64,000 nt of DNA from Bryoerythrophyllum caledonicum (lineage: Eukaryota; Streptophyta; Bryopsida; Pottiales; Pottiaceae), in the NCBI GenBank assembly GCA_963971425.1, contig OZ020516.1, forward strand, positions 19,227,332-19,291,331, written 5' to 3'. How positions within the stretch are numbered: the first letter of the stretch is position 1; the number at the start of each line of letters is the position of its first letter. This document shows positions 1-64,000 of this stretch, in pieces. Under the pieces are notes generated by a model that was not told where the DNA came from, searched no databases, and saw nothing but the letters and a program-made list of their open reading frames with translations. The translations under genes were made by a program, and so were the position numbers.

Positions 1-689
1 GGAGGGATGGATTGGTTTGGGCTATAGTCGTTTAGGTGGAGCATTAGTGGGTGGAATGGAGTGGGGTGGATTGGATGGAAGCATGGAAAAGTTCGAAAAG
101 GGGGTCGGTTTTGGATGGGTGAGCTACGGATGAAACTTGATTTTTTTTACCCCTCTAAATGGATCTTGGATCCAAGACCCAATTGGAGGGGTTACAAAAA
201 TTGATTTTTCTTGGAGCTCCTCTCTTGAGTTACAATGTTTGATTGTGCTTTGAACTATGGATTCTATTCTTGTGGGGTTACTATAGTGTTGCTTATGTAT
301 GGATAGGCGATGTGGAATGTGCCACTACGCAAAGAGGGTCTTAAGGGGGGTTGGCTTGTGGTTTTGGGAGGATTGAGGAGCAATTGGAATGACAAGGTTG
401 TTGAGTCCATGCAAGTCTAAGGGGGACTAACACTAAGGCAGGGGAGGTCAATATGCATATTCTTGAGTCTCATGTATGTTGTTGATTACGAATAATTGAT
501 ATAATTATTCTTCTTTTGTACATGGCGGCAATAGAAAGAAGAGACTTAGAGATGGTTACCGATGAGGTAGGGGAGGTTGCTGAGAAGATAGGGGAGGTTG
601 CTGAGAAGATAGAGGAGCCTGGATTCAAATCTACCGTGCAAGCATTGTTGAAGTCTATCAGCGGGATCCATTGATGTTCTATAGAAGTC
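1..689. other. Non-coding stretch, nothing firm
   Basis: I see no gene here. A 24-base unit containing ggggaggttgctgagaagat is repeated in tandem at about 566-613. The open frames are short and show no recognisable motif. Confidence 0.5.
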
Positions 690-1560
690 ACTTTATCCAG
701 GCATTTCCAAGCTCCACATCCCCCTCTGCCGGATGTCGCCCACGAAGGAGGTCGAGATTCCTTTGAAGAGCAACGCGGTCAAGCTCAAGGGAGAAGTTGT
801 GAACAGCTATCGGCCACGATCCGCTTGTTTCTATGTGGCCCTGAAGAACTTCACGTTGATGGAGAAGGATGTGCCACCCTTTGAGCGTGCGGCGTGGTTA
901 GACCTTTGAAAGGAGGAGGATAGGCTATTGAAGGAGATGTTAAAGACTCGACAAGAGTATGTAGCCTTCTCCAACAAATACTTCATCTGGCATGGAAATC
1001 ACCGCCACAACGCATGGTTGGAGGTAAAATCCTAGATGCACTCGACTGATTGGGTCTTTCATCGGCCGGTTCGAGTGGTGACTATCGACCCCTTGACGCG
1101 CTAAAGGGGCTAATGAATGAGGATGATTATGAGGCCATTGTCATGGAGTGGTTGAAGAAGGGCATGAAGAAGTGATATCATCTAACCGTCAATGCATATG
1201 TGGAGTTGATGTTCGAAGTTTGATTCAAACCATCGTCGAGGTGCACTCAATAGTGGCACCGTCTATGCCGGAGGGCTCTTGCAAGCTCTTGTTGGATATT
1301 GATGACGACGAGCCGGAGGTGAAGAGGGCTCCTAAGAGACATTGTAAGTAATATTTTCACATCTTTGATTAGTTTTTTGGATTATAGTCTATAGAATTTT
1401 ATTATTTTCTGATTTATCCAATGATGTGACATTTGTATATGCAGTCAGCCCAAAATAAAATTGGAGTAGAGCGTTACATAGACTTAGAGGCAAATGCTAG
1501 CAGTTCTGACGATAGAGGGCGTTATTTGTACAAGAGTGACTTTGGTGACTTTCTAACAAA
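690..1560 (+). pseudogene. Decayed coding remnant, family unknown
   Basis: The GC content rises and protein-like stretches appear on the plus strand in more than one frame, separated by stops. Examples are FYVALKNFTLMEKDVPPFER near 830-890, KTRQEYVAFSNKYFIWHG near 940-995 and MEWLKKGHEEVISSNRQC near 1145-1200. A GTAAGT donor at about 1344 and a TATATGCAG acceptor ending at about 1444 look like a real intron. It is followed by an acidic tail (IDLEANASSSDDRG). The reading frame does not stay open, so this is a broken gene or a broken transposon-borne gene. I do not recognise the family. Confidence 0.4.
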
Positions 1561-2029
1561 CGAATTGTGATTCTGTTGCTTTGCTTGTTTTGTTAATTTT
1601 TCATGAGGCTATCGATTTGTTGATATTGTCATTGAAATTGTGTGAGTATTTGCCTTTTGTATAACTTCCTTTTTGATTCTTGTATGTTATTCCAACAAAC
1701 GTACTAAATTTAGATTATTCCTTATTACATTGTTTGATCCATACAAATTTCACTGCATTGTTTAACATTACATCTATCAACGGTAAACTCTAACGGCTTT
1801 TAATCTTTAAAACAAATCATCATGTTTTACGAAGTCAAATATATTTACAAGTATGATATACCAATTCCTATAACTGGATAAGTTCTTTATTTATAATAAT
1901 ATTATCTTCAATGGTCACACACCCTTTTCATATGAGAAACATTGTAGCTTTCCAAGCAGGCGAAGGGTTTATAATTAAAATTGTGCGTCGTCTTTGAGCT
2001 GTATGACTTTTGGATGTTCTTTATATTAG

Positions 2030-3010
2030 TGGGTAGGAGTATCTAGTGCAAAACCTTTATAAGTCCGGTCATTGAGGGTGGGTTCACATTCAGATTCTTC
2101 AACGGGCCGTCATTTTGGTTCAGGTACGAGGGGAGTTGTAAGTTGTAGTTGCCACGGTTGTAGAGGTTGTGTAAGAAGTTTGCGAAGGTGATGTGTGGAG
2201 TCTTTTCCTGTACGTATGTTTAGTTGTACCTTGAGCTTGTCGTAAGTAGTCTTTTGCTTATGGTGTATTGTTTAACGTTGTTCTAATGCTTTCAATTTGT
2301 TCGCGATTATAGGTTTGAAGATGGTTTCTTCTTTGTGGACGACGGCACCGCCAACTTTGTTTCTTGGAGACTTCCATAAGTATGCGGGCAAATGCACCCT
2401 TTTTGTGGCAATTTGGAAGATGTATCTTTGACCACTTGATGGGACCCATGTCAATCCACTTCAATATGATACCATTCTACCATATAACTTCCAAGCAATA
2501 TGATTCCAAGTCACATCTAAATAGAAATAGCAACTTGTCGATATGACTACTATTAGAGCATCCTTATGATTGGTTTTATGGAGGGTGGAGAGAGACTATC
2601 GTGATAGAAACAATGCAAATGATGGACAACGTTGGTTGAAGGTACATCCACACACACACAATTTTTTTAAAGTTTGCCATCAACTTCGCCGTAGTGACTG
2701 GATCGGCAACTGCGTACCAAGTGATGCCGCACTTCTTGAACGTGCCTCAAAACTTTGACAATTGAAGAGTTGGACTCCTTAGATAAAGACATTGAGTAGT
2801 CTCATCACCTTACAAGACTCCAACGGTACATTGATATAGACAATTCATTGCCTTTTGATGACTTAGCGTTGTGGTATCAAGTACCTCTAGCATCAGAGTG
2901 GTGCAAGGATTGGGCCTACGGCGAGCTTTGGAATTCTAGAATGATTACACTTATGCCACAAAGTCAAAACGAGCCTCGAAAGATCCTTGGAGTGGACGGA
3001 AATTGAGGGG
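2030..3010 (+). pseudogene. Decayed coding remnant, family unknown
   Basis: Scattered plus-strand open segments read like protein, for example RRSDWIGNCVPSDAALLERA near 2690-2750 and DLALWYQVPLASEWCKDWAY near 2860-2920, but stops divide them. It may continue the remnant at 690-1560. No domain is recognised, and either an old host gene or a transposon-borne gene is possible. Confidence 0.35.
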
Positions 3011-4101
3011 GTAGGACTGTGCCAAAGACACTGAGGAATACCTTTATTTTAAGGTTCTTTATTTAGAATTTCTACATTAAGACGATGCCAAAATTATTGA
3101 AGATCTCCTTGTTACAACATTTCTCGAATAGATTTTGAAAATCCTTTGGAAGTTTGTAAGATATCTCACTTTTAACATGCTTCCTACCGTATGCATCGGT
3201 CGATTTTGGACACTTTCTCTTACAATATTTATTTTTTCAATTCAAAGTAGTGCAGACACAACGGGTATTACCCACGTACTACATGGATATCACATAGGTG
3301 TTATACTCGTATGCCTAGGTATCACATAGATATTTCCTTCTTTAAAATCCTTTTAAAATACATTTCAAATTATCCCAAACCCTAAATCCAGAGCCATAGG
3401 AGTCCCTCTTAATTTTTTGAAGAATTGTTGCAATAAAAACCTCAACTTTTCAAAGTTCCATATGTCTAAGTATCATGTCCATGTAAATTTTTATATGTTT
3501 TTTTCATATGTCAATGTAGTCTAAATATAACCCACGGCCAAAGGCGTTCTTTTTAAGTTTTGGAAAAAAAATCACAAAAAAAAATCACAAAAAAAATCCA
3601 AATTTCAATGCTTGCCGCTCACCCCTCACCACTCACTGTTCACAAGATAGCAATCCTAGACATTACATGTTCAATATCAAATTTCAATAATATTGGTTTT
3701 AAAATAAATAAATATTTTGCAAAGTCTTACTAAAAATGACCCTCACAAAATGTATACATGAAAACTTGAAATGTAATAAATATTTTATATTTTTTTCATC
3801 ATTTTCTATTTTTTACTTCTCTTGAGGTAAAAAGAAACAGAGATGGGGTTGAGGACGAGGAAAGAAAGAGAGTTGCAATGTTGCCCCATTAAGGACAAGA
3901 AATTAATAAATTAGTATAGGGGTTGGAGGTAAGTTCGGTGATGACACGTCAGATATTGGACGGGGAGTTAAGTGGGAGATATTTCCGAGGAGGAGGAAGG
4001 GGACTTAACTTGGGATGGGGACCAATTTACAAATTTAGGTAACTTACCTAAACTTACATCACCCGTTGGAGACAACGGAGCAATATATTAGTATATTAGT
4101 A
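3011..4101. repeat. AT-rich DNA with dispersed repeat
   Basis: No gene is visible. The stretch at about 3240-3665 resembles 42540-42930: both hold a cagacacaa-gggtat-cc block, a run of cacctag-type steps, and a gctcacc-caagatagca tail. This marks a dispersed element family rather than unique sequence. Confidence 0.4.
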
Positions 4102-4130
4102 CTAGGGTTGGTACCCGTCGTCCCGACGGG
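4102..4130 (-). other. Helitron 3' terminus: hairpin and CTAG
   Basis: A 7-bp stem (4114-4120 with 4124-4130) and 3-base loop lie 8 bases before CTAG, which is followed by T on the minus strand. This matches the rolling-circle terminator of plant Helitrons. Confidence 0.85.
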
Positions 4131-4431
4131 AAGAGCGGAGGGTGGTGTGTTAAATTTACGTTTGTATGTTTTGTATTTTAAAACCTATAAGCTCGAATCG
4201 AATCTAAGTGGAGAAGTACTTATATTTTTGGAGTGCATGTAAACGTTACCCTAGTTTAAATCCACTCAAAAAAATAAAGTACTTTTGCTTTACATTTGCA
4301 TTTTAATCGACCCTTTGTGCACATAAGTATCACTTGCATAATATAAGAGGAGAAAACCCTTCACATCAAGAGGTCAAATTCAAGAGTCATTAGGGTACTA
4401 CCTAATATAGGAGGAGAAAATCCTTCACAAA

Positions 4432-4469
4432 ACCCTAAATCCTAAATCCTAAATCCTAAACCCTAAACC
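4432..4469. repeat. Short telomere-like repeat tract
   Basis: About five units of CCCTAAA/TCCTAAA lie in tandem. CCCTAAA is the usual plant telomere unit. Inside a Helitron this is a short interstitial tract and not a chromosome end. Confidence 0.6.
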
Positions 4470-5599
4470 TTGTTGGTACGGCCTGGGGAACAATCTGCTC
4501 CCTTGACACCATCGCCACAAAATCCAGTCTCTCTCTTGCTAGAATTAAATCTTCAGGAGTTGGGGCACATTACCATGGGTTATGGAACCTGACAGTGGAA
4601 GATATGATAGATTGGTAAGCGTCTCACTTGCACTTCTGACGCTTTAGATGAGACACAAAATAAATGCATGCCAAAATGAAGAGATAGATGAAACGATTTA
4701 ATGGAGAAGGAGAGGCCTACTTAATACGTCCGTGGCAACCATGGAAAGTTTGCCTCTGGAATCGACCATGGGTTGGCCCTTTAGATCTAGTAGATTTTTA
4801 CAGCTGCATTGCAGCATGGAGGCGAAAGCAACCCTGTAGTGCCATTCAACTTCATAGGTAACTTTCGGAAATAGTAGATATGCAACAAAGTCAAAGTGAG
4901 GTAATCCTGGTATAACCTATCACACGGCCAACCCATAATGAGTTTCAACCAAGAGACATGGACTCTATTTACGATACGCTTTGGGCATTTTCATTGTGAG
5001 TTTAAAATAAGTGTCTGTTGCTGATGAAGTCTATTTGAAGAGCATGAAGGCACATATTACACTACTTGTAATCATCATAAAATTTGGTGAGGTTTTGAAT
5101 CTCAACGTACTCTTGGCCCACCTCTTCAGCAACCCTACAGAATCATTCAAGAAACCATTCAAACACCTTCAAGAAACCAATTCTAGCGTCAAAGCTTGTC
5201 CATACTTCATGCTTCGAAATACCTAGACCTTCACAAATATTTCTTTGATCTTTTTCTTTGAATAGATGGCTTTGTCTCCACTGCAAAGTGAACACCCCAG
5301 ACACCGAAGTCCCAGAGTATTCAGTACCGTAGATTGGTTTCAAACCTATGGGAATAAGGAGCTTCCAAGTTTTGCTGATCAGGACATTTTGCTGAATGGA
5401 AACAAAGATTAGCATGAGATTTACCACTATATGAATGCGGATGTGTTAAAGTGCTATACCTGATGAAGCTCAGAAACAATACGGGTCACCGCTGGAACCA
5501 AACACATGAGCTCTGATCGAACCGAAGACGTGAAAAAGCCACCAAAAAGGAAATGAGCTAAAGCCTGCACACCTCTTCCGAGACTTGCACTGTGCCCTT
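4470..5599. other. Helitron interior, possible unassigned captured exons
   Basis: Several pieces look like exons but none is identified. On the plus strand an open piece ending VEDMIDW runs into a GTAAGC donor near 4617, and another (LWNRPWVGPLDLVDFYSC) runs to a GTAACT near 4858. On the minus strand SELMCLVPAVTRIVSELHQ at about 5460-5520 ends at a GTATAG, and a 94-codon open frame spans 5143-5427. They may be further captured fragments or intron sequence; I assign no function. Confidence 0.3.
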
Positions 5600-6014
5600 G
5601 ATGATCTCCCTGTTATTGCGTCCCAGCACCTACACGAACATGATTCTCTCTGCCCTTCTTCACCACCTGAGGCTCAGTTGCGGTAATGATGAGAATGAGC
5701 TTCTGAGAGCTCCGGTTCACAGAAGACTCCCGATCGGTACCCGTATCGTTCCACATTCTTGGTGCGGTCTTGGGGGTAGAGTGGGGGGGCGCGGGCAAGG
5801 CGGGAACCACCTTGCGCGGGTAAGCAATGATATCTAGCCGGAGGACCTTGGGCACCACACAACTCTTGGTCACGTGATAGAATATTTGCTCTAGGATAGG
5901 TTCTGAAAACTTCCACAAAACAGAGACTGAACTATATGCAAACTGCAGGTCCACTTCTGAGCTTATGTTTGCTTCAACATAACATTTTCTTGCTCTCAAA
6001 CGTAACGTCAACAA
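5600..6014 (-). pseudogene. Captured coding fragment, unidentified
   Basis: A 133-codon open frame (5613-6014) and an overlapping 80-codon one occupy a GC-rich patch that ends in NHVRVGAGTQ. Downstream, GRNNREIIKGTVQVSEE can be read in another frame up to a GTGTG donor-like site near 5571. The composition resembles exon sequence more than its surroundings. It lies inside the Helitron in the same orientation as the golgin, TFIIE-alpha and ClpP6 fragments, so capture is likely, but the donor gene is unknown. Confidence 0.35.
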
Positions 6015-6079
6015 TTGACCTTAGTAAGTATGAAATTCTACCCCCAAAAAACAACCAACATGAGCTAAAAAATTCACAC

Positions 6080-6151
6080 CTCTTTCTCCTCAAGAAGACC
6101 CGCGTACTTCATCGTTGCCGCGTCCACGTGTGTCTCCGTGTAATACCCTAA
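6080..6151 (-). pseudogene. Captured golgin-like internal exon
   Basis: On the minus strand TTGCAG| opens a 72-base exon ending AAAGAG|GTGTG. Its translation ends MKYAGLLEEKE, which resembles the NYAALL-EKE block that follows the N-terminal region in plant golgin candidates 3 and 4 (Golgi coiled-coil tethers). It lies about 100 bases downstream of the golgin first exon. The exon phases do not agree (the first exon ends after two bases of a codon), so an exon may have been lost or the frame has drifted. The match is short and moderate. Confidence 0.5.
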
Positions 6152-6254
6152 CTGCAATTCAACCCAGAAAAAAATCCATCAAAACCCTATTCACTACATG
6201 TTAGGTCAGAAGAAGCAATCCGTCCCTAAAAACTGGATTATCCAAGTAAGCTAC

Positions 6255-6388
6255 CTCGCGTCCTTGGCATCGTCGGGCGCGCCATTGTGGTACCCCTGGA
6301 GCGCATCGAGATCCTCGTCCTGGCTGTCCAAGGCGTTGGTGGCAATCTGCATGATGTTGTCCTTGAGCTTCTCAAACCGGCTCCACAT
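6255..6388 (-). pseudogene. Captured first exon of a plant golgin
   Basis: Starting at ATG 6388 the frame reads MWSRFEKLKDNIMQIA and continues to DSQDEDLDALQG, ending at GAG|GTAGC (6255). Plant golgin candidates 3/4, long coiled-coil proteins of the Golgi membrane, begin with MWSS-x-LK-x-NL-x-KIA followed by an acidic DDDED stretch, so the start codon, spacing and acidic run all match. Only about 45 residues of a protein usually over 600 long are present; the coiled-coil body and GRIP-like tail are missing. It is therefore a fragment and not a working gene, and its position inside the Helitron explains it. Confidence 0.65.
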
Positions 6389-6500
6389 TGTGTGTCCCAC
6401 CTCGCGCTCACAGCAGCTCTCCCTAGCGAAATGAATCGTGCATGATCTAATTTCACTGGTTTCCAATCAAATGCAAGAATTCAACCCCTAAAAGTATCAG

Positions 6501-6519
6501 TACCCGTCGTTTCGACCCC
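6501..6519 (-). other. Possible decayed internal Helitron terminator
   Basis: On the minus strand CGAAACGACGGGTACTGATACTTTTAG-like sequence resembles the true 3' end (CGACGGGTACCAACCCTAG). The hairpin's outer arm is no longer complementary and CTAG has become TTAG. It could be an older terminator that replication ran through. Confidence 0.3.
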
Positions 6520-6533
6520 TCACCGACCATGAG

Positions 6534-6638
6534 CTTCGAGACATGTTTTCATGGACTTTGAGACATGTTTTCATGGACTTTGAGACATGTTTTCATGGAC
6601 TTTGAGACATGTTTTCATGAACTTTGAGACATGTTTTA
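6534..6638. repeat. 22-bp tandem repeat, about 4.8 copies
   Basis: Units of 22 bases (ctttgagacatgttttcatg plus two) start at 6534, 6556, 6578, 6600 and 6622, with one or two changes between units. It lies upstream of the golgin fragment, within the Helitron. Confidence 0.85.
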
Positions 6639-6643
6639 CTGGC

Positions 6644-7030
6644 AACCGCCGACATGAGCCCTAAACTCTAAAGCTTAGTTTCAGCTCCGAACACATTGCT
6701 AGACATGAACTTTAGGCATGTTAAAGTTGAATACTCTTTCCTCACTCTAACAAAATTATTAGATCAATAGAAGGGACTTCCAATTTAGGAAACATTAGAG
6801 CTTGGTGGTCTCTAGACTCAACTCAAAGCACTTTAATCCATCTTTGTTTGAAAATGCAGAAAGAGATTGGATGAATTTTACCGGCCTTTCCCTCTTTTGA
6901 GCTGATTTTTTACAGATCAGAACTATTTTGAGCTTAGTTTAATTCAACTCAAAATGAAGAAAAAAAACATCAAACTATCTGGTTCAAACATTGGGTGACT
7001 ATCCAAATAGCTCGACTATAGCTCTAAACC
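6644..7030. other. Helitron interior, intron-like filler
   Basis: AT-rich sequence with no supported exon. It lies between the golgin first exon and the exon that the LTR element interrupts. Confidence 0.4.
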
Positions 7031-7129
7031 CTAAAACTCAACACACAACTTGGGGACATACTGCAAGCGAGACCTTGCCGTGAAGAATTCTACAACCTCA
7101 GTTGAACTACCCCACCAATCGCACCCTCT
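7031..7129 (-). pseudogene. Unidentified captured exon, downstream half
   Basis: On the minus strand this is the continuation of the open frame at 23475-23665, cut apart by the LTR retrotransposon. It reads GCDWWGSSTEVVEFFTARSR and then continues to a stop near 7031. The bases AGAGG (7125-7129) are one copy of the target duplication. The two halves share one reading frame once one duplication copy is discounted, which supports a single pre-existing exon. The family is not recognised. Confidence 0.45.
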
Positions 7130-8014
7130 TGTTAAAGGGGGATTTCACCCAAAAATTAGGTGAAACATCTTCTCTACACTTGTCCAAACTATAATTCCCA
7201 GCCATAAGACACAAGGCAAGGATCTGACTTGTACTGAATCTTAAAACCTCCGAATCGACCTCGATCTGAATCTAGATCTGAATTCAGGGTTTGTTAGGAC
7301 TTTGGTTCTGTAGTTTTTCTTGCGTTTAACGTATAGATTTGAAGTTTCCGTACTCAATTACAACGAATCAGGACATACCCACAACAGATCCGGACTCGTT
7401 TCCACCTCTAACACACTAGTTTTGGTCGGGGTTTAGTAGATCAAGCTAGATCTGTACCAGATCTAATGGATTTAGGCCAGATCTACAATACCCACAACCA
7501 AATTGCACTCAAATGCTCTTCTAACAACAAGATCTACTCACACATTCGCAACACCAACACAAACACGCAAGAAATAGTATCCAATTCATGCTTTACTTCC
7601 TCAAACCTTCACAAACCTCTTCCATACTCTCTACAACTATAGGTCCGCATATTAGCTCCAGATCCTAACTCTCTAACCACACTTCTACATTCTACTCTCA
7701 CACATTACGAGCTCCACACACATACACACGAAGAGAGAAGAAGAGAAGAGAGAATCAGCCTCCAACCCAAGAGGGCGGCTCTCTACCCCCTCCAAACCCT
7801 AATCTGCCCTAATGGATGAAAAATGTCCGGATGGATGACATCCAGGTCCGGACAGTTTCATCCAAAGTATAGACAGTTCATCCACTGTCAATTCAGGACA
7901 GTTTCATCCACTGTCCAGATTTATCCACTGGTTTACTTTTTAACCATAACTACTTAGTAACTTCCAAAAAATTACTACCGGGACCTTGTAACATGCCTAA
8001 ATCTCCGGTTAACA
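7130..8014 (-). repeat. 3' LTR of the Gypsy element
   Basis: 885 bp, nearly identical to 22569-23474. Its ends are the inverted pair TGTTAA...TTAACA. It lies downstream in the element's direction. Confidence 0.95.
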
Positions 8015-8017
8015 TTA

Positions 8018-8030
8018 TCCCCCTTTTGAA
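8018..8030 (-). other. Polypurine tract
   Basis: On the minus strand TTCAAAAGGGGGA lies four bases before the 3' LTR, where plus-strand DNA synthesis is primed in LTR elements. Confidence 0.75.
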
Positions 8031-8239
8031 CAACATCTGCCCTCAGATGTTCACATGGTACTGGAGAGAAACATAACTCTAGACACAAAAATACTGGTAC
8101 TGACATTTAGATTACGAAGTCACCTCTGAAGCTCTACTGGACATCTCTAGCCACTTGAAGGAGGGACTACCTCACGGGGAAGATCTTCAGCGCTTGTCAA
8201 ACCGACTTCAGGCTCTGAACTGGTCGCTGCCTACAAATC

Positions 8240-11200
8240 ATGTCCAGAACTGGATGCCTTCGCCTTCAGCTTGATCGATTCGGGTCCTGAAACTGCCTTC
8301 GGGTCGAGTGTCTTCGTCAATTCCACCGTTGGAGGTGGAAGAGGCGTCTGGACTGGCCCTGGAAAAGTAACTGGAGGAGCCATCGGATAGTACTGCTGAT
8401 ACTGCGGTGCATGTCCTCTCGTACAAGTTCCATACCATAATGTCCAGGTACTCCACTAAATGGATAGTGTCCCGGAGGTGGATAAGGGTATGGACCTCCA
8501 TAGCCACCTGCTCGAGCGTATTGCTCCATAGCAGCCATGTGGAACCCTGGTAGTCCTCGACCACCTTGAATATCTGGAGAGCCAGAAGAAATCCCCGCTT
8601 GATCCTGAATGGGTCCAGAACTAGAGCCACCCTGGAAAGGATAAGTTGCTCCCCAGAACGGAGTGGTCTGAGGCTGAAAATCTGGGGTTGGGAGAGGAAT
8701 CGTCTGGGCCCAAGGAAGGGTCACCATCCTGGCAGCAGGTGCCTTGGACTAGGGAGTAGCCTGCCATCCAGTCTCAGTGTCGGAGGCCAATGCAGAAGTG
8801 TCTTGAACACTTCCAGATGTACCACCCTCTGGAGTTGGATTAGTCTCCTTCTCTGGAGGGTCATCCAACTCCTCATCGGAGCAGTAAACAAACTCCGGGT
8901 AAGCATCCACAAACTTGAGGAGGTACTTGTTCAAACGATCCAGATCGGCCTGGTAAGCACCCACCTCACTGAGCAGTTGTCGTCGTGAAGCAGCAAGGAG
9001 AGGCTTGGTTATCCCACGGCTGGAGATCGTCTGACGCCCCTCCACTAACTCCAGTCGACGAAGAAGTTGATGGTTATCCACCACCAACTTGTCAAATGCC
9101 CGAAGTCGAGCACTCATCTGAGTCTCCAGTTCCACCCTCTTGACATGAGCTGTTGCAACAATCGCGGGGTCAAATCTGGACATCTCCAATCTTGCAATGT
9201 CTAGCTCCTTCCCTTTGTCCTCCAAGGTCTGGGAAGTAATCTGTAGTTGAACCTGGAGTGCTTGAATTGTTCTCTGGAGTTGAGCCTGATCCTCGATTAA
9301 TTGGATTCGCGTTGGCTGCGCTCGTTCCAACTGGCCTTGGAGTCCCTGCGTTCTGGACAATGTCTTGGTAGTGAGGTCCAGATACCTCAGTGCCTCTTGA
9401 AACCCTGCTGCAACGTCCCGTGACTGCTGCTGGACTTGGGTAATTGTCAATTCCTCCGCCATAGTCGTTGGGGGAATCTCTGGGGATTGGCTACTTGGCT
9501 GGGAGTCCTGCACGGGGGGTAACTCCTCGAGAACCGCCTTCTCTGGTACGATAAGTGGTGGCTCTTGTGGAGTCGCGGAAGTACTTGGTCTGTATTGCGG
9601 TGGAGACTCCTCGTCTATCTCCAGATGGATCTGGACTAGCCTCCGCAATCTCTTTGGAGCTCTGGGTACCGGGCTGGGAAATTCTACTCCCATCGTGGTA
9701 GCTGCTGGTGAAATCTGTCTATGACTGGATGTGACTGCACCTTGCTCTATTTGTCGAAAATCTGAAGAATCCAAGTCCTCTACTGTACTGGCTGCAAGTG
9801 TTTGGGGAGTTCCTGTAAGCTCAGCATGTCTGGTCCTCTTTTGTGTTTGGATGGGGCTCTGTGGGGGACTCCTCTTCCTGGATTGGTTTCTGATGGATCG
9901 TCTGCCGGGAGGTGCAGTCGTTGGAGGAGGTGGTCCCTCTGGAGATGGTGTGAGAGGAATTGGGTTCCCCACAGTCCGTCCTCGAGAGCCATCACTCTCA
10001 TGCAAATCTACTGGTGGGCCAGGTACTCGGTTCGCGTGGTCAACCTGGACATCTGCGTCACTGTACTCCTCGTCATGGGGAAACGAGCGCCTGAGTAAAG
10101 CGTTGATCAGTGCTGCACCTAGAATCTCAGACATCCCCCCGAGATATACTCGGGTTAACATCCGCCGCAGTCCAGAGATCACCAGTGGTGTCCAGTCGTG
10201 GTTGCCACCCTTAGACTCCACCGCCGTATACAGATGAGCCATGAGGTCATTACTGGTGTGTGAAGACCGTTTCTTCACACACAGTACATCCACCAAGGCC
10301 TGGATGCGGGTCTGATACAACTCTGAAAATCCTGCTAAAAGTACACCATCAGTAGAAAAATGCTTGGGTGTGAGCTTGAACCTTTTTTGATACAGTCGGT
10401 GTGTATCCTTGGCGCTCCTGGACACGATTAACGTCTGAGTGCCCTCCAAACCCAGGGCCTCCTGAACCACCTGATAAGTAATGTTGACTGGGATGCCTCT
10501 GACCACTGCCCGTATAGGTGACTGTGGAGTTAGTGCCTCTGGTCTCTCGTGGATGAAGCCTTCCACAAAATCCCGCACCAACTCCTCCCGAGGTGGAGAC
10601 CATGTGTACTCATAGAATGCACCCAGTCCCACCGATCCAGTCCAAGCATCATCCTGAATATCCCGCCACTTCTGCCAGAATCGTAAAGGTAAAAACTAGA
10701 GGTTCAATCTGCGGTTTACCTGCCGAGGGATGTGCATCCGTCTGGGAACTCTGGCATCCTGCTGAGTGATTTTTCGCCGAACTGGAACTTGGTCTCCGGT
10801 GTTTGACATTCCAAGAATACTCCTCCCAGGTCCTGTGCTCCTTGGTGCCAATTTGTCTTGCAATTCAGCAGGGCCGGACATTCCTACAGTCCGAGGTATC
10901 TCTGCAGGAGGTCCAGTAAGTACTTGATGCTCTGGATCTTCGCCCTGCTGGACAGTCAGTTCCGGAGGTGCTCCTCTCCCCGGAGGAGTCAGCAGAACCG
11001 TTGCAGACTCTGTAGGCTGAACTCTGGATGGTTTTGAACACCCTGGATCACGTGTGAATAAGTCGAGGTGGGTCTCCAGGGGTATGGTAACTGGACTGGG
11101 TTGTCCGGGTTCTAGAGGTCTCGATGGTGCTCCCGCCATCCTCCGCGCTTGTGACTCTTCCAAGTTTCGTGGTCCTCTACGACTGACTAATCCGGATCCT

Positions 11201-13190
11201 CTTCCGGTATTTTCGAGTTGGGAAGCAAATTCAGGAATGCTAGCCAAGTCTAGACTAGGTTCATGATGTCTGAAAGCTGTAGAGTGATGCTCTAAAACTA
11301 CATTGGTTTTTGTTTTAAAATTTTTATTTTTACTTTTAACACGCTCGTGTCTATCTTTTAATTTGAGCAAAGCTTTCAATACTGCAACGTTCGGGGCCTT
11401 ACTTGTGGTTCTTGGAACGGCCTGCGATTGCTCCTACCGATCCTGATCTTCGCTCCCAGCGGCTGCAGTCGTGGCTTCTCTATGCAGGTTGTCTCCGATA
11501 TGTGCGTCCTCCTCTCTGATGTTATCGTGACCCTCCACCTTCTGGATTTCGTCACTCTCGTCAGGTCGGGACCTTCGTGTTGTTGCTGCGTATATAGCCT
11601 GCACCTCGTTGGCTTCCAAGCTCCTCGTTGGTCTTGTCCTGCGCTCCTCTCTTTTCCCTTTGTGGAGCGGTTCAACTCCAGTTATGGAATTAATGTTAGT
11701 GAGCGCTGCCGTTGGTGTTCTTGTTTCCTTCCTCGTACCTCCAGACACCCCTGCAGTCTTCGCCGGACTCTCTCCTATGATGGTGATGTGCTTCCGAACT
11801 GCCCTAGCTAGACCTTGTGCGTAAGTGCTGATTTCTTGGGACCCTGTTATCTTCTGCAGCTGCTTGGTATGGACTTCCTCCTGTTGTGTTGCTGCGGTAG
11901 TAAGTTTCACGAAGCTCCTGCCATCGTTGCTACAGATTTCCTCCTCAAACCCCAACAGTTGCACACTCGCCTCTTAATTCTTGCTGGAGTCTCTCCTCTC
12001 CTCACGTTGAGTCTCGTTGGCCCTATTTCGCTGTCGCTCTCTCATGTTCCTTCGGTCGGCCTTCTCTTGCTCGAACTGCCGATCTCCCCCTGTTTTCGAA
12101 ATATGGAGAGCTACTGCTGCCGGGTGATGGCCCTCGTCCCCTTGTGTTACTCGTCCTGTACTGCAGGATTTTGGGTCCTTGTTGTAGGTGACGCCACCAC
12201 GCGCCGGGAGCTTGTTTCCCCCTCCCTGTAGCTGAGTCGGGCTGTCTTGGTCGTCGTTGTTGGTGGTTACTGTGTCGTGAATCTCCCTCAAGGCGTCTTC
12301 TTTGTTTTGGTGTGGGAGTCCGCCGAGTCTTTGTGGTTTCCCACTCCTCCCGACATTTCTCGCGGCGCCAGTTGCTGCTTGTCCCTGTGAAACCTTAATC
12401 GTTCCTGTACGTTCGAACCATCCACCAACCTCTGCACCCGGCAAGTATTGTATCTGCCCTCGAACCCTAAGCGCTCCTCGCTCTGTAGTGTCTCTGCCAC
12501 GTTCTTCGCTGTTGATGTCGTCCTCGTCTTCAGTGCCGTCGCCTATGTTTACTTGGGCATCTCCGTCTTCACCCGCTCCGTTTCGCCCTCGCTCCCACCC
12601 GTAACTTCGGCTCTCTCTACTCGCATCTTCTTCCTTCGCCCATACAGCCGCCTTCTGTTGTCCTTGTGGCGTGGAGTTTGATCTTTTGCCATGGTTCTCT
12701 TTGGATGAATCAGTGCTCATCCAAAAAAAATCATCCATCCTGTCTACATCCTGTCTGGGTTGATATGTGTCCTGGTTACCTAATGCTTTTTCCACGGCTT
12801 GACCCTTCTCATCCCGAATGTATGCCAACTGTTCCTCCCAGAATTTTCTGTCTGATTCAGAAAAAACATTTCTTTGCTTCCAACCATTATTTGTTATGGA
12901 TGTTTTGTGTATGGACTCCCCATTTCCCGTGACGGGTATTGTCCACCAATTTCCATTCCTTCCGGATGAAATTAGCTTCTGTTCCTGGTCTTCCTCCATG
13001 TTAGATATATTCAATGGAAACGAAAATGCTTCATCCAATGGGGATGAACTCTCTACCATCCTCCAATGTTCATCCAATCTAGACATCCTCTGGTTCGGTG
13101 AGCCCTTTTTCTCCAACATTGATGGGACTTGCACTTCTCCACAATTTTCAACTAATTCGGGTGAACAATTCATCATACACAGGGATTGTG
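8240..13190 (-). other. Accessory ORF region of the Gypsy element
   Basis: Roughly 5 kb between integrase and the 3' LTR holds several open segments in the element's sense. The largest, about 8.75-10.63 kb (some 627 codons), looks whole. Its N-terminal 170 residues (VRGIPVNITYQVVQEALGL, later MAHLYTAVE) resemble the putative plant transposon protein domain known from Athila-type elements. A proline/serine-rich middle and a glutamine-rich coiled-coil C-terminal third follow. Upstream segments (about 10.7-13.2 kb) are polar and charged with no domain I recognise; I see no signal peptide or membrane anchor, so an envelope role is not supported. Function unknown; treated as part of the fossil. 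Confidence 0.55.
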
Positions 13191-13949
13191 CCTAAATATG
13201 AACGTTCTTGCTCGATCTGGACCTTTTACTGCTTCCCTGTCCGTCCTCTTTCTCCACCACCTCCACCGTGTTGCAGCCCAATATTAATCCCCAACGTTTC
13301 TCCTCCACTTCTCCTCTCCATTCTTCCTTCTCTGGTTGTTTCTGGTTGTGACTGGACTTGTCCTCTTCTCCCACGTAACTCCCTAATCTGGGGTTCTCCA
13401 ACTCCAGTTGACTAGTACCCTGCTGATTGTTTTTTGTCAGTGTTGAAGTAAACACTGGACTTTTCCAATTGCCGTGATTCCTTAGTACCACTTTTTGGTA
13501 CTCGTCTGGGTTATCTGTGTTTCCCAGGTCCTCTTCAGACTCTGCTTCCGCAAACTGCAGACATCCTAGTCCCTCCTGGTTCATCTGATCGTTTCGACCA
13601 TCCTGTTCTACCAATTTTTCCTTGTCTGGACCACTGTGTTCAGGCAATTCCAAATTGTCTGAACCCTTCTGTCTGGATGACTCCAGATCGTTATCCAAGC
13701 CATCCTTTCCCAGCCACTCCGTTTGGACTGTCTGAGCCATTCGCACCATCTGGTTTGTTGTAACTCTCGCAGAATCTGGACTTCCTGGGGGAGTCAGAGT
13801 CTTCTGAACTTGGTCGTTAGGACTACTATCTCCCTTTTGCTGCTCAATCCGTCCCTGGATTGAGGCATCTGATATGACTGGAAGTGCCTGGTTGGTTTCA
13901 TAAAACCGATAGGGCTTGAGCTTGTTGATGTTGACCAAAATTGGGTTTG

Positions 13950-16900
13950 GCTCAAAATTATCCACCTTCACCAAAAGAGTGGTGTTGTTCGGTAACCTGT
14001 ACTGGATCCGGTAAGGCCCAAACCACCGGCTCTTGAATTTACCAGTGTGCTCCTTATGGCCCTTTGGGTACCATAAAACATGATCTCCAATCTGGAAGTC
14101 CTTTTGCTTGTAATGTTGCTGACTCCAGAGCGCTCTGTCCCACTGCCGTTTGCCCACCTACTCCTGGGCCACTGTCCGGTAAGTGTCCACGTGTTCCAGA
14201 TCTGCAATCCGAGCTGCCAAGACCCGCGTAGCTGTATAATCCAGAGATCCTTCCGATGTCTGGGTTGGGATCAGGTACTCTGTAGGCATCATCGGATGTA
14301 AGCCGTACACCAGCTGGAATGGTGTATGTCCTGTGGACACCTTGTAGGCTGTTCTGTAGGAAAACAACACGGTATGGAGATGTTCGTCCCAGTCCGTGCG
14401 CTTCTCATTCACCAATTTGGTGAGGAGCTCGCCGATCGCCTTGTTGGTCGATTCCGCTTGACCATTCCCTTGTGGATAGTATGTTGTAGAAGTTCGGTGC
14501 TGGAGGAAAAAATGGTCCACCAGATACTCGATTGCTTCATTGATAAAGTGAGAACCTTGGTCGCTGACAAGTGTCAAAGGACACCCGTACCTGGTCAATA
14601 TCTGTTCATACAGAAATCTTGCAGTGACTGCAGCAGAGTTCATTCGCAAGGCCCGAGCCTCAACCCACTTGGTAGCGTAATCGGTTGCCACCAAAATGTA
14701 CCGACACCCTGATCTGGACGCCATGGGTTTGATGGGTCCAAAAAAGTCCAGTCCCCACTTCATGAAGGGCTCCGCGGACATGCTGGTAACAAGTTTAGCA
14801 AGTCCCGTGGTGGTCATCCCTCCCACCCGTTGACATTTGTCACAGGCCCGACAATACTCCGATACATCTCTGTGTATGGCTGGCCACCAATATCCAGCAT
14901 CCAGAATCTTTCGTGCAGTAATGTCTTGTGAAAAATGGCCGCCTCCAACTCCCATGTGTAGTTCCCGCATCACCAGTTCGGCTTGACCGGGGTCTAGTAC
15001 TCGACGGATAACCAGATCCTGCCCCCTCTTGTGCAGCACTCCCGATATGAGTGTGAACGGAAGGGATTTGAGGATGAGCTTCCGTTGTTCGTCCTTGGTC
15101 AACTCCCGTCGCAAATGTCCAGTGCGGAGGTAGGCTGTCACATCCTGTAACCACTCTGGGTTTACATAGAACAGACCCGCATCTCCAGTTTGATCTTCCA
15201 CTCCAGTTGGGGGTTCACCATTGGGTAATCTGGACAACGCATCCGCGATTCCATGGGTCTTGCCTGGTTTATAAACCACAGTAAAATCGTATTCCTGGAA
15301 AAGTAAGAGCCATCGGGCGATTCTCCCAGATACCTGTGGTTTATTAATCAGGTACACTAAAGCCATGTGGTCAACAAAAAAAACAATTTTATTGCCCAAT
15401 AAGTAATGTCGGTACTTACTCAGAGCATACACCATCGCCAGAGCTTCCCGTTCAGTTGTAGTGTAGTTCTTCTCAGCTGAATTCAACAGTCGAGAAGCAT
15501 AGGAGATTGGCTGGTCACATTTCCCAGTGGGATTTTGGGCCAGCATGACGCCCACAGCAATGTTGGAGGCATCTGTATGTATGTGGAACTCCAGATCCCA
15601 ATGTGGTACAATGAGAATCGGGGCATTCAGGTACGTCTTCTTGATGTCCAACCAAGCCTTCTCGCATTTATCCGTCCAAATGAACTCCTCAGTTTGGCGC
15701 ATGAGTTTGGTAATGGGTTCCATGATGTGTGCATAGGACCGGATATAGCACCGGTTGAACTGGGCAAAGCCGTTGAACACCTGGACGTCCCTAGGTTTGG
15801 TCGGTCTTGACATGTTGGCAATGACCTCGATCTTCTTCGGATCTGGAAATTTGCCTTCTCTGGACACGACGTGGCCTAATATGATTCCAGAGTACACAAG
15901 TAGTGCACATTTCTCCGGGTTCAGACTAATGCCGTACTCCCGACACTTGATAAAGCACAGCCAAAGCTTCTCCAGGTGAGTGAATATATCACTGTATACG
16001 CTGAAGTCGTCTAGAAACAGCTTCATGAAGTCATCAATATACTCCCGAAATGCTTTGTTGACTGCCCTCTGGTATGTAGGCGGAGCGTTCTTGAGTCCAA
16101 ATGGCATAACTATCCAGACAAAAGCTCCCCAGTCTGTAACAAAGGCTGTCTTGTACCTGTCCTCCGGAGCAATTTGGATCTGATGATATCCAGAGTATCC
16201 GTCCAGGAACGAGTACATCTCATGACCCGCCACAGTATCCAGAACTTCGTCTGTAAAAGGTAATGGATACGGGTCTTTTTTGGTTGCTGCATTCAGCTTC
16301 CGGAAGTCTATGCATATGCGTAACTTCCCATTCTTCTTGGGCACAATGACTATGGGTGATAGCCATGTAGCATCCTCCACTGGGGCGATGAATCCAGCCT
16401 GGAGCAACTTGTCCAGATCACGCTTGACAATGCTGGCGTAGTTTGGATTCATCCGGTATCGGGCTTGATGGGCTGGAGGTATGTCCTTCTCCAACTCAAT
16501 CCGATGTTGGGCGATTGAAGGAGGGATCCCTTTCAAATCCTTGTATGTCCATGCAAAGACATCCTTATACTCCCGAAGGAGTGTCTCTACTTGTGCAGCC
16601 AATTCTGGGTCTAGATCAGCATTTATCCGCAAATACTGTGGTTCCTCTTCTGTCCCCACATTGACCTTGCGCTGTTGTTCTGACTCAGGAAGTGTCCAGG
16701 CCGCCACCTGCATGTCCTGGACCTTGATCCGCACGGGAGTTTCGTCTACATCGATGTCACCTTCTGTGAATGTATAGAAGTGCGCCGGGTACGTGGCCTG
16801 TGGACTCTTCTCGTTCTCTCCAGAAGTTTGTGTGTCTCGTGCTGACTTTGGTACTAGCGGAGTATGTGGGAGGGGGTCCGAATCTGGACCTACACCAAAA

Positions 16901-17400
16901 CTTGGTAAGGTTACGGTTCCAACAACCAAGACATCTGGTTCTGTATCTAGCCATCGGGTCTCTTCTTCTTCGGTCAGTCCCACTTCAAAGCTGTAGGCGA
17001 CTACAACCTCTGGCAGCTTAGGTCTGGGGCCTGTGCGCTGGTTGACTGGAATGGTCTTGACATTGCCGCCTCCACGAATGGTCACAAGGTTGTTGCCCCA
17101 ATCATGCTGGACTTTGGCATCTATCAGCCATGGTCTTCCCAACAACATGCTGTAAGCTTCGTTAACCTCCTTGTTCTTGATGACCGTAAGACTAATCAGG
17201 TATGGAATACCATGAATGTGAATCTTAACATTCCGTATAAGGCCCACCGGTTCCACTACCGTCTGATCTGCCATACGTAATCTGTATGGTGCAGATTGTG
17301 GGTCTCTGAGACCCAAACGCTTCTGCTCCTCTTCTGTGATGAGATTAACTCCAGAGCCGCCATCCAGCAGAACATTTTCCAGAGTGCCAGTACCAATTTG
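13950..17400 (-). other. Gypsy pol region: PR, RT, RNase H, IN
   Basis: In element order: an aspartic protease with LLDGGSGVNLI (about 17.35 kb); reverse transcriptase with CIDFRKLNAATKKD, MPFGLKNAPPTYQ and the LFLDD catalytic box (about 15.8-16.5 kb); RNase H with HTDASNIAVGVML and FFVDHMAL (about 15.2-15.6 kb); integrase with an HHCC zinc site (about 14.85-14.95 kb), a DDE core showing VATDY, VSDQGSHF and GQAESTNK (about 14.4-14.75 kb), and a C-terminal GPY/F module with RWFGPYRI (about 14.05 kb). All expected catalytic parts are recognisable, though the region is not whole. Confidence 0.9.
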
Positions 17401-18099
17401 TACGCGTAGTACTGGTAAATTCCGGTCTACATCTACCGCAGCACTAGAGACTGGACTTGGTACCTTGGAGGTATCGGGGTCCATGGTCGGAGTGGTACTC
17501 TTCTCTAGAGTTGCCCGTGGTTCTGAAGAGGGGAACAAGTGAGTCCTCATAAAGTCACTGAGGTTGGGGGCCATGTGCAGTAGCTGTCCAAGGGTCACCG
17601 TCATTGGACTCTGTAATATCTTCCGCCCCACTCCTGGAATGATATTTGTTGGGCCTCCTAACTGAGGTGGTTCGCTCGGTGTGGCCTCCTTGGGGTGGAC
17701 TGAACTTTCCAGGACATCAGAGTCTGGAAAATCCAACCAGTCTTCAGAAGAGGAAGGTACAACTTCCTTGTCTGGGTCTGGAGTGGGCTGAGTAGAAGTT
17801 GTGTCTTGATCAGCCTGCTCTTCCTCTTGCATTTCCTTGATGGTATCCATCATCGCATTTCTCAATCTTTCTTCTTCTTTCCAATCTGCTTGAGTCCATG
17901 CGCTCCGAGGTTCAGGAGCTTGGTCCTCCTTGTCTGGTGCTGCTACCTTCGCCTTGAGACGCTGAGCTCTTGTCAAGCTGGCTACTGCAACTAGATCTTC
18001 TTCCTCCAGTAATTGGATCTCCACGTTGCTCACGTGGTGGGCAGGATGAGCCTTGCTCTTAGCCGTCGTGGCTAGAAACTCTTCCCACTCCTTCTTGCA

Positions 18100-20510
18100 C
18101 GGACAATTGTATCTCCGGTGTCCCGGTTGACCGCATAAGTGGCAAACCTCTGGCCTGTTATAATTGGAGTCGCCACCTCCAGCACGCGAATACACCGTTC
18201 TGGAGTAGCTTCCGGAAGAATTCTGTTGTGGGCCTTGGTTTGATTCAGGCTGGATCCGGACTTCATTTACATTCACTGATGCTCCCTCCGTGTTTTTTCG
18301 AGACAGTCCTTGTGGATTACCTGGATTGAACCAGCAATCGGGCTCCAGATGTCCTGCACGTTTGCACCGGGTGCAAAATTTCTTGGGCGCTTCTGGAGTG
18401 GCCGCCTTACTCGTGGTGCCTCCATTCTTGCCACTGGAGTCGTTTCTTCGGATCTCGATACCTGTTGTTTTACCATTCAGGTCCGAACAGTTCTCCTCGC
18501 ATCGAAGTGCTGCATCCAACAACTCTGTCAAAGTCCGGGCTGGAGCAATGCTCGTGGTGAACTTGATGTACTCCAAGAGTCCAGCTCGGAAGTTAGTAAT
18601 TCGGAAGCCCTCTCCTGGATCCGACTGCAGACATTTCATCAATGTCATGAACCGGTCATAGTAATCCTGGACTTTTTCTCCCACCTGCTGTGCGAAGGAC
18701 TTGAGTTCTCTGTACACGGCTTCATCAGTAGTCTAGCTCCGGTACCGTTTCCGAAATGCCGCCTTGATGTCAGCCCATGAGCAGTACAGGTGATTCTCCA
18801 GATATGTCTCATACCAGGCTCCAACTTTGTCTCCCAAAGTGGTCCCAAACAAATTGATGATCACTTGTTCGTCGGTTTCTCCATTATGCCACAATGTCCT
18901 CTCGAACTGGAGTATGTGAGCGTCTGGATTACTCCCCTCCTTGTTCTTGGTGTACGTCAGGGGTTTCCTGTTCGGTACTACCGCCGCGGGTGCTGCGGTT
19001 CGCCAAACTGGAGCTGGTGCTGGGGGTCCAGTTGAGTAATCTGGTGGAGGATACGTCCGAATGGGTCCTCTGTACGTGGTCTCTCCAGGCGGCAACGGTC
19101 TGTCGTCTACCACTGGTAGATAACCGGAGCTTGATTTTGGAGCCAAACCTGGGGGTGGGCCCATACGTACAAACTCTAGAGCCCTGGATCTAGGTCCTAG
19201 TGTAACGACCTGAGGTGGGTAGACCGTAGGATACGTACCCACATACGGCTGCTCCTTGTAGTGCACCGGTTCCCGTGCCCTGGATAATGTTCCAATTGGA
19301 TGGACTGGACCTCCTGGACCTGCGCCCCTGCCGTCGGGTCTGGGCGTTGGCGTTGCTCCCATTGTCCTGGAAGGCCGCCTGTCCATGTATTCCCATTCCT
19401 CTGAGTCTGGTTGTCTAGATGAGTCTCCCAGCCGCTCTGTAGGGCCGATCTCTGGGACATGTCTCCATCTTCCCAACGGGTCTGGTTGTGGTGCTGCTGT
19501 TGATGGCTCCGCTACACTCTGCCATGCTTCCCACCACTGGAAAGTCTGTTGTCGGGCCTCGTCCTTCCGCCTTTAAATGTCTGCAGCCCTCTGGTCCTCC
19601 AGGCGTTGTTGCTCTTCCTGCCACGTCTTCTCTGCATCTTGTCGTTGGGTCTGCTCTTGCAGTAACCTTATGGCTTCCGGGAGTTCAGGTCCAGCTCTTG
19701 TCTGATAGCCCCACTCTCTTCGTTGCGGTTGTACTGGGCCTCCTTGTGTCCTTTGGCGTCTTGCCTCCTTCTCCGCCCTTTGTTGAGCCTTAAACTCGTC
19801 CAACATTCGCCTTTGTTCAAAGATGAACTCTACATCATGGTCGAAATCTGCTTCTTCTCTGAAGTGGACTGTTGGTGTCCTTCGTGTAGGTGGAAATCCT
19901 TGATTGCTCCTGTGCTCGTCCAGTCCTGGACGTCCCACATGTGGTCCTGGGCGTCCCATATCTAGACCATATCTCCTTGGGTATTCGTGTCCCAACCTCT
20001 GGCTCATTTCATCCAAACTAGCACGTAGATTGTCTGGAGTTTGAGCTTCATACCTTGGAGTTGGCGGTCTTTTCCATGCCCGGAGGTCCATCCTCTCCTC
20101 TAGGTCTGGATCATTGACCAACATGCTGACATTCGTCTGAACCGGCTCCCATCGGTGGTGGAGTGTGCCTTCAGGGACTCCAAACTCCCTCTGGTTCATC
20201 TCTGGTGCTCCCTGTGCTTCTCTGTTGTCCTGTCCTGTCCAGATCGGGAGCTCTCCTAGATCTCCGAGTCCGTCTGGTCTTCTCTGGGGCAACTCGTCTG
20301 CCCCTTGTGATGAATTTTCTCCAATCACCTCCATGTCGACTGGATGTCTCCGGTTCGCCGTACTTTCCTCTGAGCTTGGGTTCCGGTACCCTGTAGTGTC
20401 TTCTGCCTCTACTTTCTGCTCCTGAATCCTTGGTAGAATTCGTCTCCTCTCTTGCTGTGCTTGGAATCTTGCTGCGAGCTCTATGTCCAGACCTTCATGG
20501 TCGCCCTCCA
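18100..20510 (-). other. Gypsy gag region
   Basis: The first part is glutamine- and arginine-rich. The middle has a retrotransposon gag domain (WYETYLENHLYCSWADIKAA, about 18.75-18.95 kb). Near the end are two CCHC zinc knuckles, CTRCKRAGHLEPDC (about 18.35 kb) and CHLCGQPGHRRYNC (about 18.12 kb). Gag would form the virus-like particle and bind RNA. The region is broken. Confidence 0.8.
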
Positions 20511-21929
20511 TCCTGTAGCAGGTGCTGCCACTGTATGTTATGACTTCTTTGTTGTATCACTCAAGTAGTGCGCTTCTCCAGCCCTCCAGTGTGTGGTCCT
20601 CCAGTCAGTTACCTCCTCCGGTACTGCCTTTGTCACCTGCACCTGGTCTGGTCTTTTGCCACTGTCATGTTTCTACACCCAGATCACCCCACTCATACCA
20701 GTAGTCAGTAGTACATGCTCTTCATTCAGGTTAGGTCCTTTCTTGGTTCCAGATCATTTGTTTCGCTGTCAAATATTCTTTGCCAACATTTTCTCTAGGA
20801 TAACACTGGTCTAGCCACTGCTTCCTCTTCTGTTCATTTCCCACTGGATGTCCAGGTCTGATTTCCAGCTACACCCTTTCTCCTTACCCAATTTCAAGTT
20901 TGAGTCTTAGGTCCCAATTTGCCCTAACTGTGCTCACTGATTTAGGTTCTCGTTTCTTGATTTTCTGCCGGCCATACACATTTGTTGTTTTTGTTCTTCC
21001 CTGTTTATGGTTTTTACGTTTTCATATTAATTTTTATGAATGTCCAGATATTAATACATATCTCAGGTTACATCCAGTTCATGTCTAGTTTTGTTTGGAT
21101 TCCTTACTGATGTAGCCAATAATTGTCCAGATTTTTTTTTTTTTTTTTTTTAACGTCCAGTTACTGTCTACGTTCAGTTACTGGTAGTTGTTTACATCCA
21201 TAGATGACAATCATCCAAACAACATCCCCACTCCATTCAACCCAACTGCAGAATTTTTGGATTTGGAACTTACCTTAGTAACACTGGACTATCCCCCTTT
21301 TATCGTGGGATCAGTCCTCTGATTCAGCGCTAGTCATGTGTTGGCTGCACTTTGGCGCCTCCAGATAATCGTCGCCTAGACCACTGCTCCAAGGTTCTAA
21401 TGCCAGTACCCGAGTCACGACAGGGGTCCGGGTGTCATAGGCAGGGATGTTGGGGGTAGTACTGCTCGGCTGCGGGGGTGTAGATGTAGACTCTGAATGT
21501 GCTAGTGGAGAGTCCAAAGGCAGTCTTCGGGAGTTGTGCAACTTGAGTTCCTGGACCGTAATCCTGGACGTCTCCTTGTACCGTGGGGTAGGTCTGGGAA
21601 GACTCTAACAGGGGTGATATGAGTCTGGACACTCCAGATGTCGCAGGATGCCCCTCTGAAATTCTTCAAGTGTGAGATGGTCACAGCTGGAGGGGCTGTT
21701 TGGGGCCGTATAGAAGGCTTCGTCCTCCTCCAAGCCCTGGTAGCTGCGGTTGCCCACGTAATGGTCAAAGTTCGCAATGAATCGTTCCAATGGGAGCTGC
21801 GCCTCACTCTTGAACTCTGTGCTCTTCCTTGACCCCATCCACCTGGACTTGGTCAATTGTGTGGGGCTGCTACAGATTCTGCAGAGACGTCACCAATGGT
21901 GAAAAAATGTTGTCCATTTTTGGACTAGA

Positions 21930-22440
21930 CTGTACAGCAGGATCTGGTCAGGGTATCCGCCGGACTTCAATTCAGCAGGGTCTCGCCAGGATTTCGGTGG
22001 ATCTTCACTGCTGCAGGGTATTTTCAGGATCTCTGGTGATCTGTACTGCTGCAGGGTAGGGTCCGGGTCGTTGCTGGACGTCACTTGAACAGGGTATCAC
22101 CGGGTATCTGCTCGACTTCACGCCAGTAGGGTATCGTCAAGGTATCTGCCGGACTTGACTCCAGTAGGGGGTCGCCAGGGTATGGGCCGGATCTCGGCCG
22201 GACTGCCCTTCAACCGGATATCTACAGGATCTCTTCTGGACGTGACTACAGTCGGGTATCTCCAGGCTTCTACCGGACTTCACTGCGGCAGGGTGTCGCC
22301 AGGGTATCTGCGGTTCTTCTACTGCAGAGTATCACCGGATCTCGGCCGGACTTCTTCTGTTTGTGGCTGTCTGTAGCTGTCTGTGGCCGGGCCGTGTCTG
22401 TCTGTGGCCGGGCCGTGTCTGTCTGTGGCCTGTCTGTACG
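21930..22440 (-). repeat. Degenerate tandem repeats in Gypsy leader
   Basis: Between the primer-binding site and gag, a unit of roughly 45-50 bases containing gccagggtatctgccggact recurs imperfectly at 21930-22345. A shorter 22-base unit (gtggccgggccgtgtctgtc) repeats at about 22372-22440. No coding role is evident; leaders of large Gypsy elements often hold such repeats. Confidence 0.6.
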
Positions 22441-22550
22441 TGTCTGCAGCTGGTGGCACTGGTTTGCTGCCGCTTGATCCGCCGCTTCCGGCTACCCTCC
22501 AGAACTGTGTTGGCATGCGCTGCGGGTCAACAAGAGCCACTTGGTTCGAA

Positions 22551-22567
22551 CTTATGCATGGTCGCCA
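22551..22567 (-). other. Primer-binding site, tRNA-Arg-like
   Basis: One base inside the 5' LTR the element reads TGGCGACCATGCATAAG. On the opposite strand GTTCGAA followed 14 bases later by GCCA looks like a tRNA T-loop, acceptor stem and CCA end. The first eight bases fit the 3' end of plant tRNA-Arg genes ending GGTCG-CCA; the assignment is inference. Confidence 0.5.
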
Positions 22568-22568
22568 A

Positions 22569-23474
22569 TGTTAAAGGGGGATGTCACCCAAAAATTAGGT
22601 GAAACATCTTCTCTACACTTGTCCAAACTGTAATTCCCAGCCATAAGACACAAGGCAAGGATCTGACTTGTACTGAATCTTAAAACCTCCGAATTGACCT
22701 CGATCTGAATCTAGATCTGAATTCACGGTTTGTTAGGACTTCGGTTCTGTAGTTTTTCTTGCGTTTAACGTATAGATCTGAAGTTTCCGTACTCAATTAC
22801 AACGAATCAGGACATACCCACAACAGATCCGGACTCGTTTCCACCTCTAACACACTAGTTTTGGTCGGGGTTTAGTAGATCAAGCTAGATCTGTACCAGA
22901 TCTAATGGATTTAGGCCAGATCTACAATACCCACAACCAAATTGCACTCAAATGCTCTTCTAACAACAAGATCTACTCACACATTCGCAACACCAACACA
23001 AACACGCAAGAAATAGTATCCAATTCATACTTTACTTCCTCAAACCTTCACAAACCTCTTCCATACTCTCTACAACTATAGGTCCGCACATTAGCTCCAG
23101 ATCTTAACTCTCTAACCACACTTCTACATTCTACTCTCACACATTACGAGCTCCACACAGATACACACGAAGAGAGAAGAAGAGAAGAGAGAATCAGCCT
23201 CCAACCCAAGAGGGCGGCTCTCTACCCCCTCCAAACCCTAATCTGCCCTAATGGATGAAAAATGTCCGGATGGATGACATCCAGGTCTGGACAGTTTCAT
23301 CCAAAGTACAGACAATTCCATCCAAAGTACAGACAGTTCATCCACTGTCAATTCATGACAGTTTCATCCACTGTCCAGATTCATCCACTGGTTTACTTTT
23401 TAACCATAACTACTTAGTAACTTCCAAAAAATTACTACCGGGACCTTGTAACATGCCTAAATCTCCGGTTAACA
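22569..23474 (-). repeat. 5' LTR of the Gypsy element
   Basis: 906 bp, matching 7130-8014. The 21-bp excess is an extra copy of a tccaaagtacagacaattcca-type step near 23310. The element's promoter is expected here, but I did not identify a convincing TATA box. Confidence 0.95.
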
Positions 23475-23665
23475 CCTCTACATCCATCTGGTGCAGAATT
23501 TAGACATTGCACACACCTTCGGTACACGTTCAACAGCTGCTGCTTCATGCACGCCTGCCGCAGTTCTTCGCTCGTCACCAACTCGATCACCTCGCGACCA
23601 AGACCTTGAATTTTCAAAAAGCAACAAAGAAGACATACCGTACCCAAGGGTCGGATTTGGCACAA
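23475..23665 (-). pseudogene. Unidentified captured exon, upstream half
   Basis: A minus-strand open frame reads VIELVTSEELRQACMKQ, then NVYRRCVQCLNSAPDGC, reaching the LTR at 23475. The frame resumes beyond the retrotransposon at 7129. Together the halves show a CxxC-x7-CxxC pattern, which could be a small zinc site. The composition is exon-like. I do not recognise the family; it lies between the captured TFIIE-alpha and golgin pieces. Confidence 0.45.
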
Positions 23666-23913
23666 TTATGTCGAAATAACTATCTAGATGATCCCACATG
23701 CCAAACCCTAGAAAACCAACATAAACCTAATCACACTCACAGATCACCACCTCACCTGCAGATCACAACTCCAATAGTACATGTTGTTCCGTTCACCACT
23801 TAACCTCAAGCATGCTTGAAGAGCTTCATACTCAACCAATGAAAATACACCACCGCGACAATCACCGACCCTGTCAACGGCACAACCAAACTGTAGTACC
23901 TGCAACCACAACA
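23666..23913 (-). other. Helitron interior after TFIIE-alpha exon 2
   Basis: A minus-strand open frame (VLQFGCAVDRVGDCRGG ... YYWSCDLQ) follows a TTGCAG| acceptor-like site and ends at CTGCAG|GTGAGG. It could be another captured exon or intron sequence that happens to be open. It does not match the TFIIE-alpha sequence expected after exon 2. Confidence 0.3.
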
Positions 23914-23998
23914 TTCTAAAACTCGCAACGTGCGCTTGAGCTGCTTGGGGTGAAGCCACAAGACTTTCGCCAAATCCTCTTCTTTCACCCATTGTCGC
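23914..23998 (-). pseudogene. Captured TFIIE-alpha exon 2
   Basis: After an acceptor GGTCAG|GCGAC the frame continues exon 1 with RRQWVKEEDLAKVLWLH and KQLKRTLRVLE. This is the winged-helix core of the general transcription factor IIE alpha subunit (family pattern RRQWVREEDLAK-LKLH-KQLRRTLR). The split codon AG|G (Arg) agrees exactly with the end of exon 1, so the intron (23999-24080, GT-AG) and phase are preserved. The match stops at 23914, where the family would continue FEEEKLVTRDHRRE, so the captured segment ends here. It cannot make a working TFIIE-alpha, which needs the zinc ribbon and C-terminal regions. Confidence 0.8.
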
Positions 23999-24080
23999 CT
24001 GACCGAGATAAATCCACAAGTAAGCAAATCACAACGAAGAAACGAATGCAAGCTACAAAACTTAACGGTGTAAGGTCGAC

Positions 24081-24229
24081 CTGGTGAGAGCATCCAGAAT
24101 GAAAACAACAATTCCCTTGTTATCCGACTTGTCAGACTTGCTCCGATTCGGTCCTTTGGCAGGAATCTCCTCATCATAGAAGGCCCTCGCCACTAACATC
24201 ACTAACCTCCGAAAAGGATCGATGTTCAT
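24081..24229 (-). pseudogene. Captured TFIIE-alpha exon 1
   Basis: From ATG 24229 the frame reads MNIDPFRRLVMLVARAFYDE, then KSDKSDNKGIVVFILDALT, ending at AG|GTCGAC. This is the N-terminus of plant TFIIE-alpha, whose product helps load and regulate TFIIH at RNA polymerase II promoters. It is uninterrupted for 49 codons. A TTGCAG acceptor-like site near 24296 suggests that a 5'-untranslated exon was taken as well. Only exons 1 and 2 (about 78 residues) are present, inside a Helitron and next to fragments of unrelated genes, so this is a captured copy and the full gene should be elsewhere in the genome. Confidence 0.82.
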
Positions 24230-24580
24230 CTCTCACATTAACTTCCAAGTTAAGAAACTACCTACTCCGAGGAAGAAATTCAAGCAGCACACCTGCAATA
24301 CCACACATTACAATAAGCTCAAACTTTCCAAAAGTCGCTCTCAAATCAAAGATTCACATTTGCATTACATCTGTTCCCTTCTCAGATAGTTTCTCCGCTT
24401 CAACCACTCCACTCTCAACTCTCTCGTTTCCAAAAACCTAGCTAAATCCGCACTATCACACACTAAAATAACTCCAAATCAATTTTCAGAAACCTCAACT
24501 CAAGAAAGAAAAAAACTCTATCTTCCATCCCAAATTTCCTCCAAACTCCGACTCGCAGTTTCACACCAAAACCCTCGAAC
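24230..24580. other. Intron-like filler between captured exons
   Basis: AT-rich sequence between the ClpP6 and TFIIE-alpha pieces. It probably holds the TFIIE-alpha leader intron. No other feature is seen. Confidence 0.4.
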
Positions 24581-24713
24581 TTGTATAAATGGCGAGCCCA
24601 CGAAGATGATGTGGTTGCGGAGCATGAGGGTGCTCAGGTCCACGGGGCCCGACGGCGTGATCACGGCGGGCATGATGGGAGGCGCGCCCTTCTTGGCGGC
24701 CCGGATGGCGCCG
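24581..24713 (-). pseudogene. Captured ClpP6-like exon
   Basis: After a CTGAAAG| acceptor the frame reads AKKGAPPIMPAVITPSGP and VDLSTLMLRNHIIFVGSPF, ending near CAA|GTTCGAG. Plant ClpP6, a catalytic subunit of the chloroplast Clp protease, has EAKKGNPPVMPSVMTPGGP followed by LDLSSVLFRNRIIFIGQP at the start of its mature domain, so the match is close over about 40 residues. The serine, histidine and aspartate of the active site lie in later exons that are absent, and TFIIE-alpha begins 350 bases downstream on the same strand. It is thus a single captured exon. The patch is GC-rich compared with its surroundings. Confidence 0.78.
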
Positions 24714-24817
24714 CTTTCAGTTGCAGCTCGCACGTCTCACCCATCTTGTGACCCTCAACGATCGGTTGATCTTCTTCTCAGCTCGTTGGTCTCCTGGTTG
24801 TGTAGGATGTCGTCCTT

Positions 24818-24896
24818 GGTGATGGTCCTTTTGGTCTGCTGTGTGGTGATGGTCTTCTTGGTCTGCTATGAGGTGATGGTCTTCTTGGTTTGTTGG
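24818..24896. repeat. 27-bp tandem repeat, three copies
   Basis: Units starting ggtgatggtc-tcttggtctg begin at 24818, 24845 and 24872, close to the Helitron 5' end. Confidence 0.8.
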
Positions 24897-24910
24897 AGCG
24901 GCGGATAGAC

Positions 24911-24936
24911 AGATTGTCGCCTATTATATAGGTAGA
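24911..24936 (-). other. Helitron 5' terminus
   Basis: On the minus strand A|TCTACCTATATAATAGGCG marks the 5' end; the following GACAATCTGTC run resembles plant Helitron starts. The base before TC is A, as required. Confidence 0.8.
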
Positions 24937-26584
24937 TACTACTACTAGTAGGTTGTTAGAACCTACTACTTAATGTTCATAAAATCATAAGTTGGGAGCC
25001 ATGTCACCTACCTCCGAGATCTAGTAATATTGACTACGCTCATTAACTTACCAATGGGCCATTCTGACAACGTTGAAGGGTTAAGATCTAACTTGTTATT
25101 ACCAAGATAAGCTATCAAATTACATAAGCCTTTTTTTTACTGTGTCATTTTCATGAAAATCTCACCATGTAGAAGCTGAATGTCAAATTTGTAGAGTGTG
25201 TAATTTCATGCAAATCCAAGTTTAGCAATGCAACTTATATGACATCTTTGGATGTATTGGGACGGTGAGGTGGTGACAAAAAGAAGTTGTTGCAGTTTGT
25301 AGAGACAGTATCCCTCCGGAATGCACCCAATTATCACTAAGTGCTTCCTAAAGTAACCGCTCCGATTTCGTTCCCACAGAGACCTAATGTTCTTTTCCAA
25401 ATACTCCGGATTACTAAACTTATTACAGCAAGTCGTTTATAAGTTAGCTATAATCTTTACTTACGTAGGGTAGATTCGGATCCTTCTAGAGTCCGGATTA
25501 TATACAATGGGTTCCGGAAAGTAGCTTCCGAAAGTCTGGAGGGTAGTTTGATTTGTCTTTGTTCCTCCTCAGAGAGGCTCCTAGAGTTTTGAAGCGAGTG
25601 GTCGGAGTCCACTGATCATGTTTTGTGTAAGTGGCTGGATTTTCCACTGCCCTGTGACTTTAAGTGGCTAGGCACCCACTGTCCTCAACTTATAGTGACC
25701 GAACACCACTCTCTCTACACTGCTAACCGAAGATTTGATTGTTGCTGCTAGACTTAGACTCTCACGACACCCGGAAGGCCTTCTGGATGCGGTCACACAG
25801 AGACAAGTCCGGACTACAACGACATTCCGGTAAGTAAGGTTGCGATTCTCCGGAGGAAGACTATCATCTGCAATGGGGTACTTGGTCTAGAGTATTGTGT
25901 CCGCCTTTTTCCTATCGTGGGGGAAGACTCCGGTATTGACCGGAATCTAGTTAAAACGGATTTCTCCGTGATCTAGAGATTACCAGGAACACCTCTGCAG
26001 TTCATCCCTTCCCCTCCTGGCTACTTCCGGACCCTGGAGTCTACCAGGCACCCCTCTGCAATAACCCTCTAGCTCTTCCAGGCGATCTCCTGACACAACT
26101 CCGGACCAGGTTCCCTCTCGCACACAACCGTATCACTCCACTCCGGAAGAATACTATACAACCAAACACACAAGAATGGATCCGTCGCTCACAAAGTTCC
26201 ACACATCACCCATAAGCACAAGGTAGCAAGACTAGTACGAAAAGGGTAGCATATATTTCTAAGTGAGAAGAACAAAATGAGAAGCTTTTTCCCAAAACCT
26301 CTCTACTAAGTACTAACTAAGTTCCTTCTAAACTTAGCTTTCCTCCTAGCTAACCTACGGAAAGTCCGCTAGATCTTATCTAAAAGATCCGAGAAATCCG
26401 GAAAAGTTCCAAATCGGATCTCAGATCCAAAAATCACGGAACAGTTCCGTCTCCGAAATCCCTACTCTAACTATAAAACTGGCAGTCGATTCCGTCTGCA
26501 GCCGGGTGCACTTCGGGCCCCATCGTTAATCGCTCTTGATCCGGAATCTACAACCCAAAAAAAAAAGCACAAAACCTAACTAAC
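24937..26584. other. No gene seen; tccgg-rich tract
   Basis: From about 25430 the sequence becomes rich in tccgg and ccgga steps and resembles the flank of the coding block at 26585-28648. No paired LTR or TIR was found. It may be untranslated or LTR sequence of that degraded element. Confidence 0.35.
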
Positions 26585-28648
26585 CTAAGTCGGAGCACCT
26601 GGGCCCCGATTCCTCCCACTCCTCCGGGAAGGGGAGATCTCCATCGGAACGCGTTGTTTGCCCTTCGCCTTCTTCGACATTACAGGCGACATGTTGGTCT
26701 TCCGGGTCGACGGTCTGGTTGCTGAAGTAACACCAGCCACCGGAGTCCTAGCGTCCGGCGGTGGAGGGGGTTGTTCCAGTGATCCTTCCGGAACCGGCGG
26801 TGCTGGTAGTTCCGCCGCGGAAGCTGACCTGGTCTCTTGGACCAAATCTCTGTAGCTTCTAGACGGACTCCTTGGTCCGGGCGCCAACCTCCGGGACACA
26901 GACTTGGGTGGTACCGGAAACTCGCCTTCTGCTGGAGGATCTGGCAGGCGCATATTGGGCGGCGACAGAAGATCCGGAAGCTTCTTCAGGATCTCACTCG
27001 TACTCGGATTGGGAAGTACGATACCCTCCATTGGTGTCCGAGGTGACGGAGTGTCGAGAGACTCCAGATTCGCTGAGGTGCCCGGAGCTGGAGTGGTCTT
27101 GGTCGGTGGTTCCGGAGGGGCCGTAGTTCGTGTTGGGGTCGTGGTGCCTTCCGGTCCAGGTACTGTCGGGTCTTCCGAAAGCTCCTCGGTAATGTTGTCG
27201 ACGAGCAGCTTCATCTGCTCTCAGGTCCGCCCCATCTTCTCCGCTTGATCTAGGAAAAACCGGATGATGTTGGCCCTGGTGACCTTCTCCTTCTTTTCCA
27301 CCAATTCGGTGAAGAGCCGGCTTCGGTTGATCACATCCACCGGGAATTCCAGGGCTGTCCGGACCTCTATCAGGGCCGCTGCGGACGCATTGGCCTTGGT
27401 CTCAGCCAGTTTCCGGGCCGTCACCACCAGGGCTGCCTCCGCGAGGTACTGCTTCATCTTCCTCTCCATCTCCTTACTGGCCTTATACATGGAAGAGATC
27501 TGGGTGTGCAGCGCCTTCGTGCCCATCTCCCGGCTCCGGAGTTCCTCCATCCTATTGATGGCGTCCTCCAGTCGATCGACGTCTAGACTCGGGAAGATTT
27601 GCTCCACGCTGGTGGTGATGATGAAGTTGGTCTCCTTAAGGAGCCCTACTCTCCAGCCAATATCTCGTGTGAGCTCATCCATGAGTTTGAGCTGACCCCG
27701 GAAGTCGTCCCAGTCAACCTTCCTCTTCTTTCGGTTGGTCCCTCCTGAGGGTCCGGACTCGTCCTCTCCGGATGATGCGGAGGAACTGCGGATGTCCGGA
27801 CTCTCCGTCTCGGGCTCCTTCCCCCGAGGTCTCTTTGGAGCCTTTCGGCCTTCCGAAGTGCCTGTGGTTGCTGCTTCCGGCACAGGCTCATTCCCTCCGA
27901 ACTCCTCTTCCTCCGACTAGTCCCCTCCATAACTCTAGAAGTTCAGGACTTCGTCGTACTTCCGGATCTCCGCATGCGTTAGCTGCTGGTGGTGAGCATA
28001 GAGGTGCATCACATACGAGGCGAGAGGTGTCGCTGATTTCTTCACCTTCTCGAGATTGGCCACGAGACGGCTGATCAGCTCGGTCATCAACGTTCCCTAG
28101 TCGACGACGATCTTCCCCCGGAGTGCTCCGAGGAAAGTGCAGGCCCACTTCGCCACTACCTGTCTCGGCTTTTCCGGATGGAAGACAGGGTTTGAAAACC
28201 CTAGCACGAGCTAGGCATCTAGGTGCCGAAGGTCTTGGAGGTTGTAGCCATCCTTCGGGTCCGCTAGTCCTCCGAATTCCTCCGCCAGAAACTCGTCCCG
28301 CCTTTCCACCACCTTGGTACGGCCGGCTCGGAAGTCGTATGCCTGAGACCATTCCGAGACTCTCCAGACTTCCGGATGGGCTCTCATCAGCCCCTTGTAT
28401 TTACTGTCCGGCGTCCCTACCAACTCCCGGACGTAGACCTCCTCCCAGATGCCCCAGGGGACTTCGAACAAACCCTCACAACCCATAAACTTTAGGCTCT
28501 CCTTCAGCATGCTCAGTTCGTTTGGGTCCTCTGGGATTTCCGAAAGAACGCGAGTTAAGGGAGGGAGTGCAACTGCCGGCTCTTCGTCTCTCCAGTCGCG
28601 CCCATCCCTATCCGTCTTCTTCTTCTTCGCCATCGGTACAGACTTCAT
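26585..28648 (-). pseudogene. Degraded accessory ORF block, probably retroelement
   Basis: A GC-rich minus-strand block holds three coding sections. The first begins MKSVPMAKKKKTDRDGRDWR and includes WRVSEWSQAYDF and LAEEFGG. The second is a lysine- and glutamate-rich helical, probably coiled-coil region. The third is a proline/threonine-rich tail. This order (N-terminal domain, coiled coil, low-complexity tail) loosely parallels the large accessory ORF of the Gypsy element at 7130-23474, so a retrotransposon origin is the best guess; no LTR pair or gag/pol is present. The block is broken, with about two to four interruptions. A CT-rich leader-like stretch lies upstream at about 28780-28880. 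A host gene remnant is the alternative. Confidence 0.4.
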
Positions 28649-28899
28649 GGAACTTGCCTATCACCTCACAGTCTCTCACGGTTGTCCCTGCACGCACCAA
28701 CCTCACAAAAACTCTCTCTAACGGACGCACGTCCGTTCTAACCGTCTAAGTTTCAAACCCTATCGGCAAGCGGTTCTAAAAAACCGTAAGAGTGAGAGAG
28801 GAGAGAGAGAAACAAAGAGAGTGAGAAGAGAGAAAATCTCGACACGCGAAGACGAAGTGAGAAGAAAGAGTCTCCCACCGAACCCCAGCCTTAAGTAGT

Positions 28900-30342
28900 C
28901 TGGCCGTTAGTACGGCTCATGATGACAGTTAATGGTGACCTTTCCGGCTGACGGTTCCGGATAACTGACTGCCCCAGAAATCTGGTAACTACTCCGGCTT
29001 CGTTTTTAGCAGCGTTAGGCTTAATTAGAATTTGCAGTCCGGCCCATCCAACTTTATTATTACATCAAGACTATAAACTGTATTCTAGCACAAACTATCG
29101 TAACTAATTAACTAATTTTTTTATTTTGGCCGGAATTTAAGGTTAAGTTCCGGCACCATGTGGAAACGGAGTCCCACAGAAGCTCAAGAGGCTTTCTCTT
29201 CAATTTACAATCTCAATGCTAGTTAATCGTCAATTGGTTTTTGATAAATATGCATTATGCTCTTTCCTTAAAAAGAAACATATTGACATTTTTTTAAATC
29301 ATAACAAAATAAGTAAAATGGTGACGTATATAAAGTGGTATAAAATTTGATATCACCTCTCAAAACAAAAATTAGTTAGGGTTTTAGGTTAAGGGTTTTA
29401 GGTCCAGGTCCCAGGAATAGAAATGCACCAATGTACAGTACAGTACACCGCAATACATACATTTTAACATTCATAGCAAATTTCTAATGCCAGGCATCCT
29501 TACAGTAGTACCTTGCTCACAATCAACTCCAATTACAGTGCTAATCACTGCTCTACGTAATGCGACGGCACAGTATCTCACTCTCAGACATGGATTCCTA
29601 ACATGGCATGCTTCGGTTTTGGGTGTTTGGGTATCATTGCATGTACCATGTCTAGAGGCATTATTTCAAGGAATGAGTATCAAAATCAAGGCTTGCTGGG
29701 ATTTTATTAAATCAACCATCTCAACTAACAAGCATCACCCATTGCTTCATGAACTGCATTAGACATTCCGAAGAAGGACTTCGGATGCTGTCATTCTGCA
29801 CTCAAAGTAGGACTTGCAAATGCTTTTTGGTTCTCCAGTATTCGCCTCCACTGTAAATGTTACTAATTTGAGCGGTGACTATACTTTTGTAGCCAGTTCC
29901 TGCGATCTTTGCCCTCCCATCTCAACATTTTCAGTACACTAAGGTAGGAAAACCAAAAACGGTGAAAATAAGGTGATTTGACCAGAAGGAATGGAGTTAG
30001 AAATTATGTGAAATTTTTTTGAGATGAAGAAGAAGAAATGATGAAGAATGCAAGTTGACTCGTATTTATTCCCCGTAAATAATTATCTACAATTTTTCAA
30101 AGTGGGAAGTTTGTCAAACCCCCTTCTTATATACTAGACTCTGCCAAAATTGAACGTGGTGGTATCCTTTTCTACACATGAAAACACCCAGAACGGTCCA
30201 CCAAAACCTAAAACAGTCCACCAAAAATAGTCCACCAAAACCCGGCTGGTGATGTAAAAATTATCCATTTTTGGTCTACCACCTCCTTGTTTCACTGTAA
30301 CTCTACTACACGCCTTGAGGGCATTAACCGTTTTTTATTTTC
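28900..30342. other. No gene seen
   Basis: Mixed composition with short open frames only. A brief ggttttaggttaagggtttta stretch near 29380 is low-complexity. Nothing else can be supported. Confidence 0.4.
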
Positions 30343-31029
30343 CTACCTTAATGATGTTCATTAGTGTTATGGCACCAATAGTGTAACTACCCCTATGACC
30401 TGACTTTCACTAAATGTCAATTTGTTTACATTTAGTGTTTAATGTCAAAAAAATTAGCCTAATAAAATTGCTCATAACTTTTGCATCACAACGAATTAGA
30501 AGATGTAGCATATACCGATGGAATCTCCTTGAAAAAACACATGAGCTGGTCACCTCACTCAATAGAATTGGTGCGAAATTGATAAAGATATGCCTCCTCA
30601 AACTTTCAACCAAAACTCAAGAAATTTGCCCAAATTTGCCCAAATTTGCCCGAATTTTCCCGAATTTGAAGATGGGTAAGGTGCCATTGGAAGCGTCTTT
30701 TCAAATCAATCTTAATAGGCACCAAAAACTCTCAAATTAGACAAAAATCGCCTCCAAAATCATCATTTGAAAAATCAACCTTCAAAAAATCAGCCCAACA
30801 TGGAAGGTTTGCTTTAGACATGTGGCGAGATTTGGGTGACTTGCAATGAATTGTTACATTTCCAGTACTAAATGTCAATATGTTAAAATGTAACAAGGGG
30901 AAAAGTTATAGAAATTGATAGTTAGTGTTAAAATTGACATTTAATGTTGTTACATTAGTAGGGTAATTGACATTTAGCGTTTAAGTTCGTAAATAGTGTT
31001 GCAAACACTAATGAACATCATTAGTGTAG
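30343..31029. mobile_element. TIR element, 687 bp, CACTA-like ends
   Basis: The left end CTACCTTAATGATGTTCATT and the right end (inverted) CTACACTAATGATGTTCATT match over 20 bases with two differences and extend into TAGTGTT. The 3-bp sequence TTC flanks both sides (30340-30342, 31030-31032). The interior has no transposase but contains a run of tttgcccaaa/ttcccgaatt steps at 30625-30665. A 3-bp duplication with a CTACACTA tip suggests a non-autonomous CACTA-related element. Confidence 0.6.
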
Positions 31030-31423
31030 TTCTGATGGGGTTGTTTTGGCTTTCTAAACTGGACACTTTTACATCATGACATTTTTTTTTAAAATTTACA
31101 CTTTGGGAACAAGTGTTGAACTTAGAGTGCCAAAAACAACCCCATTTGCGCTAGTGTAAACCCTTAAGACCGATGAGCTCGCGAGGCCTAGGGGAATCAA
31201 CAAATGTAATGGATCATCATCTATGGAAATGGTGCATTTCATCGCGACCTCACTTACGGACATCACTGTAGCTTGCCAATGCTTGCATTAAATTTTGTTG
31301 GCGCCGGTTGTGTAAATGCTCAACTTGCTCTTCCTCTAATTTTTCCCTTGGAGGTGACATGTAGCGCTTGCTACAAGAGTTAACGTGCCCAAATGACTTA
31401 AAAAAGTGGGCGTTAGGCCTTAA

Positions 31424-31548
31424 CCCTTTAAGGACAAGGCCCTCAGTAACCATGGGCGGAATCTACAAGGATCCTAGATGATGTTGTCCATCATCAAGGC
31501 AACAAGTACATTCTGCCCATAGTAGCTCCGGACCTCGTCCTTAAAGAC
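31424..31548. mobile_element. 125-bp TTAA fold-back element
   Basis: Flanked by TTAA at 31420-31423 and 31549-31552. The left end is CCCTTTAAGGACAAGGCC; the right end inverted is GTCTTTAAGGACGAGGTCC. It belongs to the same short family as 35482-35607 and the one split at 48662-49613. No coding capacity. TTAA target and CCC tip indicate a piggyBac-type MITE. Confidence 0.65.
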
Positions 31549-31732
31549 TTAAAGCCCTTTTACACTTCAAAATGATGCTTATAAAATATCTCAGGTCTAC
31601 AATGAAGTTTTGGGAATCTCAATCAGCCTTGAAAGGTTCATGAAGTCATGAGCACATCTACACTAACTGCCAAAGTTGATTACGGATTCTCTAAGTTTGC
31701 CATTAATCATGGAAATTAAGAAATGTGCTGAG

Positions 31733-31755
31733 AAAAAAAAAAAAAAAAAAAAAAA
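31733..31755. repeat. Poly-A run
   Basis: About 22 consecutive A. I see no retroposed gene attached to it. Confidence 0.7.
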
Positions 31756-32364
31756 GCAAGCAAGCACAATGCATATATTAGCTAGTCAAGCAGTAGGCCT
31801 ACCTGTGAAGTATGGAGGGACGCCATGCAATTCAAATGCTGCAAGCGGTGTGTGAGTAGGAAGATCTCATGCACTCAGTAATGCTCTCACTTGGACGACC
31901 ACAGAATCACATGAAGAAAGTGCTGAATTGGAAAGTTGAAATTCTGAGTGGGGTTCCTCTTCTCCAAAGATATGATGTTTTGCATCTTGGGAGCTTCTCA
32001 CTTTGCAATGGCTAGAGTACGTGCTTCTTCGAGGGTCCTTTGGCAGACAGTAGAGAACGCAACCTTACAGATGCTATGGAGAGGAAACTCTAGCTACTAG
32101 AAGTGTTGCGAAGGCATTGCAAGTTTCACAGAGTTGGGAAGCAAAGTTACGTAAGAAACGTTTGAGTGGCGTAGAGTGCAATCGTGATGGTAGACCAAGA
32201 GTGTTGTCACATGTCGACCAAAGAGCTTGTGTTCGTGCGGCCACAGCGAGAGGCTTAGAGACTGCCGCAAAAGTTGGAATTCACATGCGAGAAGAGCTCC
32301 ACATTGACGTGAGTGATACCACTTTGAGAAGGACTCTCGGTGAAGCAGGATTAAGAGCGGTAGT

Positions 32365-32544
32365 CACTACAAGGAAACAGGGTGTTCAGCAATGTTTTGA
32401 AAAAATCCTAACTTCTAAGCAACGCCCAGGGGCTTGCTTTATGAAGAAGCAACAGTTGTAGCGTGGTTTTATGTTCAAAGCAAGCCCCTAGGTGTTGCTT
32501 AGGAATTTTCAAAACGTTGCTAATCACCTTGTTTTCTTGTACAG
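32365..32544. mobile_element. CACTA-type MITE in Tc1 remnant
   Basis: Starts CACTACAAGGAAACAGGG and ends (inverted) CTGTACAAGAAAACAAGG. Flanked by AGT (32362-32364 and 32545-32547), the 3-bp duplication typical of CACTA elements. Removing it restores continuous Tc1 reading LRAVVKQKKPK. About 75% similar to the copy at 32701-32875. Confidence 0.75.
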
Positions 32545-32700
32545 AGTGAAGCAGAAGAAACCAAAGTTTGTCAGAGAGATAGATCAAGGCTTGACTTGAG
32601 ATTGCTAAGTGTCATGAACATTGGAGAGATAATGATTGGGAGCGTGTAGTATGCTCTGATGAGACCAAAATCAGTAGATTTTGCTCAGGTGGTTTGAGTT

Positions 32701-32875
32701 CACTACAAAAAAACAGGGTGTTTTAGCAACGTTTTCAAAAATTCCTAAGCAATCCCTTGGGGATTGCTTTGTACATAAAATCAGGTTATAGTTGTTGCTT
32801 CTTTTAAAAGCAAGCCCTTAGGCGTTGCTTAGAAATTTTTCAAAACTTTGCCAAACACCCTGTTTTCTTGTAGTG
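32701..32875. mobile_element. CACTA-type MITE, second copy
   Basis: 175 bp. Ends are CACTACAAAAAAACAGGGTG and inverted CACTACAAGAAAACAGGGTG, flanked by GTT (32698-32700 and 32876-32878). The interior has gcaatccc/ggcgttgctt inverted steps. No coding capacity; mobilised in trans. Confidence 0.85.
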
Positions 32876-33143
32876 GTTGGTGTTGGGTTCGTGGTGGAGA
32901 CCATCAAAACTCTAAGATAGTGAAACAAACGGTGAAGTTCGGAGGTGGTTCTGTGTTGATGTGGGGTTGCATGACATCGCAAGGTCCTCACATCATGTGC
33001 AGAATTGAAGGACGAATGAATCAACACTCATACAAGGAAATTTCATATCGTGACTTGCTTGCAACATTGTTTGCTTACGATCTCAATCCCACAAGTGTAA
33101 TTTTTCAACAAGACAACGATCCAAAACATACGGCAAGTAAATA

Positions 33144-33349
33144 GTGTGTGCATAAGTGAGTTTCTGACTTACCTTTGTATTAGGTTTGTTTTCTTGTACA
33201 GAAATATGTATAATGGACTCAGTAACTGGTAGCCCACTGTAAATGCTATCTTATGTAATTTACGGTTTCAGTTTTGCTATTTTCACTGCTCCTACATTGG
33301 CTGTTGAATACAAATGTGCAGCATCAGGAATCAGTTTTGGTAGTCAGTG
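33144..33349. other. Short spacer between Tc1 copies
   Basis: No feature is supported in this gap. Confidence 0.4.
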
Positions 33350-33351
33350 TA

Positions 33352-35015
33352 CAGTGGTCAGCAGAAGTGTTCGGACAGTAATTACAATCTCAATTTAATA
33401 GTAACACTTGTCGAGTTTGGTAGGTAGGTGCTGATTTTTTCAGCTAATTATAACTAAAGAGCCACTTGTAAACTAGAAAGAGCACCATCATTCACATTGA
33501 GCCACTTGCATGGGCTGCAGTTCATGATGTGTCAATCATGGGTGTCCAATTCATTATGCACACAAGTTGTGCATCTGAAAAATCTTGAGAATCGACATGT
33601 ATTTATGGAGACCTCTTGCATTTCAAGACACATTGTGATTGAATAAGATTGCTCTTGATTAGCTATGGCTCCTAGAAGGACTCTTGCTGAACGTAAGTTA
33701 GTTCTTCAGATGCATGAGAGAGGGAATTCGTACTCCGAAATTTCAGCGGTTCTAGGCATCTCTCGAAGCACTTGCCATGCTATTGTGCGGAGGTTTACAA
33801 TGAGAGGTCATTTGAGAGATGCTCCTTCACAAGGGAGACCTCGAATTCTTGATGAACGTGGTGATCGTGAGGTTGTAAGGTTGTTGAATGCACCATCTAA
33901 TGGTACAGCTGCAGCAGTGGGTAGAGAAATGCGATCTCAAGGATTGGATTTGAGTGATGATACAATTAGATGTCTTCAGAGGCAAGGATTGAGAGCACGA
34001 GTGAAAACTAAGAAGCCATTCTTGTCAAAGAAACACAAAGCACGTCGATATGCATGGGCAAAGAAGTGTAGGCATGCAAGTTGGATGGACTGGAGTTATG
34101 TGGTTTTTTCAGATGAGTCAAAATTCAATTTGTTTGGCTCAGATGGGAGGCAGTATTGTTGGAGGAAGAGAGGAGAGCATCTTTTAGATCAGCATGTGCA
34201 ACCTACTATCAAATTTGGAGGTGGAAACATTATGGTTTGGGGATGTATGACTTGGGAGGGAATTGGCAACCTTCGTCTTATAGAAGGAAACATGGATAAG
34301 TTTGTGTATCGTGAAATTTTGGAGATGGAGCTCATGAATACTATACACATGTATGATTTAGGAGAGGAGAATGTTATTTTTCAGCACGACAACGATCCCA
34401 AACATACTTCTAAGTATGTTACAGATTGGTTGTTAGCACAGAAGTTTCAACTAATTTGGCATCCGGCTCAATCTCCTGACTTGAATCCTATAGAACACCT
34501 TTGGAATGAAGTAGATCGTCGTATGAGAATGTCAAAGAAGAAACCCACTAACAAGAAGGATTTGTGGGAGAAATTGCAAGAAATTTGGTATAGCATTGAG
34601 ATTGATACCGTGAGGAAATTGATCATGTCTATGCCTGAGAGAGCTGCAGATGTTTATCAAGCAAAAGGTGGCTATACACGATGGTAGTCATTATGATTGT
34701 ACATTCAAGTTTTTAGGTAGTCCTCATGATTCTACATTCAAGTTTTTAGCTTGATTTTGTAGCTCATGGCTTTGTTTCCAATGTAAATAGATAACCACTT
34801 CACTTTTTGCATAAAGAATTGGACACCCACATCATGTGTTTTATTTTTGATTGATTTCTTGATTGACATTTTTTATTATGAATGTTATGTTACATGTTTT
34901 TTGTAACTATGTGATTGTATGTTTAAATTTTTACAACTTGAATGTGAGTTACGTAAGAAAACTAGCTCATATTGGAAGTGGAAGCGTCCTGTCCGAACAC
35001 TTCTGCTGACCACTG
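33352..35015 (+). mobile_element. Intact Tc1 (DD34E) transposon
   Basis: 1,664 bp with perfect 27-bp terminal inverted repeats (33352-33378 and 34989-35015, starting CAGTGGTCAGCAGAA). It is flanked by TA on each side (33350-33351, 35016-35017), the Tc1/mariner target duplication. It carries one uninterrupted transposase gene. Perfect TIRs and an open gene imply a recent, possibly still autonomous insertion. Confidence 0.93.
33665..34687 (+). CDS. Tc1-like transposase, DD34E, intact
   Basis: A 340-residue protein that would bind the TIRs and cut and paste the element into TA sites in the nucleus. Residues 5-45 form the first helix-turn-helix (YSEISAVLGISRSTCHAIV) and about 60-110 the second, with a GRPR linker at 57-60. 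The catalytic residues are Asp150 (VVFSDESKF), Asp242 (FQHDNDPKHT) and Glu277 (PDLNPIEHLW). The last two have 34 residues between them, which defines DD34E, and GGGNIMVWGC (185-194) is the usual glycine-rich box. A lysine-rich stretch at 291-298 may serve nuclear import. The length is normal for the family. The ATG at 33665 follows an A/T-rich leader and begins MAPRRTLAER, as typical Tc1 proteins do. No intron or stop is seen. It stands alone inside its own TIRs. Confidence 0.95.
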   Translation: MAPRRTLAERKLVLQMHERGNSYSEISAVLGISRSTCHAIVRRFTMRGHLRDAPSQGRPRILDERGDREVVRLLNAPSNGTAAAVGREMRSQGLDLSDDTIRCLQRQGLRARVKTKKPFLSKKHKARRYAWAKKCRHASWMDWSYVVFSDESKFNLFGSDGRQYCWRKRGEHLLDQHVQPTIKFGGGNIMVWGCMTWEGIGNLRLIEGNMDKFVYREILEMELMNTIHMYDLGEENVIFQHDNDPKHTSKYVTDWLLAQKFQLIWHPAQSPDLNPIEHLWNEVDRRMRMSKKKPTNKKDLWEKLQEIWYSIEIDTVRKLIMSMPERAADVYQAKGGYTRW

Positions 35016-35017
35016 TA

Positions 35018-35477
35018 TATGATGGTGCCCTCCCAATGAACGACATGAGAAGCAACAATTTTGACACTGAATTCTCCATTCAGATAAAATTCCACAGTCC
35101 TTTGTGTTCATGAATGTAGTTCTGTTTAAAGGCCTTGACCCTTCACTTTTGAAGGGAAAGTGAAGAGGACAGAAAGGGACAACAATCCAATATTTCTTTT
35201 ATCATTTGAAAATGTTGATGGGGCACCTTGACAATGGACTCACATATGTGTGGATCTGGGAAATCTTCTAAGTACCATTAATGAACCAGTGGTACTACAA
35301 CCACTTTACAGTGTGGGAAGTGGTTAACAGGAGAAATCCAAATCGGCGTTTGTCCTCCATAGTTTGAAACACTTCTTGAGGATCACAAGTACTATGTTCA
35401 TGTTTCAGGAGTCTCTATCCAAAAACACTAGCCAGGGCATTCAAATTTTGCAAATGTCGTTATCTACATATCAACCA
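35018..35477. other. No gene seen
   Basis: Mixed sequence right of the Tc1 element; nothing is supported. Confidence 0.4.
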
Positions 35478-35481
35478 CTAA

Positions 35482-35607
35482 CCCTTTTAAGGATGAGGCC
35501 CGGAGCGACCACGGTCGGAATATATCCGTTGCCCTGATGACGGACAACAACATCTGCGACCCTCGTAGATTCCGTCCATGGTCGCTCCAGGCCTCGTCCT
35601 TAAAGGA
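35482..35607. mobile_element. 126-bp TTAA fold-back element
   Basis: Ends CCCTTTTAAGGATGAGGCC and inverted TCCTTTAAGGACGAGGCC, extending through GGAGCGACCA on both arms. Flanks are CTAA (35478-35481) and TTAA (35608-35611). Same family as 31424-31548. Confidence 0.7.
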
Positions 35608-35764
35608 TTAAACAACAACACCTCAATTGTTTGGCGGTCGGTGAGGAAGCTTCAAATTAGTTGCAATTTAAATTTCCGTGAAATCTACATTAGTACAACC
35701 ATTCAAAGACAACCACGTTGTTATGAAGACAAAAAATCTAATTCAACCTTTAAATGTTAGAAGG

Positions 35765-35920
35765 TGCCACTGGTCGTTACACTATTCTACATGTATGGTG
35801 CCGTACTTGAACATGATAAGGTTCAAATTGATTGAAATGAAAGATGACCTCCAAATGAAAGATGTCAATTGAAGAATCTTCAATCCAAAGGTGTAAGTCT
35901 TGCTAAACTTTCATACATTT
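35765..35920. repeat. Dispersed repeat, also at 53190-53375
   Basis: Shares ttctacatg-atggtg-cgta, cttgaacatgataaggtt and gaatcttcaatccaaag blocks with 53240-53375. Direct orientation; no ends defined. Confidence 0.6.
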
Positions 35921-38084
35921 TTTATATTCTAGAGAGCAAAAACTGTGCATGTAAATAAGGTTCTCAACTGACGTTTCAGGGTAATACACGACATTAGAAA
36001 CATGGCTTCTCTTCAAAACATCAGTCTGGATAACATAGTTTTCTTTAGATGGTTCTAGTAGTGTTGGAGGTGATTTTACACAAGATGTCCGCAAAGTGGC
36101 TCGGAGTTTGGATGTGAGTTTGATTAGGCATCATTGGTGTTTTATGTTCCTCATTTTACACATGATCAAGGTAATATTAACATCCACAGTAGCTTTGCAT
36201 GTCCTAGAACTGGGAATTTTCTGTGTAATTTTTAACTCTCAGTCAAACTCCCGGTTCTTGCTGCCTGAGGATATTTCTGAGTTCTAAAACTATAGGATCT
36301 CAGACTGGCTAGTTTGGAGGGTTGTTGATCTTTCTCAATTTTGGAGCTGCATGTACACCATGAGGACAGTAATTAGTACTGTCTTCATATTAGATGTAGA
36401 TGGTGAAAATTTACCTCGTGGTTTACATCTTTAGAGTGTGTATTTGTTACTTTGGGATTTGCCTAAATACCCCAGTTGAGTGTTGCAAGAAGCCTCAGGC
36501 TTGGAAGGGTGGGGGAGGGTAGGGACACAACCGGCCCCTATCTTTTTGTTGGAGGGGGGCCCTATTCGATAAGAGGGGGGGCTATTGAGGGTGAGTTGGA
36601 GCCGTTGGCTTCGAATTTGACCCAAAAAAATCCAAAGAAAGCGTCTAGAACCCCGAAAGTTAAGAGGCCAGGAAATGGACCACCCCAGGCTGAGGCTCTG
36701 TGCAACACTCGACCAGGGTAAATAGGGAGATCCGTTACTTTGTTGAATCTCTCCATCCCAGCTGCCATATCACAGGACTGAAACTTGAAGACTTGTGAGT
36801 CATGAAGTTGTCAAAGTCCATTCAAGTGAGCTGTCAACATTTAGGCCCGTGACACAGCAGAATTTTAGAACCAGCCAACAGACACCAAAATGAAATGAGC
36901 AGATCTGGGAAACTATTCCTTGTCATCAGACACCATGAGAGCTTTTTGCAATCCTTCGTAATCTGGACAAATGCTAGGAGATATGTACGGTGACCCAGCC
37001 TATGACCGCCTCAATAATTAATATGCATATTTGGAGGGGACACATAGTTAGTACAATGTTTAGTACTCAGTATTACACTTTCACCCCAATTGATTTCATA
37101 TTTTTCCAAAAAAAATGTGAATCACATATGAATTTTTAAAGTGGTTTACCACATTTAGCTTATTATTGTCAGTGGGTACCCCAATGACACCGACCATAAG
37201 TAAGGGGTCTTGACCAATAGCAACCCTTAATTTGGAAGTGTGAAAGAGTGATTGAGTGGAAATGGGGCAATATGCGGCAAAGATGGGGTGAAAATGGGAT
37301 CCAAATGGGACCATTTACAGAGTGACACTAATAAGATGGCAGTGATGGGATGGGTTACTTTGTAGAGACAGTGAGGCATGACAAGCACAAGCTTTAGCAA
37401 GGGGCACACCATTCACTAGAAAAAAAAATTGCTATCATTTGAAGATGAATTTGTTTTTGTATTGAAGTTTTGATGTTATGTGTTTGCCCTCTTTGTATGG
37501 TATTTTGGGATGACATTTGAAAATACAAAAGACATTGTTCTTTTACAATGTCATGAGTATGAATGGAATTGAGATATAGAAATCGCGATTGTATGATCTT
37601 GTGATAAACTTATTGTAGGTGGTATGAATCAATGAACTTCATTAGATTATATAACTATATTGTTTTGGTATCAAAACATTGTTCCAAAACTCTGGCACTT
37701 TGGAGTTGAAATGCTATTACTTTAATTTTATTAATAAGAAGTTGATTTCCAATTACAAAGATGCGTAACACAATTTAAAGAATACATTGGATAATGTCAA
37801 AGGATCTCAAGCATAGCTTTTAATCGTCAAAAGTGGCCCAAGTTTTGCAAAGAAAAAATAATTAAAAATCAAACATTTGTCAAATGTTTTAGATAAAAGT
37901 TGTATTTTTACTTTAACGATTATAAACTTTTGACAATTAAAATTATAAACTCATTCAAACCAAACCTAATTCAATTTTTCTCATTGAAATCAAATACTAG
38001 ATGAAGGAAAAACATGAGACACCCGTAGCTTCTCAAATTTGGAGACTTTCTCTTTTTCATTAAAATGTTCATAGTAGTGCATGC
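35921..38084. other. No gene; dispersed repeat segments
   Basis: Two segments recur elsewhere: about 36480-36690 resembles 56340-56520 (ggggccctattcg, aaaaaaatccaaagaaa, tctagaacccc), and about 37080-37320 resembles 62870-63070 (gttatgtttagct, taaggggtc, gaatgggtgg). Nothing coding is supported. Confidence 0.45.
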
Positions 38085-38087
38085 ATG

Positions 38088-38230
38088 CACTAGCGGAAAA
38101 GGGGTGCAACTATACCAAAGATGAACTCCAAGAACTTGTGCATTACTCCAAGAGTTTCAAATTTTTAGCGTAATGCACAATTTCTTGGTGTCCTTTGATA
38201 TCGTTGAACCCCTTTTCCACTACACTAGTG
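38088..38230. mobile_element. Fold-back CACTA-type MITE, 143 bp
   Basis: The arms (about 38088-38145 and 38171-38230) pair as cactagcggaaaaggggt with inverted CACTAGTGTAGTGGAAAAGGG and on through ttgtgcatta. ATG flanks both sides (38085-38087, 38231-38233), a 3-bp target duplication. No coding capacity. Confidence 0.75.
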
Positions 38231-38310
38231 ATGAAATTTAGTGTTTGCAACACTAATTATGAACTCAACACTAAATGTAAACAACCATACTAATGTCGTG
38301 ACACTAAAAG
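38231..38310. repeat. Partial member of a CACTACACTAA repeat family
   Basis: Contains gaaatttagtgtttgcaaca and inverted steps like those in 39100-39640. Truncated; no right end was found. Confidence 0.35.
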
Positions 38311-38503
38311 CCAACTCCAACAATATTTGTCATGTCCACTAAATAATGGAATCCAAAATTTTGACTTGTTGACATGTAGCGTGAAGTATTGAATGTGAAG
38401 AAGATTTCAAAGCACTTCAATTTAGCATGCATAAACCCAACCTAATTTTTCCATGATGTTAGGCAGCAATGCGAACCACAAAATTTGAGGTGGTAGTGTA
38501 TAA

Positions 38504-38937
38504 GAGCATCTCCACTTGTGATGGAAAAATCTCCACCCGAGGCCGGAAGATTCCCGTCAAGAGCGGGTAGGTAGGGCCAGTATTGGTGAGGAACTACAAC
38601 CCAAATGGGGTTTTGTTTTCTTACAAGAATTGAGGAACGGTCGTATCAGGACATGGCAACCGCCGGATGTGCCATCACGATGACAAGTGGTATACTAAAG
38701 TTTGAAATAGCCACAACCACTCCCGTGTTGCCATGTGGCGGCATAGGAGTGGAGAATGAGGACTGGGAAATTTATAGTTGACTTGGCAAAAACTCAATTT
38801 TTGGTGTCCCATAGAACTTGGAACGGGAGCCCGTTGGAGCAGGATCCAGGGGAGGTGTATGCGGTGGGGAACAATTCTCAAGATTATACGCAATTCCAGC
38901 AAATCTAGCAGGGCCTTCTGCCCCGGTGGAGATGCTC
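38504..38937. mobile_element. PIF/Harbinger-type MITE, 434 bp
   Basis: Ends GAGCATCTCCAC and inverted GAGCATCTCCAC are identical, flanked by TAA on both sides (38501-38503, 38938-38940), the 3-bp TWA-type duplication of PIF/Harbinger elements. The interior is GC-rich with no transposase. Confidence 0.7.
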
Positions 38938-39099
38938 TAACCCCCCTTCCAAAAAACTTGGCGCAACATGGAGAAATATGAAAAAGTTTGTTATCTAGAA
39001 CCAGTTCAACAAAAAAATTGCACAGTAGCATGCGGAGATTTACCAAACAAAAGGTTGGGATAGATCAAAAGGTTGGGATAGCACATGAAGATGCAAAAG

Positions 39100-39322
39100 C
39101 GCTACACTAAAGATGGTCAATAGTGTTTACCATACGAATTTGTTTATAAATGCTATAAATTTTTACTCCTTATGAATATTTCTACCAACTATGTTTACAA
39201 TGATCCCTTCCTTAATTAGTATAGATAGATGTGCTCTCAAGAAAAAAACTTCAAAAGTAAGCAGTTATAGCATTTCCAAAACAATTAGTTTGGTTACACT
39301 AATGACCATCTTTAGTGTAGTG
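39100..39322. mobile_element. TIR MITE with CTACACTAAAGAT ends
   Basis: The left end gctacactaaagatggtcaa and the right end inverted CACTACACTAAAGATGGTCA match, then continue with tagtgt. Interior about 70% like 39416-39640. No clear target duplication. Confidence 0.65.
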
Positions 39323-39415
39323 TAGTAAGGGAGAAGACGGTAAAGCACCAGCCGGAAGAAGACTATGCACAATCATTGTTGGCACAGGCAAGGCCATGAA
39401 CATAAAGATAAATAT

Positions 39416-39640
39416 GGTACACTAAAGATGATATTTAGTGTTAACCACACTAATTTGTTTAAAAGTGCTATAAGTTTTTACTCTTGATGAATATTTTTAC
39501 CAACTATGTCAGCAATGATCACTCTCTTTGGATAGTATTGATAGTTGTGCCCTCAGTAAAAAAATTCTTTGAAAGTAAAAAGTTATGGCATTACCAAAAA
39601 CATTAGTGTGGTTACACTAAATATCATCTTTAGTGTAGTG
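39416..39640. mobile_element. TIR MITE, second copy
   Basis: Ends tacactaaagatgatattta and inverted CACTACACTAAAGATGATAT. Same family and orientation as 39100-39322, from which it is separated by about 95 bp. Confidence 0.65.
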
Positions 39641-39879
39641 GTAAGACTCTGGTTATAAAAGTGGCCGTTGGTTGTGAGGTGCTAACATAAGTGACGACCG
39701 TGAGGACTAACACTAACTGTGAAGCTATTCACAAATAGTGTAGTAGGGTAAAAACACGAATCACAACATAAAACTAAATATCATTGTTAGTGTAGTGATG
39801 GGTTATCCATCAAAAGGCTTCTTGATGAGCGAATTTGATGAATGCTTTCCAGATAATGTTAGCTAAGTAAATTCCTTAG

Positions 39880-40366
39880 CCCTTTAGTGCCTGGGTCATG
39901 TTTCTCCAAAACCAAGATATGTGCTGAATTTTTTTTTGAATTAACTTTGATGAAAATACAATGCCTAATATTAGCATCCAACCTTATAAAATTGAACTCA
40001 AATCACAACTTAAACTTTGGGGAAAAATTGTACAACTTCCAACGGTTGATGGAATAGATAATATTGTTTACACTTACCATATATTGGTAATGAAATTTGT
40101 AGATTTTAGAGGGTAACTACTTTATCCATCAATAAATTTTTGCAAGAATTTTTGTACTTTGAATACAAGAGGTTCACAGGTGCACTAGGTTAATAACTTT
40201 AGATTGACATATCATATGTGAAGAAAACATTTTTAAATTATTATTGATGATTTTTTTACTTTTGTCTACTTGATTGTATACAAAAATGTTCCAAACTTAT
40301 ACGAATTAGAAAGAGGTTTTGTATGCAATGAGAGAAATCAACAATCACAAACCAATGAAGAATCTC
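39880..40366. repeat. TTAA repeat, type 2, left part
   Basis: Begins CCCTTTAGTGCCTGGG after TTAG (39876-39879), like the type-2 copy at 48719-49570. It is broken off at TTAA (40367-40370), where a type-1 copy follows. Confidence 0.6.
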
Positions 40367-40370
40367 TTAA

Positions 40371-40690
40371 CCCCAAAGGCCGAATGCATTTTTACACCAA
40401 AAACACTTCAAAACTGCTCCTTGTAGTGTAATGAGTAAGGAGGGAAACAAACATTTTATATCCACATCTATCCTAGAGATTCCAACTAAGATTCATTGAG
40501 TAAAGTCCTCCCAAAATTTCATAAACTTTGACCACACAGATTGAAAGATAATAGTGTTTGAAGTAGAGAAAACCGTTCATTTCTTCCCTACGGTGAGTGG
40601 ATGAGCAAACTTTGATTTCACTTGGTCTCAAAGTTTTGCACTGCACAAGGTCTAAACTCATTATCACCATGTTAAGCATGATGTTAGTTT
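40371..40690. repeat. TTAA repeat, type 1, fragment
   Basis: Starts CCCCAAAGGCCGAATGC right after TTAA and runs parallel to 60312-60660 (ttacaccaaaaacacttcaa, tttgaccac, cttccct-cg). The rest of the element is missing. It sits inside the type-2 copy at 39880. Confidence 0.6.
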
Positions 40691-40899
40691 CTTGTACAGT
40701 ATCCAGAACCTAAGATATGGACAAAGCAATTTTGAGCCTCAACTCGTGAAAACTCTGAAATTCAAAATGTTGTAAACCATTCAAAAATGCATGAAATTGA
40801 GAACCGTAAAGTGCAATGAAAAACTTAGAGATATTACTTTCAAGTCATAGAATATGTCATGTTGAAAAGTACAAAATATACAACAATTTGGATATTTTT

Positions 40900-41990
40900 T
40901 GACATGGTGCCTACCATCTAGTACTACCACCTCAAGCATCAATAACAACCTTCATTATCTAAGGCATTGTAGATATGAGTGTATCAAGCACATCTCTAAA
41001 GACTCCTTCCCATTCACGTTGAATAGCAGAAGCCATTTTCTACCGAGAACGTGGCCGATACTTGTTCTAAACATGATCCTTCACAACTTTCCATAAATTC
41101 TCTATAGGGTTCAAATTTGGGGAGTTAGACGGCCAATTTAATTTTGTCATGCCATGAGTTTCGTTCCACCTATTAGATAGGGAATTACGATGCACTGGAG
41201 CACCATCCTCCATGAGAATCATATCATTTGAATGATCATGGAGGGAATAAAAGGTAGATAATGCTCACTCATATACAATGTTCACAAATTGAGAGATTAT
41301 GACTATAGGAGACTTATAATAGCCACTACAAACGCTCCATATTATGATGGAAACACGACCAGGCTTAAAAATCGGACATAAGCAATTCCATGAGTATCTC
41401 TCGTAAACTTGATGCCAAACTCTTATCGATCGTGAATGCTTGCCAACCTCAAATGATGATCCGTCTGTCCATATGGCATTCTTCCAGTTTTCTTCACTCC
41501 AATGTGCATGAGCTTTAGCAAAATCAAGCCTCTTTGCCTTGTGTGCATCATTGAGAAAAGGCTTTTGACTGCGACATGATTGTTGAAGCCAAGAGCCCGA
41601 ATGTATCACCTTAATGTACAAATACAAACTTTTGTTGTCATTCGGGCTTGATTGCAGCAATAAGTGCACGACGATCACCAAGCGCAAGTCGTTTGAGTTG
41701 TTGCTTGTTATGGAAATCAAGCTTACATCTTCTACCTGCAGGCTTTAGAGAAACAACAGTACCACGAAGTTGATACCCCTTCACAAGAGTAGAAAGAGTT
41801 TGACGCGCTATGCCTAATTCACGTCCGATTTGAGCACCAAAGACTCCCACTTTATGCATATGAACAATGCAACGCTTTTCTTCTGTTGTGAGATTCCGGC
41901 TCGACTTTGTTGCAAACAAAAAGCTATCTACCAGCTCTCCTTGAAATGACACAATTCTACTTGAAAGAGGACAATCAATTAACCTTCCAA
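40900..41990 (-). pseudogene. Decayed Tc1/mariner transposase, third copy
   Basis: Minus-strand pieces give a helix-turn-helix section (KRCIVHMHKVGVFGAQIGRE, about 41790-41880), KPFLNDAHKAKRLDFAKAHA (about 41510-41565), first catalytic IWTDGSSFEVG (about 41445-41478), second MEDGAPVHRNS (about 41183-41215) and NPIENLWK (about 41088-41111). The spacing between the last two is 34 residues, so DD34E again. Several frame changes and stops make it dead. It is only distantly like the intact copy, so it is a separate Tc1 lineage. Terminal repeats were not found. Confidence 0.75.
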
Positions 41991-42217
41991 TCTCACCTTA
42001 TTACTCTTTTGATTTGCCTTGGAGATATGTCATGAAGCATAAATACAAGAAGGTTGTGCATATTCAAGTTGAAATGCACACATATATGTCGACAAGTGTG
42101 TCTCAGATAAGAACAACCAAAATTACACATGAACACTAAAACAACACATGTTTAGTTGATCCTTGATTGATCGTAAAGACATTGCAATTAGATTAATGTA
42201 ACCTTTGCCACTTGGCA

Positions 42218-42281
42218 ACAACAACAATATGTAGTTGCTCCTAGATACAATTAGATAGGAGCAACTACATATTGCGGTTGT
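42218..42281. repeat. Inverted repeat, 25-bp arms
   Basis: Arms 42218-42242 and 42257-42281 pair with only two mismatched positions around caatatgtagttgctcct, with a 14-base loop. It could be a tiny MITE; no target duplication is clear. Confidence 0.6.
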
Positions 42282-42539
42282 TCATATCTTTGTTGACATT
42301 CACTTGAAGTCCAATTTGGCATTCACGTGAAGTTCACCCCATGTTTGGCCTTGTTAAGGTTGTTCATATCTTTGTTGCCGGATACTTTACACCAATTTTT
42401 AGAGGTAGAAAAGGGGTGTAGCATATTCAAAACAATATTGCAAGTATTGGAGGTTCAAAAATTGACAAGTCACTTTTAATTTTTTGTGAATTGAATATGT
42501 TTTAGAATGAGAATCCAAAATGTCAATAAGAAGGTATAC

Positions 42540-42759
42540 AAAGATTGCTATCCTGTAAGCGGTAAATGGTCAGCGGTCAACATTGAGCAATCAAATTTAG
42601 GGTTAAGGGTTTAGGGTTTATATTTTAGGTTTAATAGTTTAGTGATAGGTACCACTTTCATTTTTTTGAAGAAAAGTACAAAACCATTATTTTTCTCCTA
42701 TTTTTTTTTTACCCACCACTTGCTGCTCATTGTTCACCGCTCAAAAGATAGCATTGCTT
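42540..42759. mobile_element. Mutator-type MITE, 220 bp
   Basis: Flanked by the 10-bp duplication GAAGGTATAC (42530-42539, 42760-42769). Its ends AAAGATTGCTATCCTGTAAG and inverted AAGCAATGCTATCTTTTGAG share gctatc and agcggt steps. The long duplication points to the Mutator superfamily. A related sequence lies at about 3600-3660. Confidence 0.6.
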
Positions 42760-43141
42760 GAAGGTATACCGTACCTAGTGGTCGCTTTCAACACCTCTAT
42801 GTCAAAAGAATTTTTTTCTTTGACACAATGATTCAGACACAATGGGTATCGCCTAAGTATTACATAAGTATCACCTACGCATTATAGGGGTAGCACCTTG
42901 ACATTACATGGGTAATCACCTAGACATAAAATATATTTTCCAAAATTTTGGACAACTCTCCATTTTGAATTAATTATGTACAAAAGCAACCACGGCGTAG
43001 AGTACACCACATCTTGTAGTAGAAAAAATAAAAATGTGAAAGATATGAAGATCTTTAAGTTTAATGTTGAAAGGAAGAAGGTTTTTGGATACCTTGCCCG
43101 ACAATGTGTGACAATGTGTGAAAATGTTTGACTTGGGTTAA

Positions 43142-44004
43142 TCCCTAAAGGACCATTTGTACCTACGGGGCACAAATTACTTTTGAGCAAGTTCCAAAAA
43201 AACCCCTTTTTGAAGATAACTTATTGAACTTTTCGGTGAGAATAAGAATATGTGTTGTCTTTGCGGGGGGGTTTCTCTTTCTTTTTTTGGACTTATAAGG
43301 ATAAAGTTGTAGTACTTCAAACAAAAAAAACATGTTTCTTTTGCAGCTAGGCACGATATTATAGAGATGAATAGTGCTACTTTAGAATTGAAATTTGCAC
43401 TTTTTTGAGGCGGATAGTAGTGAAGGAAAGTTCTTGGCAACCTTCATTGTTTTCACATTTAAAAAAAATAAAATTTAGGATTTTAATTTTTTGAAAAAAC
43501 ATTTTTTTCTATCGTTAGAATATATCATCATAATTCTATTTGCCGTTTGGATTTTGGATCCAACAATTATTTCTCTATTTAAAAAATAAAATTGTTTTCC
43601 TATGTAAAGGGCCACTTTCTATATCCATAGTCATTGCAAGTCCATTTTTCTTATCATAACACCTTCATTAATTGTAATTTTTGGCGTGCAATGACCTAAC
43701 ACAAGGTAGAACATAGATCCAATTAGTTTATGCAATGTATAGTACAAAAATTTGCTATTATCTTGAGTCAAAGTAGGCTCAACTTGTTTCGGCACAGTAG
43801 AAAAACCAATTTTGCACTCTTCAAATGCATATATCTTTCAATTTGTACCGTCAAAGCTTACAAAAACAATTGGGGTGTCTTTTCGTATTAGATAGTTTGA
43901 AGATCCAAGGGTTGAAAAGACTAAATAATTGTTTGAATAAGTCAAATAATATCTCATATCAAAGTGGTTGTTTTAGGGTGGTTTTAGGCCTGGTCCTTAA
44001 GGGA
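43142..44004. mobile_element. TTAA repeat, type 3, 863 bp
   Basis: Ends TCCCTAAAGGACC and inverted TCCCTTAAGGACC, flanked by TTAA (43138-43141) and TTAT (44005-44008). It is inserted in the type-1 copy: removing it joins ttgacttgggtt to attgtgctatttttcac as in intact type-1 copies. A diverged inverted copy is at 61272-62203. No coding sequence. Confidence 0.65.
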
Positions 44005-44751
44005 TTATTGTGCTATTTTTCACTCAATACAAGAAATGTTTTTTGAAAATATGATAGGAAATATTATTACTTGCTAGTATTGGAAATCTCACATTTGATA
44101 GATTGCCCTAGCAAAAGTCTTTGGAGTTGCATGACAAGCCCACTCTATCCATTTGAGGTTCAAAATCCTATTATTTTTCTATTAAATGTCGGATTTAGAA
44201 ATAAAATTATACTCACACAAAGCTTTTAGTAATGTTCATCTGCAATAAATTTTTGAAAGAAGAATGTTATATATTGACACCATAGGAACCTGCCCAAACC
44301 TTCAAGAGTTCCTCGAGAGGACTCTTGGGCCTTAGGGATTAAAGACAAATTTTAATCAAAATTTAAGACCAAAATCATTTTGCATGTGTTTGAAATACGA
44401 CATAGTATGTGACATGGTATTCATTGTATTTAGTGTATTTGATGTATTTTGTGTTGTATTCCTAGCTTTTCCATGAGTTCTATGACTCCAAATCATGATA
44501 TATTTTTTGCAAAGTAATCATATAATGTGTGCGCAAATATGAACTTCACTTTTCATAACCAATTTCGTCATGGATTTCATGCAAATGAGTTTTAACACCT
44601 CCAAAGTCCCATCTTGGGTCTAGTGGCCACTAAAGGGTTAAGGGCAAGAGAACTTTGGATGATGGGAGAATCAAAACCATTATAGATTTTGCGAAACATC
44701 GTCTAGGGAGTGATTACATATCACTCTCCTTACATGGTTGCTAGACTTTAA

Positions 44752-44873
44752 TCCTTTAAAGACAAGGTGGCTATGGATGATGGTAAAATCTACAAGTATA
44801 ATAGATCATGTACAATATCATCTATTACACTCATGGATTCTCCATCATCCATAGCCACCTCATCCTTAAAGGG
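44752..44873. mobile_element. 122-bp TTAA fold-back element
   Basis: Arms of about 32 bases pair ctttaaagacaaggtggcta with the inverse of tagccacctcatccttaaag. TTAA precedes it (44748-44751) and ATAA follows. Member of the short TTAA family. Confidence 0.6.
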
Positions 44874-44877
44874 ATAA

Positions 44878-46610
44878 CCCTTTACAACCCAGGAAGCCCA
44901 AAATGGGCCTCCTCGAGGTGCAAAAAATGAATTTGCACGAAATCCATGAGGAACTAGGCTTTGGGATACAAGGTTTAGATTTGCGCACTCATTACATGAA
45001 CATTCTCCAACAATCACACCATGATTTGGAGTTATTGAACTCATGGAAAAGCTAGAAATACAACACAAAATATTTCAAATACACTAAAATACAGTGAATA
45101 CAGTGAGTACCATGCCGCATACTATGTTGTATTTCACACACATGCACATTGATTTTGGTCTTAAGTTTTGATTGAACTTTGTCTTTAAGACATTCTTCAT
45201 TGTTTTGTGATTGTTGATCTCTCTCCTCACATACGAAACTTCCGTTTTGATTTGTATAAGGTTGGAACATTTTTGTATACAATCAAGTAGAAAAAAGAAA
45301 CAAAATCACCAATAATTGCATATAAATATTTTCTTCACATATGATATGCCAATGCAAAGCTATCAACCTAGTGCACATGTGCATTGATTTAATTCAAGTA
45401 CAAAAATTCTTGCAAGAATCTATTGATGGTTAACCCCTAAATTTCCAAAAGTCCCCTCGAGGGACTCTAGAAGGTTCGGGCAGGTATCTCATGTGTCAAT
45501 TTATAAAATTATTTTTTGAAGATGGAAAATACTAAGAGCTTTGTGTGAGTCCAATTTTTTCCTAAATCCGACATTTTATGAAGAAGTTATAGGGTTTTGA
45601 AGTTCAAATGGGGAGAGCGGGCACGTCGGGCAACTCCAATTCTTTTGCTAGGACACTCTATTGAATGTGAGATTTTCAGTACCAACTAATAATATTATTT
45701 CCTTTCATGTTTTCAAATAAAATCTCTTGACTTTAGTGAAAAAAAGCATATAAATCCAAGTCAAACATTTTCACACATTATTGCACATTGTTGGGCAAGG
45801 TACCAAAAAACCTTCTTCCTTTTCACATAAAACTTTGAGATCACCATATTTTTTACTTTTTATGTTTTCCGCAGCATTATGTGGTGTAAACCTTCATATT
45901 GACCATTTGGATTCTCATTCTGAAACATACTAAGTTCACAAAAAAAAATTACGCAAATTGACAATTTTTGAACCTCCACTCCTTGCACAATTTTTTTGAA
46001 TATGCTACACCCTTTCTCTACCTCTCAAAATTGGAGTTGAAGGAGCCAATATCATGCTTAACATGATGGAAATGGATTTAGACCTTGTGTAGTGCAATAA
46101 TTTGACACCAAGTGAAGTCAAAGTCAGCTAGTCTACTAAACGCAGGGAAGAAAATGGACCCTTCCCCTACTTCAAACACTATAATATTACAATCCGAGCG
46201 GTCAAACTTTATGAAATTTTTTAAGTAAGTTATTTAATAAGTCTTAATTGAGATCCTACGGTCAAAACTAGAAGTAATTTTTTTTGTTTTGTCCTTACTC
46301 ATTACACTTAAATGGACAGTTTTGAAGTGTTTTTGGTGTGAAATTGTCAAAGAAATTCAGGAGTCAAAGTGGTACACCCTCCAAAATTCAAAGTTTTCAC
46401 TACCAATATATGGTAACTTTAAACACTATAATCTATTCCATCAACCGCTGGGTGTTGTGCAAATTCTCCCCGAAGTTTAAGTCATGGTTTGAGTTCAATT
46501 ATGTAAGGTAAGATATTAAAATAAGGCATTATATTTCCATCAAATCTAGTATAAAGAAAAAATCAGCACAAATCTTGGTTTTCTCAAAAACATAGCTGGG
46601 CGGTAAAGGG
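44878..46610. mobile_element. TTAA repeat, type 2, interrupted copy
   Basis: Begins CCCTTTACAACCCAGG and ends (inverted) CCCTTTACCGCCCAGC before TTAA (46611-46614). It is inverted relative to 48719-49570. A type-1 element (45434-46363) is inserted at a TTAA within it. Its own length is about 0.8 kb. Confidence 0.65.
45434..46363. mobile_element. TTAA repeat, type 1, 930 bp, nested
   Basis: Begins CCCCTAAATTTCC and ends (inverted) CTCCTGAATTTCT, flanked by TTAA (45430-45433) and a mutated TCAA (46364-46367). The related type-2 copy at 48719-49570 shows uninterrupted sequence where this one is inserted. Confidence 0.7.
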
Positions 46611-46614
46611 TTAA

Positions 46615-47514
46615 CTCCTAAAAGCCCGTGACAATTTCACACCAAAAACACTTCAAAATTGTTGATTCTAGTGCAGTGGGTAAGGAAGGAAACAAAACCT
46701 TATATTTATCCTTTTGACCATAGGATCTCCATAAAGATTCTCTAAGTAGCATACTTACAAAATTTCATACACTTTGACTGCGCGGATTGAAAGATTATAG
46801 TGTTTGAAGTCAAGAAAATGGTTCATTTTTTTCCCTGCGTAGAGTGGATCAACAAACTTTGACTTCACTTCGTATTAAATCTTTGCACTACACAAGGTCT
46901 AAATCTTTTACCATTGATTGAGATATGTTAGTTCCGTATACAACAATTTTTAGAGGTAGGGAAGGGGTGTAGCATATTAAAAACAAGTGTGCAAGGAGTG
47001 GAGGTTCAAAAATTGTCAATTCACGATTTATTTTTTTGAGAATTTAATATGTTTTAGAATGATAATCTGAATGGTCAATAAGAAGGTCTACACCACATAT
47101 TGTTGTAGAAAAAATATAAAGTGAAAAACATGAAGATCTCTAGGTTTTATGTAAAAAAGTTGAAGTTTTTTTCCTTGCTTGCCCAAAATGTGTAAAAATG
47201 TGTTAAATTTTTTTTTTTTACACTAAAGACAAGAATCATTTTTGACACAGTTGTAGAATGTAATACTCACAACATGAATGGAAAATCTCAATGTCAATAG
47301 AGACTTCTAGCAAAATTTTGGAGCTGCCCAGAGTCCCCATTTCTAACTTTGAGAGGTACTAACTTTCAAACCATGAATCCAAAATAAATAACAAAAATAT
47401 CTCCATGAAGCTCTTATCAAGGACAATCTGTTATAAGAGTTAAAAAAAATCGAATTGTAGAAACCTGCCCAAAATCCAAAACGTACACCCCACATACACT
47501 TGAGCTCTTAGGGG
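46615..47514. mobile_element. TTAA repeat, type 1 variant, 900 bp
   Basis: Ends CTCCTAAAAGCCC and inverted CCCCTAAGAGCTC; TTAA at 46611-46614 (shared with its neighbour) and 47515-47518. No coding sequence. Confidence 0.65.
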
Positions 47515-47518
47515 TTAA

Positions 47519-48657
47519 CCTAGTGCTACTTTATCAGCCACAAGGTACACAAACATCACTGAATGTCATCTGTTCAGGCCTCAAAATATAGAACTTTGTA
47601 CTTGGAGCACACCTCCCCAGGTCGCAAAATGAGTGATAACTTAGATTCCGCTGGGAGTTTGTGCAAAATCCACACTCGGGTGCTACCGGGGTGTCAAATC
47701 TATGAGGAAACCATAAGATGTAGCATGTGTAAGGAAAATCCAAGTTTGCGAAACTGTTAGAATTAAATTTCTTCAGCTCAGCTGTTTCAAACATAACTGC
47801 TATTTCAAAAAAATTAATGAAAAATGAGTATACGTGACAGCCCAGTTCGGCCTTCGTATGCTGTGGTGTGCCATGGTTACAAAGATCATGTTACATTGTC
47901 ACCATCTGGTTCAAGTTGTACATGGCTAAAAATCCAAGTGATCTAATAGAAATCACTTCACATGTTGTCCTAGCAACAAATCTGACAGTAATTCAGCGAT
48001 GATGTCCACTTTCCAGGTTAGCTATTATCAAGGTACAGTACAATAGAGTTATTTGTAAAGGGAACCGGTCTTTTGTCCTCCTTTTTCATGGAAATGAAAA
48101 TCTAACCTGTATTTGAGTGTAACCGCAAAGGAATCCTGTGAAATAAATTCAGGATTTGAGGGTTTTATGGAGGTGTCAGTTACCACAAATGTCACAAATC
48201 TCCCAAAAACAAACAAGAACAATGTTGAACAATGTTGGCTGATTGGACCAGTGTGGTATGTATATTAAGCAAAGTCGCTGACATGGCTGATTGAACAAGT
48301 CTAGCACATACAAATGGAGAATGTCGCTGACATGGCTGACTTGAACAGTGTGTACCATGTGACAACACTCGGCGCTCAATAAAAGCCAGGCTCAAACTGA
48401 AGTTTGGGAATTATGGGGCTCAAAAACTAATTTGTTCAATGTTCTATTCAAGGTCTACAGTGAAACCCTGCCAGTGGACTCGTCGGCCCTGGCTTTTCCA
48501 TTTTACAGGTCAGAAACTGAGGATTTGGGGTACTTTGCGGATAACTCAAATACAGGACCTACAACATGACAACCCTCTATTCCCACAAGAAAAATGTAAC
48601 TTGGGTCAGTGTTTTTCTTTATCGGAAACTACACTTCAAACTTTCTCAATATTGTCT
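47519..48657. other. No gene; weak inverted repeat
   Basis: The stretch at about 48090-48130 (cctgtatttgagtgtaaccgc) matches the inverse of about 48525-48565, suggesting a non-autonomous TIR element at about 48030-48600. Ends and duplications were not resolved. Confidence 0.35.
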
Positions 48658-48661
48658 TTAA

Positions 48662-49613
48662 CCCTTCAAGGACCACGCCTGGAGCGACCAAGTTGAAGAT
48701 GGTGCTTTCCATTATTAACCCTTTACCGCCCAAGGATGTTTATGGAAAAACCAAGATTTCTGTTGATTTTTTTTCTTTGAACCGGATATGATGGAGATTC
48801 AATGACTAGTATTAATCTAACCTTACGAAATTGAACTTAACCGATGACCTGAACTTTGGGGAAATTTTGCACAACATCCAACGGTTGATGGAATAGATTA
48901 TAGTGTTTAAAGTTACAGTATATTGGTAGTGAAAACTATGGAATTTGGAGGGTGCTCTACCGAAACCAACAATAGATTCTTGCAAGGATTTTTTTACTTT
49001 GAATTAGAGCGGTTCACATGTGCAATAGGTTGATAGCTTGGCATTGGCATATCATATGTGAAGAAAATATTTCTACTCAATTATTGGTGATTTTTTTGCT
49101 TTTTTCTACTCGATTGTATACAAAAATGTTCCAACCGTACACAAATCAAAACGGAAGTTTCTTATGTGAGGAGAGATCAATAATCACAAAACAATGAAGA
49201 ATGTCTTAAAGACAAAGTTCAATCAAAATTTAAGACCAAAATCAATGTACATGTGTGTGAAATACAACATTATACTCAGTGAAATACACTAAAATACAGT
49301 GAATACAATAAATACCATGCCACATACTATGATAGTATGTGGCGTGGTATTTAGAGTATTCACTATATTTTAGTGTATTTTGTGTTGTATTCCTAGCTTT
49401 TCCAAGAGTTCTGTAAATCCAAATCATGATATGATTGTTGGAGAGTGCTTGTGTAATGAGTGCGCAAATCCAAACATGGTATCTCAAAAGCCTAGTTCCT
49501 CATAGATTTCATGGAAATTGAATTTTAGCACCTCTGGAGTCCCATTTCGGACTTCTTGGGCGCTAAAGGGTTAAGGCAGCGGGTACATTCTGTCCATGGT
49601 TGCCCTTAAAGGA
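48662..49613. mobile_element. Short TTAA fold-back split by a type-2 copy
   Basis: The left half (48662-48714) starts CCCTTCAAGGACCACGCC and the right half (49575-49613) ends TTAAAGGA before TTAA (49614-49617). The halves meet at ccattaTTAAggcagc, matching the uninterrupted ccatcatcaaggcaac at 31490-31505. The outer TTAA is at 48658-48661. Confidence 0.7.
48719..49570. mobile_element. TTAA repeat, type 2, 852 bp, nested
   Basis: Ends CCCTTTACCGCCCAAG and inverted CCCTTTAGCGCCCAAG (15 of 16 match), flanked by TTAA at 48715-48718 and 49571-49574. It lies inside a short fold-back element. The interior is AT-rich with no transposase. Confidence 0.8.
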
Positions 49614-49870
49614 TTAAGGCCTACAAGCTCACGAGGCATGGGAGAATCTATGAGTGTAATAGACCATGTAGAACATCATCTGCAAAGAGAGTACATATCA
49701 TCGCAACCCCACTTCAAGGAAATCACTGTAGTTTGTCGGGTGTACATTCTCACCGCATTGTTGGTAGCATGCATATCCACGCAAGCTATCTCACTGGATG
49801 GATCAGGCTAGGATGAACTGGCGGATCTACTACTCGCGTATTACTTCAAAAATGAGCCTTATGTCCTTAA

Positions 49871-50352
49871 CCCCAAGTGTTTTTTTTCCCTGGGGGGCAT
49901 TTTTCATTTTGGGCAGGTTTCTCAGATTCAACAAAAAATCTTTTCTTTTTGAATTTTTTTTACTAGATTGTCCCTGATAAGATTTTTGTGGAAATTCATC
50001 AAATTGTTCCTTAAGACAACAAAATTTTAGAGGTAGCAAAGGGGTGAAGCATATTCAAAACAAGTGTACAAGGAGTGGAGGTTCAAGAATTACCAATTCA
50101 CGTTTTATTTTTTTTGTGAACTCAATACGTTTGTAAATGTTATTCCAAATGGTCAATAAGAAGGTCACAACAATCATATCCATGCCGTGGATTGTAGCCA
50201 AAAAAATACGGTAAGTTTAAATAGAAGCATTTTTTATGATCTTACGGTTAAAAGTCCAAAATGTTACTTTAAAATAAGATTTTCTTGCTACTTATTCATA
50301 GTGGGAGTTTTGAAGTGTTTCTTGAGGGAAAATGCCTCTGGGCTCTTGGGGG
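49871..50352. mobile_element. TTAA repeat, type 1, deleted copy, 482 bp
   Basis: Ends CCCCAAGTG and inverted CCCCCAAGAGCCC, TTAA at 49867-49870 and 50353-50356. The interior keeps the ttttagaggtag and agcatattcaaaac blocks of type 1 but about half the length is missing. Confidence 0.6.
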
Positions 50353-50364
50353 TTAAAGGGTTAA

Positions 50365-50842
50365 TGAAGCTAACGTAGTACACTATGCACATAAATTTTT
50401 CCTGATATCATCTTTAATGAAGCTAACGTTGTACATGATGCACAATTACACAAAGTGGATGCCATATCGCACCTATAAATAAGGCACCTTCGGGAAGAGC
50501 AGACTGCCTCAAATTTCAGACTGGGGTGCTTAAAATTTTGGATTGATAATGGTTCTCTGATAGTCAAACTCAGACAATCCTAATTGGGAATAACTTGGGT
50601 TCGGGTTCAAGTGTGAGTCTAATGAAGACTTGTAGGATATGCAAACTGTCTGGCACATTCTCAAATTGAATGCCATAATATGCTTCAGTTTTGTGGCAAC
50701 CCTTTGACCACAGAACACTGCAGCCTGCCACATTCTCTGGCTTCCCGTAAGCTAACCAAGCCTCTCACTGCGCGAAGTACATGCGTACAGGTACCTTCCT
50801 TTCCTTTTATTCCTATCACACAGATTTTGTTAAGTGGTCTCC
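50365..50842. other. No gene seen
   Basis: Short open frames only. No repeat end is found between the two TTAA elements. Confidence 0.4.
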
Positions 50843-50846
50843 TTAA

Positions 50847-51791
50847 CCCCTAAAGGACCAAGTGTCCAAATTTGGCTTTTTGAAAAATCGGTCAGGTTCC
50901 TATGGTGTCAATTTCCAACATTCCACTTTGAAATTTTTATTATAGAAAGACATTACCAAGAGCTCAGTGGGAAAACAATTTTTTCCTAAATTGAACATTT
51001 GATGAAAAAGTTATAGGGTATTGAATTTTAAATGGGGAGGGCGGGCACCTCGGGCACCTCCAAAAACTTTTGATATGATACTCTATTGGAAGTGAGATTT
51101 TCAGTACTCGCAAGTAATATTATTTCCCTTCATGTTGTCAAAAAAAATTTCTTGTCTTTAGTGAAAAATAGCATACCAACCCAAGTCAAACATTTTCACA
51201 CATTGTCACTCATTGTCGGGCAAGGTACCAAAAAAACTTCTTCTTTTCCACATAAAACCTAGAGATCTTCATATTTTTCACTTTTTATTTTTTCCACAAC
51301 AATACGTAATGTAAAGCTTCTTATTGACCATTCGGATTATCAATCGAAAACACATTAAGTTCAAAAAAAATTAAAGTGTGAATTAACAAATTTCGAGCCT
51401 CCACTCCTTGCACACTTGTTTTGAATATGCTACACCCTGTCTCTACCTCTAAAAATTGGTGTGTAAGGAGCTAACATCATGCTTAACAAGATGGTAATAG
51501 ATTTAGACCTTGTGTAGTGAAGTTTTTTGACACTAACTGAAGCCAAAGTCTGCTGATCCACTAAACGCAGGGAAGAAAATGAACCATTTGCTTGACTTCA
51601 AACACTATAATCTTTCAATCCGTGCGGTCAAAGTTTATGAAATTTTGAACATGTATTACTTAATAAGCCTTTATTGAGATCCTACGGTCAGAACTAAAAA
51701 TCAAAGTTTTTGTTACCTTCTTGATTCATTGCACTAGAATCCATTAATTTTGAAGTGTTTTTGGTGTAAAACTGTCTTGGTACCTTAGGGG
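50847..51791. mobile_element. TTAA repeat, type 1, 945 bp
   Basis: A good reference copy. Ends CCCCTAAAGGACC and inverted CCCCTAAGGTACC, with exact TTAA at 50843-50846 and 51792-51795. The interior has the gggaaggcgggcacctcggg-like step, the tttgacttgggtt step (inverted) and the ttttagaggtag step, shared with every other type-1 copy. No open frame of note. Confidence 0.8.
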
Positions 51792-51983
51792 TTAATCACG
51801 GAGAATTTCGGGAACGAGATCATTGACTTAAACAAGTAAGTTAGATGCCATTGGGTTTCACATAACAGGCATTACAGTTAGTTGCCCTAAACGTATCAAT
51901 TTACGCATTTTGAAATTGTGGGAAAGTATGATCTTTTTAAAGAGATTTATTCATGATGATTCCAAAAATTTGGAACATGTTAA

Positions 51984-53051
51984 CCCTTTAACGCTTATGA
52001 GGCCCTAGCAGGGTCCATTTTGGTGCTTTTCATGTTCTAACTCTTTCCACAATTGGCCATCGTCTCTCACGTTCTTGAAAGCATTTCAAGCTCCTCACTA
52101 GCTTTCAAACAAATCTCTCCAATCTCCAATCCATTTCCCCTCGCCGGACTCTTGAAGGTTTGGGCAAGTTCCTATGGTGTCAATTTATAACATGCCTCTT
52201 TCAAATTTTACCGTAGATGGGCATTACTAAAAGCTTTGTGTGAGTATAGTTTCTTCCTAAATCCAACATTATTAAAAAATTTATAGGGTTTCGAATTTCA
52301 AATGAAGAGAGCGAGCACGCTGGTCAACTCCAAATTTTTTTGCTAGAACACTCTATCAAATGTGAGATTTTCAATGATAGCAAGTCATATTATTTCCTTT
52401 CATATTGTCAAAAAACATTTCTTGTCTTTAGTGAGAAATAGCACAATAACCCAAGTCAAACATTTTCACACATATTCGGGCAAGGTATCAAAAAAACTTC
52501 TTCTTTTCTACATAAACCTTAGAGATCTTCATATATTTTATTTTTTATTTTTTATAGTACAAGATGTGGTGTTAACCTTCTTATGGACCGTTTTAATTCT
52601 CATTCAAAAACATATTTAATTCACAGCAAAATAAAATGGGAATTGGCAATTTTTGAACCTCCACTCCTTGCACAATTGTTTTGAATATGCTACACCATTC
52701 TCCTTCCTCTAAAAATTGTTGTTCAAGGAAAAGGCATCATGATTAACATGATGGTGATGAATTTTGACCTTGTGTAGTGCAAAAACTTGACACCAAGTGA
52801 AGTCAAAGTCTACTGATCCATTCAATGCAGGGAAGAAAATGAACCATTTTATGTACTTCAAACACTATAATCTTTCAATTTGTGTGGTCAAAGTTTATGA
52901 AATTTTGTGAGGTCGTTACAAAATAAGTCTTGGTTGAGATCCTAGAGTTAGATGTAGAAATTTTTAAAAAATAGTTTCCCTACTTACTCATTGCACTAGA
53001 ATGAGCAATTTTGAAGTGTTTTTGGTGTGAAAATGCCTTGGGACTTTAGGG
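51984..53051. mobile_element. TTAA repeat, type 1, 1068 bp
   Basis: Ends CCCTTTAACGC and inverted CCCTAAAGTCC, TTAA at 51980-51983 and 53052-53055. Colinear with 50847-51791 and about 120 bp longer near its left end. Confidence 0.75.
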
Positions 53052-53055
53052 TTAA

Positions 53056-54572
53056 AGCTTTCAGAAGCCACATTTGTGTGGCAACATGATGTTTTCCATG
53101 TATTTGACATACAAGCACAAAGAATTGACGTCTATATTAGTTAAAAGAGACTCTACTTGTGTTGAGCCCAATCCAATAACACATGACATTTCAAATTTAG
53201 ATCATTATTGCACCTACTACATGTTTGAGAAGTTGCAAAATAGTCATGTATTCTACATGCATGGTGTCGTATTTGAACATGATAAGGTTGAGATTAATTG
53301 AAATGACCTCCAAATGAAAGATGTTAGTTGACGAATCTTCAATCCAAAGATGTATGTCTTGCTAAATTTTAATATATTTTGTGTATTGTACGGAGTAAAA
53401 TACGTGACCATATATATGGTCCCCCACATACCTTTAATTCTTTAGTGCCAAAGTGGTCGTTTTGGGTCGATTTTGGTGCTTTCGAGGGACCAAAATCTTG
53501 GTGCCAAAACCTCCAAAAAGTGTTACCATATAGACATTTTAGACGCCCTCGGCTTCTCAACCCTTGGTCCAAGTGTGAAACCCCAAAGTCCTGGCCAAGG
53601 CTGATTTTGAGGCTTAGACCAATCAAACTGCTAGTAGCACTTGATACCTTGGTGTCATGGTCCATGTGTGAACTCCATTGCTTTGAGTTGAGCTTAAGTT
53701 TTCTAAGTCCACCTCCCCTTCCATGTCTTGCAGACTAATAAATTTGGTTTATTTGTGTTTTATTTTTGGCAACTTTGACAATTGCATCCAATGATTTCTT
53801 ACATAACTTGGCGTACAATTTTAAGTTAATTATAGCCCAAACATGAGGAAAGTCTAAAATATTTCATAGGGTATATATACATAAAAAATATGCTTCATTT
53901 CCACCTGGAAGTTTAAACTCGACGGAAAAGAAGCCCTACTCTCATGGCTCTCCAAAAATCCTATTTCAATTCACAGAAGAAAACATAAAAATTGGAAGCA
54001 TATCTAACCTCAAAGCTAAGAAGAGGTCAGGAAGATATGGTTTATAAAGCGATATAAATGCTTTTTATTGTGTGAAAACATGAAAATTGGAGTTAGTGCT
54101 ATGAAATTGTAAATTAGATAATATAAGTTTTGACCCTTCACCTTAACTATAACGTCCTTGAAATTGTGTTTCTAGGTTCTACCAATCAAGGGTTGCAAAA
54201 GAAGAACTATAGTTTCCAAAGGAGGTTGGTGTGAATATAATATGTAGTTGTTCCACTACTAAGTCTATGTCCTCCATGCACCACGGCCTTGATGTGGTGG
54301 TTTGAGTCATGGCGCATCACTCAGGTGGTTGTGAGTTCAAGTCCCAATGCCGGTGTGGTGCCTACCACCATTATCCACCCAATTATGGTCGAGGATTTCA
54401 AGACCTTGTTGTATGGGTAGCCACAAAATCCCTGAGGGGGATGACATGTTGGTTGTCTCTAAGGCACTTAGAAAAATATAGGGAATCATTTAGTGTAGAA
54501 AAGTGTTTACCCCTTTCTATTACACTCACCTATGACCTGGCATAAACACTATATTCAATTCTTTTAGTTCTT
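53056..54572. other. No gene seen; part of a dispersed repeat
   Basis: 53240-53375 matches 35765-35920. The 53370-53740 piece is somewhat GC-richer and open on both strands but has no recognisable motif. The remainder is AT-rich. Confidence 0.4.
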
Positions 54573-54788
54573 TTCCTTCTATGTCCACTAGACATAGACT
54601 AATACAATAGTATGGAACTACTTCATCCTCTCAAGTGTAGACACTATGTAATCGATAGGAAGTAACCAAGAGCACATATATTCCTTCTATGTCCACCAGA
54701 CATGGACTAATACAATAGTATGGAACTACTTCATCCTCTCAAGTGTAGACACTATGTAACCGATAGGAAGTAACCAAGAGCACATATA
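54573..54788. repeat. 108-bp tandem duplication
   Basis: 54573-54680 and 54681-54788 are head-to-tail copies with only three differences seen, so the duplication is recent. Confidence 0.9.
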
Positions 54789-55266
54789 TGCCAACACCTC
54801 TTTATTTAAAAAAAATGGAGAAAGTATCCATTGCCAAATACAATGGGGTAATATGTTTTCTCCATGGGGTACTTGGCCAATAAAATGTAATGTTTAGTGA
54901 ATTTTATGTGGTTTCTTGTGACTTTGGTATGGGTTGGTTGTTTTCAATTTTTCTTCTATATTGAAGTACAAACATAGCATGTTGGATTGCAATAGCTGCA
55001 ATAGGATTTAGTTATATTTGGAAAGTTGTAAAGTATGTTAGCGTTGACCATTGATTGTTGTGGTTTATTGAGGTGTGCATAGGAATGGAAGATGCGATAT
55101 GGGTGTATAGTCTCAGTATATTAAGGTTGGTTGTTAGTCATGTAAGTTGTGTGAGTTGTCCTAGAGTGTCAAGATTTTGATTTTAATGGTGTATACATAT
55201 TATTTGTAAAGTGAATGGTTCAAGCGAGGTTTCTTGAGTTCTAGTTGTATAGTAAGTTTTTTAAGA
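54789..55266. other. No gene seen
   Basis: AT-rich with no supported feature. Confidence 0.4.
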
Positions 55267-55805
55267 TAGAGGCACCCAATTCCGATCACTTAAGCTAGTT
55301 CAGGACTCAAATGATATTGTATGTCAAAAAAAATTATGTAGAAAGATGCGGAATTATGAATGAAACCCAACAAATATTTTTTCAAATTTAATCACAAAGA
55401 TTTGGAATTGATATAGAATTTAAAAGCCCAAAAACCACCGGAGCCTATAATTAAACTGTAGAGTAGGTGAGATCTGGTGGCCTCCTTTGCCCAATGCCAA
55501 CAAGTGAGAGTGAGTAAAAGAGTAAAGACATGCGATGAATAACCAACTCATGGAGGGTACCCAATGCCGATCGACCTTGTTCGACATTTGAAGCAAGGCC
55601 ACCAATGAGAGCTCAATTGAGGTGGAGCAACCCAAAATTGCACACTTCATGACCCAATGCCGATAATGACTGGTGTTTTCAGATTTTGAGTTATCGGTTT
55701 TGGATCACTTCATGTACCATTTCATGCATTCGTCATTTTCATGCACCATGCCATGCATACTCTAATGATCAAAATTGGGTGGCCGATCGGAATTGGGTGC
55801 CTCTA
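55267..55805. mobile_element. TIR element, 539 bp, AGAGGCACCCAATT ends
   Basis: The left TAGAGGCACCCAATTCCGAT and the identical inverted right end give at least a 22-bp perfect terminal repeat. The core cccaatgccgat or its complement recurs inside at about 55490, 55560 and 55655. No coding sequence; target duplication unclear. Confidence 0.65.
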
Positions 55806-55869
55806 CCTTATATGATTTTGTATTTCTCTCAAATAAAAAGATTGTGTGTGAGTCTAGGAAGGGGCCTAA

Positions 55870-56330
55870 GGGGCGGTTTACACTACAAACCAAGAGCCGT
55901 GACCAAGGAAGGTGGATCAATTCCATGGTCACACTTCTTGGTCACACTTCCATGGTCACACTTCATAAAATGTAAATTTTAAAGCCCTTGGGCCTCTCAC
56001 TAAGTGTAAACCGAACTTGGACCGGGAGGAATGACCATGTACTAAAAAGTGGGCATGTTGATTTTGTAATGAATGTCTAAAAAGGGCAATTTTGCCTAAA
56101 AAACAAAGAAAAAAAAACAAGCCAAAAAGACGAAAGGATGGCCGCCACTGTATCTACAGTAACGTTGGGCCCTTAAATTTTTTTTAAAAAAATCATAAAA
56201 TTATAAAACGGCATTTCATGCCCATGGTCTCCTCGTTCAGCAATGAGAGAACCCTATTTGCCTCTCTCAACGCAAAATCCAGGGGACCCTTCAACATTTT
56301 CCACTAGGCCTATTTCTAGGCCAGGGAGAA
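55870..56330. repeat. Truncated TIR element, inverse of 58817-59438
   Basis: Starts GGGGCGGTTTACACTACAAA and follows the inverse of 59438 down to about 58950 (gtgtaaaccgaacttggacc, actgtatctacagtaacgtt, ggcctatttctagg). The far end is missing. Confidence 0.65.
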
Positions 56331-57341
56331 TTGACCCCCTCGCTCGTCCTTACCCGAGGAGCTACGAGGTGGTCGAGCCTAACCTGGCCCCTATTTTGTT
56401 TTTAGATGCGGCCCTATTTGTAGCAAGAGAGGGTCCTCTAGAGTAAACAATGACAGTAGGCCTCAAATTTGTCAAAAAAATCCAAAAAAATCCTCTAGAC
56501 CCCCCAAAATAAAAGGGTAAAGTAACAATAAAAATGGTAGTTGGGTCATTGTTGGTAGCAAGTTGATTCTAATGTATTGTTTGCTGGACCTCTTTTGCGT
56601 TGTGTGGATGTGTAATTCCATTACCTCTCTGTTTGTGTTCAAATGCTCTATCCAATGAGCCTAATAATTTGTCTTGTTAAATGGGGATTGTTTTTAAAAG
56701 ATTTAGTGGAGCATGTACTTGGTGATGAAAAGTATGATTGCTCAAGGGTCGTAGTTGTCTAAGCTAGTATGTGAAACCTGTCACATACACCAATATTAAG
56801 AATCATGACCGTTCTTTTGCTTCACAAATCCAACCTACATTTTATTTTATTTTTTTGATAAAAGAATGTGATTATTTACTTACATAAGATTACAAATACA
56901 CAGTTTTTTGAAAAAGGCACTCCACACTTTGAATAAAAGAGGTATTTTAGTATACCACTATATATTGTAACAATTTCCTAATTCTTACAAACATACTTCT
57001 TGTGCAAGATTTAGTGCTTAGTGTTATATGAAAAGTTGGGTACACGTTGATAGCATAATGTTTTTCAACATTTAAAAAAAAAAGTGTTAGTATGAGAGTC
57101 CAATTCACTTACAAGAAAACGGGCTATTTTTTCATTTCATTTAAAATTAGCAGTAAAAATGGTTTTTTCTCAAGACAATTATGCAATCTCGTATGCCATT
57201 TAAAACTCTAGGTTGGGCTCTACAGTGTTAATAAAACTTTCCAAAAAAATTATCATTTCCTAAATGATGAAGTTTGGGGTGCCTTGGTGCAACCTATATT
57301 CTGCATAGACTATATATGTGCCTTGCCTAGTAAATTATGTG
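56331..57341. other. No gene seen
   Basis: 56340-56520 is shared with 36480-36690. The rest is AT-rich non-coding sequence. Confidence 0.4.
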
Positions 57342-57736
57342 CCTTGCCTAGCCCGGTCACTACCCCGGTCACTACAGTCAATCCGGGTTCGCGGTGTCAG
57401 GGCCCGGTTTTAGCCCTGACACCGCGAAGAGCGGCCCTTCTCCCCAAGCGCCTTTTCGCCTTTATTCCCACGATAACGTCCACTCTTGCCCACATTTTTT
57501 TCACACTACCCGTATCCCTTATCGGCATTCTCGCCGATAGCCCCTTCTCCCCCTGCCTTATTCGGATCACCAAAAGCCCCTTCTCCCCCGCCACGTGTAC
57601 TCCAGAATGACCCGCCCTTCTCGGCGGCTGCCGGCGCAAAGTGTCATCCACATCGTTTGCGATCGGCGTTGTCTTTTGCATCATCTATTGTGTCGTATAG
57701 CACCCTCCTGGAAGGGGAGTGCTTGTATCTGCGTGA

Positions 57737-57955
57737 ATGGGGTTCCTCGATCTCAATCTCCCCATCCAGGACAGGCCGAATGGGAATTCTGGCGCGATAG
57801 CGCCACCAACCATTGCCGATAACGGGGCAGCAGGGAGGAAATGGAGGCGTCAAGGGAGAAAGAAACCGGCTGGCGTGCGTGAGAAGGGGGTGGAGGACCT
57901 TGATGCCGCGTTTCGGGAAGGCCCGCATGCAAACTACCTGAAGAAACACGGTCAA
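57737..57955 (+). pseudogene. Coding-like segment on left arm
   Basis: The plus-strand frame opens MGFLDLNLPIQDRPNGNS and continues APPTIADNGA, RRQGRKK, EKGVEDLDAAF and NYLKKHG. The same protein segment is readable from the right arm (58160-58345, minus). LDLNLP has the form of a plant EAR repression motif, though chance cannot be excluded. Because two diverged arms keep similar amino-acid text, this may be a captured exon. No family is recognised. Confidence 0.4.
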
Positions 57956-58159
57956 AAAACACAGTTCGAAAGTGCTGGAAATGGTGTCGCCTCACAAAAC
58001 TTTGCCATGTCTGGTTTAGGGTTTCACGTTGATGATGATGGTGATGGTGATGATGATTATTGCCTACGCCGCCTAAACCGAGTAGCCTGGACCTACAATC
58101 TTAGGGAATGTAGGCGATAAGCTTGGATTGCGTTCCTCCGAATCGCGCATCCGAAGAAC

Positions 58160-58345
58160 CTTGTGACCGTGTTTCTTCAGGTAGTCTGCATCCGGGCCAA
58201 CCCTAAACGCGGCATCAAGGTCCTCCACCCCCTTCTCATGCACGCCAGCTTCTTTCTTCCTCCCTTGACGCCTCGAATTCCTCCTTGTTGCCCCGTTATC
58301 GGCAACGGTTGGAGGCGCCGTCTCGCTAGAATCTCCATTCGACAT
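58160..58345 (-). pseudogene. Coding-like segment on right arm
   Basis: The minus-strand counterpart reads APPTVADNGATRRNSRRQGR, then EKGVEDLDAAFRVGPDADYL and KKHG. The upstream part, where the left arm has LDLNLP, contains a stop here. Differences from the left arm include several silent or conservative ones. Confidence 0.4.
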
Positions 58346-58816
58346 GTCCTGTATGGGGAGTTCTCAATCGAGGAACTCAATTCAGGCGCAGACAATCACT
58401 CCCCTTCCGACAGGATTCTACACGGCACCATGATCGTGCCAAAGACGACGCCGTAACAAACGATGTGGATGGCAGTTCGCAGCCGCCGAGAAGGGCGGGT
58501 CCCTCCCCTGGAGTACACGTGGCGGGGGGAGAAGGGGCTTTCGGTGATCCAAATAAGGCGGGGGAAGAAGGGGCTATCGGCGAGAATGCCAATAAGGGAT
58601 ACGGGCAGCACGAAAAAAATGTGGGCGAGAGTGGACGTTATCGTGGGAATAAAGGCGAAAAGGCACTTGGGGAGAAGGGCCGCTCTTCGCAGTGTCAGGG
58701 CTAAAACCGGGCCCTGACACCGCGAACCCGGATTGACTGTAGTGACCGGGCCTTGCCTAGTACTCCAAAATACTCATGGGATTAGAATTGGGTCACTAAA
58801 CATTGTCCACGTGTTA

Positions 58817-59438
58817 GGGGCAGTTTACACTACGGACCAAGAACTCGTCCCATGACCCTCTAAAATCTGTGATTGGTTCCATCAACTCGTCCCGGGTTGA
58901 CTTGGGTTTACACTTCAAGGAAAAAAGAAAAGTGACCAAAGGAGTTGAGGTCCTCAAAAGACCTAGAAATAGGCCTTATGGATAATGCTGGAGGGTCCCC
59001 CGGATTTTGCGGTGAGAGAGGCTAAATGGGTTCTCTCGTTGCTGAAACGAGGAGACCTTGGGCCTAGAATGCTGTTTTATTATTTTAAAATTGTTTTTGT
59101 TTTTGTTTTTGTTTTTTGGTTGGTTGGGAGGGGGCCCAACGTTACTGTAGATACAATGGCAGCCACCCTTTTTGTCTTTTTGGCTTGTTTTATTTTCTTT
59201 GTTATTTTAGGCAATATTGCCTTTTTTAGGCACTCATTAAAAAAATCAGCACGCCCACTTTTTAGTACATGGTCATTCCTCCCGGTCCAAGTTTGGTTTA
59301 CACTTAGTGAGAGGCCCAAGGGCTTTAAAAATGACATTTTTATGAAGTGTGACTATGGAAGTGTGACCATGAAGTGTGACCATCGAATTAATCCATTTTC
59401 CTTGGTCACGGCTCTTTGACTATAGTGTAAACTGCCCC
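58817..59438. mobile_element. TIR element, 622 bp, GGGGCAGTTTACACTA ends
   Basis: Both ends read GGGGCAGTTTACACTA inward. The flanking 8-mers (acgtgtta and atgtatga) match at 5 of 8 positions, so a decayed 8-bp duplication (hAT-like) is possible but unproven. Contains gaagtgtgac/ccatggtc-type repeats near its right end. No transposase. Confidence 0.6.
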
Positions 59439-60307
59439 ATGTATGAGCATGACGTCCAAGACATCAGCACCAAATCTAGAATATCTTCAGTTTTCCTACT
59501 GAATATACGGCTACAAGTTGTTCAGATTTTCCCAATGGATGATTGACGTTCATCGACAATTATACAAAGGTCTGTGAAAAATATATACTAGACCTGCTAC
59601 AAGTTTTGCACAAATTGTATGGACTTTGGCAGACTTCTACCCTTGATGTTGTACATGGTTGATATTAGAAGGTCTCGATGGATGTAGGTAGGTAGTGTGT
59701 AGTGTGCCACTTTTAGAAGGCATTTTAGGTATGCGGTAAGATATGTGTATCTTTTACATAGCCATAATATTTTGGCTTCAAAAGTTTAAATTTTTGCTTG
59801 TATACTAATTGATGTGTTTATGAAAGGTGGTATTGGTTCCAAAGCCATTGAAGTCTTGTAGTTGATATGGAAATAAATGTTTCCATTTTTTTCCATATAT
59901 TTGTGTTGTATTTGTATAGTGTCTTTTGATTTATGATGTCACTTTTTGAAATACATTCATATATGGAAATGTTGAGGAAAGGGATAATTATTGGGAATTT
60001 GATATTTATATTCATTATATTCTAAAATTCAACTGCTCATTTATAAAACAATTTTGCTCATTTATAAAACATGTACTCAATATGGAATTTTTCATTAAGT
60101 TTTTTTAAATAAAAAAATAAAAAATATAGGCGTTGATAGTTTGATAAGCTTTGTATATTGATAGTAGGAATTTTTTTTAAATGCTATTGAAATCAAATAT
60201 CAGAAAAAGTTGAAGTCCAGAAGAAGAAGAACAAAACAAAAAAAAAACATTAAAAAACTCTTAAAATATTTTTTTAACTAATTTGTTGATGAAAACTTAA
60301 TTTTCCT
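59439..60307. other. No gene seen, AT-rich
   Basis: Strongly AT-rich with homopolymer runs; no repeat ends or coding potential. Confidence 0.45.
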
Positions 60308-60311
60308 TTAA

Positions 60312-61267
60312 CCCCTAAATTTCTTTGACAATTTCACACCAAAAACACTTCAAAATTGCTTGTTTTAGTGCAATGAGTAAGGACTAAACAAAAAACTTTT
60401 CCTTCTAGTTTTAAACGTAGGATCTCAATTAAGACTTATTAAGTAACTTACATAAAAAGTTTCATAAAGTTTCATAAAGTTTGACCACTCGGATTGTAAT
60501 ATTATAGTGTTTGAAGTAGAGAAAACGGTCCATTTTCTTCCCTGCGTTTAGTGGATCAGTAGACTGTGATTTCACTTGGTATCAAACTTTTGCACTACAC
60601 AAGGTCTAAATCCATTTCCATCATGTTATGCATGGTATGAGTTCCTTGAACTCCAATTTTTAGAGGTAGAGAAAGGATCTAGCATATTCAAAAAAATTGT
60701 GCAAGGAGTGGAGGTTCAAAAATTTATCAGTTTGCTTTATATATTTTTGTGAACTTAGTATGTTTTAGAATGAGAATCCGAATGGTCAATAAGTAGGTTT
60801 ACACCACATAATGCTGTTGAAAAAATAGTAAGTAAAAAATATGGTGATCTTAGAGTTTAATGTGAAAAAGAAGAAGCTTTTTTGGTACCTTGCCTAACAA
60901 TGTGCAATAATGTGTGAAAATGTTTGACTTGGATTTATATGCTTTTTTTCACTATAGACAAGATGTTTTTTTGGAAATATGAAAGGAAATAATATTATTA
61001 GCTAGTGTTGAAATTCTCACATTCAATACAGTGTCCTAGCAAAAGTTTTTGGAGTTGCCCAACGTGCCCGCTCTCCCCATTTGAACTTCAAAACCCTATA
61101 ACTTTTTCATTAAATGTCCAATTTAGGATAACTATTGGACTCGCGCAAAGCTTTTTCTAATGTCCATCTACGTTAAAAAATTCAAAGGAAACTGTTATAA
61201 AATGACACCATAGAAACCTGCCCAAACCTTCTAGAGTCCTCCGAGGGGACTCTTGGAAATTTAGAGA
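60312..61267. mobile_element. TTAA repeat, type 1, 956 bp, inverted
   Basis: Ends CCCCTAAATTTCTTTG and inverted TCTCTAAATTTCC, TTAA at 60308-60311 and 61268-61271. Colinear with the inverse of 50847-51791. Confidence 0.75.
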
Positions 61268-61271
61268 TTAA

Positions 61272-62203
61272 CCTTTCAAAAAAGATCCCATCTTGGACGG
61301 CCAAGTTTGGCTCTATGGTTTTGAACATTTAATATTCCTCAACCCCAACAAGATTGTGCCTTATGCTTCACCAAAAGCACCCCAAAACCGCCACTTCAAG
61401 ATGAGATATTATAAGTCTAACTCAAACATCTTTTATTATTTTCAACAATTGGATCTTCAAGCTAATTACTACCAAAAGACACCCAATTTTTTGGTAAACT
61501 TTGACCATGTGGATTGTAAGAAACATGCACTTGAAGAGTGCAATTAATTTTTATTTTTTACCATGTTTAGATAGGGCCGGTGTACTATGACTCAAGACAA
61601 AGGCATATTTTTCTACTAAGTATTGCATAAAATCAAATGGATCTATATTCTGCCTTGTGTTAGGTCATCACATGCAAAAAACCATAGGTAATGGAGGTGT
61701 TTACAATAAGAAAAATGGACTTGCAACAACTAAGGAAATAGAAAGTGGCCCTTTACTTAGGAAAGAAACTAAAAATTTTAAATAGAGAAATAATTGTTGG
61801 ATCTAAAATCCAAATTTAGATGAATAGAATTATTATGACTTATTCTAATAATTAAGAAATTCAGTTTTTAAAAAAAATTTAATTCCTATGCGTTTTAAGG
61901 TGAAAATAGTAAAGGTTTCCAAGAACTTTCCTGCACTACTACCAACCTCAAGAAAGTGCAGTTGTCAACTCTACAATACTACTATTCATCTCTATAGTAC
62001 CTTGCCCTGCTACGAAACGGAACATGCTTTTTATGTTTGAAGCACCATAACTTTATCCCTATTAATCCAAAAAACAAAAGAGAAAATTCTTCGCAGAGAC
62101 AACATGTATTCCTATTCTCACTCAAAATTTCAAGAAGTTATCTTCAAAAATGGATTTTTAGAAACCCGCCCATAATCATTTTGTACCCTACAAGTACAAA
62201 TGG
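61272..62203. repeat. TTAA repeat, type 3, diverged copy
   Basis: Follows the inverse of 43142-44004 through gaagatccaa, ccttgtgttaggtca, gagacaacatgt-ttc and cttcaaaaatggatttt. TTAA stands at both limits (61268-61271 shared with its neighbour; 62204-62207), but the tips have diverged. Confidence 0.55.
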
Positions 62204-62436
62204 TTAAAGTAGATGCTCGGCAAAAACAAAGCATTTTGTAATTTCTTTATTTCACGAAGTAAAACAAATTCAAAAAAATTATCTGGCAGCTATTTTCAGA
62301 ATTATTTTGGCCGTACCTGACCAATTGGATATGGTAAACATTAGGTAGGTGGAGGAATGGAGATGCTGCTGCCAAGGTACAGTACAAAGCATAAGGCAAA
62401 AAAGTAGTCATATGATTTTATGTCTTCCTGACTAAC

Positions 62437-62466
62437 ATTCCCAATTACAGTACTGTAATTGGGAAT
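62437..62466. repeat. Perfect 30-bp palindrome
   Basis: attcccaattacagt joined directly to its own complement. It has no loop and no flanking duplication; function unknown. Confidence 0.85.
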
Positions 62467-62570
62467 AGTAGCAGTTTCTATGACTAGTTTGATTGCATCA
62501 GGCATGGTTTTCCTGTAATGCCTCTGCTAGTCTACGGTATGGACGCTGATGAGCACCTGCCAACACCAGT

Positions 62571-62591
62571 GCTGCTGCTGCTGCTGCTGCT
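62571..62591. repeat. GCT trinucleotide microsatellite
   Basis: Seven GCT units. No open frame with coding signs runs across it. Confidence 0.85.
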
Positions 62592-64000
62592 TCCTGATCA
62601 TGCCCATCCAGATAAATGGTTGCCAGTGTTCAGTTAAGATTGAGAATCATCACCCATGCTATGAAGCATATACTTGCCACGATGCATGTTACTTACATAT
62701 ACATGCATGTTACTTACAATAGACGTGTTAGCAAAGAAAGGCGTACTGGATTAAAGTTAACCCCCTTTTAAGTAATGTGCATGTGTGGGGAGGAGAAAGA
62801 ATTAAAAAATTATTTTATTTATTTTAATGATAGCCAATAGAATTACAATTCCAACCCAAGTGATTTTGTATTTTTCTGATGAAATGTGAATTAGTTGTGA
62901 ATTTTCAAAGTGTGTTGTTATGTTTAGCTGGTGGCTGTCAATTGGTACCGGTGATAAGGGCCGACCAAAACTAAGGGGTCATGGTTGATAGTGATCGTCT
63001 ATTTGGATAGGTGAATGGGTGGTAATGGGATGGAAGTGGGTTGGATATACCCCAGTGTCGGTCATGGGTTTAGGATGGGTTCCTTTATATTTGTACGGAA
63101 CTAGCATCACATTAGGGTATTTCAAATATGAGCTAGAGTGGATTTTCAAAAAGGTGGTACACTCAGTTCCCTTTACAAGAGCATTTGTTACAACAACCAT
63201 TCCATTCAATAACACTTGGCTTGGTTCCATAACAAACATTTGCTTTCTACAAGAGTAGTTTGCTCAAAACAACAAAATCTATCAAGTTGAAAGTCACCAT
63301 AACGAGTAGTAGCCATGATCAACTTTGTCCACTATAACAGAGGCTCCAAATATGAATTGCTCTTCATAGCAAGCAAATTTCGGTAAAACAAACAAGGTTG
63401 TTGTAGAGGGACTAAACTATATTTCAAAACAAAAATTTCAGAAAAGCAATATCCATCACACTAAGGGATGATTGTTGACAAATGAGGAGGCACAAAGTTT
63501 GAAGTGCATTGGAATAGGCTAAGGTTTGCATGCTTGTATGTACATTATCCTCCCATAAGTTTACGTACTCTCACTCTTCCAGTGCCAAAGTTACGACGAA
63601 CTCATCTGCGTGAATTCAGCAGTTGCTGCACTCAATAAGATACAATAAGATTCAACGTCTAAATTCAGTAACTTCGACATTCAATAAGATTTTGCCTTCT
63701 AGATACACGAACATTCTACTTCTTGAAACAGTAAGTTTTGACTTCTAAATTCACATCGGAAGAGTGAGAGTATGTATACTAACTGGAAGGTACTGTACAA
63801 GATGATAGTTGAAAGTCTGAGCAGGTCACACAAGGCTTTGACTGCACAATCCTAATGCATAAACAAGTTTGTCCACTCGCTACAACCCTCATGATGTTGA
63901 GTGATGCAAATTGTGGAACGGCCACTTGGTTGCTGCAGGTCAACAAGCCCGTTGGAAGCCCTGTCCTTCAAATCTCGACAAGCAAAATGCCAGGGAAGTT
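62592..64000. other. No gene seen
   Basis: 62870-63070 is shared with 37080-37320. The remainder is unremarkable mixed sequence up to the window end. Confidence 0.4.

Follow-up and report, generated by a model that had tools for sequence, protein, structure and literature searches.

Helitrons of maize are well known for capturing many gene pieces and for chimeric transcripts (excerpts of PMC4528327 and PMC13317346). In the excerpt of PMC4528327, these elements carry unrelated gene pieces with introns, promoters and splice sites, have multiplied, and can potentially give chimeric transcripts. The element described here is alike in these points. It differs in sitting in another genome, in forming a small cargo family (6 copies) and in keeping the remnant of an internal 3' terminus, and it is known from DNA alone. 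It also resembles Mothra of rice, which the excerpt of PMC4683698 presents as a high-copy non-autonomous Helitron with TC and CTAG ends, a hairpin 12-13 bp before the end and a gene fragment captured before amplification. This likeness is by description only, and one captured fragment is described for Mothra versus five donors here. Stepwise acquisition of fragments by Helitrons is attributed to Dong et al. in the same excerpt.

Helraiser/Helibat transduces flanking DNA when its 3' end is bypassed (PMC4778049, in excerpt), which we infer for one step here. Read-through of Helraiser was shown experimentally in cell culture, aided by deletion of the hairpin (same excerpt), whereas the present case would be a genomic trace with a hairpin region that can still fold.

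The window, meaning the whole stretch of 64,000 nucleotides that was analysed, contains a non-autonomous 4,485-bp Helitron. With high confidence, this element took up cargo from at least five host genes and was then amplified, after which an LTR retroelement inserted into it and split it. The ends, copies, donors, order of the pieces and nesting are the observed part of this account.

Pack-MULEs are bounded by terminal inverted repeats and duplicate about 9 bp of their target. In contrast, the first 20 bases of this Helitron agree with the reverse complement of its last 20 at 6/20 positions, so there are no terminal inverted repeats. The longest direct repeat between the flanks is 0 in six copies and 2 bp in the window copy (n = 7), a range of 0-2 bp in 7/7 copies. 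What the two have in common is a transposon carrying gene fragments, some of which are expressed as chimeric transcripts in Pack-MULEs (excerpt of PMC13317346).

Among the papers listed in one open-access library for bryophytes, mosses, Physcomitrella and Selaginella, judged by title and start of abstract, no multi-gene Helitron capture was found. Multi-gene exon shuffling by Helitrons is shown here for this genome. Should the host be a non-seed plant, as first supposed, it would broaden a process known mainly from maize in the papers cited here. The locus is a well-preserved case of an already known phenomenon, and its interest is the legible history. A single genome preserves the donors, the joins, the amplified copies and an internal terminus in readable form, so that a natural element allows models of read-through and of filler or template switching to be set against each other one step at a time.

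Ends and extent of the element

The original prediction placed both Helitron ends correctly. The element lies on the minus strand, with its 5' TC at 24936 and a 3' hairpin and CTAG finishing at 4102, between an outer A on the 5' side and an outer T on the 3' side. Its length is 4,485 bp without the nested LTR element, compared with 20,835 bases from end to end. Helitrons are recognised by a 5' TC, a 3' CTRR and a hairpin that lies some 10-12 bp from the 3' end (excerpt of PMC4683698). Here we found TC and CTAG ends, a hairpin 12 nt before the end with a predicted stem of 7 bp, and an insertion site between A and T that shows no target duplication.

Other copies with the same ends were sought and found. 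The 19-mer of the 3' end has 546 genome sites, versus 4 for a control. As for the 5' end, there are at least 45 genome matches, many of which stop at the last query base, 24936. The start of this terminus could be aligned in 15 other loci, 13 of them opening with TC. With the window row included, TC is found in 14/16 rows (the exceptions are L022 with CC and L034 with TT) and the 5' neighbour is A in 15/16. On the 3' side, CTAG ends the element and T follows it in 13/13 rows.

Within the 4,485 bp, no stop-to-stop frame exceeds 172 aa. The scanned ORFs contain no RepHel match, as expected of a non-autonomous member, and Pfam gave no usable match on the scanned ORFs of the Helitron body. From its family membership, the element would move by rolling circle with RepHel supplied in trans. 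The RepHel domain (PF14214) has at least 152 matches genome-wide (150 of 492 candidates scored). A RepHel element sharing exactly these two ends was not identified, and no RepHel lies within 10 kb of any 5'-end match among the matches listed, compared by eye.

Table 1. Coordinates in the window of the Helitron, its captured pieces and the nested retroelement
Feature	Position	Strand	Details
Helitron 5' terminus	24771..24936	-	TCTACCTATATAATAGG...; first base 24936, A precedes
ClpP-family exon piece	24591..24755	-	donor L037 (C8:607.9 kb), 7/164 substitutions
TFIIE-alpha piece	23915..24581	-	donor L038 (C8:25.998 Mb), 39/666 substitutions
Predicted TFIIE-alpha/PIG-Y fusion frame	23806..24229	-	113 aa; exons 24229-24081 and 23998-23806
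PIG-Y piece	23686..23913	-	PF15159 E 5e-10; donor L039 (C14:1.567 Mb), 15/228 substitutions
Galactokinase 5' flank, part 1	23475..23686	-	upstream of LTR element; donor L040 (C2:916 kb)
Gypsy-type LTR retroelement, not Helitron	7130..23474	-	16,345 bases; LTRs 7130-8014 and 22569-23474
CCTCT target duplication, left copy	7125..7129	.	right copy 23475-23479
Galactokinase 5' flank, part 2	6594..7124	-	beyond LTR element; donor L040
22-bp tandem repeat, end of galactokinase piece	6534..6637	.	Tandem Repeats Finder, 4.7 copies
Internal Helitron 3' end, second subfamily, final AG missing	6493..6517	-	23/25 bases as in L049
Second PIG-Y 3' flank piece, 42 bp	6452..6493	-	donor L039:1027-1068, 97.6% identity
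Golgin-like first exon and part of next intron	5891..6448	-	donor L044 (C7:14.110 Mb), 28/558 substitutions
Helitron body, origin unassigned	4404..5824	-	5824-5488 also a dispersed repeat elsewhere in the genome
Helitron 3' terminus	4102..4403	-	hairpin CCCGTCGGGACGACGGG (4130-4114), then TACCAACCCTAG; last base 4102; T follows

Captured gene pieces and their donors

Each of the five host-gene pieces has a donor at another place in the genome. The donors are spread over four large contigs and extend past the captured part into further exons or the gene itself. Aligned to these parents, the window pieces are 4.3-6.8% diverged, near the 5.3-8.4% seen from copy to copy. All five donors run in the direction of the Helitron. 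In maize, captured pieces are also preferentially in the Helitron's own direction. At least three captured genes had been claimed for the element, and multi-gene capture is indeed what we see; the PIG-Y and galactokinase 5' flank pieces were absent from that list.

A ClpP-family exon piece is present in the Helitron direction as predicted, while the name ClpP6 goes beyond the support, which is for the family. Once the next exon is joined, the donor matches PF00574 and ClpP in the PDB; the donor exon alone has no match in Pfam and no ClpP in the PDB. As far as its sequence tells, the piece is assignable only to the ClpP family, with ClpP6 as a candidate member.

The two TFIIE-alpha exons with their intron, also predicted in this direction, are borne out, with exon 2 truncated. 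This piece is composed of 352 bp of 5' flank, exon 1 (24229-24081), the intron (24080-23999) and the truncated exon 2 (23998-23915). The spliced donor matches PF02002 with 30.3 bits. Nothing was found with PF02002 over the whole genome, as introns probably split the domain.

Next, the PIG-Y piece comprises an intron end with its acceptor, the last exon (its stop finishes at 23806) and 3' flank. In the case of galactokinase, the two parts together differ from the donor by 50/739 substitutions and are contiguous both there and in the other copies. The domain itself (PF10509) lies downstream of the captured stretch in the donor, and the piece stops 149 bp short of the donor ATG.

Finally, the first exon of a golgin-like gene was rightly placed in the Helitron direction; that the gene is a golgin is our assumption. 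This piece also occurs in two other Helitrons (L042 and L045), with shared changes that fit one or two captures. A further locus, L041 (C4:25.038 Mb), was rejected as donor of Helitron positions 2450-2608. The same 159 bp are contained in L044, the donor of the golgin piece, which leaves L041 as just another place with this piece.

Route of assembly and the fusion frame

Under the account proposed here, the ClpP, TFIIE-alpha, PIG-Y and galactokinase pieces would have entered a first Helitron by near-blunt filler or template-switch joins. The 3' end of this first Helitron would then have lost its last bases and been bypassed. Such a bypass would have added the PIG-Y flank, the golgin sequence and a 3' end from another Helitron, and rolling-circle replication, with RepHel provided in trans, would have moved the product.

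The internal 3' end without its last two bases suggests one such read-through step, which we infer from the 25-bp remnant. The remnant scores 40, where 100 mononucleotide shuffles gave at most 24, and 3' ends of its subfamily have 190 genome sites at 2 or fewer mismatches versus 1 for a control. A second, weaker 3'-end match at Helitron 2835-2854 scores 27, also above the shuffle maximum.

It is nearly an even matter, falling slightly short, that there was no read-through, the remnant being filler or a partly deleted Helitron insertion and the pieces having come together by template switching in the course of break repair. The other joins are near-blunt, with a 1-bp overlap or 1-9 bp between pieces, and the PIG-Y locus was used twice, flanking the galactokinase piece on both sides. 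The L049 end folds at -7.8 kcal/mol, the remnant at -11.1 and the 3' terminus of the window Helitron at -11.3. As the remnant still folds, only loss of the final AG is shown, not a lost or failed hairpin. Against this reading, the remnant is a correctly oriented terminus with host flank (PIG-Y) directly after it in 6/6 full-assembly copies.

The golgin sequence begins after no more than some 42 bp of PIG-Y flank, for which the proposed account lacks an explanation, as it does for the weaker 3'-end match.

As for the function of the cargo, it appears to be mostly passenger DNA. One open frame runs from TFIIE-alpha over the native intron into PIG-Y, with captured 5' flank and splice sites. The frame is intact in 3/6 copies, and the frame holding the PIG-Y part is free of stops in 6/6. 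A new functional gene, a spliced fusion under selection, would be favoured by these features, but it is very improbable. Exon 1 has a stop or frameshift in 3/6 copies, and only part of the TFIIE-alpha domain is retained (16.7 bits, under the cut-off of 22.9). Furthermore, the coding changes are 47 replacement and 33 silent, versus 27.5 silent expected (P 0.12). Changes in the captured coding pieces thus look neutral, and selection is not evident.

Chimeric RNA, as first suggested for the element, could arise from the 5' flanks and splice sites that were captured. A larger proposal, unlikely when its parts are taken jointly, is that in at least some copies transcription from the captured TFIIE-alpha 5' flank and splicing through the native intron give an in-frame TFIIE-alpha/PIG-Y protein, that this protein combines a putative DNA-binding fold with a membrane helix, and that the frame arose when the Helitron with the bypassed 3' end fused with a second one.

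Nested retroelement, copies and empty sites

The span first proposed for the Helitron, 4102 to 24936, has the right borders, but 16,345 of its 20,835 bases are a nested LTR element that had been overlooked. Reverse transcriptase, RNase H and integrase of a Gypsy-type element lie within 14158-18732. Both Helitron ends do enclose the whole stretch, as they would if one 20.8-kb Helitron had captured everything between them, LTR element too. We reject this reading as hardly credible. The enclosed retroelement has its own LTRs and CCTCT duplication, the five other full-assembly copies have no such insertion at this site, and the donor of the galactokinase piece runs through it uninterrupted. Lastly, LTR-LTR divergence (K2P = 0.016) is below that of the window Helitron against other copies (0.055-0.077). 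Judged from these comparisons, the retroelement split the Helitron later.

That segmental duplication or assembly error joined the gene pieces has a negligible chance and is rejected; no point in its support was found, and identical joins with Helitron borders recur in 6 dispersed copies.

These 6 copies, which put the captured assembly in at least six places of the genome, have a common TFIIE/PIG-Y/galactokinase join (31/31 candidates scored). Together with donors on 4 contigs and the empty sites of two short same-ended copies, they bear out the chimeric multi-gene capture that had been predicted. Gene-carrying copies gave an empty site for 0/4 tested (best 40 of 3366 candidates scored). The two short copies, L026 and L027, did give one (2/6 copies tested), and their joined flanks are spanned by 46/47 rows among the matches listed, 30 for L026 and 16 for L027.

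Helitron borders and the nested retroelement

The window corresponds to C3:19227332-19291331. Both predicted Helitron ends are present on the minus strand, with their A and T neighbours. Across the loci compared, window included, A precedes the 5' end in 15 of 16 rows, TC starts the element in 14 of 16, and T follows the 3' end in 13 of 13. The search for further copies sharing these ends (437 Mb, 894 contigs) found the 3' 19-mer at 546 sites with at most 2 mismatches, against 4 for the reversed control. Short copies with the same ends measure 428 bp (L026) and 492 bp (L027). Empty sites were sought by joining the two flanks of each of six copies and searching for the joined sequence, with 40 of 3366 candidates scored. 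Among the matches listed, the joined flanks were crossed in 46 of 47 rows (L026 30, L027 16), and no crossing row was found among the scored candidates for the window copy or the assembly copies L020, L017 and L018. Direct duplications in the flanks are at most 2 bp (seven copies with both ends). The ends, hairpin and target site described for Helitrons in PMC4683698 match this element.

The predicted borders stand, but the span between them is not all Helitron, since an LTR retroelement is nested in it. None of the other five copies with the full assembly has this element at the same point, where the galactokinase donor is also uninterrupted. Without the LTR element the Helitron proper measures 4,485 bp. 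The LTRs differ by a K2P of 0.016 (14/885 sites), less than the 0.055-0.077 obtained when the window Helitron is compared with six other copies; from these divergences the LTR element most likely arrived later. Eight frames of this element follow one another at 8749-20556 (minus) in one shared reading frame, with seven single stops between them; one is pol and most others have no Pfam model above the cut-off.

Features of the Helitron, its copies and its donors (window positions unless stated; Helitron position 1 is window 24936, running along the minus strand, LTR element excluded)
Feature	Position	Strand	Donor or remark
Helitron 5' end TCTACCTATATAATAGG	first base 24936	minus	A precedes
Helitron 3' end, hairpin CCCGTCGGGACGACGGG, then TACCAACCCTAG	last base 4102	minus	T next
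ClpP-family piece	Helitron 182-346		C8:607.9 kb, PF00574
TFIIE-alpha piece	Helitron 356-1022		C8:25.998 Mb, PF02002
PIG-Y piece	Helitron 1024-1251		C14:1.567 Mb, PF15159
Galactokinase 5' flank piece	Helitron 1251-1993		C2:916 kb, PF10509
Internal terminus GGTCGAAACGACGGGTACTGATACT	Helitron 2070-2094 (6517-6493)	minus	23/25 bases as second-subfamily 3' end
Second PIG-Y-locus piece	Helitron 2094-2135
Golgin-like gene piece	Helitron 2139-2696		C7:14.110 Mb
LTR retroelement	7130-23474	minus	LTRs 7130-8014 and 22569-23474, CCTCT at each side
Its reverse transcriptase, RNase H, integrase	within 14158-18732
Copy L019	C3:30.22 Mb		first 81 bp absent
Copy L020	C1:25.67 Mb		only copy aligning end to end as single piece
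Copy L021	C1:51.37 Mb		3' end absent from stretch read
Copy L018	C1:45.85 Mb		one insertion, one deletion
Copy L017	C1:27.78 Mb		deletion close to 5' end
Partial copy L024	C1:30.63 Mb		3' half alone retained

Captured gene pieces and their copies

Alignment to parent genes placed donors on C8 (two), C14, C2 and C7, all pieces lying in Helitron direction. Every donor extends past the captured part, with more exons or the gene itself, as judged from translations and manually chosen splice sites; the galactokinase piece stops 149 bp upstream of the donor ATG. Substitutions between donor and window number 7/164 (ClpP), 39/666 (TFIIE-alpha), 15/228 (PIG-Y), 50/739 (galactokinase flank) and 28/558 (golgin-like). 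The pieces overlap by 1 bp or are separated by 1-9 bp, with about 15 bp between the 5' terminus and the ClpP piece. The two predicted TFIIE-alpha exons and their intron were recovered, exon 2 being truncated. For the predicted ClpP6 exon the family is borne out by its donor, and for the predicted golgin first exon the captured piece and donor are; the names ClpP6 and golgin are presumed.

The predicted chimeric multi-gene capture is borne out, with several donor genes and the same assembly in five further copies. In maize, Helitrons are described as picking up numerous gene fragments along with promoters and splice sites (PMC4528327; review PMC13317346); the window Helitron is of the same sort and is a further example of already described multi-gene capture. 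All seven copies differ pairwise by 5.3-8.4%. For a 159-bp part of the golgin piece (5979-6137, Helitron 2450-2608), divergence relative to the window is 2.5-3.2% in L017, L019, L020 and L024, 6.3% in L021 and 13.9% in L018 (72 sites only); the neighbouring parts differ more, by 5.7-9.8%. This part is also found alone at C4:25.038 Mb.

A predicted 113-aa frame joins TFIIE-alpha exon 1, the intron and truncated exon 2 in frame to the last PIG-Y exon. Three copies (the window copy, L017 and L019) keep it intact, L020 has a stop, and L018 and L021 carry frameshifts. No sign of selection appeared in the replacement/silent test, either on this frame (47 replacement and 33 silent changes from the majority sequence of six copies; 27.5 silent expected, P 0.12) or on the ClpP piece (28 and 9; 12.5 silent expected, P 0.93). 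Expected counts come from placing the same changes at random, and copies, frameshifted ones included, were counted separately.

An internal Helitron 3' terminus

The internal terminus resembles the 3' end of a second Helitron subfamily, GGTCGGAACGACGGGTACCGATACTAG in locus L049, which occurs at 190 genome sites (at most 2 mismatches; control 1). Its score is 40, against a maximum of 24 in 100 mononucleotide shuffles; another match at Helitron 2835-2854 scores 27, also above that maximum. Each of the six copies with the full assembly lacks the terminal AG here and continues directly into PIG-Y flank. A first Helitron may thus have carried the first four pieces (ClpP, TFIIE-alpha, PIG-Y, galactokinase flank), its own 3' end having been bypassed. 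Predicted folding energies are -11.1 kcal/mol for the internal remnant, -11.3 for the window terminus and -7.8 for the L049 end. That the remnant still folds counts against this reading: hairpin failure is not demonstrated, and the terminus may instead have been copied in as a piece.

Head-to-tail Helitrons, in which CTAG is immediately followed by TCTACC of the next element, were seen in the 3' flank of L018 and around position 235 of L051; such arrays would promote read-through fusion. At about 2740-2780 of L050, a window-family 3' region ends before its hairpin, 4 bp ahead of another Helitron's 5' end.

Other PIG-Y-bearing Helitrons and repeats

Locus L047 has a larger PIG-Y copy. On one side of it lies the 5' end of a Helitron (C1:33640177) and on the other a 3' end of the second subfamily (C1:33650733); a RepHel match containing two stops is located between these ends. 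This stretch, read in part (L047, L050, L051, L054), is an apparent 10.6-kb Helitron with the PIG-Y gene copy adjoining its 5' end, and we infer that it is one element. A shorter element of about 2.6 kb at C14:15183400-15186044 (L046, L052, L053) also has a PIG-Y copy. Helitrons have thus taken up PIG-Y repeatedly or to differing extents.

Telomere-like AAACCCT/AAATCCT repeats lie in the Helitron 3' region (4430-4467). The TTTAGGG telomere is found in many plants, and the concentration of matches to this stretch close to the end of contig C7 would be compatible with it. Window 39000-62000 holds numerous diverged, related repeats in both orientations, the longer ones about 74-86% alike.
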